From Rothia nasimurium (GTDB lineage: Bacteria; Actinomycetota; Actinomycetes; Actinomycetales; Micrococcaceae), in NCBI RefSeq assembly GCF_004569295.1, contig NZ_SPQC01000017.1, positions 1 through 54,644 of the forward strand: a stretch of 54,644 bases of DNA. The letters are read 5' to 3'. Under the pieces are notes generated by a model that was given only the letters and a program-made list of their open reading frames with translations, was not told where the DNA came from and did not search any database. The translations under genes and the position numbers were made by a program. Below, piece after piece: positions 1-54,644 of the stretch (within the stretch, counting starts at the first letter, position 1; each line of letters starts with the position of its first letter).

Positions 1-968
1 CCCCCGGCCAGGCAACCCCCATTCTGACCGGCGGGCTCATTCCCCCCGGTACCGAAGCTGTCATCCGCCAGGAACACGCTCTGCGAGAAGGCAACACGCT
101 CAGCCCCGATTCCCGCTTTTTTAGTGGACAGGGCTACCCCACCCCGGGGGCCGACATCCGCCGCGCCGGTGAAGAACTCCCCGCAGGCAACAGTGTGCTT
201 GCCGCGGGCACCCGTATCACCGCCCGGCACCTCGGCGCCCTCGCCACCCTTGGCCTCGACACCCTGACCGTAACCGCCCGCCCCACCGTGGCTATCGCCT
301 ACACTGGCAACGAAATTATTACCGCGGGTCTCCCCGGCCCCGGCCAGGTGCGTGACACCTATTCCCTAGCCTTCCCTCGGATCATCGAAGATCTCGGGGC
401 GGCAGTCACCAGCACCTGCCAGCTGCCCGATAGCAAAGCCAAACTCACCGACTGGCTCACCGCAACCCACGCTGACCTACTCCTCATCACCGGAGGCTCC
501 TCAACCTCCGCCGCCGACTGGGTGCGCTGCGCCCTCCACGACCTTCAGGCCAGCTACCTCTTCGAATCCGTCGCCATCCGCCCAGGCCACCCGGCGCTGG
601 CCGCCCACCTACGGGCCAGCAGCAACCCGGCAGCACCGCTCGTCCTGGGCCTGCCCGGCAACCCGCTGGCCGCCTACACCGCCCTCTACTCCTACCTCAC
701 CCCCTGGCTCACCGGCACTAGAGCAGCTCCCCTGGCTGACCTGCCCAGCGGTGTCCTCACCCATGAGGTACCCGGCTACCGCAAACACGACCTGCGCCTG
801 CTACCCGCCAGCCTCAGCCCCTCACCCCACGAGGCAGCCCTCACTCCCCTAACCAAATCCCAATCCCACATGCTCACCTCCTTCGCCACAGCCGACGCCC
901 TGGCCCTCATCCCGCCGGCTGGTGCGGCAGCAGGCAGCACCGTCAGCTACCTCCCCCTACCCCGCTAA
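1..968 (+). CDS. moeA: Molybdopterin molybdenumtransferase MoeA-like, 5' end outside window
   Basis: The reading frame is open from base 3, so the start lies upstream of the window. MoeA inserts molybdate into adenylylated molybdopterin in the cytoplasm, the last step of molybdenum cofactor synthesis. Visible family landmarks, in order, are a PPGTEAV stretch, IRRAGEELPAG, TGNE, a GGSS...AADW segment, RPGHP and the highly conserved LGLPGNPLAAY. Several positions differ from the canonical enzyme: the usual GED is GEE, the usual GGxSxG lacks its second Gly, and the usual KPGKP is RPGHP. It may therefore be a paralogue or a diverged enzyme. No other molybdenum gene is visible; the next gene is a sugar repressor. 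Confidence 0.85.
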   Translation, partial: PGQATPILTGGLIPPGTEAVIRQEHALREGNTLSPDSRFFSGQGYPTPGADIRRAGEELPAGNSVLAAGTRITARHLGALATLGLDTLTVTARPTVAIAYTGNEIITAGLPGPGQVRDTYSLAFPRIIEDLGAAVTSTCQLPDSKAKLTDWLTATHADLLLITGGSSTSAADWVRCALHDLQASYLFESVAIRPGHPALAAHLRASSNPAAPLVLGLPGNPLAAYTALYSYLTPWLTGTRAAPLADLPSGVLTHEVPGYRKHDLRLLPASLSPSPHEAALTPLTKSQSHMLTSFATADALALIPPAGAAAGSTVSYLPLPR

Positions 969-1038
969 TCCCACTTCCCGACCCCTCTCTCAGCGCAAGC
1001 GCAAACCGCCCCCGTCACACAGCTCAACACTTCTCAGC

Positions 1039-1061
1039 GCCTGTTAGACAGGCCCTATAAT
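1039..1061 (+). promoter_or_regulatory. Promoter and palindromic operator of the LacI-family gene
   Basis: A consensus -10 box TATAAT lies at 1056-1061. Directly upstream is a perfect inverted repeat GCCTGT-TAG-ACAGGC (1039-1053), in the -35/-10 spacer, where a repressor would block polymerase. The same palindrome core (CCTGTnAGACAGG) recurs at 6876-6890 upstream of the free EIIA gene. It does not resemble the CG-centred LacI-type sites at 6124 and 8481, so another regulator may bind it. Confidence 0.55.
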
Positions 1062-1102
1062 TGAGAACAGCCCGATCCCACCCCAACAGACCGGAGCCCC
1101 GC

Positions 1103-2113
1103 GTGCCCAAACCAAAACTCGGCGATGTCGCTGCGCTGGCAGGCGTCTCCCCCACCACAGTCTCCCGCGTGCTCAACAACCGGGGCTACCTCTCCGAAAC
1201 CACCCGCGGCAAAGTCTTCGACGCCATGCAGCAGCTCGGCTACCGGCCCAACGCCATCGCCCGCTCCCTGCAGGGGCAAAAAAGCCAACTCATCGGCCTA
1301 GTCTTCCCCTCCGTCGCCAACCCCTTCTACGGGGAAATGGCCTACCGCATCGAATCCCATCTGGCCGACATCGGCTACAAGACCATTCTCTGCAACAGCA
1401 ACGACCACCCCGAATCAGAGCAGCGCTACCTCGATATGCTCATAGCCAACCAGGTCGATGGCGTCATCACCGGCGCCCACTCCCAGGTCGTCGCCAACTT
1501 CCCCCACCTGGGTGCTCCCCTGATTACCATCGACCGGCAGCACACCGGACAGGGCCCCAACATCAGCTGTGACAACTTCGACGGAGCCTACCGGGCCACC
1601 CGCCTGCTCCTGGACAGCGGGGCCACCAATATCCTGCACATCACCTCAACCATCTCCCTCGATAACGCCCGCCAGCGCGGCTACCAGCTAGCGGTCACCG
1701 AAGCCGGCTACGCCCCGCATATCCTCGAACTAGGCTTCACCACCCCACAGGCCACCAAACGCGAGCGCATCTTCACCTACCTCGACAAGCACCCGCAGGT
1801 TGATGCTGTCTTCGCCTCAAACGACGTCTACGCAGCCATGGTGCTGAGCTATGCCCGTGCCACTGGGCGACAGGTGCCCCAGGACCTACAGGTCATCGGC
1901 TTTGACGGCACCGAAACCAGCCGAGCTCTCCTACCCGAGCTGACCACCGTGGTGCAGCCCATCGACGCAATGGCCCAGCGGGCTGTCGCCCAGCTCATGC
2001 ACGCTATGAACGGCGAAGAAAAAGAGCTCACCGGCAGCGATGTGCTACCGGTGAGCCTTCATGAGGGGTCGAGCACCCGCTCCCTGCTCTGGGCAGAGAG
2101 CGCGGTGACATAA
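1103..2113 (+). CDS. scrR: LacI-family transcriptional repressor, probable sucrose repressor (ScrR-like)
   Basis: About 336 aa. The N-terminus carries the LacI helix-turn-helix (DVAALAGVSPTTVSRVLNN, first 25 residues) and hinge (YRPNAIARSLQGQ), followed by a periplasmic-binding-protein-like sensor domain (LIGLVFPSVANPFYGEM; IGFDGTETS). The GTG at 1103 is chosen because GGAG sits six bases upstream and translation then starts VPKPKLGDVAAL, as in the family; an in-frame TTG at 1061 overlaps the -10 box. The likely role is repression of the sucrose PTS and hydrolase genes at 4051-8446, since two LacI-type operators lie before those genes. The sucrose assignment is inferred from context. Confidence 0.85.
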   Translation: MPKPKLGDVAALAGVSPTTVSRVLNNRGYLSETTRGKVFDAMQQLGYRPNAIARSLQGQKSQLIGLVFPSVANPFYGEMAYRIESHLADIGYKTILCNSNDHPESEQRYLDMLIANQVDGVITGAHSQVVANFPHLGAPLITIDRQHTGQGPNISCDNFDGAYRATRLLLDSGATNILHITSTISLDNARQRGYQLAVTEAGYAPHILELGFTTPQATKRERIFTYLDKHPQVDAVFASNDVYAAMVLSYARATGRQVPQDLQVIGFDGTETSRALLPELTTVVQPIDAMAQRAVAQLMHAMNGEEKELTGSDVLPVSLHEGSSTRSLLWAESAVT

Positions 2114-2152
2114 GCTAGCGCACCCGGCGTAGCCCCTCGGACGCGCTCCAGG

Positions 2153-2964
2153 TCAGGTGAGCGCCGGACGAAAACCGCAGGTGCATACGTCCGTCTGCCC
2201 CAGGTGTTCATCGGTAACCGGGTAACCCAGACGACTGACGTAGCCATTTGCTAGCCAGTAGTGGTAGAAAGCCCCAGTACCCGACACGCTGCGGGTACCG
2301 TGCACCGGGTGCCAGTAGATAGCGGTCAGGCTGCCGCCCTTGCGGAAGAACTGCACTACCCCACCGCCGCTCAAAGCGATTTCTGATGTGGACGAGAAGC
2401 CCAGGCGGTCCGGCCCGCCCATAATGCCCCGGGAGTATGCTCCCTTAATAGCGGCGTCGAGGGGAGCCGGGCAGGTATCAGAAGGCCAGGCCAAGGACGC
2501 GTTGACGACGGTTGCCGGGGTCGCGTTCCGGGGCGCGCCGGGCACGTTCCTGCCGGAGGCCCAGGCTATACCGTCCGCGATGTCCGAGGCATAGCCCCAG
2601 CCGTTAGCGCCTCAATAGCGCTCTGCTGCTCGGCCTCAATCACGCCTATGGTGGCGTCCTCGCCCACAGACTCTTTGACCACCTCTGCCGTCTCAAGGGC
2701 CCCGGTATCTTCAAGTGCGCTGTCAACGATAGTCTGGCGCTCTTCGGTCGTGGTGCCCTCGGCAAAGGTCACTATCAAGCGGTCGGTCTCTTTGACCAGG
2801 GCGGCGCTATCGCCTGTCTGCCCGGCCTGGTAGGTTCCCGTAGCATCGGGGGTTTCGGTTGCTCTTGCATAGGCAGTGCCACTAGCAAGCAGGGTCACCG
2901 CGGTGACAGCAGCAAGCTGCGCCTTGGCGACTTTTCGGGTATGTGGCAGCGTGAAAAGGGGCAT
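2153..2964 (-). pseudogene. Remnant of a secreted subtilisin-like (S8) protease with LGFP repeats
   Basis: Read on the minus strand, the first ~130 codons give a signal peptide (KAQLAAVTAVTLLASGTAYA) and an I9-type propeptide (DRLIVTFAEG...). This frame stops just after an internal join near 2560-2600. There, a second frame continues with GWGYASDIADGIAWASG and ATPATVVNASL, characteristic of the central part of S8 subtilases, and then jumps to LGFP cell-wall repeats (YWHPVHGTRSV, RLGYPVTDEH). The Asp, His and Ser catalytic segments are all missing, so at least two internal deletions and a frame change have occurred. Secreted S8 proteases are known in Rothia; this copy cannot be active. Confidence 0.75.
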
Positions 2965-3127
2965 GGGGGTGCTCTTTCTCCGTGTTGCGTGTGTAGTGCC
3001 TGCCCGGTGCTACCGGTGGTAGCGGTAGTACCCCGACTGCCGCCTATGGGGGGGGATAAACAGACAGCCCGGCAAACAACAGTATTCTTGCACGCTCACG
3101 CGCCCCTGAACAGAGAAAAAAAGAATA

Positions 3128-3771
3128 TTACTTGCTTCTATAGTGGTCGTGAAGCGACACCTGAGTCACCGGTGCCGGGTGCAACATACCCAGGGCAGGC
3201 TTGCCGCCCTTGAAACGGAAGAGCTCAACAAACCCGTGACGGGCATAGAGGGAGGCTGATCGGTAGGTAGAGGCCTCCAGGTAGGCGGGTACCTCCCCAG
3301 GCGCTCGCGACGGTAATCCAGCAGGTGGGAGCCGATGCCGTGCCCGCGGACGTCCTCGTGCACACCGATGGTGTAGAGGTACCAGTGGTCGAACTTGGGG
3401 CGGGCCGCTAGCAGGCGCAACTCGGTGACGGTGGCACGGGCTAGCCCCCTCCCCAGCACCCGGTAATAGTCGGGCAGGGCCTTAATGTCGGCCAGCAGGT
3501 TACCCTTCTGGGCCTCGGGCGAGAGCCAGAGGGCAGCGCCCAGCACCTTGCTGTCGGCGGTGACGGCGATATCGATAGTGCCCTTCGGGGCGTAGGTGGT
3601 GCGCAGCTGGAACTCAAAAAGCCCGCGGACGGTTTCGGTGCGGCCGTCCCCGCCCATGGCCTTGTTCATGACCGGGTCGTGCTCAAAGGCATTGGTCAGC
3701 GCCTCAATCACGCCGGGGTAGTCAGCTTCGGTCGCTTCGCGCACGGTAAAGTCGTAGGTTTGCTCGGGCAT
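3128..3771 (-). pseudogene. GNAT-family N-acetyltransferase, frameshifted
   Basis: The first ~155 residues are a normal GNAT fold: an N-terminal VREATEADYPGVIEAL, then HWYLYTIGV and the acetyl-CoA loop RGHGIGSHLLDY. At a CCCC run (3295-3298) the frame shifts by one base. The original frame ends in a nonsense tail at 3166, while the +1 frame continues with a convincing GNAT C-terminus (VPAYLEASTYRSASLYARHG, FKGGKPALGMLHP) and stops at 3128-3130. Restoring one G on the coding strand would repair the gene. This could be a real mutation or a sequencing error. The substrate is unknown. Confidence 0.75.
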
Positions 3772-3856
3772 GGAATCCTCCTGGGTACGGTGTTACCTTT
3801 CAAGGTTACCCTGCCTCGAAGTATCTCGAGAGAGACTCCCTTGCGCCTTCTACAGA

Positions 3857-3963
3857 GGGGGTGCCCCTGCATCGCAGCTCGTTGGCTCGGGGCTGGCGTG
3901 AATTGTGACGAGCCCCCGGGCGAGGAGCAAGAGGGTCACGAGCCAAGATGTAGGGGCACCCCC
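3857..3963 (+). repeat. Dispersed palindromic element, copy A
   Basis: Outer stem 3857-3873 / 3947-3963 (16 of 17 pairs). Inner stem GCTCGT 3877-3882 / ACGAGC 3938-3943. Conserved core GGCTGGCGTGAATTG at 3891-3905 and second motif AGCAAGAGGGTC at 3926-3937. It lies between the broken GNAT gene and the sucrose PTS terminator. It shares its core, but not its stem sequences, with copies B, C and D. Confidence 0.7.
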
Positions 3964-3982
3964 GTACTGGTATAGCGCAAAC

Positions 3983-4033
3983 AAACCCGCCCCGCGCGCG
4001 TCCTTACTATCAGGACGGGCACGGGGCGGGTTT
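3983..4033 (-). terminator. Terminator of the sucrose PTS gene
   Basis: Stem AAACCCGCCCCG 3983-3994 / CGGGGCGGGTTT 4022-4033 with an apical CGTCCT/AGGACG helix. It follows the stop of the minus-strand EIIBCA gene and is T-rich on both sides, so it may act in both directions. The apical helix resembles that of the katA terminator at 48972. Confidence 0.75.
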
Positions 4034-4050
4034 TCTTCGCCAAGAAAATT

Positions 4051-6036
4051 TTAGACGGCTGCGGTCTTAGCGGCTACGCTGACCAGCTTGTCGCGGCCTG
4101 CGGCCACGGTTGAGCCTGCAGCAACTGCAAGAGCAGTTGAGTCAACGGTCTTCTTGGCGTTGGTGATGACCAGCGGAGTGGTCAGGGGGTAGCCTGCGGC
4201 CTTGATGGCGGCCATATCGAATTCGACGAGCACGTCGCCGCGCTTGACTTCCTGGCCCTTTTCGACCTTGGGGGTGAAGTGCTTGCCGTCCAGCTCGACG
4301 GTGTCGAAGCCGATGTGCATGAGGACTTCTACGCCCTTGTCGGTGCGCATGCCGATGGCGTGGCCGGTGGGGAAGGCTACGGTGACCTTACCGTCGGCGG
4401 GTGCGTAGAGCTTGCCTTCGGTGGGTTCTACGGCGGTGCCGGGGCCCAGGGCGCCGGAGGCGAAGGTGGGGTCTGATACCGCTGAGAGTTCGACGGCGGT
4501 GCCGTTGAGGTGGGCGGTCAGTTCGTAACCTTCGGTAGCAGCTGCGGGGGCGGACGCCGCGGGGGCAGCTACAGACGCAGCGGTAGCGGCGGGGGTGGCG
4601 GCTTCAACTTCTTCTTCGGCAACCTGGCCGGCGAAGGCGCGCTTACCGTAGATGAAGGAGGCACCGGTGGAGAGGACGGCTGAGGTCACGATAGCGATGG
4701 CGAAGCCTGCCCAGCCTGAGCCGGCTTCGGTGCTGATGGAGGGGAAGCCCAGGAAGCCTGCGGCACCGGGAGCCATGGCCTTGATGCCGAAGATAGCGAT
4801 GAGGGTTGAGGCTACAGCTGAGGCGCCCATACCGATGTAGAAGGGCCAGCGCAGACGCAGGTTGACGCCGAAGATGGCGGGTTCGGTGATGCCGAGGAAG
4901 GCTGAGGGCGCGGTGGCGCCGGCAAGACCCTTCATCTTCTTGTCCTTGGTGGTCAGGTAGACGCCGAGGGCGGCACCGCCCTGGGCGACGTTAGCCATGG
5001 AGGCGATAGCGAAGATGAAGGAGCCGCCCTGGGTGAAGAGCTGGAGTTCGATGGGTGGGAAGGACTGGTGCAGGCCGGTGATGACGATCGGTGAGTAGAT
5101 CAGGCCAAAGAGGAAGCCGCCTACGGGGCCAGCGGTGGTGTAGAGCCAGTTGATAGCGTCACCCAGCATAGTACCCAGCTTGAACATGGGCGGGCCGACC
5201 AGCATGAAGGTGGCAAAACCGGTGATCAGCAGGGTCAGGGTGGGGGTGAACATGAAGTCGATAACACCCTTGAGAATCTTGTGGAAGAACTTCTCAACGT
5301 TGGCCAAGATGAAGGCAACCAGGATGATGGGCAGGACGGTGCCCTGGTAGCCAGCCTGCTGCACCTGGATTCCGAAGACGTCCCAGTAGGTCATGGTGCC
5401 GTCCTGCAGGGCGGCAGCTACATTGTAGCCGTTGACCAGGGAGGGGAAGACCATGACAGCGCCCATGGTGAGACCCAGGTAGGGGTTACCGCCGAAGACC
5501 TTGGTGGCGGTGAAGCCGACGAGCACGGGAAGGAAGGCGAAGGCCGCTGCTGAGAGCAGGTTGACGATTTCGGCGAAGCCTGTCCAGGCCGGGTACATCT
5601 CGATGAGGGAGAGCTCGGGGTCAAAAATCTTGGGTGCGGTCAGCACGTTGTTGAGTGCCATGAGCAGACCGGAACCGACCAGTACGGGGATGATCGGGAG
5701 GAAGATTTCTGAGACGACCTTGATGAAGCGGGTGAAGAGGTTGCCCTGGTCCGCCGCTACGTTCTTGAGTTCGTCCTTTGAGACCTGTTTCATGCCGGCT
5801 ACGGCCATATGCTTGTAGACCTCGTCAACGTCGCCGGGGCCCACGATGATCTGGAACTGGCCGGAGTTGTTGAAGGTACCCTTGAGGTCCTCGTCGTTGT
5901 CCAGGGCAGCCCGGTTGATGACGTTCATGTCTTTGAGCACCAGCCGCAGGCGGGTGGCGCAGTGGGCGCCTGCTGCGATGTTGTCCGTTCCGCCAACGGC
6001 GGTGAGGACTCGCTCAGCCACGGATTTATGATCCAT
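4051..6036 (-). CDS. scrA: PTS transporter EIIBCA, probably sucrose-specific
   Basis: 661 aa. It imports and phosphorylates a sugar at the membrane using PEP-derived phosphate. The EIIB domain is N-terminal (residues ~1-85, phosphocysteine in [10 protein letters not shown]). EIIC follows (~105-470, ten or so hydrophobic helices, [13 protein letters not shown] as in sucrose/beta-glucoside permeases). After an Ala/Pro linker (~475-505) comes a glucose-type EIIA domain with the active His in [19 protein letters not shown] lies just upstream of ATG 6036. Sucrose is the best guess because the adjacent hydrolase is GH32 and both genes carry similar LacI-type operators; trehalose or a beta-glucoside is less likely. 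Confidence 0.88.
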
Positions 6037-6123
6037 GTCTTCTCCTTGGTGTATGGGCCTGGCTCCCCCTATGTGGTTGGTTCAGCCTCGGCGCGAATGA
6101 TGATGTTTACCGCAAAATAAACA

Positions 6124-6139
6124 TGCCAATCGTTTGACA
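6124..6139. promoter_or_regulatory. LacI-type operator upstream of the EIIBCA gene
   Basis: TGCCAATCGTTTGACA is an imperfect palindrome centred on CG, the typical LacI-family architecture. It matches the site before the hydrolase (8481-8496) at 13 of 16 positions in the same orientation. On the minus strand a TAGTAT -10-like hexamer lies immediately upstream, so bound repressor would cover the transcription start. Confidence 0.7.
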
Positions 6140-6174
6140 TACTAACACCAAAAAAAGGGGCAAAAACAGCCCTT

Positions 6175-6216
6175 TACAAAAGGTCGGTGGCCACCTGTGT
6201 TAGGTGGCCGCCGACC
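6175..6216 (-). terminator. Terminator of the free EIIA gene
   Basis: Fourteen-base stem 6182-6195 / 6203-6216 with one G-T pair and a 7-nt loop, followed on the minus strand by a T-rich run. It separates the EIIA gene from the EIIBCA gene, so they are probably separate transcription units. Confidence 0.75.
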
Positions 6217-6234
6217 CTATCTCAACGTTTGTTT

Positions 6235-6801
6235 TTAGCCCTTGCGAGCTGCGGTGATGAAGTCAGCACCGGCTGCTACATCGCTCCCTGCATTAGCTAC
6301 GGCAAGGTCGGCGACAGAGCTCTTGGCGTTGGTGATAACCAGCGGGGTGGTTACGGGGTAGCCTGCGGCCTTGACCTGCTCCAGGTCGAACTCCACCAGC
6401 ACCTGGCCACGGGTGACGGTATCGCCCTTCTTAACCTTGGGGTCAAAGAACTTGCCGTCCAGCTCCACGGTATCGAAGCCCACGTGAATCAGGATTTCCA
6501 GGCCGTCTGCGGTGCGAATGCCGAAGGCATGGCCGGTGGGGAAGGCAACGGTTACTTCACCGTCTGCGGGAGCTACAACCACGCCTGCGGTCGGCTCAAT
6601 AGCGGCACCGGGGCCCAGGGCGCCGGAGGCGAACATCTGGTCGCTCACGCCGGCAAGCTCAACAACGGTACCGTTCATGTGGGCGGTCAGAGCGGACGCG
6701 CCAGCGGCGGACGGTGCTGCGGCGGGAGTAGCTGCGGGAGCGGGGGTCTGCCCTGCGGTGTCGTCGCTACCGCCGAAGAGCTTTTTGAAGAAGCCTGCCA
6801 T
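6235..6801 (-). CDS. crr: Free-standing PTS glucose-type EIIA protein
   Basis: 188 aa, cytoplasmic phosphocarrier. It begins MAGFFKKLFGG, then an Ala/Pro linker, then one EIIA domain with the phosphorylated His in [14 protein letters not shown] and the second active-site His in PTGHAFG. ATG 6801 is preferred over GTG 6810 because GAGG lies eight bases upstream of 6801. The domain is closely similar along its whole length to the EIIA domain of the EIIBCA protein at 4051, indicating duplication. It could phosphorylate EIIBC permeases that lack their own EIIA. A palindrome upstream (6876) suggests its own regulation. Confidence 0.9.
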   Translation of the reverse strand: MAGFFKKLFGGSDDTAGQTPAPAATPAAAPSAAGASALTAHMNGTVVELAGVSDQMFASGALGPGAAIEPTAGVVVAPADGEVTVAFPTGHAFGIRTADGLEILIHVGFDTVELDGKFFDPKVKKGDTVTRGQVLVEFDLEQVKAAGYPVTTPLVITNAKSSVADLAVANAGSDVAAGADFITAARKG

Positions 6802-6875
6802 GGTTGTCACCTCATAGTGGTTGGGAGTGATGGGGCCGCTGTGTGCGGCGTCTCCACCAGCCTACCACCGCCGGC

Positions 6876-6890
6876 AACCTGTGAGACAGG
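6876..6890. promoter_or_regulatory. Palindromic candidate operator upstream of the EIIA gene
   Basis: ACCTGT-GAG-ACAGGT, a perfect 6-bp inverted repeat with a 3-nt spacer. It shares CCTGTnAGACAGG with the palindrome in the promoter of the LacI-family gene (1039-1053). On the minus strand a TAGGCT -10-like hexamer lies a short distance downstream. No binder is known to me. Confidence 0.45.
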
Positions 6891-6964
6891 TCTTGCTGAG
6901 CCCGGCCGGTGCCAGGTCACGGAAAATTTTTCGCCCCCTGCACTAAGGCACCGGCTCCTCTCCC

Positions 6965-8446
6965 CTAGTCTTCTACAAGCCAGGCAGCTTCAAGGCTCAG
7001 TACGGCCGCCTCATCTGCTACCAGGCGGACGGTTCGTTTGGCTCCGGTGAAGTAGGCGCGGGATGAGAAGACGGCGGCTCCCCCATCGAGGAAGAGTTCG
7101 GTTCCGGAGGCATCAACCAGCAGGTCGAAGGTGCGGGTAGCGCTGTGCTCTAGGGTGCGGTGGCGCTCTGCCCCGCCCACGGTGTAGCGGCTGCCGGTAC
7201 GATCCAGGTGGGCGCCGTCCTCGCTCAGGGTCAGCGCCAGGGCCTGCCCCGCCGCGTCCTCCGCGATAATCTGCACGGGTTCGGCTACCGCTACTTCACC
7301 GCGCAAGCGCCAGACGCGGGCGTCCGCCAGTTCCGCAATCTCGCCGTGAGCTGCGGGCACAACAGGGGCGGGCGCCAGGGCGCTATCAAGCTGCTCCACG
7401 GGGTTCTGGTAGACGCGGCCAGCACGCAGGGTGAGGCGGCGGGGGTAGGTCTGCATGTGCACCCAGTGCTTGTCCCAGGAGGGGTGGTCGTCCTGGTCGG
7501 CGTTGCCGAACCAGCCCTGGAGCACGGCGTGGGAGCCGTCCTGCCCCACTCCGTGGAAGCACTGGGGGGCGTAGAACTCAGTACCGGCGTCCAGCTCGGT
7601 GAAGGGGGTGGTGACCTCAAACTGGGTGCCGGTGAGGGTACCCACGATGTAGCCGGTCTGGAAGATGTTGTTGTACTTCTCCCCGTCGGCCTCCATACCC
7701 TGGGGGCTAAAAATCAGCACGTCCCTAAGCTCGCCGGTTTCTTCGTCGCGTAGCTGAATCAGGCCGGGGCACTCGTACATGTAGCCCAGGTTGGCCAGGG
7801 CGGGGTCCGAGAAGGTGAGCTCCCCGTCGAAGGTCCAGGTGCGGCGGTCAGGTGAGGAGTAAAGCACCACAGCACCGGTTTCGTCCTCGCGCTGGGCGCC
7901 GATGACGGCGTAGAAGGTGCCCTCGCGTTCAATTACGTGGGGGTCGCGGTAGTGGGCGGTGTAGCCCTCTTCGGGGCCGTTGATAAAGACCTCTTGCTTG
8001 GTGAAGGTCTTGCCCTGGTCGGGTGAGGTAAAGAGTACCTGGTAGGCTTCCCGGTTGCCGTCGGCGTCCTTGACGTTGCCGGTGTAGAAGAACTCAAAGG
8101 TGCCGTCCTCGCCCACGAAACCCGAGCCCGAGTAGCAGCCGTTCTTATCGAACCAGTCGGTGGGGGCGATGGCAGTGCCGCGGTCCTGCCAGTGGGTGAG
8201 GTCGTCGCTGGTGGCGTAGCGCCAGAAGACGGCGCGGGTGGGGTGGACGGGTGAGTACTGGTAGAAGGCGTGATAGGTACCTTCATGATAGATCAGCCCG
8301 TTGGGGTCGTTGAGGCGGCCCACGGGCGGTGCCAGGTGTAGGGCCGGGTAGTCGGGGTCGGTGCGCACCTGCTCGTGGTAGGTGGTATAGGCTTGCTCGG
8401 CGGCTGCGAGCAGTTCGGCGGCGTCCGGACGTCCGGGCTTAGTCAC
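6965..8446 (-). CDS. scrB: Glycoside hydrolase family 32, sucrose-6-phosphate hydrolase
   Basis: 493 aa, cytoplasmic (no signal peptide). It would split sucrose-6-phosphate from the PTS into glucose-6-phosphate and fructose. GH32 signatures are visible: nucleophile motif RLNDPNG near residue 45, the SGS segment (CYSGSGF), the RDPHV stabiliser motif and the acid/base motif ECPGLIQL, followed by the C-terminal beta-sandwich. The GTG start at 8446 has AAGGAG six bases upstream. A LacI-type operator lies 35 bases upstream of the start. Fructan hydrolysis is an alternative for the family, but the PTS neighbour favours a phosphorylated substrate. Confidence 0.9.
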   Translation of the reverse strand: MTKPGRPDAAELLAAAEQAYTTYHEQVRTDPDYPALHLAPPVGRLNDPNGLIYHEGTYHAFYQYSPVHPTRAVFWRYATSDDLTHWQDRGTAIAPTDWFDKNGCYSGSGFVGEDGTFEFFYTGNVKDADGNREAYQVLFTSPDQGKTFTKQEVFINGPEEGYTAHYRDPHVIEREGTFYAVIGAQREDETGAVVLYSSPDRRTWTFDGELTFSDPALANLGYMYECPGLIQLRDEETGELRDVLIFSPQGMEADGEKYNNIFQTGYIVGTLTGTQFEVTTPFTELDAGTEFYAPQCFHGVGQDGSHAVLQGWFGNADQDDHPSWDKHWVHMQTYPRRLTLRAGRVYQNPVEQLDSALAPAPVVPAAHGEIAELADARVWRLRGEVAVAEPVQIIAEDAAGQALALTLSEDGAHLDRTGSRYTVGGAERHRTLEHSATRTFDLLVDASGTELFLDGGAAVFSSRAYFTGAKRTVRLVADEAAVLSLEAAWLVED

Positions 8447-8480
8447 GCGGGGCTCCTTGGGTGGGTGCGATAGCGGGGTC

Positions 8481-8496
8481 TGTCAATCGTTAGTCA
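8481..8496. promoter_or_regulatory. LacI-type operator upstream of the GH32 gene
   Basis: TGTCAATCGTTAGTCA, CG-centred, matches the EIIBCA operator at 13 of 16 positions. Its position just upstream of the hydrolase ribosome-binding site fits repression by the LacI-family protein encoded at 1103. Confidence 0.7.
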
Positions 8497-8596
8497 TATC
8501 CAGCTTACCCCCTGCCCTCTCCCCAGGTCTTAGGTCGGCAGCGTGCAGGGCAGACCGGCAAATCTTCCAGATTATGATATGGGCTAGCCCACGCGC

Positions 8597-9619
8597 CTAG
8601 CTGCAAAGGTCTACGACGGCACTTACTGCCAGGTGGTCAGAATCGCCCACCTGCTGGTAGGTCACTTCTTCACCACCAGCAGGTGGCCCCTGCATCACCA
8701 TGATGTGATCGATGGGGGCCCGTATTCCTAGTACTCCGCCGACTGGCCAGGTGCCCTCAATCCGGTAGGTGGCCAGGGCAGCGTCCGCACCCAGCTGTGA
8801 GCGCACCCCCGCGTAGCTGGCCAGGCCGCCGTGGAGCAGGGTCGCGTTGAAGTCACCGGCAATTAGGTTGGGGCGATTCTCGTTGCGAGCCAACCGGTCA
8901 ATTGTTGCCAGGTCATCGCGCCACTGCTGCATGTAGGAGGGGACGGGCGGGGCGGTATGCACCGCCAGTAGTGAAGGGTGGCCGGTATCGTCATTTTCAG
9001 GAGCCAGCATCAGGGCGCCGAAGGTCATGGGCACTTCCTGAGCCATGTAGGTGCCCAGCCGGTCGCTCACCAGGGTCAGGGTGGGGGCGATATGAGCCTT
9101 GCCGCTGGTGGAGGCGAATACCTGGTAGCCGGGAACGCCGCCAGCAAGAGCGGGTGTATCGGGTGAGACCTCAGGGAACACCAGGAAATCCGGTTCATCG
9201 GCCAGCAGCCGAGCCAGGGACTGGTCGGTCAGGGTATCGAGGGCGTTGTAGGTGGTAACCCGATAGAGCTGCATATCAACGCACCCAATGGAGGGCACCC
9301 CGCGCGCCTGGTAGCGCACTGCCCCGTAGGGGTCGGTGACAGCCAGCAGGCTAGAGGCGGCACAGGCTACCGCCGTCAGCCCGGCAAGGACGCGGGTAGC
9401 TCCGCTGGTTGTACGGCGCAGCGCCACTGGTAGTGCCACAATCAGGACGCCCGCCCCGACCACCACGAGCAGGGTGGGGAAGGCGACGGCCTGGGCTATG
9501 ACCAGGCGGGTGGTCAGCCAGGCGGTGACCGGGTGCCCCGGCCACACCAGGATAGCCAGCCAGGCCAGAGCACCGGCCAGCGACAGGCACCAGAATGCAC
9601 GAATCAGAGTCTTGCCCAT
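8597..9619 (-). CDS. Membrane-anchored endonuclease/exonuclease/phosphatase-family protein
   Basis: 340 aa. The first ~100 residues hold three hydrophobic segments (AGALAWLAILVW, FPTLLVVVGAGVLIVALPV, LAGLTAVACAASSLLAV), placing the C-terminal domain probably outside the membrane. That domain shows the EEP fold motifs: FPEVSPDTPAL (metal-binding Glu), HTAPP, AGDFNAT, IDHI and SDHLAV (catalytic His). Similar actinobacterial proteins are annotated as membrane EEP hydrolases of unknown substrate, so nuclease, phosphodiesterase and phosphatase activities are all possible. It is followed by the convergently placed ribosomal gene block, with no functional link visible. Confidence 0.85.
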   Translation of the reverse strand: MGKTLIRAFWCLSLAGALAWLAILVWPGHPVTAWLTTRLVIAQAVAFPTLLVVVGAGVLIVALPVALRRTTSGATRVLAGLTAVACAASSLLAVTDPYGAVRYQARGVPSIGCVDMQLYRVTTYNALDTLTDQSLARLLADEPDFLVFPEVSPDTPALAGGVPGYQVFASTSGKAHIAPTLTLVSDRLGTYMAQEVPMTFGALMLAPENDDTGHPSLLAVHTAPPVPSYMQQWRDDLATIDRLARNENRPNLIAGDFNATLLHGGLASYAGVRSQLGADAALATYRIEGTWPVGGVLGIRAPIDHIMVMQGPPAGGEEVTYQQVGDSDHLAVSAVVDLCS

Positions 9620-9684
9620 GCCCCCAGCCTAACTAAAACTAACAGGCAGGGGAAGAGGTGGGGCAGCGTCCGTCCTTAAACAAA

Positions 9685-9725
9685 AAGCCGCAGGGGCGGC
9701 AACCCGTAACGGGTGCCGCCCCTGC
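9685..9725 (-). terminator. rplL terminator
   Basis: Near-perfect hairpin 9690-9706 / 9710-9725 (GCAGGGGCGGC paired with GCCGCCCCTGC, plus ACCCG/CGGGT), followed on the minus strand by TTTTTG. It closes the rplJ-rplL operon. Confidence 0.85.
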
Positions 9726-9750
9726 GCCAAAGATAAGAAAAGTAAGAAAC

Positions 9751-10128
9751 TTACTTGAGGGTGACGGTTGCGCCAGCGCCTTCGAGAGCTTCCTTAGCCT
9801 TCTCTGCGTCTTCCTTGGAAACGCCTTCGAGAACGGGCTTGGGAGCGCCGTCAACGAGGTCCTTAGCTTCCTTCAGACCCAGTGAGGTGAGGGCGCGAAC
9901 TTCCTTAATAACGCCGATCTTCTTGTCGCCAGCTGATTCGAGGATAACGTCGAATTCTGACTGCTCTTCAGCAGCACCAGCGTCGCCGCCAGCAACACCA
10001 GCAACAGCAACGGGAGCAGCTGCGGTTACGTCGAATTCTTCTTCGAATGCCTTAACGAATTCGGAAACCTCAACGAGTGACAGTTCCTTGAATGCTTCAA
10101 TGAGTTCTTCGATTGAAAGCTTAGCCAT
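9751..10128 (-). CDS. rplL: 50S ribosomal protein L7/L12
   Basis: 125 aa, the usual length. The N-terminal dimerisation helices ([20 protein letters not shown]) are followed by an Ala/Gly hinge (~40-55). The C-terminal factor-binding domain carries the family sequence [20 protein letters not shown] and ends [14 protein letters not shown]. It forms the ribosomal stalk with L10 and recruits translation GTPases. It is the second gene of the rplJ-rplL operon and ends at a strong terminator. Confidence 0.98.
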
Positions 10129-10248
10129 GAGATTGGCTCCTTCTTTGATTCAGTTGCAAGCCTCAGTATTTCAGCCTGCGAGCTTGAAAATTGTGGGGTG
10201 GCCCAGGCGAGTGGGCCGAAGTCTGTGCGGTGGGCAGAGACGAGGCGA

Positions 10249-10758
10249 TTACTCGGCCTCGGGTGCTACGCCTTCCTGCTCTTCGAGCTTGATACGCAGA
10301 GCGTCAACGGTGCGAGCAACCTTTGCGATTGCGCCCTTTGCGCCGCCTGCGACCTTTGCAAGAAGTACCTCGCGTGATTCGAGGCTTGCAAACTTGTTGA
10401 TGCCAGCTTCGTCGAGAGCTTCGCCCTCGAAGTAACCGCTCTTAACGATTAGCTGGGGGTTAGCCTTGGCAAAGTCACGCAGACCCTTCGCAGCATCAAT
10501 GAAGTCGCCCTTGATGAATGCGATTGCGCTGGGGCCGTGGAGCTGACCATCGAATGCGTCGATGCCAGCTTCCTTAGCCGCGATAGCGGTCAGAGTGTTC
10601 TTTACCACGGCGTACTCGGTCTCAGCACCCAGTGCACGACGAAGTTCCTTCATCTGTGCAACGGTGAGACCACGGTACTCGGTGAGAATTACGCCGTTTG
10701 AGGATTCAAGGAGTTCCTTGATCTCAGAGACGGCAGCAATCTTATCCTGTGTTGCCAT
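10249..10758 (-). CDS. rplJ: 50S ribosomal protein L10
   Basis: 169 aa, starting MATQDKIAAVSEIKELLESS at ATG 10758; longer in-frame starts run into the leader. The core ...VILTEYRGLTVAQMKELRRAL and the C-terminal helix that binds L7/L12 (ARTVDALRIKLEEQEG) are as expected. L10 anchors the stalk to 23S rRNA and, with L12, typically represses its own operon by binding the mRNA leader. The leader upstream here holds a terminator hairpin. Confidence 0.97.
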   Translation of the reverse strand: MATQDKIAAVSEIKELLESSNGVILTEYRGLTVAQMKELRRALGAETEYAVVKNTLTAIAAKEAGIDAFDGQLHGPSAIAFIKGDFIDAAKGLRDFAKANPQLIVKSGYFEGEALDEAGINKFASLESREVLLAKVAGGAKGAIAKVARTVDALRIKLEEQEGVAPEAE

Positions 10759-10793
10759 GGTGTTCCTTCCAGTTCTTATCCCGCCAGGCCAAC

Positions 10794-10965
10794 AAAAAAA
10801 TGCCCCGACGCGCAGGCATCGAGGCATAATACAAGCCCAGCAAAAACTGGTTTGTATTCTGTTATCGGCACCTACGCAGGTGGGCTGGTTAGCCCTTATC
10901 GCACCTGTAAAAGGCACAGACCGGCGGTCTTTGGTTACTTCATCTAACCACGGCTTGCGGGGCCC
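10794..10965 (-). promoter_or_regulatory. rplJ-rplL leader with transcription attenuator (L10-leader type)
   Basis: On the minus strand the 5' leader folds into several helices. One is GCACCTGTAAAAGG... around 10865-10915, with a GGTGC/GCACC pairing. A second is ATACAA/TTGTAT with CCAG/CTGG inside (10829-10857). The last is TGCCTCGA/TCGGGGCA (10801-10826), followed by seven Ts (10794-10800), which is an intrinsic terminator ahead of the rplJ start. This matches the general design of L10 leaders, where L10-L12 binding controls readthrough. The exact fold is inferred. Confidence 0.65.
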
Positions 10966-11082
10966 TGGCAAGTTAAAACCGGGATTAAGGGTGCTTAATC
11001 ACTTAAAACCACCGCTTCTATCCACCTTTGTACCGTATGCGAACCAGATGAGGCAGGTTTTTTGGTCAGTGCATGGTACAAA

Positions 11083-12150
11083 CTAGCTCTCCCCTGAGAA
11101 ACAGTGCAAAGCGCCTTCGCGAAGAGCCAGAGACAACCACTGCCCTTCATCGTGGGGAACTGCTGGTAGCACGGCGGTGAGCGGGCTACCGGCAGAAATA
11201 GTCACGGCACCTTCCGGGTGCGACAGCTCTACCGCCCGTGTGGTTTCAAGGCTAAAACGGCTCCCTGCCGTATGAGCGAGCACGCCCAGCACCCGCACCG
11301 GCAGAGCCCCCGGGCTAGCAGCGTCCGCCCTCTCAAAGCCGTGGGCAGAGATACCGGCTGGCACTACTTGCCCGCCCCGTTCTACCTCTAGCTCGTTGTA
11401 GAGCGGGTGCAACAGGCGGGCGACCTGCGCGGACGCCGGGGCGGCCAGTACCTGCCCCGGGGCAGCGACCTGGGCTAGGCGTCCGCCCTCTAGCACAGCA
11501 AGCTGCTGCCCCATAGCGAGGGCTTCGTCGGGGGTGTGGGTGACGTAGATACCCGTGAATCCCAGCTGGCGGTGCAGAGTGAGCAGGTCTGCGCGGATAG
11601 CTTCGCTCAGGTGCTCATCCACACTGGAGAGTGGCTCGTCGAAGAGAGCCAGCGTGGGTTTACGCACCAGGGCCCGGGCGATACCGGCGCGCTGGGCCTG
11701 GCCACCCGATAGTTGATCCGGTTTCTTATGTAGGTGTTCCCCCAGCCCCAGGGTATCGACGAGGGAAAGGTAGTGGTCGCGATCCAGCCGCTCCTGGGCG
11801 CGCAGGCGCTGGGCGAAGAGGATGTTTTCTTCCAAGCTCAGGTGGGGGTAGAGCACGGGCTTTTGAAAGACGAACCCCACCGGCACGGCCCCTGCCTGCC
11901 GGGTCTTGGCCAAGCCCCTGAAGCGGGTGCCTCCCCCGACGCCCACCGGCCGGTGGCCGAAAAGCACACGACCGGCGTCCGCCTGTTCCAGCCCGGCAAT
12001 AATGCGCAGCAGGGTGGACTTGCCCGACCCCGACTCCCCCACCAGGGAAAGTAGGCTACCACCGGGCACGGTCAGGTCAATGCCGCCAAGCACGGCGGAC
12101 GCACCAAACCGCTTGGTCAGGCCGGTGATGGTAAGGGCGAGGCTGGTCAT
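11083..12150 (-). CDS. ABC transporter ATP-binding protein (MalK/FbpC/PotA-like), orphan
   Basis: 355 aa, starting MTSLALTITGLTKRFGAS at ATG 12150 with AGAGG upstream; a longer reading to 12276 crosses an inverted repeat and is unlikely. ATPase motifs in order are Walker A GESGSGKS (~35-42), the Q-loop FVFQKP, signature LSGGQ, Walker B ALFDEP and the switch His VTHTPDEA. The C-terminal ~110 residues are a TOBE-like regulatory domain. Importers of sugars, iron or polyamines use this type. No permease or binding protein is adjacent, so it may be shared by remote transporters. Confidence 0.88.
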   Translation of the reverse strand: MTSLALTITGLTKRFGASAVLGGIDLTVPGGSLLSLVGESGSGKSTLLRIIAGLEQADAGRVLFGHRPVGVGGGTRFRGLAKTRQAGAVPVGFVFQKPVLYPHLSLEENILFAQRLRAQERLDRDHYLSLVDTLGLGEHLHKKPDQLSGGQAQRAGIARALVRKPTLALFDEPLSSVDEHLSEAIRADLLTLHRQLGFTGIYVTHTPDEALAMGQQLAVLEGGRLAQVAAPGQVLAAPASAQVARLLHPLYNELEVERGGQVVPAGISAHGFERADAASPGALPVRVLGVLAHTAGSRFSLETTRAVELSHPEGAVTISAGSPLTAVLPAVPHDEGQWLSLALREGALHCFSGES

Positions 12151-12222
12151 GACCTCTATTATGCCCGACGGCGGCACGGTAAGCCCTGACCGCAGCCTTC
12201 CCACCACAGCGCAACCCTGATT

Positions 12223-12273
12223 CGCCTTATCGCTGAGCGTGCATCTGTCTGCGGCACGCTCGACGATAAGGCG
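12223..12273. repeat. Nested inverted repeat
   Basis: Outer arms CGCCTTATCG (12223-12232) and CGATAAGGCG (12264-12273) are perfect complements. Inside them AGCGTGC (12236-12242) pairs with GCACGCT (12254-12260). There is no T-run, so it is not a typical terminator. It sits between the ABC ATPase gene and the stop of the gene at 12294. Confidence 0.6.
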
Positions 12274-12293
12274 CACGCTCGTTAGGGAAGCAG

Positions 12294-13205
12294 TTAGCCT
12301 CCTGCCTGCTCAATACGGTCATCGGGGTAGATAATCTCCCCTTGTTCCACCAGGTCTCGAATAGCACCGGGCAGGTTCTCACCGCTCAGCCCGGGGAGCA
12401 GCCCCGCCTCAGCTTCACAACCCCACACCGTGGGTGCCAAGTCTCGGCCCCATTTGAGGACGCCGCCCCCTCTATAAATCTTCGCTGTATAGCCAATACT
12501 AGGGGCAAGCTCCCCCGAGTGGGCTGGCCTGTCGCTTACCGTATCGGGGTGGACGACCTGTACTAGACGGTTAAGGAGTGGCAGGGGTTCCTCGTCGTCG
12601 GTTTGCTGTGCGACCTGCTCTGTGTACCAGGTGCAATCTTCGCTGTGCTCGACTGCGAACCAGTGGGGCAAGTGGCGCTCGAAGTTATGTTCGTTGATGG
12701 TCAGCTCTTCGCTCAGAAGCTGCGACAGGTCCCAGGTGATAACCTGTCCTTCTTCGATGGTCTCAGGGGCTTTGGCCGGGGCCTGAGCTAGGTACTCCAT
12801 CAGGGCTTTCACCTGCGGGTGTAGCCAGTGGCCAGGGTCTTGTTCGTCCCAGCGGATTTCTCCGGTGCAGGTCAGTAGCCCCTGCGAGATAAGCTTTCCA
12901 GCGCGGTCTTCGAAGCGGGAGTGGGCTTCAAACTGATACATCGGCTCGCCGTCCCCGCGTTCTTCTGCAGAGTACAGGGCAGAGATATTGATGCGCATTT
13001 CGCTCTCGAAGGGGCCACCGGCGTAGTTATAGATGGTGTAGTCGGTGGGAAAGTCCCCCTCATACAGGGTTTCGAGGCGGTAGAGAAAGACGGTTTGGCT
13101 CACCGGTTCTTGCAGGGCAAGAAGGCCGGGGTAGAGCGAGTTTTCCGTGCGATAGGCAGGCAGATCGGACAGACGCGGGTAAGGGAAGTAAGCAACACGG
13201 TACAC
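12294..13205 (-). CDS. Hypothetical protein
   Basis: 303 aa with the GTG at 13205 as start: GGAGG lies nine bases upstream and translation begins VYRVAYFPYPRLSDLPAY. Further upstream the frame is open but reads as low-complexity Arg/Gly sequence. The protein is acidic and soluble, without signal peptide or membrane segment, and rich in Trp and Tyr in the middle part (HWFAVEHSEDCTWYTEQVAQ). I do not recognise the family. It lies between the rplA terminator and the ABC ATPase, both on the same strand. Confidence 0.6.
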   Translation of the reverse strand: MYRVAYFPYPRLSDLPAYRTENSLYPGLLALQEPVSQTVFLYRLETLYEGDFPTDYTIYNYAGGPFESEMRINISALYSAEERGDGEPMYQFEAHSRFEDRAGKLISQGLLTCTGEIRWDEQDPGHWLHPQVKALMEYLAQAPAKAPETIEEGQVITWDLSQLLSEELTINEHNFERHLPHWFAVEHSEDCTWYTEQVAQQTDDEEPLPLLNRLVQVVHPDTVSDRPAHSGELAPSIGYTAKIYRGGGVLKWGRDLAPTVWGCEAEAGLLPGLSGENLPGAIRDLVEQGEIIYPDDRIEQAGG

Positions 13206-13342
13206 GGGGCGGGGCCTCCATTCATCACTGAAAGGGGTGTGCTCTTGACCACAAGAGTAGTCGGCTGGGCCTGAAAAATCTAGGCCCGGGCGTCCGCGCA
13301 CCCTGCCCTGGCTTCGCCCGCGCCCCGCCTCCCCGCCACAAC

Positions 13343-13382
13343 AAAAAGGCAGGCCCCCGCACATATGCGCGGGGAGCCTGCC
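13343..13382 (-). terminator. rplK-rplA terminator
   Basis: Stem GGCAGGC 13348-13354 / GCCTGCC 13376-13382 with an inner CCCCGC/GCGGGG helix, followed on the minus strand by TTTTTG. It lies 27 bases beyond the rplA stop. Confidence 0.85.
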
Positions 13383-13409
13383 TTGAATAACCGTTAGGGT
13401 CTAAGAAAC

Positions 13410-14102
13410 TTAGGCTACGGTTGAGGGGTCAACGGGAACGCCAGGACCGAAGGTGGTGGCGATGGTTGCCTTTGAGATGTAGCGGCCCTTAGCTGATGAG
13501 GGCTTGAGGCGGTTAACCTCTTCGAGAGCTGCTTCGAAGTTCTCAGTCAGCTGCTCAGCGGTGAAGGAAGCCTTACCGATGATGAAGTGCAGGTTTGAGT
13601 TGCGGTCAACGCGGAAGTCGATCTTACCGCCCTTGATATCTGCAACTGCCTTAGCAACGTCCATGGTAACGGTGCCGGTCTTGGGGTTGGGCATGAGGTT
13701 ACGGGGACCCAGAACCTTACCCAGACGACCAACCTTGCCCATCATGTCGGGGGTTGCAACTGCTGCGTCGAAGTCGGTCCAGCCGCCAGCGATCTTTGCG
13801 ATCAGGTCGTCTGAGCCAACGAAGTCAGCGCCAGCTGCTTCTGCTACTTCAGCCTTTTCACCGGCTGCGATAACTACAACGCGGGCGGTCTTACCGGTGC
13901 CGTTGGGCAGGTTAACGGTACCGCGTACCATCTGGTCTGCCTTACGGGGGTCAACGCCGAGTCGCAGTGCGACTTCAACGGTTGAGTTGGGCTTGTCTGC
14001 CGCGATGTCCTTTGCTACTGCAATAGCCTCGGCGGGTGCGTAGAGCTTGTCCGCTTCGATCTTGGCTACAGCTGCCTGGTACGCCTTGCTGCGCTTTGCC
14101 AT
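13410..14102 (-). CDS. rplA: 50S ribosomal protein L1
   Basis: 230 aa, starting [20 protein letters not shown] at ATG 14102 with a purine-rich GGAGAA upstream. The family core [21 protein letters not shown], the [15 protein letters not shown] motif and the C-terminal [21 protein letters not shown] segment are all present. L1 binds 23S rRNA near the E site and can repress the rplK-rplA mRNA. It lies 140 bases downstream of rplK. Confidence 0.98.
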
Positions 14103-14242
14103 CTGCTTTTCTCCTTTGCAGGTGTGGTCTTTGGTGAGCCGCGCTCGACTCTGCCACATGCCTCCCGAGTGGGAGACTCTAACAATTGTCTTTGGGTGAG
14201 GTGTGAACCTCGGTTCCCCGCGGTGGGCGGGGTGAAAGGGTT

Positions 14243-14674
14243 TTAGCCTTCGACGGTGATGCCCATGGAGCGGGCGGTGCCTGCGATAATCTTCGCTGCG
14301 GCGTCGATGTCGTTAGCGTTCAGGTCTTCCATCTTGGTCTGGGCGATTTCCTTGACCTGGTCCAGGGTCAGTGAGCCGACCTTCTGGGTGTGGGGTACGC
14401 CGGAGCCCTTAGCAACGCCAGCGGCCTTCTTGATGAGCTGCGCTGCAGGAGGGGTCTTGGTGATGAAGGTGAAGGAGCGGTCCTCGTAGACGGTGATTTC
14501 TACGGGAATGATGTTGCCACGCTGGGATTCGGTGGCTGCGTTGTAGGCCTTGCAGAATTCCATGATGTTGACGCCGTGTGCACCGAGTGCGGGGCCAACG
14601 GGGGGCGCGGGGTTAGCGGCGCCTGCCTGGATCTGCAGCTTGATGAGGCCTGCGACCTTCTTCTTGGGAGCCAT
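14243..14674 (-). CDS. rplK: 50S ribosomal protein L11
   Basis: 143 aa, normal length. It starts [20 protein letters not shown] and contains the Pro-rich [20 protein letters not shown] loop and the C-terminal RNA-binding domain ending [11 protein letters not shown]11 forms the GTPase-associated centre with L10/L12 and is needed for RelA-type stringent responses. It forms an operon with rplA. Confidence 0.98.
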
Positions 14675-14936
14675 TTGTGTTTGGTCCTTTTCTTAGCTGG
14701 TGGACCGGCGCACAGGAGTATGCACCGGGCGGTGGTGCTGCCATGGCGGCGGTAGCACCGTGTAGGGGCGCACCGGCGTGGGTGCGCACATACAGTCTTC
14801 TATCTTAGTACGGTCTGAGCTTTAAAGCTATTGCGGGGCGGACGCCTACCCCTGGGTGTTTGCTCACAGGCGGGCAGGTGCGGGGTTAGGCCGATTGTGC
14901 AAACACCCTCACGATAGACTCCCCCACTTTTGAACA

Positions 14937-14975
14937 AAACAAAAGGGCCGCCCCACATCAAGCGGGGCGGTCCTT
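14937..14975 (-). terminator. nusG terminator
   Basis: Hairpin 14941-14954 / 14964-14975 (GGCCGCCCC against GGGGCGGTCC), followed on the minus strand by TTTTGTTTTG. The remaining rplK-nusG gap (14675-14936) should hold the rplK promoter and a small hairpin at ~14730-14757; I see no gene in it. Confidence 0.8.
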
Positions 14976-14992
14976 GACCAGACAAGCTGGTT

Positions 14993-15739
14993 TTACATCT
15001 TGGTAACCTGTGAGAAGTTCAGGGTCACGGGGGTCTCGCGTTCGAAGACAGAAATCAGCACAACCATTGATGAGGCTGCGGCATTGATCTCTGAGATGGT
15101 TGCGGGCATGCCCTCGAAGGGGCCTTCCTTAACGGTGACAGCCTCGCCAATCTCAAAGCCGGTTTCAACAGCGGGAGCAGCCTTGGGGGCGGCACCTGCT
15201 TCTGCCTGCTCAGCTTCAAAGACGGGAGCCAGCATGTCGACAACTTCATCGAGGCGCAGGGGAACCGGGTTGTAGGCGTCCTGCCCAACGAAGCCGGTTA
15301 CACCGGGGGTGTGGCGCACAACGCCCCAGCTCTCGTCGGTCAGGTTCATACGCACCAGAGCGTAGCCGGGGACGCGCACACGGCGAACCAGCTTCTTGGT
15401 GGTGTTCTTGACTTCCATGACCTCTTCCATGGGGACCTGAACCTCGAAGATGTCATCTTCAGCGTTCATGGTCTGGGCACGGGATTCGAGGTTAGCCTTG
15501 ACCTTGTTCTCGTAGCCGGCGTAGGTGTGAATGACGAACCATTCACCTTCCTGGCGGCGCAGCTTAGCCTTGAACTCTTCGAGCGGGTCAACGGCGGGCT
15601 CGCCAGCTTCTTCAGCTTCGGTGACTTCTTCGACGACCTCAGCGGCTGCTACTTCAACAGCCTCGTGGCCTTCTTCGGTTGCCTGCTCTGCAGGTTCTAC
15701 GACCTCTTCGGTTTCAGGTGCAACTTCCTGCTCGGACAC
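14993..15739 (-). CDS. nusG: Transcription termination/antitermination protein NusG
   Basis: 248 aa. An acidic, Glu/Ala-rich extension of ~55 residues precedes the NGN domain (WFVIHTYAGYENKVKANLESRA), as often in actinobacteria. The C-terminal KOW domain reads EIGEAVTVKEGPFEGMPATI. NusG binds elongating RNA polymerase and links it to Rho or ribosomes. It sits downstream of secE, the usual bacterial arrangement. Confidence 0.97.
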   Translation of the reverse strand: MSEQEVAPETEEVVEPAEQATEEGHEAVEVAAAEVVEEVTEAEEAGEPAVDPLEEFKAKLRRQEGEWFVIHTYAGYENKVKANLESRAQTMNAEDDIFEVQVPMEEVMEVKNTTKKLVRRVRVPGYALVRMNLTDESWGVVRHTPGVTGFVGQDAYNPVPLRLDEVVDMLAPVFEAEQAEAGAAPKAAPAVETGFEIGEAVTVKEGPFEGMPATISEINAAASSMVVLISVFERETPVTLNFSQVTKM

Positions 15740-15840
15740 GCTTTCCTGCTTTCGTCATTGGGGTTTACTTGAAGGCGCGCACGCCCTACATACACAAAAG
15801 ATTCTACGGGTTAGGCCGCCATCGGCCTAGCTTCGTGCTT

Positions 15841-16104
15841 CTAGCTGATACCGTTACCAAAAATCCAGAAGGCTCCCTGACCGAAAACGTAATCAAGGCC
15901 CGAGATGAAGAGCATCATAAAAGTAACGAAGAAAAGAACAATAATCACGTACTGCACCAGTTCTTTACCGGTGGGGGTGGTGACTTTTTTGAGTTCTGCG
16001 ATAACTTCGCGTAAGAACTGGAAAATACGGCCGAAAAAGCCCAGCTTCTTCTCTGCGCCTGGTTCTTCAGAATCGGCGGTCCTGGCGGCGATTGATTTAG
16101 CCAT
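15841..16104 (-). CDS. secE: Preprotein translocase subunit SecE
   Basis: 87 aa, start at ATG 16104 (MAKSIAARTADSEEPGAEKK). The amphipathic helix FLREVIAELKKVTTPTGKEL precedes a single membrane span VIIVLFFVTFMMLFISGL, the canonical short SecE. It is an essential part of the SecYEG channel. Gene order tRNA-Trp, secE, nusG is standard. Confidence 0.96.
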   Translation of the reverse strand: MAKSIAARTADSEEPGAEKKLGFFGRIFQFLREVIAELKKVTTPTGKELVQYVIIVLFFVTFMMLFISGLDYVFGQGAFWIFGNGIS

Positions 16105-16179
16105 GGTAGGCCCGCCCCTTTCTAGACTCATCATGAACATGAACTGTTCGATTGACAAATAAACCTGTGAGGCTTGAAG

Positions 16180-16252
16180 CAGGGCGGACAGGACTCGAAC
16201 CTGCAACCTGCGGTTTTGGAGACCGCTGCTCTACCAATTGAGCCACCGCCCT
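16180..16252 (-). tRNA. tRNA-Trp (CCA anticodon)
   Basis: A full cloverleaf reads on the minus strand: acceptor AGGGCGG/CCGCCCT, D-arm GCTC/GAGC, anticodon loop CTCCAAA and T-loop TTCGAGT, with G as discriminator. 73 nt with no CCA encoded. It lies upstream of secE. Confidence 0.97.
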
Positions 16253-16502
16253 TTGAAGGTTACCCCTTCAAGGAGGCTTGAAACCCTTGCGGGTACAAAC
16301 CTAAAGCTGTTCGGTTGCGAACAACGTTATCTACTGTAGAACATATTTTTTGCTTTGGCAATTTGATGCGCGCCAGTCCCTCTCCAGGCTCCCGCCCACC
16401 CTATGATTTAAGGGGTAGGTGCCAGCCGCCGCGCTGGCGTCCGCACCCTTTTTGCCATAACCCAACGGTCCTGCCCATAGGACGGAAGCGAGAACCTCCC
16501 CC

Positions 16503-17705
16503 ATGACTGCCCGCGTATCACGCCGCATTGGCGCTATCGCCCCCTCGTCCACCCTCGTCGTTGACGCTAAAGCTAAGGCCCTCAAGGCGCAAGGACGCCC
16601 AGTGATCGGCTTTGGTGCGGGCGAGCCTGACTTCCCCACCCCCGACTACATTGTGGACGCCGCCCGCAAGGCTCTTGAGGACCCCGCCAACTTCCGCTAC
16701 ACCCAGGCTGCGGGCCTGCCCGCCCTCAAGCAGGCAATCGTTGAGAAGACCAAGCGTGACTCCGGCATCGATATCGACGCCTCCCAGGTCATCGTGACCA
16801 ACGGCGGCAAGCAGGCCGTCTACCAGGCCTTTGCCACCGTGATTGACGAGGGCGACGACGTGCTCCTGCCCGCCCCCTACTGGACCACCTACCCCGAGGC
16901 TATCCACCTGGCTGGCGGCAACCCCATCGAAGTCTTCGCGGGAGCCGACAAGGAATACAAGGTCACCCCCGACATGCTGGAGGCAGCCTACACCCCCGCC
17001 ACCAAGGCCCTGATTTTCGTATCCCCCTCTAACCCCACCGGCGCGGTCTACACCCCCGAAGAGACCAAGGCCATTGGCGAATGGGCGCTGGAGAAGGGCA
17101 TCATCGTGCTCACCGACGAAATCTACGAGCACCTCACCTACGACGGCGTACCCTTCACTTCCATCATCAAGGCTGTGCCCGCCCTGGCTGAGAACACCGT
17201 CATTCTCAACGGTGTTGCAAAGACCTACGCCATGACCGGCTGGCGCGTGGGCTGGATGATTGCCCCCGCCGACATCACCAAGGCGGCAACCAACCTGCAG
17301 TCACACATGACTTCTAACGTCAACAACATTGCTCAGCTGGCGGCACTTGAAGCTGTCTCAGGCTCCCTGGACGCTGTCAACGAGATGCACAAGGCTTTCG
17401 ACCGCCGCCGCAAGACCATCGTTGAGGGGCTTAACGCTATCGAGGGAGTCCACTGCCCCACCCCCAAGGGCGCCTTCTACGCCTACGCAGACGTCACCGG
17501 CCTGCTGGGCAAGACCATTGCGGGCAAGACCCCGCAGACCTCTGCCGAGCTTGCCGAAATCATCCTGGAAGAGGCCGAAGTAGCGGTTGTACCCGGTGAG
17601 GCTTTTGGCCCCTCCGGCTACCTGCGCCTGTCCTACGCCCTGGGAGATGAAGACCTCGCCGAAGGCCTAGCCCGCATGCAGAAGCTGCTGGCAACCGCGC
17701 AGTGA
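16503..17705 (+). CDS. aspC: Pyridoxal-phosphate aminotransferase class I (aspartate-type)
   Basis: 400 aa. Fold-type I features: [16 protein letters not shown] near residue 35, [11 protein letters not shown] with the PLP-contacting Asn, [13 protein letters not shown] (pyridine-N Asp), the Schiff-base Lys in [16 protein letters not shown] and the substrate-binding Arg in [10 protein letters not shown]. It interconverts aspartate and oxaloacetate, or possibly aromatic substrates, in the cytoplasm. The aspartate-versus-aromatic preference cannot be settled from sequence. It is followed by two dispersed palindromic elements. Confidence 0.9.
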
Positions 17706-17717
17706 TTTGCCTGATTC

Positions 17718-17827
17718 GGGTACGTAGGACGCCCCTTTGCCGACTAACCTTCTTGCTGGTTCGCTGGCGCTCACAAGCAATTCATGCCAGCCCCAGCCAG
17801 TCGGCGCCAGGGGCGTCCTGCGTACCC
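17718..17827 (-). repeat. Dispersed palindromic element, copy B (inverted)
   Basis: Outer stem 17718-17736 / 17809-17827 (19 bp, one G-T). Inner stem GCCGACT 17739-17745 / AGTCGGC 17799-17805. The core on the minus strand, GGCTGGCATGAATTG, occupies 17778-17792 and the second motif AGCAAGAAGGTT occupies 17746-17757. It lies 12 bases after the aminotransferase stop and is oriented opposite to copy C. Confidence 0.75.
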
Positions 17828-17844
17828 CATGGAGGTACCAAGTA

Positions 17845-17952
17845 AGCGCGGCATATGAACCGAAAGCAAGCTGGCTCGGCGGCTGGCGTGAATCGCATCT
17901 GAGCGAAGCGAAGCTGCGAGAGGGTCGCTTGCGAAGGTTCATATGCCGCGCT
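17845..17952 (+). repeat. Dispersed palindromic element, copy C
   Basis: Outer stem 17845-17861 / 17936-17952 is perfect over 17 bp, with a sequence unrelated to the outer stems of the other copies. Inner stem GCAAGC 17866-17871 / GCTTGC 17927-17932. The core GGCTGGCGTGAATCG is at 17881-17895; the second motif is diverged (TGCGAGAGGGTC). Only 17 bases separate it from copy B. The remaining gap to pfkA (17953-18189) holds a TACAAT -10-like box at 18082-18087 and no gene. Confidence 0.75.
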
Positions 17953-18189
17953 ATCTGTAATATCCGGAGCGTCCGAACCTACTACCTCACCCGACATTAA
18001 AGTCATCACTGACTCTAACGGCGAGGTTGAAAACATACAACGCAACCTATCCCACAGCTACCCAACACAACCCCTCTTTACTACAATAGAAACCAACAAA
18101 GACCCACACTTTGGACTGCCTAAACGGGCAAAAACCCAACAGGGTCACCACCATCATTCCCCACCAGGAATAACACAAGGAGTTTCTCC

Positions 18190-19221
18190 ATGAAGATCGG
18201 TCTACTCACCTCCGGCGGCGACTGCCCCGGCCTGAACGCTGTTATCCGTGGCGCTGTGCTTAATGGCGTCAAGACCTACGGTGACGAGTTCGTTGGCTTC
18301 CGCGACGGTTGGCGCGGTGTTGTTGAAGGCGACTTCATAGATCTGCCCCGTACCAAGGTTCGTGGTCTGGCTCGTACCGGTGGCACCATTCTGGGTACTT
18401 CCCGTACTAACCCCTTCGATGGCCCTAAGGGTGGCCCCGAGAACATCGAGATCATGATGGAGCGCAACGGTATCGACGCTATTGTCGCTATCGGTGGCGA
18501 GGGTACTCTGGCTGGCGCTAAGCGCCTGGCGGACGCGGGCCTGCCCGTGGTTGGTGTGCCCAAGACTATCGATAACGACCTGCAGGCAACCGACTACACC
18601 TTCGGTTTCGACACCGCAGTTTCTATCGCAACCGACGCTCTGGACCGCCTGCGCACCACCGGCGAGTCCCACCACCGCGCCATGGTCGCTGAGGTTATGG
18701 GCCGTCACGTTGGTTGGATTGCCCTGCACTCCGGCATGTCCGGTGGCGCTCACGCTATTCTGATTCCCGAGGTCAAAGTCTCGATGGAAGAGGTTTCTGG
18801 CTGGGTCAAGGAAGTTCACGACCGCGGCCGCTCCCCCCTGATCGTTGTTGCTGAGGGCTTCATCCCCGAGGGCTTCGACGATGTGATGGCTGGTAAGGGC
18901 CAGGAGAAGGACGGCCGCCCCCGCCTGGGCGGTATTGGCGACTGGGTTGCGCAGGAGATTGAGCGCATCACCGGCATTGAAACCCGTAACACCACCCTGG
19001 GTCATATCCAGCGCGGTGGCGCCCCCACCGGCTTTGACCGTGTGCTCTCAACCCGCCTGGGCATCCAGGTTGTCGATATGATTCACGACAAGGAGTGGGG
19101 CAAGATGGTTGCCATGCAGGGCACCGAGATTAAGCGCGTTGACTTCGCTGAGGCCCTCAACGGCCTGAAAACCGTTCCGGTCCACCGCTACGAAGAGGCT
19201 AAGGTTCTCTTCGGCCGCTAG
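18190..19221 (+). CDS. pfkA: 6-phosphofructokinase
   Basis: 343 aa with AAGGAG seven bases before the ATG. It phosphorylates fructose-6-phosphate in glycolysis. Landmarks are SGGDCPGLNAVIRG at the N-terminus, GGEGTL for the nucleotide site, PKTIDNDL with the catalytic Asp, the fructose-phosphate site MGRHVGW and ERITGIETRNTTLGHIQRGG. The Lys in PKTIDND combined with Gly after GGE is the pattern of the actinobacterial group III PFKs, which can be ATP-dependent despite a Lys that is typical of pyrophosphate enzymes. The donor is therefore probably ATP but not certain. Confidence 0.93.
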   Translation: MKIGLLTSGGDCPGLNAVIRGAVLNGVKTYGDEFVGFRDGWRGVVEGDFIDLPRTKVRGLARTGGTILGTSRTNPFDGPKGGPENIEIMMERNGIDAIVAIGGEGTLAGAKRLADAGLPVVGVPKTIDNDLQATDYTFGFDTAVSIATDALDRLRTTGESHHRAMVAEVMGRHVGWIALHSGMSGGAHAILIPEVKVSMEEVSGWVKEVHDRGRSPLIVVAEGFIPEGFDDVMAGKGQEKDGRPRLGGIGDWVAQEIERITGIETRNTTLGHIQRGGAPTGFDRVLSTRLGIQVVDMIHDKEWGKMVAMQGTEIKRVDFAEALNGLKTVPVHRYEEAKVLFGR

Positions 19222-19240
19222 GCCACACGCCTCACACTAG

Positions 19241-19286
19241 AAACGACTGCCTCCCCAAGAATTCTTGGGGAGGCAGTCGTTTTTAT
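19241..19286 (+). terminator. pfkA terminator
   Basis: A perfect 42-bp palindrome spans 19241-19282 (arms AAACGACTGCCTCCCC and its complement), followed by more Ts to 19284. The symmetric A/T ends could also stop the convergent ygfZ transcript. Confidence 0.9.
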
Positions 19287-19343
19287 CGGCGCTTGCTTTA
19301 CCGTGTCTGTGCTGTGTCTACCGTGGTGCGAGCTCAGAGAACC

Positions 19344-20486
19344 CTAGCGCAGAAAGTCCCCCATGTTCCGGCGTCCTGCCACCTGGCCGGCGTCCGGAGC
19401 GACAATCACGGTCTGGGCGGCAGCGTACTGGCTGGCTGCGGGGTTGCCGTCGGCGTCCGTATCTCCCCCGTCCACCACGTGCAGGGTGGCGGCGGGGTCA
19501 ACCGATCGCTTCAGGACGGCCAGGGCGATAGGCCCAGCCTCATGGTGCAGGGCCACCGAGGTTACGGTGCCCACCTTCTTCTCACCGTTCATCACGGCAG
19601 AACCGGCAGCGAGCAGGGTGTGCTCGGAACCGTCCAGGTCGAGGAAGGTCAGGCGGCGGGGCGGGTGCCCCAGGTTATGCACGCGGGCCACGGTCTCCTG
19701 GCCCTTGTAGCAACCCTTCTCCAGGTGCACGGCGGTGCGGAGCAGGTCGAGCTCGTGGGGGATGGTCTTCTCATCGGAGTCCACGCCCACGCGCGGCCGC
19801 CAGGCCTCAATGCGCAGGGCCTCAGCAGCCCAAACCCCGGCCAGCTGAGCCCCCTCGATTGTATCCAGCAGACGGTGGGCGGGCACGATGGTCAAGTAGC
19901 GGCGGTAGGCGGACGCCGGGTGCTCCCCTTCCCCAGCGGACGCGTAGGTGTAGCCCCCGGGGGCGATACCAGCGCCCCAGGGGTCAGTCCAGACGATGCC
20001 GCCTGCCAACACGGCGTCCGCCCCATCGACCTCGCGCGGGTCAAGGGTGGAACCCAGCACCGCGTAGGTTTCGGTGCGGTCGGTAATCTCAACGCGCAGC
20101 ATGAACTTCATGCGGTTCAGATACTCGGCCAGGGGCGCGGCCTGGTCCCGTTCGGTGATCAGCCAGACCGAGCCGTCCTTCTCAACAGCAAAAGCGGAGA
20201 ACTCGATGCGGCCCTGCGGGGTCAGCAGCAGAAGCTCGGTAGAGTCCCCCTCCCCCAGCCCGGCTAAGATCTGACTTGAGAGGGTGGTCAGCCAGCTCAG
20301 GCGGTCCTCACCCGCAACCGTCACCACGCCCAGGTTGGAGTGGTCAACCAGGGTAAGCCGGGTACGGCGGGCCAGGGCCCGCTGCTCAGCAACCGGGTCG
20401 CCGTAATGGGCAGCGACCCCGGCGTCCGCCCCGGACGCCGCAAAAGCACCCGGGCGAGACAGCAGGGGGCTACGGTAGGCAGTCAC
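19344..20486 (-). CDS. ygfZ: Folate-binding YgfZ/GcvT-type protein
   Basis: 380 aa. The diagnostic YgfZ motif KGCYKGQETVAR is present near residue 240, and the aminomethyltransferase-like fold shows in GRIEFSAFAV and LAYLNRMKF-type segments (AEYLNRMKFMLRVEITDR). YgfZ proteins use tetrahydrofolate and assist assembly or repair of certain Fe-S enzymes. The GTG start at 20486 overlaps the TAG stop of the upstream gene by one base (TAGTG), so the two are probably translationally coupled. Confidence 0.92.
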   Translation of the reverse strand: MTAYRSPLLSRPGAFAASGADAGVAAHYGDPVAEQRALARRTRLTLVDHSNLGVVTVAGEDRLSWLTTLSSQILAGLGEGDSTELLLLTPQGRIEFSAFAVEKDGSVWLITERDQAAPLAEYLNRMKFMLRVEITDRTETYAVLGSTLDPREVDGADAVLAGGIVWTDPWGAGIAPGGYTYASAGEGEHPASAYRRYLTIVPAHRLLDTIEGAQLAGVWAAEALRIEAWRPRVGVDSDEKTIPHELDLLRTAVHLEKGCYKGQETVARVHNLGHPPRRLTFLDLDGSEHTLLAAGSAVMNGEKKVGTVTSVALHHEAGPIALAVLKRSVDPAATLHVVDGGDTDADGNPAASQYAAAQTVIVAPDAGQVAGRRNMGDFLR

Positions 20487-21151
20487 TACTGGTCACCTGC
20501 AAGGTTTTCGCCGCCGAACATGGTGGCACCCAGGTCTTCACCGGTCATGGACGAGGTCTTACGCAGCTCAGCCGAGGCGTGCTTCTCAAGCTTGCGGGTT
20601 TCGGGGTTAGCGGTTTCCCAGTCCCACATCAGGTTGCCGTTGACCAGGCCCCAGAGGCGTACAGAACCGGCATAGTCCTTGGTGATGTCGTCCTTGAGCA
20701 TGTTGCCGGTCTGCATACGCACCACCGGGCCCTTAATCATGCCCACGTAGTTTTCGGTCAGGCCGCCGGGGTGGGCGATGGTAGCCAGCAGGTTGAAGCC
20801 GCCGTCCTCGTTGCGCAGGGACTCAACGGACTCGGCGTCCTGGTGCACGGGAACCACATCTGCAGGCACCAGGCCGGGCCCGACGTCGCCGTCCATCTGG
20901 GGGCGGTCAATCTGCCAGAAGCCGGTCTCAACGGTGATGGTGCGTAGCTTCTGGCCCTGGTCATCGAGCAGGAAGCTCTCGGCGCGGTATTCGATAAAGG
21001 GCAGGCCGTCCTGGCTGAAGGTAATAATCTGCCCGAAAGGGGTTGATTCTGAGCCCTCGTACCAGAGGGAGCCGGTACCCTCCCAGGCGCCCAGCAGCCA
21101 GGAGAAGGGCACGAGTTCGGGGGTAAGGTTGGTGGGAATTTCAATAGCCAT
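20486..21151 (-). CDS. Nitrobindin-like heme-binding beta-barrel protein
   Basis: 221 aa. The GAWEGTG motif near the N-terminus (FSWLLGAWEGTGSLWY) and PFIEYRAESF mark the FABP-like nitrobindin family, small cytoplasmic beta-barrels that bind ferric heme and interact with peroxynitrite or nitric oxide. It is the first gene of a two-gene unit with ygfZ. ATG 21151 has no Shine-Dalgarno, but a TACACT -10-like box lies seven bases upstream, so the mRNA may be leaderless. A GTG at 21157 is an alternative start. Confidence 0.85.
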   Translation of the reverse strand: MAIEIPTNLTPELVPFSWLLGAWEGTGSLWYEGSESTPFGQIITFSQDGLPFIEYRAESFLLDDQGQKLRTITVETGFWQIDRPQMDGDVGPGLVPADVVPVHQDAESVESLRNEDGGFNLLATIAHPGGLTENYVGMIKGPVVRMQTGNMLKDDITKDYAGSVRLWGLVNGNLMWDWETANPETRKLEKHASAELRKTSSMTGEDLGATMFGGENLAGDQ

Positions 21152-21158
21152 ACACACC

Positions 21159-21164
21159 AGTGTA
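21159..21164 (-). promoter_or_regulatory. Likely -10 box of a leaderless promoter
   Basis: TACACT on the minus strand ends seven bases before ATG 21151, placing the expected transcription start at or next to the A of the start codon. No ribosome-binding site is visible, consistent with leaderless initiation as is common in actinobacteria. Confidence 0.45.
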
Positions 21165-21177
21165 GTGCGGGAGATGT

Positions 21178-21290
21178 GCGGGCGGCAGGGCGTCCCGACA
21201 GACGACTGGCTGGGGCTGGCATGAATTGCTCATTCGCACCAGCGAATCAGCAAGAAGGTTAGTCGTCAGAGGGGCGCCCCTGCCGCCCGC
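21178..21290 (+). repeat. Dispersed palindromic element, copy D
   Basis: Outer stem 21178-21196 / 21271-21290 with one bulge and one mismatch. Inner stem GACGACT 21201-21207 / AGTCGTC 21261-21267. The core GGCTGGCATGAATTG is at 21214-21228 and AGCAAGAAGGTT at 21249-21260. It lies just upstream of the nitrobindin-like gene. Its core is closest to copy B, but its inner stem differs by a compensated base pair (GCCGACT/AGTCGGC against GACGACT/AGTCGTC). Confidence 0.75.
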
Positions 21291-21330
21291 TTTCCCCTAC
21301 TCCCCTGTTGGTCAAGCTTTAGGGCATAAA

Positions 21331-21367
21331 GAAAACCGGCCCTCGCGCAACAGTGCGCGGGGCCGGT
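21331..21367 (-). terminator. Terminator of the membrane-protein pair
   Basis: Stem ACCGGCCC 21335-21342 / GGGCCGGT 21360-21367 with an inner GCGC helix, followed on the minus strand by TTTTCTTT. It lies 22 bases after the stop of the 37-residue gene. Confidence 0.8.
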
Positions 21368-21388
21368 GCTGATAAGCCTGTGGGTTGC

Positions 21389-21502
21389 TTACTTCTGGCC
21401 GCGGAAGAGGCCGGTGAGTACGAAACCGATGCAGGTGAAGATAGCCAGACCTGCCAGGCCCAGAAGGACAAGGAAGAAAATTTCAAGTGCAAGAATACTC
21501 AT
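21389..21502 (-). CDS. Small single-span membrane protein, 37 aa
   Basis: ATG 21502 to TAA 21389. The translation starts MSILALEIFFLVLLGLAGLA, has one hydrophobic helix over almost its full length and ends with a short basic tail FRGQK. The ATG is four bases beyond the stop of the larger membrane protein gene, and a terminator follows directly, so it is the last gene of a two-gene unit. Function unknown; it may be a small partner of the larger protein. Confidence 0.6.
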   Translation of the reverse strand: MSILALEIFFLVLLGLAGLAIFTCIGFVLTGLFRGQK

Positions 21503-21506
21503 ACCG

Positions 21507-22259
21507 CTACCCTACCACGCGAGTGAGGAAAGTCGCACACACATAGGCGATGACGCCGATAAATGCTACAGGTGTTACGCCCAGGGTGACGGCACCGCGG
21601 CGGGGCCCTTCCTTGGGGCCTGCCGAAACAACCCGGATGCCGATAAGACCCAGCAGCAGGCCAACGGCCAGGCCGATGGTGATGACGGGGTAGGCGGTTT
21701 CAACATCCCTGGCCAGGATGGCTAGACCCACCCAGCCTGCCACCGATACCGAGGCCAGCACACCTGAGACGCAGCTGATGACCGACTCCAGGCGCCCCAC
21801 TGCGCCTTCGCCACGGGCAAGTTCTGCCATGAAGCTTGCGACCACGCCCACCGCGGCGATGGCGGGTAGGAAGGCCAGAGGTGAGTCGCCGGTGTTGAGC
21901 CAGGAGTAGAGCAGGGAAGCTACGCCCGATACCAGCACGATGACGGAGTGGGAGGTGATGCGGCGACGTCCGCGCAGTTCGGCGATGCCGGTGGCTGCGG
22001 GCCAGCCGCCAGCGATGAGAAGGACGGCGCCCAGCCCGGTGAGTGCTGCGAGGTCGGGTGAGGTAGCCGCGGTGATGACCAGGGCTATGAGGGTGACGAG
22101 GGCTGAGAGCGCCACCAGTGTGTAGCGAGATCGGGGGGTTGCGCCGATGCGCCCGATGGGCCCTTCGTAGACGGTTTTCTGCCTGGCCCGGCGGAGCTTG
22201 GTGAGCTCGGGGACGAAGGTGCGGATAGCTCGGGTGTGGGTGGGGTCTTTAGTCGTCAC
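21507..22259 (-). CDS. Multi-pass membrane protein of unknown function
   Basis: 250 aa. A basic N-terminal cytoplasmic tail of ~45 residues (FVPELTKLRRARQKTVYEGPIGR) precedes seven or so hydrophobic segments, starting YTLVALSALVTLIALVITAA and ending VAFIGVIAYVCATFLTRV. There is no transporter signature. It is divergent from the GlnR-type regulator and in an operon with a 37-aa membrane protein. Homologues in related genomes would probably be called permease or hypothetical. Confidence 0.75.
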   Translation of the reverse strand: MTTKDPTHTRAIRTFVPELTKLRRARQKTVYEGPIGRIGATPRSRYTLVALSALVTLIALVITAATSPDLAALTGLGAVLLIAGGWPAATGIAELRGRRRITSHSVIVLVSGVASLLYSWLNTGDSPLAFLPAIAAVGVVASFMAELARGEGAVGRLESVISCVSGVLASVSVAGWVGLAILARDVETAYPVITIGLAVGLLLGLIGIRVVSAGPKEGPRRGAVTLGVTPVAFIGVIAYVCATFLTRVVG

Positions 22260-22365
22260 TCTGGGGTTTCATCTCGCTGTGTGGTGGGCCGGTGGTGTGG
22301 GTTCCGGCATTCTTCTTATCTTCCCGTATTACGAACCTGTTTATCAACGTCTGTGGCCTGCGTTT

Positions 22366-22371
22366 TATACT
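22366..22371 (+). promoter_or_regulatory. Likely -10 box of the glnR-mshD unit
   Basis: TATACT, a close match to consensus, 32 bases upstream of the ATG at 22403. A TTATCA hexamer at 22341-22346 could be the -35 with a long 19-base spacer. Confidence 0.45.
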
Positions 22372-22402
22372 GGTGCTTGAGTTGACCTGTTCTAGGGAGT
22401 GT

Positions 22403-23095
22403 ATGAGCGTGCTGCATATTGTCGTATTGAGTGATTCTGCGACCGATGGCGCCGATGTCACTCAGTCGCTGGGGTTGTTGGCTCATCAGATATCTGTTCT
22501 TCCTCTGGGCGCTGCGCCGTCCATGGTGCAGGCTGCTGGGCCCGATGTGGTCTTGGTGGATGCCCGTGAGCAGTTGGTGGCGGCCCGTAACTGTGCCCAG
22601 CTCTTGAAGGGGGCCGGTTTTACTACGCCGCTGTTCATGGTGCTTACCGAGGGCGGTATGGCTGCTGTTGCGTCGCACTGGATGGTGGACGATATCGTGC
22701 TTGAGTCGGTGGGTCCGGCTGAGCTTGAGGCCCGTTTGAGGTTGCTGACGGCGCATGTGGCTGAGGAGCCTGAGCCTGAGAGCACGGTGATTCGGGCCGG
22801 TGGTATCACGGTCGATGAGGCCTCGTATTCGGCTCGTTTGCAGGGATCGCCTCTGAACCTGACCTATAAAGAGTTTGAGTTGCTGAAGTTTTTGGTGCAG
22901 CACCCCGGGCGGGTTTTTACGCGTGCCCAGCTTCTCTCTGAGGTGTGGGGTTATGACTACTACGGTGGTACGCGCACGGTTGATGTACATATTCGCCGAC
23001 TGAGGTCCAAGTTGGGCCCTGACCATGAGCAGTTGATTACGACGGTTCGCAACGTGGGGTATAGCTTTAACTCGGCGCGGTCGGATTCTAGGTAG
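22403..23095 (+). CDS. glnR: GlnR-type atypical OmpR-family regulator
   Basis: 230 aa. The degenerate receiver domain reads VVLVDAREQLVAARNCAQLL, then MVLTEGGMAAVASHWMVDDIVLESVGPAELEAR, a pattern specific to actinobacterial GlnR, where phosphorylation is thought not to be the signal. The C-terminal winged helix (LNLTYKEFELLKFLVQHPGR, RTVDVHIRRLRSKLG) binds DNA. GlnR controls nitrogen assimilation genes. The gene precedes mshD as in Mycobacterium (Rv0818-Rv0819), which supports the call. GTG 22409 is an alternative start with better spacing from AGGGAG and the family-like N-terminus MLHIVVL. Confidence 0.85.
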   Translation: MSVLHIVVLSDSATDGADVTQSLGLLAHQISVLPLGAAPSMVQAAGPDVVLVDAREQLVAARNCAQLLKGAGFTTPLFMVLTEGGMAAVASHWMVDDIVLESVGPAELEARLRLLTAHVAEEPEPESTVIRAGGITVDEASYSARLQGSPLNLTYKEFELLKFLVQHPGRVFTRAQLLSEVWGYDYYGGTRTVDVHIRRLRSKLGPDHEQLITTVRNVGYSFNSARSDSR

Positions 23096-23130
23096 GCTTA
23101 GAGGAGCTGCGATGTGTGTAGGAGGCGCGT

Positions 23131-24102
23131 GTGGTCTATGAAATTGTTTCACCCAAAGTTTCGGGTGCTGTGCTAGCTGATTTTGAGCGGTTGACTGAGC
23201 TGGCCCGGCGGCAGGACGGCGCCTCCCCCTTTTCTGAGCAAACCTTTGTTGAGCTGCGCAAGGCAGCTGCGGGGGCGGACGCCGGTGGGCGGCTTTTTAA
23301 GGCCCGGCAGGCTGGTGCGCCCCTAGGTTTTACGGTCCTGGTGAGGGAGGGCGAGCTCTGGGTGCTGGAGGCCGCTGTTGCCCCCGATGCCCGTGGCCAG
23401 GGTCTTGGTTCGGCCCTGATAGGCGCGGCGGTTGAGGCTGCCGGTGATGAGCCGTTTCGGGCCTGGGTGCACGGTGGTTCTGATACGTCTAACCCTGCCC
23501 TGCAGGCGGCAACCCACCTGGCCGGTAAGCTGGGCTGGCGCCCTACTCGCGAACTCTACAAGCTGAGTCTGCCCCTGACCGATGGGGCGCGGGCGAGCGT
23601 CCGCGCCGCTGCCCAGGCCCGCCCCCTCCCCGCTGACCTAGCGCTGACCACCTATACCCCCGACCAGGCTGAGGCCTGGGTGCAGGTCAATGCGCAGGCC
23701 TTTGCCCACCACCCCGAGCAGGGGCGGCTAACCCTCGATGACCTTGCGGCCCGCACCGACGCTGACTGGTTCCGCGCAGAAGGGTTCTTCCTGGCGGTAG
23801 AACAGGACGGGCAGCTGGTAGGCTTCCACTGGACCAAGATTCCTACCGGCCAGGGCGAGCGCCCCGAAGGGGAAGTCTATGCGGTGGGCATCGCGCCCAC
23901 CTGGCAGGGTAAGGGGCTGGGTAAGGCTCTGGCCCTAGCCGGTATGGCCTATCTAGCCGATGCTACCGACGAGTCCGGCACGCCCCTTGACCGCATCGTC
24001 CTCTACGTTGATGCCGACAATACCGCCGCTGTAGCCCTCTACCGCTCTCTCGGCTTTACCTCCCTCACCATCGACCGACAGTACGCACCTGCCCACCCCT
24101 AA
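23131..24102 (+). CDS. mshD: Mycothiol synthase
   Basis: 323 aa, two tandem GNAT domains as in MshD. The N-terminal domain (~1-145) ends with [19 protein letters not shown]. The C-terminal domain (~165-323) carries [27 protein letters not shown] and [18 protein letters not shown]. MshD acetylates the cysteine of Cys-GlcN-Ins in the last step of mycothiol synthesis. The GTG start has GGAGG five bases upstream. Its presence implies a mycothiol-based thiol redox system, consistent with an actinobacterium. Confidence 0.92.
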
Positions 24103-24137
24103 TCTTTACCACCGCCCCTCGCACTGAAAGGCAGACC

Positions 24138-26366
24138 ATGACCACCACACCGGCAGAAACCCCGGCCCACCCCCATATCAACGGCGATATTAACAAGCTC
24201 GAACGCGCCGAAACCCGCGTAGACCGCATCGACGTGGGCGAAAAAATTAAGCAGCCCAACCTCGAAGGCGACTTCGGCAGCGACCGCTTCCTCGACCGCG
24301 AAATCAGCTGGCTTGAGTTCAACACCCGCGTGCTCGAACTGGCCGAAGACCCCAACCTCTACCTGCTAGAGCGCCTGAACTTCCTCTCCATCGTCACCAG
24401 CAACCTGGACGAGTTCTTCATGGTGCGCGTAGCCGGCCTCAAGCGCCGTATCGCCACCGGCATCGCCGTGCCCTCAGCAGCCGGGCTCTCCCCCGAAGAA
24501 CAGATGGAAGAAATCTCCGAGGCCGCCCATGCCCTGCAGGAGCGCCAGTACCGCGTCTTCCACGAGCAGGTCTACCCCGAGTTGGAGAAGGAAAACATCC
24601 GTATCATCGGTTGGGCAGACCTCTCCTCCGCTGAGCAGGAGCGCCTCTCCCGTTTCTTCCGCGCCGAGCTCTTCCCTGTGCTGACTCCCCTGGCTGTTGA
24701 CCCGGCCCACCCCTTCCCCTACATTTCTGGACTGTCGCTCAACCTGGCCGTCATCGTCCGCAACCCCCAGACCGGCAAGGAGCTCTTCGCCCGCCTCAAG
24801 GTGCCCGAAGCCATCGAGCGAATGGTGGCCGTTAACGGTGCCCGCTCGGTCAAATCCTCCTCGGGCGAAGTCCGCTTCATCCCCCTTGAGGTCATTATCG
24901 CCGAGCACCTCGACATGCTCTTTCCTGGCATGGAGGTCGTGGAGCACCATGCCTTCCGCGTCACCCGCAACGAAGATCTCGAAGTTGAAGAAGACGACGC
25001 CGAGAACCTGCTCAAGGCCCTAGAAACCGAGCTGCTGCGCCGCCGTTTCGGCCCCCCGGTGCGTCTGGAGGTTGAAGACACCATCAACCCCACCATCCTT
25101 GATTTGCTCGTTTCAGAGCTGCGTATCGACGAGCACGAGGTGTACAAGCTCCCCGCTCCCCTCGATTTGCGCGGCCTGTCCGATATCGCCAAGACCAACC
25201 GCCCGGCCCTGCACTACCCCAAGCACATCGCCCACACCTCCCGCTGGCTCAACGCCAACGAAACCTCCAAGGCAGCCGACGTCTTTACCGCAACCCGCGA
25301 CCACGACGTCCTGCTGCACCACCCCTACGACTCCTTCGCCACCAGTGTGCAGGCCTTCCTGGAGCAGGCTGCGGCCGACCCCGCCGTCCTCGCCATTAAG
25401 CAGACCCTCTACCGCACCTCCGGCGATTCCCCCATCGTAGACGCCCTCATTGAGGCAGCCGAAGCCGGCAAGCAGGTGCTAGCTCTGGTTGAGATTAAGG
25501 CCCGATTCGACGAAGAGGCCAACATCAACTGGGCCCGCAAGCTGGAACGCGCGGGCGTGCACGTGGTCTACGGCATCGTGGGCCTCAAGACCCACTGCAA
25601 GCTCTCCCTGGTCGTACGTAAAGAGGCGGACGGGCTACGCCGCTACTGCCACATCGGCACCGGTAACTACCATCCCTCCACTGCCCGCTTCTATGAGGAT
25701 CTCGGTCTCATCACCTGCGACCCGCAAATCGGTGAGGACGTCTCCCGCCTCTTCAACCAGCTTTCCGGCTACGCCCCCAAGACCACCTACAAGCAGCTGC
25801 TGGTTGCCCCCCGCTCCCTGCGTTCGGGCCTGATTGACAACATCAACAAGGAAATCGAGCACAAGCGCGCGGGCCATGCCGCCAAGATTCAGATCAAGTG
25901 CAACTCCATGGTCGATGAGGCCATCATCGACTCCCTCTACCGCGCCTCCCAGGCAGGGGTTGAGGTCAACGTGGTCGTTCGCGGTATCTGTGCCCTGCGC
26001 CCCGGAGTCCCCGGTCTCTCCGAGAACATCAAGGTGCGCTCAGTCCTGGGCCGCTTCCTCGAGCACTCCCGCGTCTTCACCTTCGAAAACGCCGGCAACC
26101 CCAAGGTCTACATCGGTTCAGCAGACATGATGCACCGCAACCTCGACCGCCGCGTCGAAGCCCTGGTGCACGTGAAGGCAAAAGCCCACATCAAGTACCT
26201 GCTCGATATGTTCGACAACTACCTCTCAGAAAAAACCAGCAACTGGCACCTGGGGTCAGACGGCACCTGGAAACGCCACCACCTGGCAGAAGACGGCTCG
26301 CCCCTACGCGATGTGCAGGCCTACTACCTGGCTAGCCGCGACCAGAAACGCAACAAGCGAGCCTAA
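24138..26366 (+). CDS. ppk1: Polyphosphate kinase 1
   Basis: 742 aa. It polymerises the gamma phosphate of ATP into polyphosphate. N-terminal domain: [21 protein letters not shown] and [16 protein letters not shown]. Middle: [15 protein letters not shown]. The catalytic C-terminal domains include [15 protein letters not shown], the autophosphorylated His in [29 protein letters not shown] and [13 protein letters not shown]. It heads a run of closely spaced same-strand genes (mutT1, thyA, folA, asd), and the ppk-mutT1 neighbourhood is shared with mycobacteria. Confidence 0.96.
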
Positions 26367-26417
26367 GCCGGGCGCAGGCGTCCGCGCCTTGCCCACCGCT
26401 CACAGCTAAGGGGCATA

Positions 26418-26458
26418 GAATGTCCTTGGGTTAACATTCGGTTAACTCAAGGACATTC
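26418..26458. promoter_or_regulatory. Long perfect hairpin before the MutT1 gene
   Basis: Eighteen-base arms (26418-26435 and 26441-26458, one G-T pair) around a 5-nt loop. Within the palindrome, GGTTAAC occurs twice as direct repeats 11 bases apart (26429-26435, 26440-26446). No T-run follows, so it is not a standard terminator. It covers the space between ppk and the next gene and could be an operator or mRNA structure. Confidence 0.65.
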
Positions 26459-26491
26459 TCAATGCCCGCCCACACCCACGGAGCTTCCCAC

Positions 26492-27493
26492 ATGCCGCAC
26501 ACCGAGACCTTCTACGCCGCCCACACCCACGACGGAGCGCTCTCGCTCAGCCGGGGCCCCCACAACCGGGCAGCTATCAACGCAGCAGGCGCCATCATCT
26601 GGCGCTGGCACCACGACCAGGTGCAGGTCCTCATCATTCACCGACCCCGCTACGATGACTGGTCCTGGCCCAAGGGCAAGCAGGACCCCGGCGAAACCCT
26701 GCCCGAAACCGCCGTCCGGGAAATCCGCGAAGAGGTCGGGCTCAACGTCACCCTCGGCGCCCCTCTAGCGGTGACCGCCTACGAGGTCAAAGGCAAGCCC
26801 AAGGAGGTCTACTACTGGGCAGCCGAAGCACCCGCCGGGCAGAAAGCCGTTGCCGACGAGGGCGAAGTGGACGAGCTGCGCTGGGTCACCCCAAAACAAG
26901 CCCGCACCATGCTCACCAACGCCACCGACAAAGAGCCCCTCGACACCCTACTGGCCCTAGCCCACGCACAGAACCTGCGCACCCGCCCCGTGATTATCGT
27001 CCGCCACGCCAAGGCCAAACCGCGCGCCAGCTGGGCCGGGGCCGAAGGCGAGCGCTCACTTGCCGCTACCGGCAAGCGCCAGGCCCTGGCGGTAGGACGC
27101 CTGCTGGAGGCCTGGCAGCCCGAACGCATCATTTCCTCCCCCTGGGTGCGCTGCATGCAGACGGTCTCCCCCTATTCGAAGGCCTCTGGTATTTCCATCA
27201 AGGAGAAGCGAGCCCTAACCGAAGCCCACCATGCCCGGGCGCCCAAGCACACGCGTAAGGTGGTCGAGTCCCTCTTTGAGAAGCGGGAAAAGTCGGTCAT
27301 GCTCTGCACCCACCGCCCGGTGCTGCCTACCGTCCTTAAGGTTCTGGGCGAGCACCTGAATAAGCAACTACGCCCCCACCTGCCCGTGTATGACCCCTAC
27401 CTCAAGCCCGGGGAGATGTGGGTCTTGCAGGTGTCTGTAGCCCACCCCAAGACCGTGGTGTCGCTGGAACAAATTAAGCCTTTTGACGACTAA
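26492..27493 (+). CDS. mutT1: MutT1-type NUDIX hydrolase fused to histidine phosphatase (SixA-like)
   Basis: 333 aa with ATG 26492, chosen because GGAG lies eight bases upstream; an ATG at 26462 abuts the hairpin and lacks a site. NUDIX domain ~25-165 with box [23 protein letters not shown] given here in parts: [11 protein letters not shown], then REIREEVG. The histidine phosphatase domain starts [15 protein letters not shown] (RHA motif) and has a second His in LCTHRPVLP. Mycobacterial MutT1 with this architecture hydrolyses 8-oxo-(d)GTP and diadenosine polyphosphates, cleaning the nucleotide pool. The next genes make dTMP and folate. Confidence 0.9.
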
Positions 27494-27500
27494 AGAAGAT

Positions 27501-28322
27501 ATGACTGTTATTCCTACCCCCTACGAAGACCTGTTGCGCGAGATTATGGCGACCGGCGACGAGAAAGCTGACCGCACCGGCACCGGCACCAAGAGCGTCT
27601 TCGGCCGTCAAATGCGCTTTGACTTATCTGAGAGCTTTCCGCTGATTACCACCAAGAAGGTGCACTTCAAGTCGGTGGTTATTGAGCTTCTCTGGTTCCT
27701 GCGCGGGGAGTCCAACGTGCGCTGGTTGCAGGAGCGCGGCGTGACTATCTGGGATGAGTGGGCGGACGAGGACGGCGAACTGGGCCCGGTCTACGGGGTG
27801 CAGTGGCGCTCCTGGCCGGCCGGTGACGGGCAGACCATCGACCAGATTGCCAAGGTGCTTGACTCGCTCAAGAACAACCCCGATTCCCGCCGTCATATTG
27901 TCTCTGCTTGGAACCCGGCTGAGGTTGACGATATGGCTCTGCCGCCCTGCCATGCCCTCTTCCAGTTCTACGTGAAGACCCGGGAGGACGGCCAGAAGGA
28001 GCTCTCCTGCCAGCTCTACCAGCGGTCTGCCGACATGTTCCTGGGCGTGCCCTTTAACATTGCCTCCTATGCCCTGCTGACCCAGCTGATTGCTGAAGAG
28101 GTGGGTATGGTGCCCGGTAAGTTCGTCTGGACCGGCGGTGACTGCCACATCTACTCCAACCACTACGAGCAGGTCACCGAGCAGCTTTCACGCGAACCCT
28201 ACCCCTACCCGCGCCTGCGCATTAAGAATAAGAAGCCCTCAATTTTTGACTACGAGTTTGAGGACTTTGAGCTGGTAGATTACCGCCACCACCCCCTCAT
28301 CAAGGCCCCAATTGCGGTCTAG
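27501..28322 (+). CDS. thyA: Thymidylate synthase
   Basis: 273 aa from ATG 27501 ([19 protein letters not shown]); an in-frame TTG at 27483 overlaps the upstream gene. It methylates dUMP using methylene-tetrahydrofolate. Motifs: [19 protein letters not shown], the catalytic Cys in [35 protein letters not shown] and HIYSNHYEQ. Located seven bases after mutT1 and just before folA, which regenerates the dihydrofolate it produces. Confidence 0.98.
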
Positions 28323-28338
28323 GGCCGAGGAGTTGAGC

Positions 28339-28968
28339 GTGAACGGTGACCAGCTAAGCAGCTCGGGTACCCTGCCCGAGCTAGCAGCTATCTGGGCGCA
28401 GGCAGGCAACGGGGTGATTGGCCGCGACGGCGATATGTCCTGGTATGCGCCCGAGGATCTAGCCCATTTCAAGACCTTGACTCTGGGTGCCCCGGTCATT
28501 ATGGGCCGGGTAACCTGGGAGTCTTTCCCTCCCCGTTTCCGCCCCCTGCCGGGGCGACTCAACCTTGTGATTACACGTTCTGTCTCGCAGGTTGAAGAAA
28601 AGGACGGAGCCGTCTGGGCGCCTTCTCTCGATGCGGCTTTGGGGGCGGCGCAGAGTTTAGCTCCGGACGCCCCCACCTACTGGGTCATTGGCGGCGGCTC
28701 CCTCTACGCCGAGGCCCTACACCGTACCGACCTGCCCGGAGTAGCGGGTGGGCAGGTAGCCCGGGTGGAGCGCACCCTCTTTGAGACTGAGATTCCCGGT
28801 GATACCTATGCCCCTGAGCTGGGTGCCGACTGGGCGCTAGTTGCTGATGGCGCGCCCGTCCGCTCAGATCGGGGCTACGCACTAACCGCCACCGGTGAGA
28901 AGCTCCCTCTCACCATGCGGTTCCAGACCCTGCGCCGGGAGCCCGTAAAAGCTAGACTGAAACCATGA
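28339..28968 (+). CDS. folA: Dihydrofolate reductase
   Basis: 209 aa from GTG 28339, with GAGGAG six bases upstream. Motifs: [58 protein letters not shown] and [14 protein letters not shown], all typical of DHFR. Slightly long for the family because of a C-terminal extension ([19 protein letters not shown]). It reduces dihydrofolate with NADPH. Its TGA overlaps the asd start (ATGA), so the two are translationally coupled. Confidence 0.96.
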
Positions 28969-30104
28969 CTTTTACATCTGGTGATTCCGTAGGCTTTGTT
29001 GGTTACCGTGGCATGGTCGGCTCCGTGCTCATGAAGCGCATGCTCGAAGAAGGTGACTTCGAGGGTATCAACCCGGTCTTCTTCTCCACCTCCCAGGCCG
29101 GTTCAGCAGCCCCCACCTTCGGCGGCGCCCTCGAAGAGTCCACTCTCAAGGACGCCCACGATATCGACGAGCTCGCCAAACTGCCCGTCATCGTGACCGC
29201 CCAGGGTGGCGACTACACCAAGGCAGTACACACCCAGCTGCGCGAGCGCGGCTGGAGCGGTATCTGGATTGACGCCGCCTCAACCCTGCGCATGAACGAT
29301 GACGCCGTCATTGTGCTTGATCCCATCAACCGCGATGTCATTGACCGCGGCCTGGAGTCAGGGGTTAAGGACTTCATCGGCGGTAACTGCACCGTCTCCT
29401 GCCTGCTCATGGGCTTGGGCGGCCTGTGGAAGCAGGGGCTGGTTGAGTGGGGCACCTCCATGACCTACCAGGCAGCCTCCGGTGGTGGCGCCCGCCACAT
29501 GCGCGAGGTACTCAAGCAGTTCGGCGATATCAACGGCTACGTAGCAACCGAGCTGGACGACCCCGCGTCCGCCATCCTTGAAATCGACCGCAAGGTGCTG
29601 GAACTCCAGCGCTCCGGCGACCTCGATACAACCCAGTTCGGTGTTCCCTTGGCCGGTTCACTGATTCCCTGGATCGACTCTGACCTGGGCAACGGCCAGT
29701 CCCGCGAAGAGTGGAAGGCCGAGGCTGAGTCCAACAAGATTCTGGGCCTTGAGGGTGATGACCGCGTGGTTCTTGACGGCCTGTGCGTGCGTATCGCAAC
29801 CATGCGCTCCCACTCCCAGGCTCTGACCCTGAAGCTCAAGGAAGACCTAACCGTTGAAGAAATCGAGAAGATCATCGATGAGGACAACGAGTGGTCAAAG
29901 GTTATCCCCAACACCAAGGACGCCACCGTCGAGGGTCTGACCCCCGTTGCGGCGTCCGGCACTCTGGATATCCCTGTGGGCCGCATCCGCAAGCTCAACA
30001 TGGGCCCCCAGTACATCTCTGCTTTCACCGTGGGTGACCAGCTGCTATGGGGCGCCGCAGAACCCGTGCGCCGCATGCTGAAGATTGCGACCGGCACCCT
30101 TTAA
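28965..30104 (+). CDS. asd: Aspartate-semialdehyde dehydrogenase, long (enterobacterial-like) type
   Basis: 379 aa. It reduces aspartyl phosphate to aspartate semialdehyde for lysine/diaminopimelate, threonine and methionine. The N-terminal NADP site reads [18 protein letters not shown], the active Cys lies in [15 protein letters not shown], and the substrate site holds [19 protein letters not shown]. These details, and the length, match the E. coli-type Asd rather than the ~345-residue GATGxVG type that I would expect in most actinobacteria. The start overlaps the folA stop by four bases. Confidence 0.94.
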
Positions 30105-30113
30105 ACTGGTGCT

Positions 30114-30539
30114 ATGACCAAGAACGAGATGCCCCCGATTCACGACTCCCACGAGGAGCTGTGCGGGGGCATCCGTGCTTTAAATTTTAGGGTTGATAAG
30201 GGGGCGGACGTCCCGCCCTACTCCCAGCTACGGCGGGCTATTATTGCGGCGAGGGCTTCCGGCGCCCTAGCTGCCGGTGACCGGCTACCGCCTATGCGGG
30301 CGCTGGCTGCCGAAACAGGACTGGCAGTAAATACAGTGGCTAAGGCCTACAAGGAGCTGGAAGCCGCCGGTGCTATTGAAACGCACGGCCGGGCAGGATC
30401 CTTTATTACGGCCCTCGACTCAACCGCGCACAAGGCGCAGACTCTGACCGAAAAGTACATTACAGCCATGCGCAAACTGGGCTTTGAAGACCAGCAGATC
30501 CACGAGACTCTGGACCATATGCTGGGGTTCGAAAGCTAG
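30114..30539 (+). CDS. Short GntR-family regulator (YtrA-like)
   Basis: 141 aa. A winged-helix domain (~28-100: VPPYSQLRRAIIAARASGAL, LPPMRALAAETGLAVNTVAKAYKELE) is followed by only a short helical tail, as in the YtrA subgroup, which usually controls ABC transporter genes. No such transporter lies nearby. It starts nine bases after asd and overlaps the end of the convergent PIN remnant by four bases. Confidence 0.85.
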   Translation: MTKNEMPPIHDSHEELCGGIRALNFRVDKGADVPPYSQLRRAIIAARASGALAAGDRLPPMRALAAETGLAVNTVAKAYKELEAAGAIETHGRAGSFITALDSTAHKAQTLTEKYITAMRKLGFEDQQIHETLDHMLGFES

Positions 30540-31064
30540 AACCCATTAGACTCAAGAGTCTCAGCAAACCTCACCAGCCCAATTTTTCTCAACCCCATCA
30601 GGTACTCCCTGTGAGTTACCTCTGGATTCCTCATGTCTCGCACAATTTCTTCAGCAATTTGTTTGATTCTCTGAAGGTTCAGCGCAAACCTGTCGCAGAG
30701 AAAATCATCTGGGTGAACAGCCCTCACATCAAATGGAGCTAAAGCTTCTTCAGGGAAGTCTTTCAGATTAAAAGTAACGATAAAGTCAGCACGGGCTCGA
30801 ACTGCCACTGCTAAAACATGGCGATCTTTAGGGTCGTTCCCCATCTAATGTATCAGCGATTCATACTCACGAAGTTCTGCATCTGGGAAATATTTTTGCA
30901 TATTTCTCACGCGCTTTTCAGCCTGCCCAGGCGTTCGCCTGAACGCTGTCTGCAAGTTGCGTTCTACTTCCTCTAGAATCCCATGCGACCAGAGGGGTCT
31001 GTACTCTTTGGCATCTGCTAGGCGCAGAAGTAAGTCGCATGTTGGCATCGGTAACAGTTCGAAA
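30536..31064 (-). pseudogene. Decayed PIN-domain ribonuclease toxin
   Basis: Reading on the minus strand, a fragment FRTVTDAN (31064-31041) carries the first PIN Asp but is out of frame with the rest. The main frame resumes at LLLRLADAKEYRPLWSHGIL and runs to YESLIH. There, an in-frame TAG (30847-30845) interrupts it, followed at once by MGNDPKDRHVLAVAVRARAD and FIVTFNLKDFP, the conserved PIN acidic and C-terminal motifs. So there is an N-terminal deletion with frame change and an amber codon. PIN proteins are usually toxins of toxin-antitoxin pairs; no antitoxin gene is visible. Confidence 0.8.
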
Positions 31065-31066
31065 TA

Positions 31067-31468
31067 TTATGATATTTGCCTGTAGTGGCAGCCCGTTGGA
31101 CAGTAGTGGCTGCGGTTGCTACGGCTGGCCCAGCGGGCGGCGGTGCGACGGCGGTGAGCTCGATGCCGCTTAGCTTCTAACTGCCGCCAGATATTCAGCA
31201 CCTTAGCTTTCGCCCACACGTTCAGGCGGTGAGCCCAGTGGAATTCAGTACCCCACAGGCTCATGCCCATGAAGATGAAAAGCCAGCCGGGGCCGGGCGT
31301 CACCAGCATGATAATACCGGCGACGATGCACAAAAAACCTAGCCCGATAATGAGCAGGCGGTAGAGCAGGAGCAGGGCGGCGTGCCGCCCCATAAAGGCA
31401 CGGAAGCGCTCCATACGCCGGTGTAGGCGTCCGCCCTGCCCGCTCTCAATTTCTTTCTCTAGGCTCAT
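31067..31468 (-). CDS. PGPGW-type transmembrane protein (TIGR02611-like)
   Basis: 133 aa. A basic N-terminus (RRMERFRAFMGRH) leads into two membrane helices (ALLLLYRLLIIGLGFLCIVAG and the region after VTPGPGW) with the hallmark TPGPGWLFIFMGMSLW between them, then a basic, Arg-rich tail. Function unknown in the family. The end of the gene abuts the PIN remnant, whose decay may have altered the last residues. It lies 12 bases from the stop of murB on the same strand, so it is probably co-transcribed. Confidence 0.85.
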   Translation of the reverse strand: MSLEKEIESGQGGRLHRRMERFRAFMGRHAALLLLYRLLIIGLGFLCIVAGIIMLVTPGPGWLFIFMGMSLWGTEFHWAHRLNVWAKAKVLNIWRQLEAKRHRAHRRRTAARWASRSNRSHYCPTGCHYRQIS

Positions 31469-31480
31469 GACGCTCCTGCG

Positions 31481-32581
31481 TTAGAGAGTAAACCCAACGA
31501 CCACAGGCTCAGGTACCAGGCGCACCCCGAAGCTTTCCTCAACCCCTGCTCGCACAGCGCGGGCGATAGCTGCGATATCGGCGGTCGAGGCGCCACCGCG
31601 GTTAGTGATAGCCAGGGTGTGCTTGGTAGAGAGCGAAGCCCGGCCCCCGGCAAGCTCCGCTGCCTCGCCCTCAAGGCCAAAGCCCTTATCAAACCCGGCG
31701 TGCTGGATCAGCCAGGCGGCTGAGAGCTTGACCATACCGTCCAGGGGTTCACCGGCGGGGGTGGTTGCCGGGTAGCGGGGGGCGTCATCGGGGAGCTGGG
31801 CCGCAACATCCTGCCCCACGATGGGGTTGGTGAAGAAGGAGCCGGTGGAGTAGGTGTCGCGGTCAGCGGCGTCCAGCACCATGCCCTTACCTGCGCGCAG
31901 GCGCAGCACGGTTTCGCGCACCAGGCGGGAGTCGGCGCGATTCCCCACCTCAACGCCCAGCTGGCGGGCCAGCTCAGCGTAGCGGACGGGGGCAGACTGG
32001 GAGTCGTGCGGCAGCTGGAAGTCTACGGTCAGCACCACATAGCGGGGAGACCCGTTGACGGTGGACTGCTTGAGGATCGAGTCGCGGTAGGCGAACTTCA
32101 AGTCGGCGTTAGCGAAGGTCTTATAGCCGCCGGTTTCGCGGTCCCAGGTGCGAACCGAGGCGATGGTGTGGGCGACCTCAGAGCCGTAGGCCCCCACGTT
32201 CTGTACGGGGGTGGCGCCCACGGTGCCGGGAATACCGGAGAGTGCCTCGATACCGGAGAGCTCGTGGTCTACAGCGTAGGCCACCAGGTCGTCCCAGGTG
32301 TGTCCTGCCTGCACGCGCAGGGTGGTGCCGCCGCAGGCGTAGTCGCTCAGGGCCTCAATACCGGTTGAAGCTATGTGCACCACTGCCCCGTCAAAGCCCT
32401 CATCGGCTACCAGCAGGTTGGAGCCCCCACCCACCACAAGCAGGTCTTCTCCTGCACGGTCGGCGGCGGTTACGGCATCAATAATCTCCTGCTCGCTGGT
32501 GGCCTCAACGAAGAGACGGGCGGGGCCACCCACAGCGGCAGTGGTCAGTTCACTTAAAAGCTTGTCAGTCACGGTGCCCAT
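31481..32581 (-). CDS. murB: UDP-N-acetylenolpyruvoylglucosamine reductase
   Basis: 366 aa, FAD enzyme that makes UDP-MurNAc in the cytoplasm for peptidoglycan. It shows LTTAAVGGPARLF, the FAD-binding VVGGGSNLLVADEGFDG, GIEALSGIPGTVGATPVQNVGAYG, the catalytic region FAYRDSILK, a Ser in TGSFFTNPIV and a C-terminal Glu region. It starts at ATG 32581; GTG 32575 is possible. In relatives murB sits next to the UPF0336/MaoC pair, but here a 2 kb insertion lies between them. Confidence 0.95.
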   Translation of the reverse strand: MGTVTDKLLSELTTAAVGGPARLFVEATSEQEIIDAVTAADRAGEDLLVVGGGSNLLVADEGFDGAVVHIASTGIEALSDYACGGTTLRVQAGHTWDDLVAYAVDHELSGIEALSGIPGTVGATPVQNVGAYGSEVAHTIASVRTWDRETGGYKTFANADLKFAYRDSILKQSTVNGSPRYVVLTVDFQLPHDSQSAPVRYAELARQLGVEVGNRADSRLVRETVLRLRAGKGMVLDAADRDTYSTGSFFTNPIVGQDVAAQLPDDAPRYPATTPAGEPLDGMVKLSAAWLIQHAGFDKGFGLEGEAAELAGGRASLSTKHTLAITNRGGASTADIAAIARAVRAGVEESFGVRLVPEPVVVGFTL

Positions 32582-32623
32582 TCTACCGGCTCTGCCAGGG
32601 CGCCGCCTGCGAGCGTGCTCACC

Positions 32624-32657
32624 GGGCGCTGGGAGCTGGGCGCTGGGAGCTGGGCGC
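32624..32657. repeat. Short tandem repeat, 14-bp unit
   Basis: GGGCGCTGGGAGCT occurs twice in direct succession (32624-32637, 32638-32651), followed by a partial unit to 32657. It lies between murB and the MFS gene and is probably slippage-derived. Confidence 0.8.
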
Positions 32658-32680
32658 GGGCGTCCTGGTGGCTAACGCCC

Positions 32681-33904
32681 TTAGAGCTTTTCGGTGTGGA
32701 CGGTGCTGCCCGGCTTCTTGGGTTCCGGCTGGTTGGTGAGCAGTAGGGACACAACCACAAAAACCAGAACGGCTAGCAGGCCGTTGCGGATTCCAAAGTG
32801 CTCCCCCAGCAGACCCAGCAGGGGCGGGCCGCCCAGGAAGGCTGCATAGCCGATAGTTGAGACAACGGAGACGCGGACGGCGGCCTTGAGCGGGTCGTCC
32901 GAGGCAGCTGACATGCCGGTCGGGAAGCCGAGAGAGGCTCCCAGACCCCAGACCAGCAGGCCGATAAAGCCCAGGGTCACGGTAGGGGCGAAGATGAAAA
33001 GGGCCAAGCCGATGATGGCGAGAGAGCAAGTGGTGCGGAGCACCGGCACCCGGCCAAAGCGGTTGAGCAGGGCGGTGCCGCCAAAACGCCCCACCATCAT
33101 GGCCACCACAAAGGTGAAGTAGCCCAGCGACCCGATGGTATTGCTGGTGCCGTAGTCGTGGGTGAGGGCGAGCGCGACCCAGTCGTTGGCTGAGCCTTCG
33201 GCCAGCGCCATGCCCAGCACGAAGAGGCCGATGAGGATGGTGTGTTTGTCGCGCCAGGCGTCGCGCACCCGGTAGGAGCCGACGGCGGCGATGGCCTGGG
33301 TGTCGTCCTGGCCGTAGTTTTCGCTGTGGCAGAACTTGAGGGAGATGAAGACGAGGGCAGCAACCGCTAGCGCGAAGTAGGCCATGTGAACAGTAAAGGG
33401 TACGCCCAGGCGGGTGTCGAGTGTACCGATAGCGGCACCTGCTACGGTGCCGATTGAGAAAAAGCCGTGCATGATGGGGGTGACGTAGCGCCCCAGTGCC
33501 CGCTCGTTGGCTACTCCCTGCACATTGGAGGCCACGTTAGAGACAGCGCTACCCAGGCCCTGAAGCATGAGGCCGAGCAGGGTCACGGGAACGCTGGCGA
33601 GGTACACACCCAGGCCAATCAGGAGCATGCCGGTGACGGTGGTGATGTAGGCTGCCGCGATACAGCGGATAGCGCCAAAACGGGCAACGAAGGCACCTGA
33701 GAAGCTCACGGCGCAGAAGGAGCCGATGGTCATACCTAGCAGCAACAAGCCCATGGGCCCGGAGCTCAGCCCCAGCCCGTTAGCCACATCGGGCAGGCGG
33801 GTCAGCAGGGCAGAAACCACCAAACCGCTGGCAAAGAAAAGCCCCAGCACAGCCCTGTACCAGGTCTTAATCTGCCGGTCGGAAAGCTGGGGGTTTTCTG
33901 CCAT
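32681..33904 (-). CDS. MFS transporter
   Basis: 407 aa with about 12 hydrophobic segments. The first helices read AVLGLFFASGLVVSALLTRLPDVA and SGPMGLLLLGMTIGSF, a layout like the YbjJ-type MFS group whose substrates are mostly unknown. The loop between helices 6 and 7 is short and acidic (SENYGQDDTQ). It is the main gene of the segment inserted between murB and the MaoC pair. The neighbouring broken ORFs suggest this is an accessory region. Confidence 0.85.
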   Translation of the reverse strand: MAENPQLSDRQIKTWYRAVLGLFFASGLVVSALLTRLPDVANGLGLSSGPMGLLLLGMTIGSFCAVSFSGAFVARFGAIRCIAAAYITTVTGMLLIGLGVYLASVPVTLLGLMLQGLGSAVSNVASNVQGVANERALGRYVTPIMHGFFSIGTVAGAAIGTLDTRLGVPFTVHMAYFALAVAALVFISLKFCHSENYGQDDTQAIAAVGSYRVRDAWRDKHTILIGLFVLGMALAEGSANDWVALALTHDYGTSNTIGSLGYFTFVVAMMVGRFGGTALLNRFGRVPVLRTTCSLAIIGLALFIFAPTVTLGFIGLLVWGLGASLGFPTGMSAASDDPLKAAVRVSVVSTIGYAAFLGGPPLLGLLGEHFGIRNGLLAVLVFVVVSLLLTNQPEPKKPGSTVHTEKL

Positions 33905-33973
33905 AGCGGGGCGGGCTGCCTTCTCTAAAGTAACGGGTTGGTACTGGTCTATTCTAGAAGTACGATTGGCAGA

Positions 33974-34551
33974 ATGTTTGGATTGAAAAGGAAGAAGGAG
34001 GGTTATTCAAAAGCCCCCCAACCACCGAAAACCAGTATGCAAAACCCGCCAACACCTGCTGTGAGCAATAACCCATTCCACCACAACCGCACCCGATGAT
34101 TGCGCCTCCACTCGGCACTAAGCCTAACCCGGTCAAGCCCTCGGCTGGGTGTGAAAACTAGTGTGCAGAGGAAGGGGCGAATGGATTTAATGCCCAGTGC
34201 CGCCCGGCCTATTTGACCCTTTACGTATAAACTTCACAGCCCCCATCTTGCCCCAGCGGAAAAATACTTTCAATCTACCCCGACGGTTCCATCGCCGTTT
34301 TTTCTTACTTCGACGGCAACCAGGTTACACTGCCTTCCGCTTCTCCAGGCAGATTGGTATCACCGCAATCAGTTTCCGACTGTGCCTTCTCAGGTAGCTA
34401 CAACGGCAACGTATCCAACACTAGGTTAGTTCGATATTCTGATACGCACGTCACCTACTATGCTGACTATAAAGCAAATAACGGCGGTAGCCACCGGGTT
34501 AAGAATGACCTTAAAGTACACAAATCTACTGCTTGGACAGAGAAGGGATAA
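33974..34551 (+). pseudogene. Degraded unknown gene in two fragments
   Basis: Fragment 1 (33974-34099, 41 aa) begins MFGLKRKKEGYSKAPQPPKT and stops at a TGA. Fragment 2 is open from a TAA at ~34224 to a stop at 34551. It has no convincing start but reads like real protein: ILSIYPDGSIAVFSYFDGNQ, then YSDTHVTYYADYKANNGG. The base composition is lower in GC than the neighbours. I do not recognise the family. They may be one decayed gene or two unrelated pieces; fragment 2 is followed 18 bases later by a small membrane protein gene. Confidence 0.4.
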
Positions 34552-34568
34552 GCACCAAGGAGAACGTC

Positions 34569-34769
34569 ATGGACTTCCATCTTTTAATGTCCAGTTTTCT
34601 GAGAGTTATTGAAGGCTATATTAGCCTACTGTTTGGGATTATCGGTGTCCCCCTTCTTACCGTTATGGGTTTCATAACCTTGAGGAGCCAGCACCACAAG
34701 AACAAGCTCACCATTGAGCAGCTTGAAAGAGCGAACGGCAGAGAGCAACAAAACCATAAGAGCCTCTGA
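34569..34769 (+). CDS. Small single-span membrane protein, 66 aa
   Basis: ATG 34569 with a strong AAGGAG six bases upstream. It begins MDFHLLMSSFLRVIEGYISL, has one hydrophobic helix (~17-38, ISLLFGIIGVPLLTVMGFI), then a charged tail (SQHHKNKLTIEQLERANGRE). Low GC compared with its surroundings. It follows the degraded ORF on the same strand and ends at a bidirectional terminator. Function unknown. Confidence 0.55.
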   Translation: MDFHLLMSSFLRVIEGYISLLFGIIGVPLLTVMGFITLRSQHHKNKLTIEQLERANGREQQNHKSL

Positions 34770-34779
34770 CTAAAACAGC

Positions 34780-34822
34780 AAAAGGTTGCCGTCACTTCTA
34801 ACGGAAGTGGTGGCAACCTTTT
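34780..34822. terminator. Bidirectional terminator
   Basis: AAAAGGTTGCC at 34780-34790 pairs with GGCAACCTTTT at 34812-34822, with an inner CACTTC/GAAGTG helix. The A and T ends make it usable for both the small membrane gene (+) and the convergent MaoC gene (-). Confidence 0.9.
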
Positions 34823-34835
34823 ACCGTCTACGGTT

Positions 34836-35297
34836 TTAGCCGAAAGAAACCAGGGCCTGGGCCTTCATCAGGACCTTCTGCTCCTTGCCCGCGCTGTCGG
34901 GGGCCGTGACAGTCAGGTCGATGCGAGCGGTGCGGGCGTCCGCGTCCAGGGCGCCGACCTTACCGGCAACCGAGATGACATTGCCGCCGGTAGCCGGGGA
35001 CTCCGCGCCATCAGCATCGGGCACCGGAACCGGTTTGGAGAAGCGGGTCTGGTAGTCCACAATCGCACCGGCGTCGCCTACCCAGTCAGTCACCAGCTGC
35101 ACGGCAGCGCCCATGGTGAACATGCCGTGGGCGATGACGCCGGGCAGGCCCACAGCGGTTGCGAAGCGCTCGTTCCAGTGGATGGGGTTGAAGTCGCCGG
35201 ACGCGCCCGCGTAGGCCACTAGGTCAGCACGGGTGACGGGAATCTGGCGGGCACCAATCTCGGTGCCCTTTTCAAGGGAGTCAAAAGAGATAGCCAT
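34836..35297 (-). CDS. MaoC-fold (R)-specific dehydratase/hydratase
   Basis: 153 aa hot-dog fold. The hydratase motif is clear: YAGASGDFNPIHWNERFATAVG followed by VIAHGMF, with catalytic Asp and His, given here in shorter parts: SGDFNPIHWNE and GLPGVIAHGM. In mycobacteria the equivalent HadB pairs with a HadA-like subunit to dehydrate 3-hydroxyacyl-ACP in fatty acid elongation. The HadA-like (UPF0336) gene lies three bases upstream here, so the two probably form one enzyme. Confidence 0.9.
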   Translation of the reverse strand: MAISFDSLEKGTEIGARQIPVTRADLVAYAGASGDFNPIHWNERFATAVGLPGVIAHGMFTMGAAVQLVTDWVGDAGAIVDYQTRFSKPVPVPDADGAESPATGGNVISVAGKVGALDADARTARIDLTVTAPDSAGKEQKVLMKAQALVSFG

Positions 35298-35300
35298 GAA

Positions 35301-35747
35301 TTAGTCCTCCGCTCGAACCAGCAGTGATGAGATGCAGGTGGCGACCTTCTCGCCGTCTACGGTGGTAATTTCTTCGCGGGTCGTCAGCATAGCGCCAGCT
35401 CCCATGACGCGCACGCTATCGACGTGTACCTCGGTCAGCAGCTCGTCCCCGGCCACGATCGGGCGGTGGTGGGTGAAGCGCTGGTCAGCGTGGACCACGC
35501 GGGAGAAGTCGATACCGGCTTCAGGGTCGCCAATCAGGGCGGCATCTGCCTTCTGGGCCAGAATAATGGCGAAGGTGGGCGGGGCAATCAGGTCGCTGTA
35601 GCCCATGTTCTGGGCGGCCTGCACGTCAAAGTGCAGGGGGCTGGTGGCCTTCACGGCTGTAGCGAATTCACGGATTTTCTCTCGCCCGACCGCATAGGGC
35701 TCTGTGGCCGGGTAGATGCGGCCTACGATCTCTTGGTTAATAGCCAT
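35301..35747 (-). CDS. UPF0336/HadA-like MaoC-domain protein
   Basis: 148 aa from ATG 35747 (MAINQEIVGRIYPATEPYAV). Features of the family are REKIREFATAV, LIAPPTFAIIL, VVHADQRFTHHRPIVAGDEL and the hot-dog core. It lacks the SGDxNPIH catalytic motif, as expected for the structural partner of the active MaoC subunit encoded immediately downstream. It probably acts in the cytoplasm in fatty acid synthesis or elongation. Confidence 0.88.
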   Translation of the reverse strand: MAINQEIVGRIYPATEPYAVGREKIREFATAVKATSPLHFDVQAAQNMGYSDLIAPPTFAIILAQKADAALIGDPEAGIDFSRVVHADQRFTHHRPIVAGDELLTEVHVDSVRVMGAGAMLTTREEITTVDGEKVATCISSLLVRAED

Positions 35748-35802
35748 GGAAACCACTCTACAAACAAAAAACCTGCCAAACTAATGCTTGACAGGTAATC
35801 TG

Positions 35803-35874
35803 AGCCCCGACCGGGAATCGATCCCGGGACCTCCATCTTACCAAGATGGCGCTCTACCACTGAGCTATCGGGGC
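35803..35874 (-). tRNA. tRNA-Thr (GGT anticodon), copy 1
   Basis: 72-nt cloverleaf on the minus strand: acceptor GCCCCGA/TCGGGGC, anticodon stem CCATC/GATGG with loop TTGGTAA, T-loop ATCGATT. Identical over its whole length to the copy at 35976. Confidence 0.95.
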
Positions 35875-35875
35875 G

Positions 35876-35949
35876 TAGCGGTGGACGGGCTCGATCCGTC
35901 GACCTCACGATTATGAGTCGTGCGCTCTAACCAGCTGAGCTACACCGCC
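35876..35949 (-). tRNA. tRNA-Met (CAT anticodon), elongator type
   Basis: 74-nt cloverleaf: acceptor GGCGGTG/CACCGCT (first pair G-T), anticodon stem CACGA/TCGTG with loop CTCATAA. The paired first base argues against an initiator tRNA. Flanked by two identical tRNA-Thr genes. Confidence 0.9.
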
Positions 35950-35975
35950 ACGTATGAACTTTTGGGCTCATACAG

Positions 35976-36047
35976 AGCCCCGACCGGGAATCGATCCCGG
36001 GACCTCCATCTTACCAAGATGGCGCTCTACCACTGAGCTATCGGGGC
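35976..36047 (-). tRNA. tRNA-Thr (GGT anticodon), copy 2
   Basis: 72 nt, identical to the gene at 35803-35874. The arrangement Thr-Met-Thr points to a local duplication. Confidence 0.95.
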
Positions 36048-36126
36048 AACAGATACTAGCTTACGGTACAACCTTTGGAAGACGCAAATCTAGAACCTGT
36101 TTTTTGGGTGTTCTAAGGCACAGCCC

Positions 36127-38067
36127 TTAGAACTTCTTGCGCCCCTTCTTACCGCCGAAGTCCTTCTTACCGAAGTCGCGGTCGAACTTCTTCTTGCCGC
36201 CAAAGCCGCGGTCATCACGATCAAATTTCTTGCCGTCGAACTTCTTCTTACCGCCGAAGTCCTTCTTACCGAAGTCGCGGTCGAACTTGCGTCCGCCTCC
36301 GCCGCCCTTGGGGCCGCGGTCGCGCTTAATGTTGATAAATTCGCCGGCTACCTGGGTGTCGCGCAGGCGGTCGAAGAAGTCACCGGGCAGTTCTGCTTCG
36401 GGCAGGGAGACGATGGTGAAGTGCTGGCGGATGTCGATTGCACCGACCTGCTTGCCCTTGAGACCGCCTTCGTTGGTGAGGGCACCGACGATAGCTGCAG
36501 GTGAGACGTGGGAGGAGCGGCCTACATTGAGCTTGAAGTCGACCATGCCTTCTTCGGAGTGGCGGCGGCCGCCGCGGGGCTTGTCGTCGCGGTCGAAGTC
36601 GCGGTCACGGTCGCGCTTCTTACTCTTGGGTTCGGGCATTTCTTCGGCGAGGAAGGAGCGGCCCTGCTGGGCGATGACGGCCAGGGCTGCTGCGATTTCT
36701 TCGCCTTCAACGTCGTGTTCGTTGGCGTAGGCGTCGATGAGTTCGCGGAAGAAGCTGAGATCTTCGGTTTCGATGGTGTCGGTGATTTGCTGGGCGAACT
36801 TCTGCTTCCGGTTGGCGTTGACGTCTTCGACGGTGGGCATGTGCATCTGTTCGACCTGCTGGCGGGTTGCCTTTTCGATCTGACGCAGCATGTACTTTTC
36901 GCGCGGGGTCATGAAGAGAATGGCTTCGCCGGCGCGGCCTGCGCGGCCGGTTCGGCCGATGCGGTGCACGTAGGATTCGGTGTCGTGGGGGATGTCGAAG
37001 TTGACGACCAGGGAGATACGCTCAACGTCGAGCCCGCGAGCGGCGACGTCGGTGGCGACCAGGATGTCGATGCGGCCATCGCGCAGGGCTTCGACGGTGC
37101 GTTCGCGCTGGTTCTGGGGAATATCGCCGTTGATGGCGGCAGCCTGGTAGCCGCGGCCCTTGAGCTTGTCGGCGACTTCTTCGGTTTCCTTCTTGGTGCG
37201 AACGAAGGCGATGATGCCGTCGTAGTCTTCGACCTCAAGCACGCGGGTCATGGCTTCGAGCTTGTGGGAGTGCATGACCTGCATGTAGCGCTGGCGGATA
37301 TTGGCGCTGGTGGTGGTCTTTGACTTGACGCGCACCTCTGCGGGGTCGTTGAGGTACTGCTCAGCGATCTTGCGGATGGTCTTGGGCATGGTTGCTGAGA
37401 AGAGGGCAACTTGCTTGGAGTCGGGGGTGTCTGCCAGGATCTGCTCTACGTCTTCGGCGAAGCCCATGCGGAGCATTTCGTCGGCTTCGTCCAGTACCAG
37501 GTACTGCAGGTTGGAGAGGTCCAGGGAGCCCTTTTTCAGGTGGTCGATGACGCGGCCGGGGGTGCCGACAACGACCTGGGCGCCACGTTTGAGGCCTGCC
37601 AGCTGGGGGCCGTAGGGTGAGCCGCCGTAGACGGGTAGCACGGTGAAGTCGGGCATTTCGGTTGCGTAGGACGAGAAGGCTTCGGCAACCTGCAGGGCCA
37701 GTTCGCGGGTGGGGGCTAGGACGAGCACCTGGGTGTCTTTGGAGACGCCGTTGATATCGGCCAGTTCTGCCAGGGTTGAGAGGGCAGGTAGGGCGAAGGC
37801 TGCGGTTTTGCCGGTGCCGGTCTGGGCTAGGCCGACGACGTCGCGGCCTTCAAGCAGCAGGGGGATGGTTTCAGCCTGGATGGGTGAGGGCTTTTCGTAG
37901 CCGACCTTTTCGAGGGCTGCCAGGACGCGGGCGTCCAGGCCCAGGTCGGTGAAGCGGGTGCCGCCGTCCTCGTCCTTTTCGACCTGCTGGGTGGGGGTGT
38001 CTACAACCGGTTCCTGGAAGATGGCGTCGGTTGCGGTTTCTGCGTTAACGGCAGTATTTTCAGTCAA
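36127..38067 (-). CDS. deaD: DEAD-box ATP-dependent RNA helicase (DeaD/CsdA-like)
   Basis: 646 aa from TTG 38067, chosen because GAGGA lies just upstream and the protein then starts (M)TENTAVNAETAT; ATG 38079 has no ribosome-binding site. RecA domains carry Q-motif F..LGLDARVLAALEKVGYEKPSPIQ (in parts), AQTGTGKTAAF, PTREL, DEADEML, SATMP and HRIGRTGRAGR. A DbpA-type RNA-binding domain (LNVGRSSHVSPAAIVGALTN) follows, then a low-complexity tail of repeated FDRDFGKKDFGGKK units. It remodels structured RNA in ribosome assembly or cold growth. Confidence 0.95.
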   Translation of the reverse strand: MTENTAVNAETATDAIFQEPVVDTPTQQVEKDEDGGTRFTDLGLDARVLAALEKVGYEKPSPIQAETIPLLLEGRDVVGLAQTGTGKTAAFALPALSTLAELADINGVSKDTQVLVLAPTRELALQVAEAFSSYATEMPDFTVLPVYGGSPYGPQLAGLKRGAQVVVGTPGRVIDHLKKGSLDLSNLQYLVLDEADEMLRMGFAEDVEQILADTPDSKQVALFSATMPKTIRKIAEQYLNDPAEVRVKSKTTTSANIRQRYMQVMHSHKLEAMTRVLEVEDYDGIIAFVRTKKETEEVADKLKGRGYQAAAINGDIPQNQRERTVEALRDGRIDILVATDVAARGLDVERISLVVNFDIPHDTESYVHRIGRTGRAGRAGEAILFMTPREKYMLRQIEKATRQQVEQMHMPTVEDVNANRKQKFAQQITDTIETEDLSFFRELIDAYANEHDVEGEEIAAALAVIAQQGRSFLAEEMPEPKSKKRDRDRDFDRDDKPRGGRRHSEEGMVDFKLNVGRSSHVSPAAIVGALTNEGGLKGKQVGAIDIRQHFTIVSLPEAELPGDFFDRLRDTQVAGEFINIKRDRGPKGGGGGRKFDRDFGKKDFGGKKKFDGKKFDRDDRGFGGKKKFDRDFGKKDFGGKKGRKKF

Positions 38068-38419
38068 TGTTGTCCTCATCGAGTGGGGTTTCAGCACTCT
38101 CACTGAGGTGGAGGTGCTGTACGGGGCGTCCCCGTGGAATGCTCGCGAGGGGCCTCAAAGATTCAGAGGTCTTCGGTTCGTGGGCGCTGGCTATCAGGGG
38201 TGCGCGCTTGGGCGAGCTGATTACACATCAGGTTCTCTAGTCGAAGGTTCAACGGTCTGCTTAGCCTAAGTATGTTCGTTGAACGCGCGTGGCCCTGTGG
38301 TTGTGTGCCAGTAGCGGGCGTGGGCGCTGAAGAGAAATGGTCGGGGGTTCCCGAGTCTTACGTTTTCAACTCTACCCTAGTTTGGACGTTTTAGGCCCGA
38401 GTGGTGATAGAGGGTACAG
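38068..38419 (-). other. Long region upstream of deaD, probable 5' leader
   Basis: About 350 bases lie between the helicase start and the convergent-strand DUF2079 stop, with no convincing ORF, tRNA or terminator. A TAGGGT -10-like hexamer on the minus strand near 38375-38380 would give a leader of ~300 nt. Long structured leaders are common for cold-regulated RNA helicases, but I cannot define a fold. Confidence 0.3.
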
Positions 38420-40024
38420 CTAGCGGGTGCGGACGGCGATGTCGATGCTGCCGATGGTGCGGTAGTGAACGTAGGTGGCGGTACCGTAGCGGCCGGTGGC
38501 GTAGGCGACGGCGCTGGTGGGCGGGTTGCCGCCCCAGGCGCTGCCGAGTTTATCGATGAGCACGTAGTCGGGGCCGGGTTCCCCGGAGTGTCCGATCCAG
38601 TAGGCAGCGTGGTTGAGCACCAGGTAGGTGAGGACGGAGAGGTCGGCAGCTACGGTGGCGCCTTCTGGGATAGCGGCGACGGCTTCGGCCTTCATCTGGT
38701 CAGTGGTGGAAAGCTCAGTGGTGACAAAGTCTGGGTCAGTCAGCTGGGCTAGGGGCTGGTTGGGCAGGAATCCTAGGCTGACGATGAGGGCAAGCGCGGG
38801 CAGGGCTACCGGGGCGCGGTGGCGTAGGGTTGCGAAGATGGTGCGGACGGTGCGCCCGGCGGGTGCTGCCCCGAGCTGATAGGCGGGGACGTGTGTACGG
38901 GCGGTAGCGCGGGCAAGCACGTCGAGCAGGGCGGTGAAGACGATGGGCATGAGCACTAGGTTGTAGTGCCAGGTGGGTTCCCAGTAGCCCTCTTGGGGTG
39001 AGAGAAAGCGCCAGATGAGGGTGGGGACGGAGATGAGGGCGAGGGGGCTGGTGGTCCAGGCCAGGACGCCGGTGAGCAGGAGCAGGCCGAGGGTGGCGGT
39101 TTTTTGCCAGGGGTAGAAGAGCTGGGCGAAGGCGCCGAGGGGGTCGCCGATAGCCGCTGCGATGTCGAGTTTGTCGGAGTAGTCGAAAACTCCTGCGGTG
39201 TTGAAATGGGGCAGGATAAGGCCGATAGCCAGCAGGGGCCAGACTATACCCCAGAGCATAAGGAGGCTGGCTTCGGCGACTGCGGGAGTATTGACCCAGG
39301 AACGCAGCAGGGTGCGGTAGCGTTCGCGGCGGGGGCGTACCGGGGCGGACGCCGATGGGAAGGCTATGCTGCTGGCCGTTGAGAGCCAGCCGGTGCGGGC
39401 CAGGGCGACCAGCCCGATGACGAAAACCGTGATGCCGACGTCCTCTTTGACGAAGACCAGGGGGGCCGCCCAGTAGATGGCGCGGCGGAGCAGGAGGGCG
39501 GGGGCGTCAGCCAGGCGGGTCATGGCCAGGTAGCCCAGGCTCATGATGAGCAGGGGCAGGGCGAAGGCAACCTCGTGGAATTGAACAGCTACAGCCTGCT
39601 GGATGCCGAAGCTCAGGGCGTAGGCAAGGCCCAGGGCCAGAGAAGCCCAAAGGGCCAGAATCCGCTGGGCGAACCGCACCAGCAGGTAGACAGACAGGGC
39701 AACCAGCCCGTTTTGCACATAGAGCAGGGTGGCGGGCGCAGGCCAGAGCCAGTAGAAGGGGGTCAGCAGCACGGTGACGGGGTGGAAGTGATCCCCCAGC
39801 AGGTTGAACCCCTCCCCCTTAATCGGCACAATCGGGGCCTGGCCCGAGGCGTAGGCCTTAGCCAGCTGCGAGAAGATACCCAGGTCCCAGGAGGGCACCA
39901 CGTAGTGCCGCCACTGTAGCCAGGAGTAGACGCTGTAGAGGGCAAAGACAGCTAGGGCCAGGGCAGCAGCGCTCATACGTGCCCTGAGGGGGTGGGCTTC
40001 TGCTGGCAGTAGGGAGGAGCTCAT
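38420..40024 (-). CDS. DUF2079 polytopic membrane protein
   Basis: 534 aa from ATG 40024 (MSSSLLPAEAHPLRARMSAA). After the first helix comes the DUF2079 signature region: YVVPSWDLGIFSQLAKAYA, then GFNLLGDHFHPVTVLLTPFY with the conserved GDHF. About ten membrane helices follow, then a soluble C-terminal part (TDQMKAEAVAAIPEGATVAA, YWIGHSGEPGPDYVLIDKLG). The layout resembles GT-C type membrane glycosyltransferases, but the activity is unknown. Confidence 0.85.
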   Translation of the reverse strand: MSSSLLPAEAHPLRARMSAAALALAVFALYSVYSWLQWRHYVVPSWDLGIFSQLAKAYASGQAPIVPIKGEGFNLLGDHFHPVTVLLTPFYWLWPAPATLLYVQNGLVALSVYLLVRFAQRILALWASLALGLAYALSFGIQQAVAVQFHEVAFALPLLIMSLGYLAMTRLADAPALLLRRAIYWAAPLVFVKEDVGITVFVIGLVALARTGWLSTASSIAFPSASAPVRPRRERYRTLLRSWVNTPAVAEASLLMLWGIVWPLLAIGLILPHFNTAGVFDYSDKLDIAAAIGDPLGAFAQLFYPWQKTATLGLLLLTGVLAWTTSPLALISVPTLIWRFLSPQEGYWEPTWHYNLVLMPIVFTALLDVLARATARTHVPAYQLGAAPAGRTVRTIFATLRHRAPVALPALALIVSLGFLPNQPLAQLTDPDFVTTELSTTDQMKAEAVAAIPEGATVAADLSVLTYLVLNHAAYWIGHSGEPGPDYVLIDKLGSAWGGNPPTSAVAYATGRYGTATYVHYRTIGSIDIAVRTR

Positions 40025-40129
40025 GCGCCTTCTTCGTCTGAGGTTGGGGTGGGCGCCACGGGTGCGGCGTCTTGTACGAGTATAGACAGCAAAGTGGTTC
40101 TGTGGGCCAGGTAGAGCGGGTGTGAGACG

Positions 40130-40845
40130 ATGGTGAGCATGTTGCACGCGCATTTTGTTCTGGAACCAACCCACCGGGTCCACCTGGACCAGACCTTTGC
40201 TCCCCTACAGCGCGGGACCTTCGACCCCCTCTTTCGTCAGGTAGCCGGGCCTGCTGGCCCTGTTTTTTGGGCGACGGCACGCGAAGCTGGGGTGGGTCTG
40301 CTTGTTCGTTTTGCAAGGACACACCCCGCCGACCTGCGCGCCCCGGTTGAGGTGACAATCTGGGCGGGAGATAGTTCCGCCGGTGACGTTTCGCCAGCGG
40401 CTGCCCTGGAAGCTTTTGCGGCACGCGTGCCGGGCTGGGTGGGTGAGCAGGATCGGTGGGTCGGCTTCTACGCCTCAGAGGCATGGGGGAAGCTACCCGC
40501 TAGACTGGTGCGGGCCCGGGCCGAGGCACCGGGGCTGCGGCTACCCTCTATTGGCCTGCTCTCGCAGAACCTGCTACTGGCCATCACCGAACAGCGAGTC
40601 ACCGGCATCAAGGCCATGGGAGGCATGCGGGCCCTGCTACGCCAGTACGGTGAGCCTGCCCCTGCAACCGGGCTCCCCGACCAGCCGCCGGGTGCTTGTT
40701 ATCTTCCCGCAGGCGTCCGTCTTTGCCCAGATTCCTGACTGGGCCTACCACCGCGCCGGCTTTGACCGCTCCCGCTCATCTGCCATGGTGCACTATGCGA
40801 ACCGCGCCGCGCCCCCGGTATGCCCCGCAGGATATGCGTTCCTTC
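40130..40845 (+). pseudogene. AlkA-like DNA-3-methyladenine glycosylase, frameshifted and truncated
   Basis: The first ~185 codons match the actinobacterial AlkA-type family: FDPLFRQVAGPAGPVFWATA, then LLSQNLLLAITEQRVTGIKA and RALLRQYGEPAPA. Near 40670-40690 the frame shifts by one base; the other frame continues with SVFAQIPDWAYHRAGFDRSR, also typical of the family. After ANRAA the similarity ends, and the HhH-GPD catalytic segment with its Asp is missing. The gene is therefore doubly broken and should not repair DNA. It ends beside the thioredoxin terminator. Confidence 0.75.
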
Positions 40846-40849
40846 TAAG

Positions 40850-40883
40850 ACAAAGTCGCCCTCCCCCAGCTAGGGGGACGGCT
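40850..40883 (-). terminator. trxA terminator
   Basis: GCC-x-TCCCCC / GGGGGA-x-GGC hairpin around the loop TAGCT (40855-40883), followed on the minus strand by ACTTTG. Twenty-odd bases beyond the thioredoxin stop. Confidence 0.7.
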
Positions 40884-40905
40884 TATATAAAGAAAGTTAG
40901 TGGCC

Positions 40906-41286
40906 TTAGGCCTGCTCAGCCTGGGCTGCTTCAGCCTCGGCAACCTGCTTGTGCACCTCGGCCATATCCAGACCCTTGACCGCGTCGATGATCTGGTCGA
41001 ACTGCTGGGCGTTCAGGGCACCGGGCTGGGAGAAGACGAGAACGCCCTCGCGGAAGCCCATGATGGTGGGGATAGAGGTGATACCTGCTGCGGCGGCCAG
41101 CTGCTGCTGGTCTTCGGTGTCGACCTTGCCGAAGGTGATATCGGCGTGCTTTTCAGAAGCAGCTTCGAAGATGGGGCCGAACTGCTTGCAGGGGCCGCAC
41201 CAGTCGGCCCAGAAGTCGAGGAAGAGAATATCTGAGTTTTCGACGTTCTGGGTCAGGTTTTCCTGGGTAATTTCAATGGTTGCCAT
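40906..41286 (-). CDS. trxA: Thioredoxin
   Basis: 126 aa from ATG 41286 (MATIEITQENLTQNVENSDI). The active site is WADWCGPCKQFGP with the redox CGPC pair; the cis-Pro lies in GITSIPTIMGF. A C-terminal helical extension of ~15 residues (HKQVAEAEAAQAEQA) is longer than in E. coli TrxA. It reduces protein disulfides in the cytoplasm. Single-gene unit with its own terminator. Confidence 0.96.
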   Translation of the reverse strand: MATIEITQENLTQNVENSDILFLDFWADWCGPCKQFGPIFEAASEKHADITFGKVDTEDQQQLAAAAGITSIPTIMGFREGVLVFSQPGALNAQQFDQIIDAVKGLDMAEVHKQVAEAEAAQAEQA

Positions 41287-41372
41287 GAGAAACACGCTAC
41301 CGGTTTTATCGGGGCTTGTCTAAAGACTGTGGCCGGTTTCTCTGATAATGAAGCTGCCCACCAGGGGAATAA

Positions 41373-41402
41373 AAAATCCCGCCTCGTGTGAGGCGGGATT
41401 TT
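41373..41402 (-). terminator. tRNA-Tyr terminator
   Basis: Perfect stem AAAATCCCGCCTC 41373-41385 / GAGGCGGGATTTT 41390-41402 with GTGT loop and further Ts on the minus strand. It starts six bases beyond the tRNA 3' end. Confidence 0.9.
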
Positions 41403-41407
41403 CGCTG

Positions 41408-41489
41408 TGGCAGATGAGGGATTTGAACCCCCGTAGGCAATGCCAGCTGATTTACAGTCAGCCCCCTTTGGCCGCTCGGGTAATCTGCC
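41408..41489 (-). tRNA. tRNA-Tyr (GTA anticodon)
   Basis: 82-nt class II tRNA on the minus strand: acceptor GGCAGAT/ATCTGCC, D-arm CCGAGCGG, anticodon loop CTGTAAA, a long variable arm (GCATTGCCTACG) and T-loop TTCAAAT, with A as discriminator. Confidence 0.96.
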
Positions 41490-41644
41490 GTATTCAATTT
41501 CTTGAATGTGTTCGTTTGAGCGAACAGTAGAATACTTTACACACTTTTAGGCAGCTTGCCAAACCGAAAGTAGCTTTTGTTGCAAAGACCACTTAAGCGG
41601 GTCGACCGGCGCGCTATGAGAGCGGACGCCGGTCGGGACTATAG

Positions 41645-42055
41645 TTAGTTGGACGCAGAACTTGCCGCCAGGGCTTCTTGCTCTAGCAGGAGCGATATTT
41701 CAAGGTTTTCTAGGTAGGCATATGCCTGGTCGGGGGTACACATGCCGCCGCGAATTTCGCGGGAAAGGTTTTCTTTCACGCCCTCGAATCTAGCGACTAA
41801 ATCAGCATCGTGCAGGGTTTGCCCCAGCCCGCGGGCAAAATCTGGGGCCCGTTCGACTTCAGGCGAGCCGTCGCCCGCCGGGGCAGTTGCATCGGCGGTA
41901 GTAAAGCCGTCTGCCACTAAATCTGCAAGGAGAGCCTCATAGGCTCGCTGCATGGTCTCGTCAGTTACAGCTAGTACCTGGTGCGCTGCCGGAGTGTTTC
42001 CTGAGCCGGGCTGTACGTCGGCTGTAGCGTGGGCAGCTGTTTTCTTTTCAGCCAT
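41645..42055 (-). CDS. Hypothetical protein
   Basis: 136 aa from ATG 42055 (MAEKKTAAHATADVQPGSGN). The N-terminal ~40 residues look disordered (Ala/Thr/Gly rich). The rest is acidic and helical (ETMQRAYEALLADLVADGFT, CTPDQAYAYLENLEISLLLE). No membrane segment or known motif. I do not recognise the family. A GC-rich hairpin (~41610-41637, CGACCGGCG/CGCCGGTCG) lies just after the stop and may help end the transcript, though no T-run follows. Confidence 0.55.
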   Translation of the reverse strand: MAEKKTAAHATADVQPGSGNTPAAHQVLAVTDETMQRAYEALLADLVADGFTTADATAPAGDGSPEVERAPDFARGLGQTLHDADLVARFEGVKENLSREIRGGMCTPDQAYAYLENLEISLLLEQEALAASSASN

Positions 42056-42235
42056 AGCTTCATCCTTCCAAACCAAGATGAGCTTTAGCTGAGAATGGTG
42101 TCACAGTTTCATAACGATTGCGATAACCTGCATAGCCCCCGCAAAACAGGGTACCTTTGTAGGTAAGCGCCCCTCCCCCGCTTAGTGGTTTACAGGGGCT
42201 CAGTCACCTATCTACAAGCAAAGAGGTAAGCACCC

Positions 42236-42727
42236 GTGGCAAGCGATTCATCATTCGACGTTGTTTCAAAGGTCGACAAGCAGGAAGTTTCTAACGCCCT
42301 CAACCAGGCCCAGAAGGAAGTAGCCCAGCGCTACGACTTCCGCGGTGTCGGCGCTGAGATTGATTTTTCCGGCGAAAAGATTCTGATTAAGGCAAACTCC
42401 GAAGAGCGTGCCCTGGCCGTGCTCGATGTCTTCCAGTCCAAGCTGGTCAAGCGCGGCATCTCGCTCAAGTCCCTGGATTCCGGCGATCCCTACGCTTCTG
42501 GCAAGGAATACCGCATTGAGTCCTCTATCAAGGAGGGCATCGCCCAGGACCAGGCCAAGAAAATCTCTAAGCTCATTCGCGAAGAGGGCCCCAAGTCAGT
42601 CAAGGCCATTATTCAGGGCGATGAGCTGCGCGTAACCTCCAAGTCTCGCGATGACCTGCAGGACGTCATTGCCCTGCTCAAGGGCGCAGACCTTGAGGTT
42701 GACCTGCAGTTCGTCAACTACCGCTAA
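42236..42727 (+). CDS. yajQ: YajQ family nucleotide-binding protein
   Basis: 163 aa, GTG start with AAAGAGG upstream. The family is highly conserved: [38 protein letters not shown] and QVIALLK-type C-terminus ([20 protein letters not shown]). Members bind nucleotides, RNA or, in Xanthomonas, cyclic di-GMP. The cellular role in actinobacteria is unclear. Single gene ended by a strong hairpin. Confidence 0.95.
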
Positions 42728-42766
42728 ACGCCTGCCCCATAGGGGGCGTCCGCACCTAGGTATAAG

Positions 42767-42800
42767 GCTCCCCACCTGCCCGGGCAGGTGGGGAGCTCTT
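42767..42800 (+). terminator. yajQ terminator
   Basis: Perfect 30-bp palindrome 42767-42796 (arms GCTCCCCACCTGCCC and its complement), followed by TCTTCTTT on the plus strand. Confidence 0.85.
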
Positions 42801-42853
42801 CTTTAACCTGTTCAGATTTGTACGGTCAGCTGAAGCCAACCGTGACCTACCGG

Positions 42854-43747
42854 TTAGAGCTGGCCGTTCTGGCGGGCCATGTTTTCCAAGCGGGCGATAC
42901 GGTCAGCCATGGGCGGGTGGGTGGCCATCAGGTTCTTAATTGAACCGCCGCCCCGGAAGGGGTTAGCAATCATCATGGAGGCAGCGCCTGCGGTCTGGCG
43001 GTTTTCGGGGTTCATAGGGTAGCGTGACACCCCGTTTTCCAGCTTGTGCAGGGCGGACGCCAGCGCCAGCGGGTCGCCAGTGAGGCGAGCGCCGTCTTCG
43101 TCGGCATCATATTCGCGGGTGCGGCTAATGGCCATCTGCATGACGGCCGAGGCCAGGGGCGCGAGGAAGGCAATGAGCAGGGTAAAGATGAGGCCACCAC
43201 CGCGGTTTTCTTCGCGGTTGCCGCCAAACATGGCGCCGAAGGTAGCGAACTGGGCGATGGTACCGATGACGGAGGCGATAGCGGCAGCAATGGAGCCGGT
43301 CAGAATATCGCGGTTGTAGACGTGCATGAGCTCGTGGCCAATCACACCGCGCATCTCACGCTCGTCGAGTAGCTGCAGAATACCCTCGGTGCAGCAGACC
43401 GCGGCATTCTGGGGGTTACGGCCAGTAGCGAAGGCATTAGGAGTCATGGTCGGGGCAACGTAGAGCTTGGGCATGGGCTGGTTAGCCTTAGCTGAGAGCT
43501 CTTCAACGATGGCGTAGAGACCGGGAATCTGCTCACGGGTCACGGGGTAGGCGTTCATGGAGCGGATAGCGAGCTTGTCGGAGTTCCAGTAGGTGTAGGC
43601 GACCGTACCTACACCGATAAGACCAAAAATCAGGATAAAGATGGAGCTTCGGGTGAAGTAGGCAAACCCTGCTCCGATGAGGAGGAGAAAACCAACCATT
43701 GACCCCATCAAGAGGGCTGTTTTGAGGCCGTTGTTATGGCTGTGCAT
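42854..43747 (-). CDS. htpX: Zinc metalloprotease HtpX
   Basis: 297 aa. Two N-terminal membrane helices (ALLMGSMVGFLLLIGAGFAY, IFILIFGLIGVGTVAYTYW), then the M48 domain with zinc motif GHELMHVYNRD (HExxH), two more hydrophobic segments and the third zinc ligand region SRTREYDADEDGA. It degrades misfolded membrane proteins at the inner face of the membrane. Start at ATG 43747. No operon partner is visible. Confidence 0.95.
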   Translation of the reverse strand: MHSHNNGLKTALLMGSMVGFLLLIGAGFAYFTRSSIFILIFGLIGVGTVAYTYWNSDKLAIRSMNAYPVTREQIPGLYAIVEELSAKANQPMPKLYVAPTMTPNAFATGRNPQNAAVCCTEGILQLLDEREMRGVIGHELMHVYNRDILTGSIAAAIASVIGTIAQFATFGAMFGGNREENRGGGLIFTLLIAFLAPLASAVMQMAISRTREYDADEDGARLTGDPLALASALHKLENGVSRYPMNPENRQTAGAASMMIANPFRGGGSIKNLMATHPPMADRIARLENMARQNGQL

Positions 43748-43951
43748 GAAAGTCCTTTCGTCGGGGTCTTGATTTCTAGGTTAGATGCCCAAGCTAAGAT
43801 AGTGCCCGGTATTCCGCTAGAGGCTTTAGAAAAACGCCCACCAAGCCCCCTTATGCGGGGCCGGTAGGCGTTTCTTACCTAGTAACAGGTGATGCCTTGA
43901 ATTCGGCTGATGCCAAAGTAGCTCTCAAGCACGTAGGTGGCATAAGGCGAT

Positions 43952-45778
43952 TCAATGATGATGGGGGGGCAGGTAGGTGCCGAACCCCAAGGGCATATCA
44001 GCGCCTTCGGAGTCAGTGACCAGGAAAGTGATGATGCACATGCGGTTATCACCAACGGGGTGCCCAATGGTATCCCAGGGGGTGTTAGCGATGAACTCGT
44101 AGTACTCCGGAGTACCCACCCAGTCCAGGGGCCCCAGAATCTCAGGGATTCCCGTATCGGGGTCCACCGGGTCGACAGGCTCAACAGGAACCTCCGGGTC
44201 CACAGGCTGCTCGGGAGCAATCGGGGTCTCAGGTTCTGCCGGAGGGGTTGGCTCAGAGGGAGCAACCGGCTCCACAGGAACCTCAGGGGTTACCGGCTCG
44301 GCAGGAGCTTCCGGCTGCGAGGGAACAGCAGGGGCTTCGGGAGCAGCAGGTAGCTCAGGGGTGACCGGGGCAACCGAAGACTCAGGGGTAGGAGCCAGAG
44401 GAACCTGCGCAGAAACAGGCTCAGTCAGAGATGCTGTAACGTTTTCGGAAGCGGCAGGAGCACTCGCATTAGATGCAGCAGACCCAGCGGTCCTGTTCGT
44501 TGAAGCAGAGCTACCGTCGGACGAGGCAGCAGTAAGCGGCTGCCCAGCAGGAGCTTCCGGCGCCACAGCGTGGGCTAGAGAACTTGAAGAAGCCGCACTG
44601 CTAGAGCTGTTGCTACCCTGGCCAGCTGAGGGCCCGTTAACGGCTACAGACGAGCGCAAGGTTTCGGCGGTTATGCCGCTAGAGACACTCTGGGGCTCGT
44701 TCACCAGGCTATCGGTAACGCCTGAAGTATCATCGCTCGGCTGGGCTTTAGGGGTCTGCAGCTGGGAGTCTGCGCTGATAACCGCTGACCCGGCCGAAGA
44801 ATTATTGGCCAGGGCCATACCACCGGCCACAGCGCCGATAGCGGTCACGACCGCAGCGGCACCGGCCAGGGCCTGACTGCCGGGCGTCCAGCGTCCGCCC
44901 CCAAAACCTGAGAAAAGGCCACCCTGGGCACCGGCCCCAGCGGCGGCGCCACCAGCCACACCACCGGCTAGGAAGGGCAGAAGCACCTTGGAACCGTCGG
45001 TAATAACGGGCACCAGGCCCGCCAGCACGGGGAAGACCCAAACACGCATGGACTTGTTGATACCGGCCAGGGTCAGGTATTCCGAGGTGCAGTAGGAGCA
45101 CACCGACAGGTGCAGACGCAGAGCTTCACTACGTTTCTTGGTCAGGGAGCCACGCACCATAGAGCTCAGGTGGGGTGAGTACTGGGCACATTCGTCGGTC
45201 TTCGGCGCGTTCTGGTGGGCCTGCAAGAAGCCTTCGCGTAGGCTCTCACGGGCACGGGTAGCCAGGGCCGAGACGGCGTTGGCAGAAAGGTTCATGGTCT
45301 GGGCGACTTCGCGGGGCTTCTTATCTTCAACCTCGGTCATCCAGAGCACGGTCTGCCAGCGTTCCGGCAAGCCGGTGAAGGCGCTGATGAGCTCGTCTGA
45401 TTCGTGTAATTTCAAGACGGTTTCGTCCAGCGAGCCCATGGATTCCAGGTGCTCTTCTTCGCTGGGTACTTCTTTTTGGGCAATCAGGCCATTTTCTGCC
45501 GCCAGGTGGGCAATGGTAGTAGCCAGGTAGCCGCCCATAAAGGTTCGGGGGCCCTTACCGTTTTTGAGGGCCTGAAGCACACGCACAAAAGCTTCGGAGA
45601 CGATGTCTTCTGAGAGGGTGTTGTTAGAGGTGTGCTTGTAAGCGATGGCGCGAGCCATCGACACGTAACGTTCATACAGAACGCCGAACGAATCAAGCTT
45701 GCCTTCGCGGACGTCCGAGAGCAGCAGCTCGTCGGTGGGCCCGCCAGTAGCTGGTTGCGCGGTGTTGTGTGATTGCAT
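43952..45778 (-). CDS. ECF-type sigma factor fused to anti-sigma-like zinc domain, membrane helices and extracellular tail
   Basis: 608 aa as read. Sigma region 2 spans ~15-95 (EDIVSEAFVRVLQAL) and region 4 ~125-185 (LPERWQTVLWMTEV, MNLSANAVSALATRARESLR). A zf-HC2 anti-sigma motif H223-x3-C227-x2-C230 follows, then membrane segments at ~245-275 and ~303-325. Next come a Ser/Ala-rich stretch, Pro-Glu-Val repeats (~470-560) and a short terminal domain. A sigma factor tethered to its own sensor could release the sigma part upon cleavage. A seven-C tract (43963-43969) puts the last codons out of frame: one base fewer would extend the protein to a stop at 43879-43881. Confidence 0.85.
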   Translation of the reverse strand: MQSHNTAQPATGGPTDELLLSDVREGKLDSFGVLYERYVSMARAIAYKHTSNNTLSEDIVSEAFVRVLQALKNGKGPRTFMGGYLATTIAHLAAENGLIAQKEVPSEEEHLESMGSLDETVLKLHESDELISAFTGLPERWQTVLWMTEVEDKKPREVAQTMNLSANAVSALATRARESLREGFLQAHQNAPKTDECAQYSPHLSSMVRGSLTKKRSEALRLHLSVCSYCTSEYLTLAGINKSMRVWVFPVLAGLVPVITDGSKVLLPFLAGGVAGGAAAGAGAQGGLFSGFGGGRWTPGSQALAGAAAVVTAIGAVAGGMALANNSSAGSAVISADSQLQTPKAQPSDDTSGVTDSLVNEPQSVSSGITAETLRSSVAVNGPSAGQGSNSSSSAASSSSLAHAVAPEAPAGQPLTAASSDGSSASTNRTAGSAASNASAPAASENVTASLTEPVSAQVPLAPTPESSVAPVTPELPAAPEAPAVPSQPEAPAEPVTPEVPVEPVAPSEPTPPAEPETPIAPEQPVDPEVPVEPVDPVDPDTGIPEILGPLDWVGTPEYYEFIANTPWDTIGHPVGDNRMCIITFLVTDSEGADMPLGFGTYLPPHHH

Positions 45779-45882
45779 GAAAATCCCTGGGTTTATGCGA
45801 GTTACCCCTAGTTAGAGTGGTGGGGGCATTCTATTAGTCTATCGGGATTATGCCCTGTATGCAGTAGTTTGTGGAAAGAACA

Positions 45883-45929
45883 ACAACAGCCCGGCCCCTA
45901 TGCGGTGATAGGGGGCCGGGCCGTGTTGT
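45883..45929 (-). terminator. Terminator-like hairpin after the 42-aa ORF
   Basis: ACAACA...CCGGCCCCTAT pairs with ATAGGGG...CCGG...TGTTGT. On the minus strand it is followed by a T-rich run (TTGTTCTTTCC). It would close the small ORF at 45958 and insulate the sigma-fusion gene. Confidence 0.6.
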
Positions 45930-45957
45930 CCCTAGCGGTAAAGCGGTGCGAGCCTCT

Positions 45958-46086
45958 CTACCCTCTATTGATGGTAGTGGCTCCCCCTTCCCTGGAGGCG
46001 CCACCTGCCGGCGGTGAATGTGTAGCTTGTGCGCCACCACCCACGAACAGTGTTGGCACTTTGCGTTTCAGTGCCTGCGAAAGCAT
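45958..46086 (-). CDS. Possible small protein, 42 aa
   Basis: ATG 46086 to TAG 45958 on the minus strand. The translation begins MLSQALKRKVPTLFVGGGAQ, continues with a Pro/Gly/Thr-rich part and ends GATTINRG. There is no ribosome-binding site; a TACACT -10-like hexamer lies four bases before the ATG, so it might be leaderless. A strong hairpin lies ~30 bases after the stop. No Cys, no signal peptide. I do not recognise it; it could be a chance ORF. Confidence 0.35.
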   Translation of the reverse strand: MLSQALKRKVPTLFVGGGAQATHSPPAGGASREGGATTINRG

Positions 46087-46226
46087 CTGAAGTGTATTGG
46101 GTTGTATGTGTTTGCCCTGGCACAGAACCCGCGAACGGCCCTGTGCGGTGGCTATTTTCTGTGTGTGGTGGGCAGAGCCGCTCGATAAGTTCCAGCAGCG
46201 GCGGCTCTGCGCCTTAACACATCACA

Positions 46227-46317
46227 GTGTTGGCTCCTTGGGCGCCGGGGCGTTTTTTTGTTGAGGACGTCGAGCAGGTCGTTTTCGGTGTTGGCTCCTT
46301 GGGCGCCGGGGCGTTTT
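46227..46317. repeat. Pair of 30-bp direct repeats with 31-bp spacer (CRISPR-like)
   Basis: The repeat starts GTGTTGGCTCCTTGGGCGCC and ends GGGGCGTTTT. Identical copies lie at 46227-46256 and 46288-46317, separated by 31 unique bases. A weakly similar stretch follows at ~46349. The geometry fits a minimal CRISPR array, but there are only two units and no cas gene in the window. Directly upstream, GCAGAGCCGC and GCGGCTCTGC (~46172-46210) form an inverted repeat. Confidence 0.4.
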
Positions 46318-46503
46318 CCCCTAGTCCCGGCGAGGTGCCGTTGTGCTCGTCGAATCCCCACGATTGACGGGCACGCTTTGTTCCCTTGTTCCCCGCCGTA
46401 CTTCCCATGGCAGTTTGGGGGTGGTGTGCCACCGAGCCGATCATGAAAACCGGTAGGCACACCCGACAGTTTTGCGCTGTCATAGATAAAGAGCCGTTTG
46501 AGC

Positions 46504-46544
46504 CCGTTTCATGACGCGAAAACGGGAAGTTTTTTAAAAAACTT
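46504..46544 (+). terminator. AT-rich terminator-like stretch
   Basis: CCCGTTT and AAACGGG form a stem (46504-46526), followed by AAG and six Ts. The T-run is also part of a perfect 18-bp palindrome (46527-46544). No gene is evident immediately upstream on the plus strand. The rest of 46545-46750 shows nothing I can assign. Confidence 0.35.
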
Positions 46545-46760
46545 TTTCAGACTCCCTTAAATGCACGCCTGACAAGCTCTTTTACTCCTCAAAGTTTTTT
46601 AAAAGTTTGAAGCTCTGCACCCGGCAAAGCCGCCGCATCGCTCGCAATAGGTAGGCGCGGACGTCCGCCCTCCTTTCACAGCAGGGCCAGCTGGGCGCAC
46701 CCACTGGACTGCCTTACCCAAGGTTCAATCCAGGCATTCTTAAGGTGCTACCCAGCCTTA

Positions 46761-46794
46761 CCTTATTGTGAAAGATTCAAAATAAGGATATTAT
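46761..46794 (+). promoter_or_regulatory. furA promoter with Fur/PerR-type operator
   Basis: A 27-bp imperfect palindrome (46761-46787, arms CCTTATT and AATAAGG with an ATTC/GAAa centre) overlaps TTGTGA (-35, 46766-46771) and lies next to TATTAT (-10, 46789-46794), with a 17-bp spacer. The -10 ends six bases before ATG 46801, so the mRNA is probably leaderless. The layout implies autorepression by FurA. Confidence 0.7.
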
Positions 46795-46800
46795 GGTGAC

Positions 46801-47352
46801 ATGATGTCAACAACAAGCATCCTCGGAGCAAACGGTTGCAGCCACATCCCCGGTAGCACCGAAACCCCCGCCAGCGCTCACCAAGAAGCATGGTCAGCCC
46901 AGCTCCGAGCTAAGGGCCGCCGCGTCACCAAGCAGCGCCTCGCCGTGCTTGCCGCTGTACACGATAACCCCCACTCCACCGCAGACGCCGTGATCACGGC
47001 CGTCCGTCGGGAACTGCCGGGCATCACTGTGCAGTCGGTCTACGTCGTCCTTGCCGACCTCACCGACATCAATATGCTCCGCAAGTTTGAACCACCGGGA
47101 TCAGCAGGGCTCTACGAGACCCGCACCGGCGACAACCACCACCACGCCTACTGCATCCGCTGCGGCAAGGTCGAAGACGTGGACTGCGCCATCGGGGCCG
47201 CCCCCTGCCTGACCCCCAGCGATTTTCACGGCATGGCTCTTCTCAGCGCCGATGTGCTCTACCGAGGCATCTGCGCCGACTGCCAAAACGCCGACGAAAA
47301 AGAATTGGCTCTCGCCCAGCAGGCAGCCGCCAACCAGGCACTAGCCAGCTAG
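46801..47352 (+). CDS. furA: Fur-family peroxide-responsive repressor (FurA-like)
   Basis: 183 aa. The winged helix covers ~30-95 ([40 protein letters not shown]). The dimerisation domain has the His-rich [20 protein letters not shown] with a CxxC pair, and a second CxxC in GICADCQN for structural zinc. FurA or PerR-type proteins repress catalase genes until oxidised by peroxide; the catalase gene follows 86 bases downstream. The start at 46801 fits a leaderless mRNA; ATG 46804 is next. Confidence 0.9.
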
Positions 47353-47438
47353 GGCAGAGCGCCATCACCCTCTGTCTGCCTACTAGAACCGCCCCTAGAC
47401 GCAAGCAGAAAACAACCCCACACAGGAAAGTAGGAAAA

Positions 47439-48941
47439 ATGAACAACCCGATTAAGCCCGGTTCATTTACCACCACCACCCAGGGTGCCCCCGTTGCCTC
47501 AGACAACGACTCCCTGACCGTAGGTGCCGACGGCCCCATCGTCCTGCACGACGCCTACACCGTCGAAAAGCTCGCCCAGTTCAACCGCGAGCGCGTCCCC
47601 GAGCGCGTTGTCCACGCCAAGGGCACCGGCGCATTCGGTGTTTTTGAGACCACCGAAGATGTCTCCAAGTACACCCGTGCAGCCCTCTTCCAGCCCGGTG
47701 TATCCACCGAGATGCTGATTCGCTTCTCCACCGTTGCCGGTGAGCAGGGTTCACCCGACACCTGGCGCGACCCCCGCGGTTTTGCGGTCAAGTTCTACAC
47801 CACCGAGGGTAACTACGACCTGGTCGGTAACAACACCCCCGTCTTCTTCATCCGCGATGCCATCAAGTTCCCCGACTTCATCCACTCTCAGAAGCGTCTG
47901 CCCGGCAACGGCCTGCGCAACAACGACATGCAGTGGGACTTCTGGAGCCTGCGGACCGAGTCAGCCCACCAGGTAACCTGGCTCATGGGTGACCGCGGCA
48001 TCCCCGCTACCCTGCGCCACATGGACGGCTTCGGTTCACACACCTACCAGTGGATCAACGCCGAAGGCGAGCGTTTCTGGGTCAAGTACCACTTCAAGAC
48101 CGACCAGGGCAACGACTTCCTGACCGGTGCTGATGCTGAGCGTATCGCTGGCGAAAACGCTGACTACCACCGTCAGGACCTCTACGAGGCTATCGAGCGC
48201 GGCGAGTTCCCCTCATGGACTCTCTACGTTCAGGTCATGCCCTACGAGGACGCCAAGACCTACCGCTTCAACCCCTTCGACCTGACCAAGGTCTGGCCCC
48301 ACGCTGACTACCCCTTGATCAAGGTGGGTAAGATGACCCTGAACAAGAACCCCGAGAACTTCTTCGCTCAGATTGAGCAGGCTACCTTCTCGCCCTCCAA
48401 CTTCGTTCCGGGTATCGCAGCCTCCCCCGACAAGATGCTGCTGGGCCGCATCTTCTCCTACCCCGATGCACACCGTTACCGTGTAGGCACCAACTTCGCT
48501 GACCTGCCCGTCAACTACGCGAAGAACGCTGAAGTGAACAACTACAGCCAGGACGGCGCTATGCGCTACACCTTCAACAGCCCCGACACCCCCGTCTACG
48601 CCCCCAACACCTTCGGTGGCCCCCACGCTGACGCTGCCCGCGCCGGTGAGGGTTCTTGGGAAGCTGACGGCGCCCTGGTTCGCGCTGCTGCCACCCTGCA
48701 CGCTGAGGACGACGACTTCGGCCAGGCCCGCACCCTCTACGCCGATGTCATGGACGATGCTGCTAAGGCCCGTCTGGTTGAGAACATCGCCGGTCACGTT
48801 GGTGCTGTTGTCTCTGACGAGATTCGTGAGCGTGCCTTCAAGTACTGGGATTCAGTCCACGAAGAGCTGGGCGCCCGCGTACGTGAGGCCTACAAGCACA
48901 ACAACGAGAAGAGCAACGAGCCCACTCCCCAGACCACCTAA
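47439..48941 (+). CDS. katA: Monofunctional heme catalase
   Basis: 500 aa, clade typical of ~480-500 residue catalases. It splits hydrogen peroxide. The distal His region is [16 protein letters not shown], followed by [20 protein letters not shown] and [20 protein letters not shown]. The proximal heme Tyr is in [21 protein letters not shown] lies before the ATG. It is co-located with furA, its presumed repressor, and closed by a strong terminator. No signal peptide, so cytoplasmic. Confidence 0.97.
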
Positions 48942-48971
48942 GGTCTGCGGTAAAGCCTAGCTTTTCGCAAG

Positions 48972-49019
48972 AAAGCCGCCCCCGGCGTCCTTGATAATCA
49001 GGACGCCGGGGGCGGCTTT
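48972..49019 (+). terminator. katA terminator
   Basis: Perfect 20-bp arms (48972-48991 / 49000-49019), starting AAAGCCGCC and ending GGCGGCTTT, around an 8-nt loop. The apical CGTCCT/AGGACG helix resembles the one in the terminator at 3983. Confidence 0.9.
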
Positions 49020-49094
49020 ATGTGCTGCAGGCAGATGGGGTGGGGCCCCTGCACTGTGCTTTATGTGATGCTGTGCTGTATTGGGCAGCGCGCC

Positions 49095-51551
49095 TTATTC
49101 GGCGATGTGCTTGGGGGCGTCTTCTTCGTCGCGTTCCTTCTTCTCAAAGGGCCACCACCAGGCGGCTTCACCCAGCAGGTACATGGTGGCCGGGATGAAG
49201 GTGGTGCGGATCAGGAAGGCGTCCATGGCGACGCCCAGGGCTAGGGCGAAGCCGATGGGGCGCACGGCGGTGAGGTGGGAGAAGATGAAGCCGGCGAAAA
49301 CGGCAACCATGATGACGCCGCAGGCAGTCACAACGGCCCCGCCCTGCTTGTAACCCAGCACAACGGCGTCGCCCGCCGAGTGGCCCTTTCGGTGGGCATC
49401 GCGCATGCCCGAGACGATGAAGATTTGATAGTCCACCGAAAGGCCGAAGAGGATGCCGATCAGCAGGATAGGTAGGAAGGCCAGGATAGGCCCGGGCTGG
49501 GTAACGCCGAAGACGTCGGCGAGCCAGCCCCACTGGTAGACAGCGACAACGGCGCCGAAGGAGGCCAGGGTGGAGAGCAGGAAGCCGATGGTGGCCATGA
49601 CCGGCACGATAATGGAGCGGAAGACGAAGGCCATGAGCACCAGGCAGAGGGCGATTACCACTCCAAGATAGAGCGGGATGGACTGTGAGATACGCTCTGA
49701 AATCTCGATGTTAGCCACGGTAGAGCCGGTCAGGCCGATGGTGGTTGCGGTGGCTTTTTCGGTGGCTTCGAGCTTGTCATTCATGGAGTGAACGGTAGCT
49801 AGGGTGCTGTCTGCCGAGGGCCCTTCGGTGGGGAAGAAGGCCAGGATGGCGGTGGCGTTGTCGTCACTGGTAGCGACGATGGCGACGCTTTCAATTTTGT
49901 TGTTTTTGAGGCGGTCGGCCACGTCGAGGGCTACGTCGCGCAGGCGGGCTTCATCGCCGGGGACGGTGAGGGTCAGACCCGCGATGATGGGCCCGTTGAC
50001 GCCTTCACCGAACTTTTCGGAGATGGTCTGGTAGGCCTGGTAGGAGGTTGAGTCGGTGGCCTGGTAGGAACCGTCGGGCAGGCCCAGGCGGAGGGAGGTG
50101 GTGGGAATGATGGCCAGTACCAGCACGGCTACCGCTACGAAGGTCATGGCGAAGGGGTGACGGGTGACGAAGCCGCCCCAACCCTTGTAGGCCGCTTCGA
50201 TTTCAGCGAAGGCTTCGCGGCGGTTGCGGGGTACCTGGATTTCCTGGGTGCGGGCCAGGTTGAGCTGGGTGAGTTCTTCTCGCTGGGCGCGGGTCAGCAG
50301 GCGGGTGCCCAGCAGGCTCAGGACGGCCGGTACCAGGGTTAGGGAGGAAGCCACGACCAGGGCAACGGCGAAGGCCCCGGCAAAGCCCATGATGGCCAGG
50401 AAGGGCAGGCCGGTGAGGCAGAGGGCTGAGAGGGCGATGATGTTGGTCATGCCAGCAAAGAGCACGGAGTGGCCCGCGGTCGAGTTGGCGGTGCCTACCG
50501 CATCGAGCACGTCGGCGCCGTCGCGTAGTTCTTCGCGGAAGCGGTAGAGAATCAGCAGGGCATAATCGATACCGACGCCCAGGCCCAGCATGAGGGCGAG
50601 GACGGGGTCGGTTGCTGTCATGTCGATAAAGGCGGTGCTGGTGTAGACCAGGGCAACAGCGGTACCGGCTCCGATGAGGGCAAGTACCAGGGGTAGACCG
50701 GCGGCGACTACCGCCCCTAGGGTAATCAGCAGGACGATAAAGGCCACGACCAGGCCAATGATTTCTGAGATGCCAAAGACGTCGCTGACGTCCTGGTCGA
50801 GCTCATAGCTGTAATTGACGGTCAGGCCGGTGTCTTTGAGCGTATCAAAGGTGCTAAAGACTTCTTCCCGCACCGAGGTTGGCAGGGAATTGGTGTCCTG
50901 GTTGAAGGCAATATTGACGATGGCTGCGGTGCCGTCTTCGCTCACCATGTTGGCATCGGCTGCCGCGTCAAGCTCACGCTGGGTGGCATCGACCTTATCC
51001 TGGTTCGCACGCAGGGTGGTGCGGGCTTCGGCCAGGGCGGCTTCCTGGGTTGCCAAATCGGGGGTAAGAGCTGCGATTTCTTCGGCGCTCAGGCCCTCAG
51101 GAAGGGTCGCTTTGGCGGCGTCCAGCTGGGTCTGCCCCTCATCAATCTGTGCCTTGGCTTGGGCCAGCTGTGCTTTAGCGTCCTCAAGCTGCACGGACGC
51201 CTGGGTCATGGCGTCCGCCGCTACGAAGGGGTCGAGGGAGCCAGCTACTTCGGGTAGCTGGTCAATTGTGGTGACGGCCTGGGCGATAGCCTGCTTCTGG
51301 GTGTCGTTGAAACCGCTCTCGGCCTCTAGCACCACGTAGCCGCTAGAGATACCGTTGTCGGGAATCTTAGCCTGGAGGTCTTCGCGTACCGCCTCAAAGG
51401 AGGCCCCCGGCATGGTGTAGCTGGCGGTTGCGCCGCGGGCTAGGGTCAGTGCCCCCACACCGGCGAGGGTCAGAAGCACCAGCCACAGCACAATGGTGGC
51501 GCGGGCATGACGAGCCGCGGTAAGGCCGAGCGTGCGCAGGGCACCGGTCAT
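49095..51551 (-). CDS. MMPL/RND-family membrane transporter
   Basis: 818 aa. Layout of MMPL exporters: one N-terminal helix, a large extracytoplasmic domain with a long coiled-coil part (~115-215: ASVQLEDAKAQLAQAKAQID), five helices with the family motif GLGVGIDYALLILYRFREEL, a second extracytoplasmic domain (~460-600) and a second five-helix block with LFGLSVDYQIFIVSGMRDAH. The Asp-Tyr pairs in these motifs serve proton coupling. Substrates are lipids or drugs in known members; here unknown. It is 28 bases downstream of the SseB-like gene on the same strand. Confidence 0.9.
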   Translation of the reverse strand: MTGALRTLGLTAARHARATIVLWLVLLTLAGVGALTLARGATASYTMPGASFEAVREDLQAKIPDNGISSGYVVLEAESGFNDTQKQAIAQAVTTIDQLPEVAGSLDPFVAADAMTQASVQLEDAKAQLAQAKAQIDEGQTQLDAAKATLPEGLSAEEIAALTPDLATQEAALAEARTTLRANQDKVDATQRELDAAADANMVSEDGTAAIVNIAFNQDTNSLPTSVREEVFSTFDTLKDTGLTVNYSYELDQDVSDVFGISEIIGLVVAFIVLLITLGAVVAAGLPLVLALIGAGTAVALVYTSTAFIDMTATDPVLALMLGLGVGIDYALLILYRFREELRDGADVLDAVGTANSTAGHSVLFAGMTNIIALSALCLTGLPFLAIMGFAGAFAVALVVASSLTLVPAVLSLLGTRLLTRAQREELTQLNLARTQEIQVPRNRREAFAEIEAAYKGWGGFVTRHPFAMTFVAVAVLVLAIIPTTSLRLGLPDGSYQATDSTSYQAYQTISEKFGEGVNGPIIAGLTLTVPGDEARLRDVALDVADRLKNNKIESVAIVATSDDNATAILAFFPTEGPSADSTLATVHSMNDKLEATEKATATTIGLTGSTVANIEISERISQSIPLYLGVVIALCLVLMAFVFRSIIVPVMATIGFLLSTLASFGAVVAVYQWGWLADVFGVTQPGPILAFLPILLIGILFGLSVDYQIFIVSGMRDAHRKGHSAGDAVVLGYKQGGAVVTACGVIMVAVFAGFIFSHLTAVRPIGFALALGVAMDAFLIRTTFIPATMYLLGEAAWWWPFEKKERDEEDAPKHIAE

Positions 51552-51579
51552 GGGGAACTCCTGGGTAAGAGGCGGGGGT

Positions 51580-52887
51580 TTACTGTGATTCTACTACTGA
51601 AATGAGCTGGCGCACCTGTTCCATGGGGAGAGTGGCATGGGGGGCCAGGGCATTGATACGCACAGAGCTGCTCGTACCGGCGGCAAGAAGCTTCAGGACG
51701 TCCAAGGCCGGGGCGCTTCGCACTACCAGGGTGGGGTCGAGGGCAGCGACCTCGGCAGAGGTGGTAAAGACCAGGGCGACGTTCTCTTCGCTCTCGTCGT
51801 CCTTCTTGAGCATGACTGGGCGCCCTGCAGAATCATCGGCCCGGACTCCCAGGAGTAGCACTGAGGCAGGTGCGGTCAGCGCCATGAGTAGGTCATGCAT
51901 GTTTTCTTCAAATAGGGCCCGTTGGGCAGGCATATTGTGGGGGGAGCCGAGTACCCACTGAATCTGGGCTTTTTCGATGAAGCATTCGTGATCACTGCCG
52001 GGGTCAAGCACCAGCACGTCGATGCTGTCATCGTGGGCCACCTGCAAGAAAACCTTCATGGCGTGTTCTACCACCAGGCGGGGGTAGGGTTCGTTCAGCA
52101 CCTGGGTCGAGTAGGCCTGGGCCGATTCTGTTGCCGTGTAGGCGGTCAGGGCCCGCATACCGTTGGCCAGGCGGAGCACCTGGTAGTTGAGCTGGGCGGT
52201 GCCCTCGGGGGTGAGGGTGCTCTGGGAGATGTCCATGATGAGGTTGCCGCCCTGGGCAGTGCGGACGACGTTCGCCAGGGACTGCTCGCTCCTGGCGGTT
52301 GCGAAGCCCGCCAGGGCCTCGGCCAGGTAGCGGTTAACGGGGCCTACCGGCAGGCCCCCTTCCCCGCCGGGCTCAGTAAAACCTGCGCCCCGGCGTCCTG
52401 CTAGACGCACGGCAGCCCAGTCAGGCACGTGCTCGGGGTCGCGGGGGAAAAGTTCAAAGTGGGCGCGGATATCGCGGGCGCTCAGGCGGCCCTCGCCCTT
52501 CCAGTCCACCGGCTCGTGGGCGCGATCGTAGGACGCCCCAATCTGGTACTGCGGGTCGGGCCAGTTGCTGGCGGTAATCACCACCGAAGCGGTGAACCAG
52601 GTGCCTTCCCCCTCAACGAAAGAGGCATGCTGCAGCTGCTCAATAGCGGGCAGTACCGGGCTATCTGACTTCACCGGGCCTACGGTTCCCACATAGTCCT
52701 GTTCATCGCGTGATTCGGTAATACGCACAAAAACGCTCTCAGACAGGGGCTTGATATTGAGCACCAGCTCATTCCAGCCGGGTTCAACCTTGACCGTGCC
52801 CAGCATCCAGCTACCAATGGCGTTCAGGGCGTCTTGCACCATAGCGGGGCGTTCGATCTCGGTGTAACGGGGCGAAGAGGGCGACAT
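51580..52887 (-). CDS. SseB-domain protein of unknown function
   Basis: 435 aa. An N-terminal part (~1-145: IERPAMVQDALNAIGSWMLG, YQIGASYDRAHEPVDWKGEG) resembles the DUF600/YezG-type immunity-protein fold. Two SseB-like domains seem to follow: ~190-280 (SLANVVRTAQGGNLIMDISQ, MRALTAYTATESAQAYSTQ) and ~325-435 (DLLMALTAPASVLLLGVRAD, NVALVFTTSAEVAALDP). No signal or membrane segment. It is divergent from the DUF6882-like gene. The domain calls are from memory of the families and are moderate in certainty. Confidence 0.6.
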   Translation of the reverse strand: MSPSSPRYTEIERPAMVQDALNAIGSWMLGTVKVEPGWNELVLNIKPLSESVFVRITESRDEQDYVGTVGPVKSDSPVLPAIEQLQHASFVEGEGTWFTASVVITASNWPDPQYQIGASYDRAHEPVDWKGEGRLSARDIRAHFELFPRDPEHVPDWAAVRLAGRRGAGFTEPGGEGGLPVGPVNRYLAEALAGFATARSEQSLANVVRTAQGGNLIMDISQSTLTPEGTAQLNYQVLRLANGMRALTAYTATESAQAYSTQVLNEPYPRLVVEHAMKVFLQVAHDDSIDVLVLDPGSDHECFIEKAQIQWVLGSPHNMPAQRALFEENMHDLLMALTAPASVLLLGVRADDSAGRPVMLKKDDESEENVALVFTTSAEVAALDPTLVVRSAPALDVLKLLAAGTSSSVRINALAPHATLPMEQVRQLISVVESQ

Positions 52888-53060
52888 ACTGTTCCTGAAG
52901 GTTTGGGCGAAGCAAAACCCTACGCGGCGCTACACACTTAGCAGGGCCACAGGGTGCGAGTTATCTCCCCTATTAAACCAAGAAACTACCCGCCCCGGGG
53001 CAGCGTACACCGCCCTTCTCGCTGAGTGATACACCCCCAGTTGCAGGGAGGTAGCTGAAT

Positions 53061-54524
53061 ATGTCAGAAATTCAAGCTCTTACCGAGGCAAAAAGGTGCG
53101 GGAGCACCGCAAGAGTTGCTAGCCTTGACCGTATGACTACTACACTGCAGGATCTGATTGACGATTCAATCTTTATCTCCACCGAGTACCAAGCCCGTCT
53201 TGCTGAAATCAGCGGCGGCGCAGAATGGACGGTGGACTTCTCTGCACCGTCATTCACCCTCCAGTCTGATGCTTCCGTAAGCCTCACTCCCTACCTGCTG
53301 GGCACCGAATCTGAGAACCGCGGTTCCTGGATCTGGTCCTGGCAGGAGCTCGGTCACTTCCCCGACCGCGTCGTTTCGGCAGCAATCCAGGCGCGTGAAG
53401 GCGGAGCGAAGCACAGCATCTCTGAGCTCACCACCGACGAGCTCCCCCTCGACTCGGGCCTAGCCCGCAAGCTGACCCTGGCCTCAAAGGCCCTGACCGG
53501 TGTCTACGCCCACTACCCCGTCACCGCCGGGGCGGGCGTCCGCGCCTGGATTCTGCTCGATGGCAGCCAGCTTGAACTTGAGGCCCCCACCGTTAACCGC
53601 ATGGGCCAGGTCATGGCCCAGGCCCTGCAGACCGGCACCGCTGTGAACCACCTGCGCGCCGTAGACTCCTACGCCAAGCTACGCGGTGCCCACATTGCCT
53701 GGGACACCGAGGCAACCGCCGTCATCACCGCATCGGACGGCGCCCTGCGCCTCTGGTTCGACAACGGCAAGATCTCGGGTATCGAGGCTGCTGAGCCCCA
53801 GGCTGGGGCCGACGAGCTGGCCCGCCTAGCACAGGCTGCCCGCGACCTGCGTGAGCAGCTAGCTGCTGAGCGTCAGGGCATCGAAGCTGTGGCAGCCCAG
53901 GAGGCCGCTACCCAGATCGCCGCCCGAGAAGAGGCTGCCCGTCTGGCCGCTGAAGAAGCTGCCCGTGAGGACGAGGCCCGCGCCGAAGCCGCCCGCGCAG
54001 CTGAGGCTGAAGCCCTGGCCGCTGAACAGGCCGCCATCGAAGCTCGCGAGGCTGACATCGCTGCCGCTGAAGAGCGCGCCGCAGCTGAAGCCGCTGAAGC
54101 TGAGCGCCGCGAGAAGGAGCGTGCCGAAGAGGCCGCCCGAGAGGAAGAGGTCGAAGGTACCATCACCACCGATCGCGTCTACCCCAACGCCGAGCAGCCC
54201 TACGACCGCGAGCCTGCCGAGGACGCCCGCCCCGGCCGCGTCACCACCAGCGCTATCGCCGACGAGGACATCGTGCGCGATGAGCCTACTCAGGTAGAAG
54301 AGCCCGCCGCTGCTTCTAATGCCGCCGAGCAGGTTATCGAAGAAGCTGAGACCGAGCAGGCTCCTGCCAGTTACGAGCAGGTTGAAGAGCCTGCCCGCCC
54401 CGCTTCAGAGATTCGCCTGGCTGGCCAGGCCCCCGACCTTGAGGCTGAGCGCGCAGAAGCTGCGATCAAGCCCAAGCCTAAGGAAGAAAAGAAGGGCTTC
54501 TTCAGCCGCTTCTTCGGCCTCTAG
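53061..54524 (+). CDS. DUF6882-like protein with long Ala/Glu coiled-coil tail
   Basis: 487 aa from ATG 53061, which has a strong AGGGAGG nine bases upstream; ATG 53133 (MTTTLQDLIDDSIFISTEYQ) is the start expected from the conserved domain. Residues ~25-240 look like the DUF6882 fold (GSWIWSWQELGHFPDRVVSA). Residues ~255-365 are an Ala/Glu-rich coiled coil (EEAARLAAEEAAREDEARAE), then an acidic Pro-rich part, ending in a basic amphipathic KKGFFSRFFGL that could touch membrane. Function unknown. Confidence 0.65.
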   Translation: MSEIQALTEAKRCGSTARVASLDRMTTTLQDLIDDSIFISTEYQARLAEISGGAEWTVDFSAPSFTLQSDASVSLTPYLLGTESENRGSWIWSWQELGHFPDRVVSAAIQAREGGAKHSISELTTDELPLDSGLARKLTLASKALTGVYAHYPVTAGAGVRAWILLDGSQLELEAPTVNRMGQVMAQALQTGTAVNHLRAVDSYAKLRGAHIAWDTEATAVITASDGALRLWFDNGKISGIEAAEPQAGADELARLAQAARDLREQLAAERQGIEAVAAQEAATQIAAREEAARLAAEEAAREDEARAEAARAAEAEALAAEQAAIEAREADIAAAEERAAAEAAEAERREKERAEEAAREEEVEGTITTDRVYPNAEQPYDREPAEDARPGRVTTSAIADEDIVRDEPTQVEEPAAASNAAEQVIEEAETEQAPASYEQVEEPARPASEIRLAGQAPDLEAERAEAAIKPKPKEEKKGFFSRFFGL

Positions 54525-54549
54525 GCCCTCGCATAGAGCACCTACCAGT

Positions 54550-54582
54550 GGCTACCCAATCTACCGGGTAGCCACTTTCTCG
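54550..54582 (+). terminator. Terminator of the DUF6882-like gene
   Basis: GTGGCTACCC 54550-54559 pairs with GGGTAGCCAC 54568-54577 around an 8-nt loop, followed by TTTCT. It lies 26 bases after the stop. The last ~60 bases of the window show no further feature. Confidence 0.85.
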
Positions 54583-54644
54583 TAGAGCCACCGGCCCGCC
54601 CCGCTGCGGGCCGCAGGCGCCCACCACCCCAAGCCCCCCCCCAC

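What the first reader, a model, noticed from the sequence alone, without database searches (positions are those of the whole stretch)
3857..21290. Four dispersed elements share a core but have covarying, copy-specific stems
Copies A (3857-3963), B (17718-17827, inverted), C (17845-17952) and D (21178-21290) are 106-113 bp long. All carry GGCTGGCRTGAATYG near the 5' inner side, and A, B and D carry AGCAAGARGGTY just before the 3' inner strand (diverged in C). The inner stem is GCTCGT/ACGAGC, GCCGACT/AGTCGGC, GCAAGC/GCTTGC or GACGACT/AGTCGTC, and the 17-19 bp outer stems are unrelated in sequence between copies yet nearly perfectly paired in each. Conserved unpaired motifs plus compensated stems imply selection on a fold, as a structured RNA, a hairpin DNA mobile element or a protein-binding cruciform. 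All copies are intergenic and lack T-runs, so they are not ordinary terminators. I do not recognise the family.
Basis: partly seen in the sequence, partly recalled or inferred. Interest (0 to 1): 0.85.

Follow-up and report, generated by a model that had tools for sequence, protein, structure and literature searches.

The report
Flipping hairpin repeats in Rothia genomes
The four elements belong to a family of about fifty short hairpin-forming repeats scattered between genes in this Rothia-group genome; they share a folded core, each has its own matched base stem, and related species often carry them turned round or have lost them.

Summary
All four copies fold as described; a covariance model finds 51 copies in this genome and 1-87 in 20 of 35 genomes of the genus. 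In a sample of 149 genomes of the family, only this genus matched. The relatives that bear names are Rothia nasimurium and kin. No Rfam family reached its threshold. Inner helices covary. Base stems pair 89% with their own partner and 29% with another copy's. G:T mismatches exceed A:C in the core-sense strand (26:12 in distinct arms; 25:8 in type II, 1:4 in type I), so a single-stranded fold, probably RNA, seems to be kept. But compensated outer stems are not simply selection on a fold: at matching sites in a sister species the core is often inverted inside its stem (24 same, 17 flipped; 13 and 7 where arms match well), hairpins are often missing or shortened, and one arm was rewritten to match the other. 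These are marks of DNA template switching. Best reading: a genus-specific, non-autonomous intergenic hairpin repeat of the REP/ERIC/BOX kind, unusual in its locus-specific base stem. How that stem is acquired and what moves the core remain open.

The parts
3857..3963 (+). Copy A, whole hairpin element
3857..3873 (+). A: 5' arm of base stem P1 (17 bp)
   Evidence: fold
3891..3905 (+). A: conserved core GGCTGGCGTGAATTG
3926..3937 (+). A: 3' motif AGCAAGAGGGTC
3947..3963 (+). A: 3' arm of P1
   Evidence: fold
17718..17827 (-). Copy B, whole hairpin element, core on the minus strand
17718..17735 (-). B: one arm of P1 (3' arm in core-sense reading)
   Evidence: fold; sister sites
17746..17757 (-). 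B: 3' motif AGCAAGAAGGTT
17778..17792 (-). B: conserved core GGCTGGCATGAATTG
17810..17827 (-). B: other arm of P1 (5' arm in core-sense reading)
   Evidence: fold
17845..17952 (+). Copy C, whole hairpin element, back to back with B
17845..17861 (+). C: 5' arm of P1 (17 bp)
   Evidence: fold
17881..17895 (+). C: conserved core GGCTGGCGTGAATCG
17915..17926 (+). C: 3' motif TGCGAGAGGGTC
17936..17952 (+). C: 3' arm of P1
   Evidence: fold
21178..21290 (+). Copy D, whole hairpin element; its core is inverted relative to the six sister genomes that carry it
21178..21196 (+). D: 5' arm of P1 (19 bp)
   Evidence: fold
21214..21228 (+). D: conserved core GGCTGGCATGAATTG
21249..21260 (+). D: 3' motif AGCAAGAAGGTT
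21272..21290 (+). D: 3' arm of P1
   Evidence: fold

Best explanation
The four copies are members of a Rothia-group family of non-autonomous, intergenic hairpin repeats. The heritable unit is a folded core of about 75 nt: stem P2, the unpaired GGGGCTGGCRTGAA, variable stem P3 with a small apical hairpin, then AGARGGTY and P2'. The core-sense strand is what folds, probably as RNA. Each copy sits on a base stem P1 whose sequence is specific to the locus. SHOWN: copy number; restriction to one genus in the genomes sampled; covariation of P2 and P3; pairing of P1 with its own partner only; scarcity between divergent genes; inversion of the core inside P1 between related genomes; frequent absence, shortening or replacement at matching sites. 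SHOWN MAINLY FOR TYPE II: G:T over A:C in P1. INFERRED: the family spreads by copying the core to new sites; P1 is made from, or taken from, DNA at the landing site; replication template switching between the P1 arms keeps the arms matched and flips the core; copies persist near gene 3' ends because an mRNA hairpin there is harmless or mildly useful.
For: 51 copies in G000, 1-87 in 20 of 35 genus genomes. P2/P3: 92.8% of cells paired against 78.3% shuffled and 68 doubly changed cells against 21.6, 0 of 500 shuffles as high for either. P1: 88.7% own pairing against 28.9% swapped over 79 distinct arms. G:T 47 against A:C 17 in 137 distinct arms, 26:12 in 79 stricter ones; P3 19:4 over 116 distinct hairpins. 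Divergent gaps hold 3 of 43 copies in G152 where they make up 24% of intergenic bases and 6 of 137 distinct copies over all loci. Flips: D against six genomes and B in G151; a G152 site inverted in G169 with 110 bp 100% identical; L001, L003, L036 by inspection; 17 flipped against 24 same. Arm rewriting AGA to TTC in L021. Published template-switch outcomes match: arm homogenisation and spacer inversion (PMC8604942, passages), stems created in one event (PMC8794818, abstract).
Against: In one search two of five measures do not stand out (pairs with a change on both sides 7 against 6.5, 253 of 500 shuffles; further pair types 22 against 18.6, 21 of 500). The G:T bias is 1:4 in the 20 distinct type I arms, and only 18:11 where both neighbouring genes run against the core. 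No mobiliser was found and no target-site duplication. No clean pre-insertion site was identified. The unpaired internal loop between P1 and P2 is not expected if P1 arises by simple snap-back copying from P2. Some of the 17 flips are doubtful: L019's two are one two-element segment, and L154, L208 and L221 match mostly through an arm sequence shared by type I copies.
Confidence: 0.55

Rival explanations
1. The core inserts into the loop of hairpins that already stand at gene ends, so P1 is simply the stem of the host hairpin and needs no template switching to arise.
For: Long perfect intergenic hairpins are common in G152: 236 inverted repeats against 2 in a shuffled control, 184 of them with loops under 20. 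At the B site G170 has a plain hairpin with the same inner arms GGACGCCCC/GGGGCGTCC. At a G152/G169 site the arms read AAGGACGCGC...GCGCGTCCTTTT, like a terminator.
Against: In the G170 hairpin nothing of the plain loop is retained in the occupied relatives. Plain stems have a broad length range without a peak at 17-19, whereas P1 lengths of type II peak at 17-18. T after the hairpin is only 0.30 against A 0.25.
Confidence: 0.22
2. A regulatory or structural RNA whose many copies are each kept by selection for a cis function at the 3' ends of genes, with no present mobility.
For: Covariation; G:T bias; hairpins 96-97% identical where flanking intergenic DNA is 89.5%, in 15 matching same-orientation pairs chosen for similar arms; gaps with an element have somewhat fewer other hairpins (13 of 33 against 71 of 130 matched gaps, not a strong difference).
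Against: Copy number from 0 to 87 within one genus; many sites of 142 copies lack a recognisable core in G152 (69); no fixed direction to tandem genes (13 with, 11 against).
Confidence: 0.12
3. A classical MITE moved by an insertion-sequence transposase acting on terminal inverted repeats.
For: Dispersed, intergenic, hairpin-shaped; some type I copies share longer arms ending in GAGGCTTATTCAT.
Against: In most copies the outer arms are locus-specific (79 distinct arms). Direct repeats of 3 or more bp flank 9 of 78 copies against about 15 by chance. Y1 transposase is in 3 of 35 genomes and absent from G000 and G152. DDE transposases were not searched.
Confidence: 0.08
4. A protein-binding DNA cruciform, recognised as double-stranded DNA.
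For: Palindromic DNA with a conserved sequence.
Against: Conserved G:T pairs in P2 (columns 19-76, 20-75) and the bias in P3 and type II P1 exist on one strand only; the other strand would carry A:C mismatches.
Confidence: 0.03

Closest known systems
BOX, RUP and SPRITE repeats of Streptococcus pneumoniae (PMC3049150, passages read)
   Same: Small interspersed repeats confined to a species group, strongly folded when transcribed, probably non-autonomous
   Different: In BOX and RUP the terminal repeats are part of the conserved sequence and pair with each other; here the base stem is locus-specific in most copies
ERIC, REP/BIME and Correia elements (features as summarised in PMC3049150; otherwise recalled)
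   Same: Intergenic palindromes that can act on mRNA when transcribed
   Different: Conserved ends; REP is tied to Y1/RAYT transposases, which are absent from most genomes that carry this family
Template-switch inverted repeats (PMC8604942, passages; PMC8794818, abstract)
   Same: Arm homogenisation, inversion of the spacer, stems created in one event
   Different: The cases read there are short spacers in yeast genes and RNA-gene stems, not a repeat family; here the spacer is a conserved core of about 75 nt
Small hairpin-loop inversions of chloroplast genomes (recalled; only a search listing seen)
   Same: Loop flips inside conserved arms
   Different: Single sites, not copies of one element

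Membership tests
MITE (features as given in PMC3049150) | Terminal inverted repeats shared between copies | tested here: not met
   79 distinct P1 arms; 28.9% pairing when swapped. Some type I copies do share arms
MITE (features as given in PMC3049150) | Target-site duplication | tested here: not met
   9 of 78 copies with a direct repeat of 3 or more bp against about 15 by chance
MITE (features as given in PMC3049150) | Highly base-paired secondary structure | tested here: met
   z -6.6 to -8.1
MITE (features as given in PMC3049150) | A transposase in the host with matching ends | tested here: inconclusive
   Y1 in 3 of 35 genomes, TnpB in 9 of 35; DDE transposases not searched
REP/RAYT | Y1 (RAYT-type) transposase in genomes with many copies | tested here: not met
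   Absent from G000 (51 copies), G152 (49) and G163 (68); present only in G151, G161, G162
Retron or group II intron derivative | Reverse transcriptase in the genome | tested here: not met
   3 of 35 genomes, among them G149 with no copies; absent from G000 and G152
Small interspersed repeats of the BOX/ERIC kind | Many intergenic copies of a folded sequence limited to related species | tested here: met
Small interspersed repeats of the BOX/ERIC kind | Copies are transcribed | not testable with these tools
   no RNA-seq held
Any Rfam 15 family | Match at gathering score | tested here: not met
   window: only five tRNA matches; four loci and one long form: only matches far below gathering score
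Intrinsic terminator | Hairpin followed by a T-run | tested here: not met
   T fraction 0.30 in the 8 nt after P1 over 78 distinct copies
Template-switch inverted repeat | Spacer inversion within matching arms | tested here: met
   D, L003, L036 and the G152/G169 site
Template-switch inverted repeat | Arm homogenisation | tested here: inconclusive
   L021 is a clear case; in 13 well-matched same-orientation pairs 3 of 234 pairs changed on both sides, all in L054

The most novel reading that the evidence does not exclude
A mobile element that builds its own base stem on arrival: the folded core lands at a single-copy site and the cell, or an unknown enzyme, copies about 17-19 nt of one flank in inverted orientation onto the other side. 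Each insertion would then sit in a locus-specific hairpin that can later flip. This would be an inverted target duplication instead of the usual direct one.
Probability: 0.13. Interest if true: 0.85.

Novelty: new variant of a known kind. Interest (0 to 1): 0.5.

Why it matters
It separates two things that covariation analysis usually merges: helices whose pairing looks selected (P2, P3, the G:T bias) and a helix (P1) whose arms are locus-specific and behave as template switching predicts. With dozens of different stems per genome, several related species and frequent core flips, the family is a natural experiment on how perfect hairpins arise and persist in bacteria, and a warning that compensated stems alone do not prove a functional RNA. 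If P1 is really made from the landing site, it would be a new outcome of transposition.

Tried and rejected
Known RNA families: none at threshold. Viral contigs: 0 matches to a strict pattern. Phages and plasmids: no match, with copy D alone as query. Y1 transposase, reverse transcriptase and TnpB as mobilisers: presence does not follow copy number. Target-site duplication: none. P1 arms as copies of sequence elsewhere: best matches of 18 G152 arms are no better than those of 40 random intergenic 17-mers (means 14.7 and 14.4). T-run terminators.

Inverted target duplication at B: the unoccupied G152 site keeps exactly one arm, which first looked like a pre-insertion site. But the element is in the more distant G164 and in G169, and the join lies at a CCCC repeat, so deletion in G152 is at least as likely. 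D in G169 and the L210 site have the same form.

Rows dropped: the alignment for model R1 took 38 of 45 extracted rows; left out were L002, L011, L012, L016, L027 (long forms), L035 and L049; three more copies (L003, L024, L050) had not matched the 3' motif search and L043, L045, L048 were set aside as not belonging. One search covers 142 copies: 24 same, 17 flipped, 69 no core found in G152, 25 no ortholog, 7 too far. The 69 include true orthologs whose core no longer fits the search pattern (L010, L013). A looser count of 142 copies, not the same set, gave 22 same, 11 flipped, 2 both, 44 short, 29 other, 24 no ortholog, 10 far. One search used 15 pairs chosen for similar arms, which biases it towards conservation. 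In one search the first few P1 pairs are near 100% partly because the stem is defined there.
Full report
Observation. The four copies were read directly and folded: each forms one long hairpin with a z-score between -6.6 and -8.1. The core GGCTGGCRTGAATYG occurs exactly 27 times in the genome against 0 for the reversed control. A covariance model built from 38 copies gives 51 matches in the genome at E up to 0.001, and in the window A-D and nothing else below E 0.7.

Anatomy, in core-sense direction: base stem P1 (locus-specific); a small internal loop, often GNA on the 5' side and NNA on the 3' side; P2 (GCCGACTGGC/GTTAGTCGGC in one group, here called type II; GCTGCTGGCTC/GGGTCGGCAGC in the other, type I); unpaired GGGGCTGGCRTGAA; stem P3, variable in sequence but paired (TTGC/GCAA, TCGC/GCGA, TCCCAGC/GCTGGGA, TGATATC/GATATCA); GA steps around a small apical hairpin; AGARGGTY; P2' (the type names are mine). 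Five copies in this genome have a longer inner domain, and G152 has related hairpins with the same ends and loops of about 155-200 nt, some without the core motif.

Statistics of the fold. Over 12 pairs of P2 and P3 in 38 sequences, 92.8% of cells pair (shuffles 78.3%), 68 cells have both sides changed (shuffles 21.6), covariation score 0.49 against 0.24, with 0 of 500 shuffles as high. Two other measures do not stand out: pairs with a change on both sides (7 against 6.5) and further pair types (22 against 18.6, 21 of 500). Sliding the partner by 1-3 columns gives at most 51.8% paired and 18 doubly changed cells. For P1, 79 distinct arms pair 88.7% with their own partner and 28.9% with a swapped one. 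Over 176 copies pairing is 89% or more for the first ten bp, 66-81% to bp 16, 69% at 17, 51% at 18, 43% at 19 and at background from 20 on; 87 copies have stems of 16-19 bp. Type II stem lengths peak at 17-18; plain intergenic hairpins of G152 have no such peak.

Which strand. P1 mismatches in core-sense reading are 47 G:T against 17 A:C in 137 distinct arms (p 2e-4), with 7:1 where genes run with the core, 17:3 in convergent gaps and 18:11 where both genes run against it. After stricter clustering they are 26:12 (p 0.03) in 79 arms, 25:8 (p 0.005) in type II and so 1:4 in type I; arms swapped between copies show 12.1% and 11.9%. P3 shows 19 against 4 in its first five pairs over 116 distinct hairpins. 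P2 keeps G:T pairs in most copies. A double-stranded target would show no such difference. Related copies are not independent, so these p values are rough.

Distribution. 20 of 35 genomes of the genus, this one included, carry 1-87 matches. Of 149 genomes sampled across the family, 5 match, all of this genus, 1 of 32 genera; that search used stricter filters that lose weak matches.

Context. A lies between a PTS sugar transporter gene and an ORF without a Pfam match; B and C between an aminotransferase and a phosphofructokinase gene; D between a THAP4-like heme-binding protein gene and an ORF without a Pfam match. In G152, 3 of 43 copies lie in divergent gaps (24% of intergenic bases are divergent), 11 in convergent, 24 in tandem (13 with and 11 against the genes) and 5 inside crude ORF calls. 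Over all loci 6 of 137 distinct copies are in divergent gaps, 7 unresolved. In gaps with an element, 13 of 33 have another hairpin against 71 of 130 matched gaps, a weak hint that the element can stand in for one.

Related genomes. At the B/C and D sites: D in this genome is inverted relative to the six others that carry it (G151, G152, G161, G162, G163, G170), and the internal-loop bases travel with the core; G169 lacks it. B has the same orientation in G164 and G169 and the opposite one in G151, where the arms also differ. G152 lacks B but keeps one arm. G170 has a plain hairpin with the same inner arms. At another site, G169 carries 110 bp identical to G152 in inverted orientation, while flanks are 93.5% and 95% identical; G163 has the G152 orientation. 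Over 142 copies compared with G152: 24 same, 17 flipped, 69 without a recognisable core, 25 without ortholog, 7 too far; where at least 26 of 36 arm bases match, 13 distinct pairs are same and 7 flipped. Two of the 7 (L019) are one two-element segment and three (L154, L208, L221) rest largely on an arm sequence shared by type I copies, so the safest flips are L003, L036, D, the G152/G169 site and, by inspection, L001. In the 13 same-orientation pairs, 219 of 234 arm pairs are identical, 12 changed on one side and 3 on both (all three in L054). So arms do not evolve fast, and their difference between loci probably dates from when each copy arose. In L021 the internal loop reads AGA in G152 and TTC here, the exact complement of the other side. 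Many G152 sites without a core keep remnants joined at short direct repeats such as CAGCGA, CCCC or GCTACC, which reads as deletion (part of the output was cut).

Mechanism. Template switching between inverted repeats is reported to homogenise arms and invert the spacer (PMC8604942, abstract and passages) and to create perfect stems in one event (PMC8794818, abstract). It accounts for the flips and the L021 rewriting. It does not explain how the core reaches new sites, or why the P1/P2 internal loop stays unpaired. Candidate mobilisers were sought and do not follow copy number: Y1 transposase in 3 of 35 genomes, reverse transcriptase in 3, TnpB in 9; DDE transposases were not searched. No target-site duplication is seen.

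Literature. Searches for Rothia with repeat, intergenic and palindromic (3 papers, by title and abstract unrelated) and for Rothia nasimurium with genome (12 of 68 listed) showed no description of such repeats. The library is open-access only, so this is weak evidence of absence.

Verdict. A real family of hairpin repeats, not found in the catalogues searched, of the REP/ERIC/BOX kind, with two unusual properties: locus-specific base stems and frequent inversion of the core within them. Compensation in P1 should not be counted as evidence of RNA selection; compensation in P2 and P3 and the G:T bias of type II can be.

Noticed in passing
G152 stretches L233-L352, e.g. L244:5112, L300:12327, L234:4172: Other families of long perfect intergenic hairpins (AAGGACGC..., AAGGGGACC..., AGGTACCATCTAAATCAG...); 236 inverted repeats against 2 in a shuffled control.
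   Followed up: partly
L021 (G000 C69:6546) against its G152 site: A textbook quasi-palindrome correction: the internal loop AGA in G152 reads TTC in this genome, exactly complementary to the opposite GAA.
   Followed up: yes
L002, L011, L012, L016, L027; G152 at 828162, 946399, 1879771: Longer forms with extra domains; an inner sub-hairpin (GAGATT...AATCTC) appears in both orientations, so loops of nested hairpins seem to flip too.
   Followed up: no
window 17718-17952; L019 1501 and 1589; G152 near 179400; G132 C6 41873-42069: Elements sometimes stand back to back as divergent pairs; one such pair recurs in G000, G152 and apparently G132.
   Followed up: no
L009, L018, L037, L039, L046 and others: Some type I copies share a longer imperfect palindrome ending in GAGGCTTATTCAT, like conserved terminal repeats.
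   Followed up: no
L056, L203, L218, L226 sites in G152: Core-less mini-hairpins with loop AGCGAGC remain where relatives have the element, explained by deletion between two CAGCGA repeats.
   Followed up: partly
window 35803-36047: Cluster of three tRNA genes on the minus strand; two more at 16180 and 41408.
   Followed up: no
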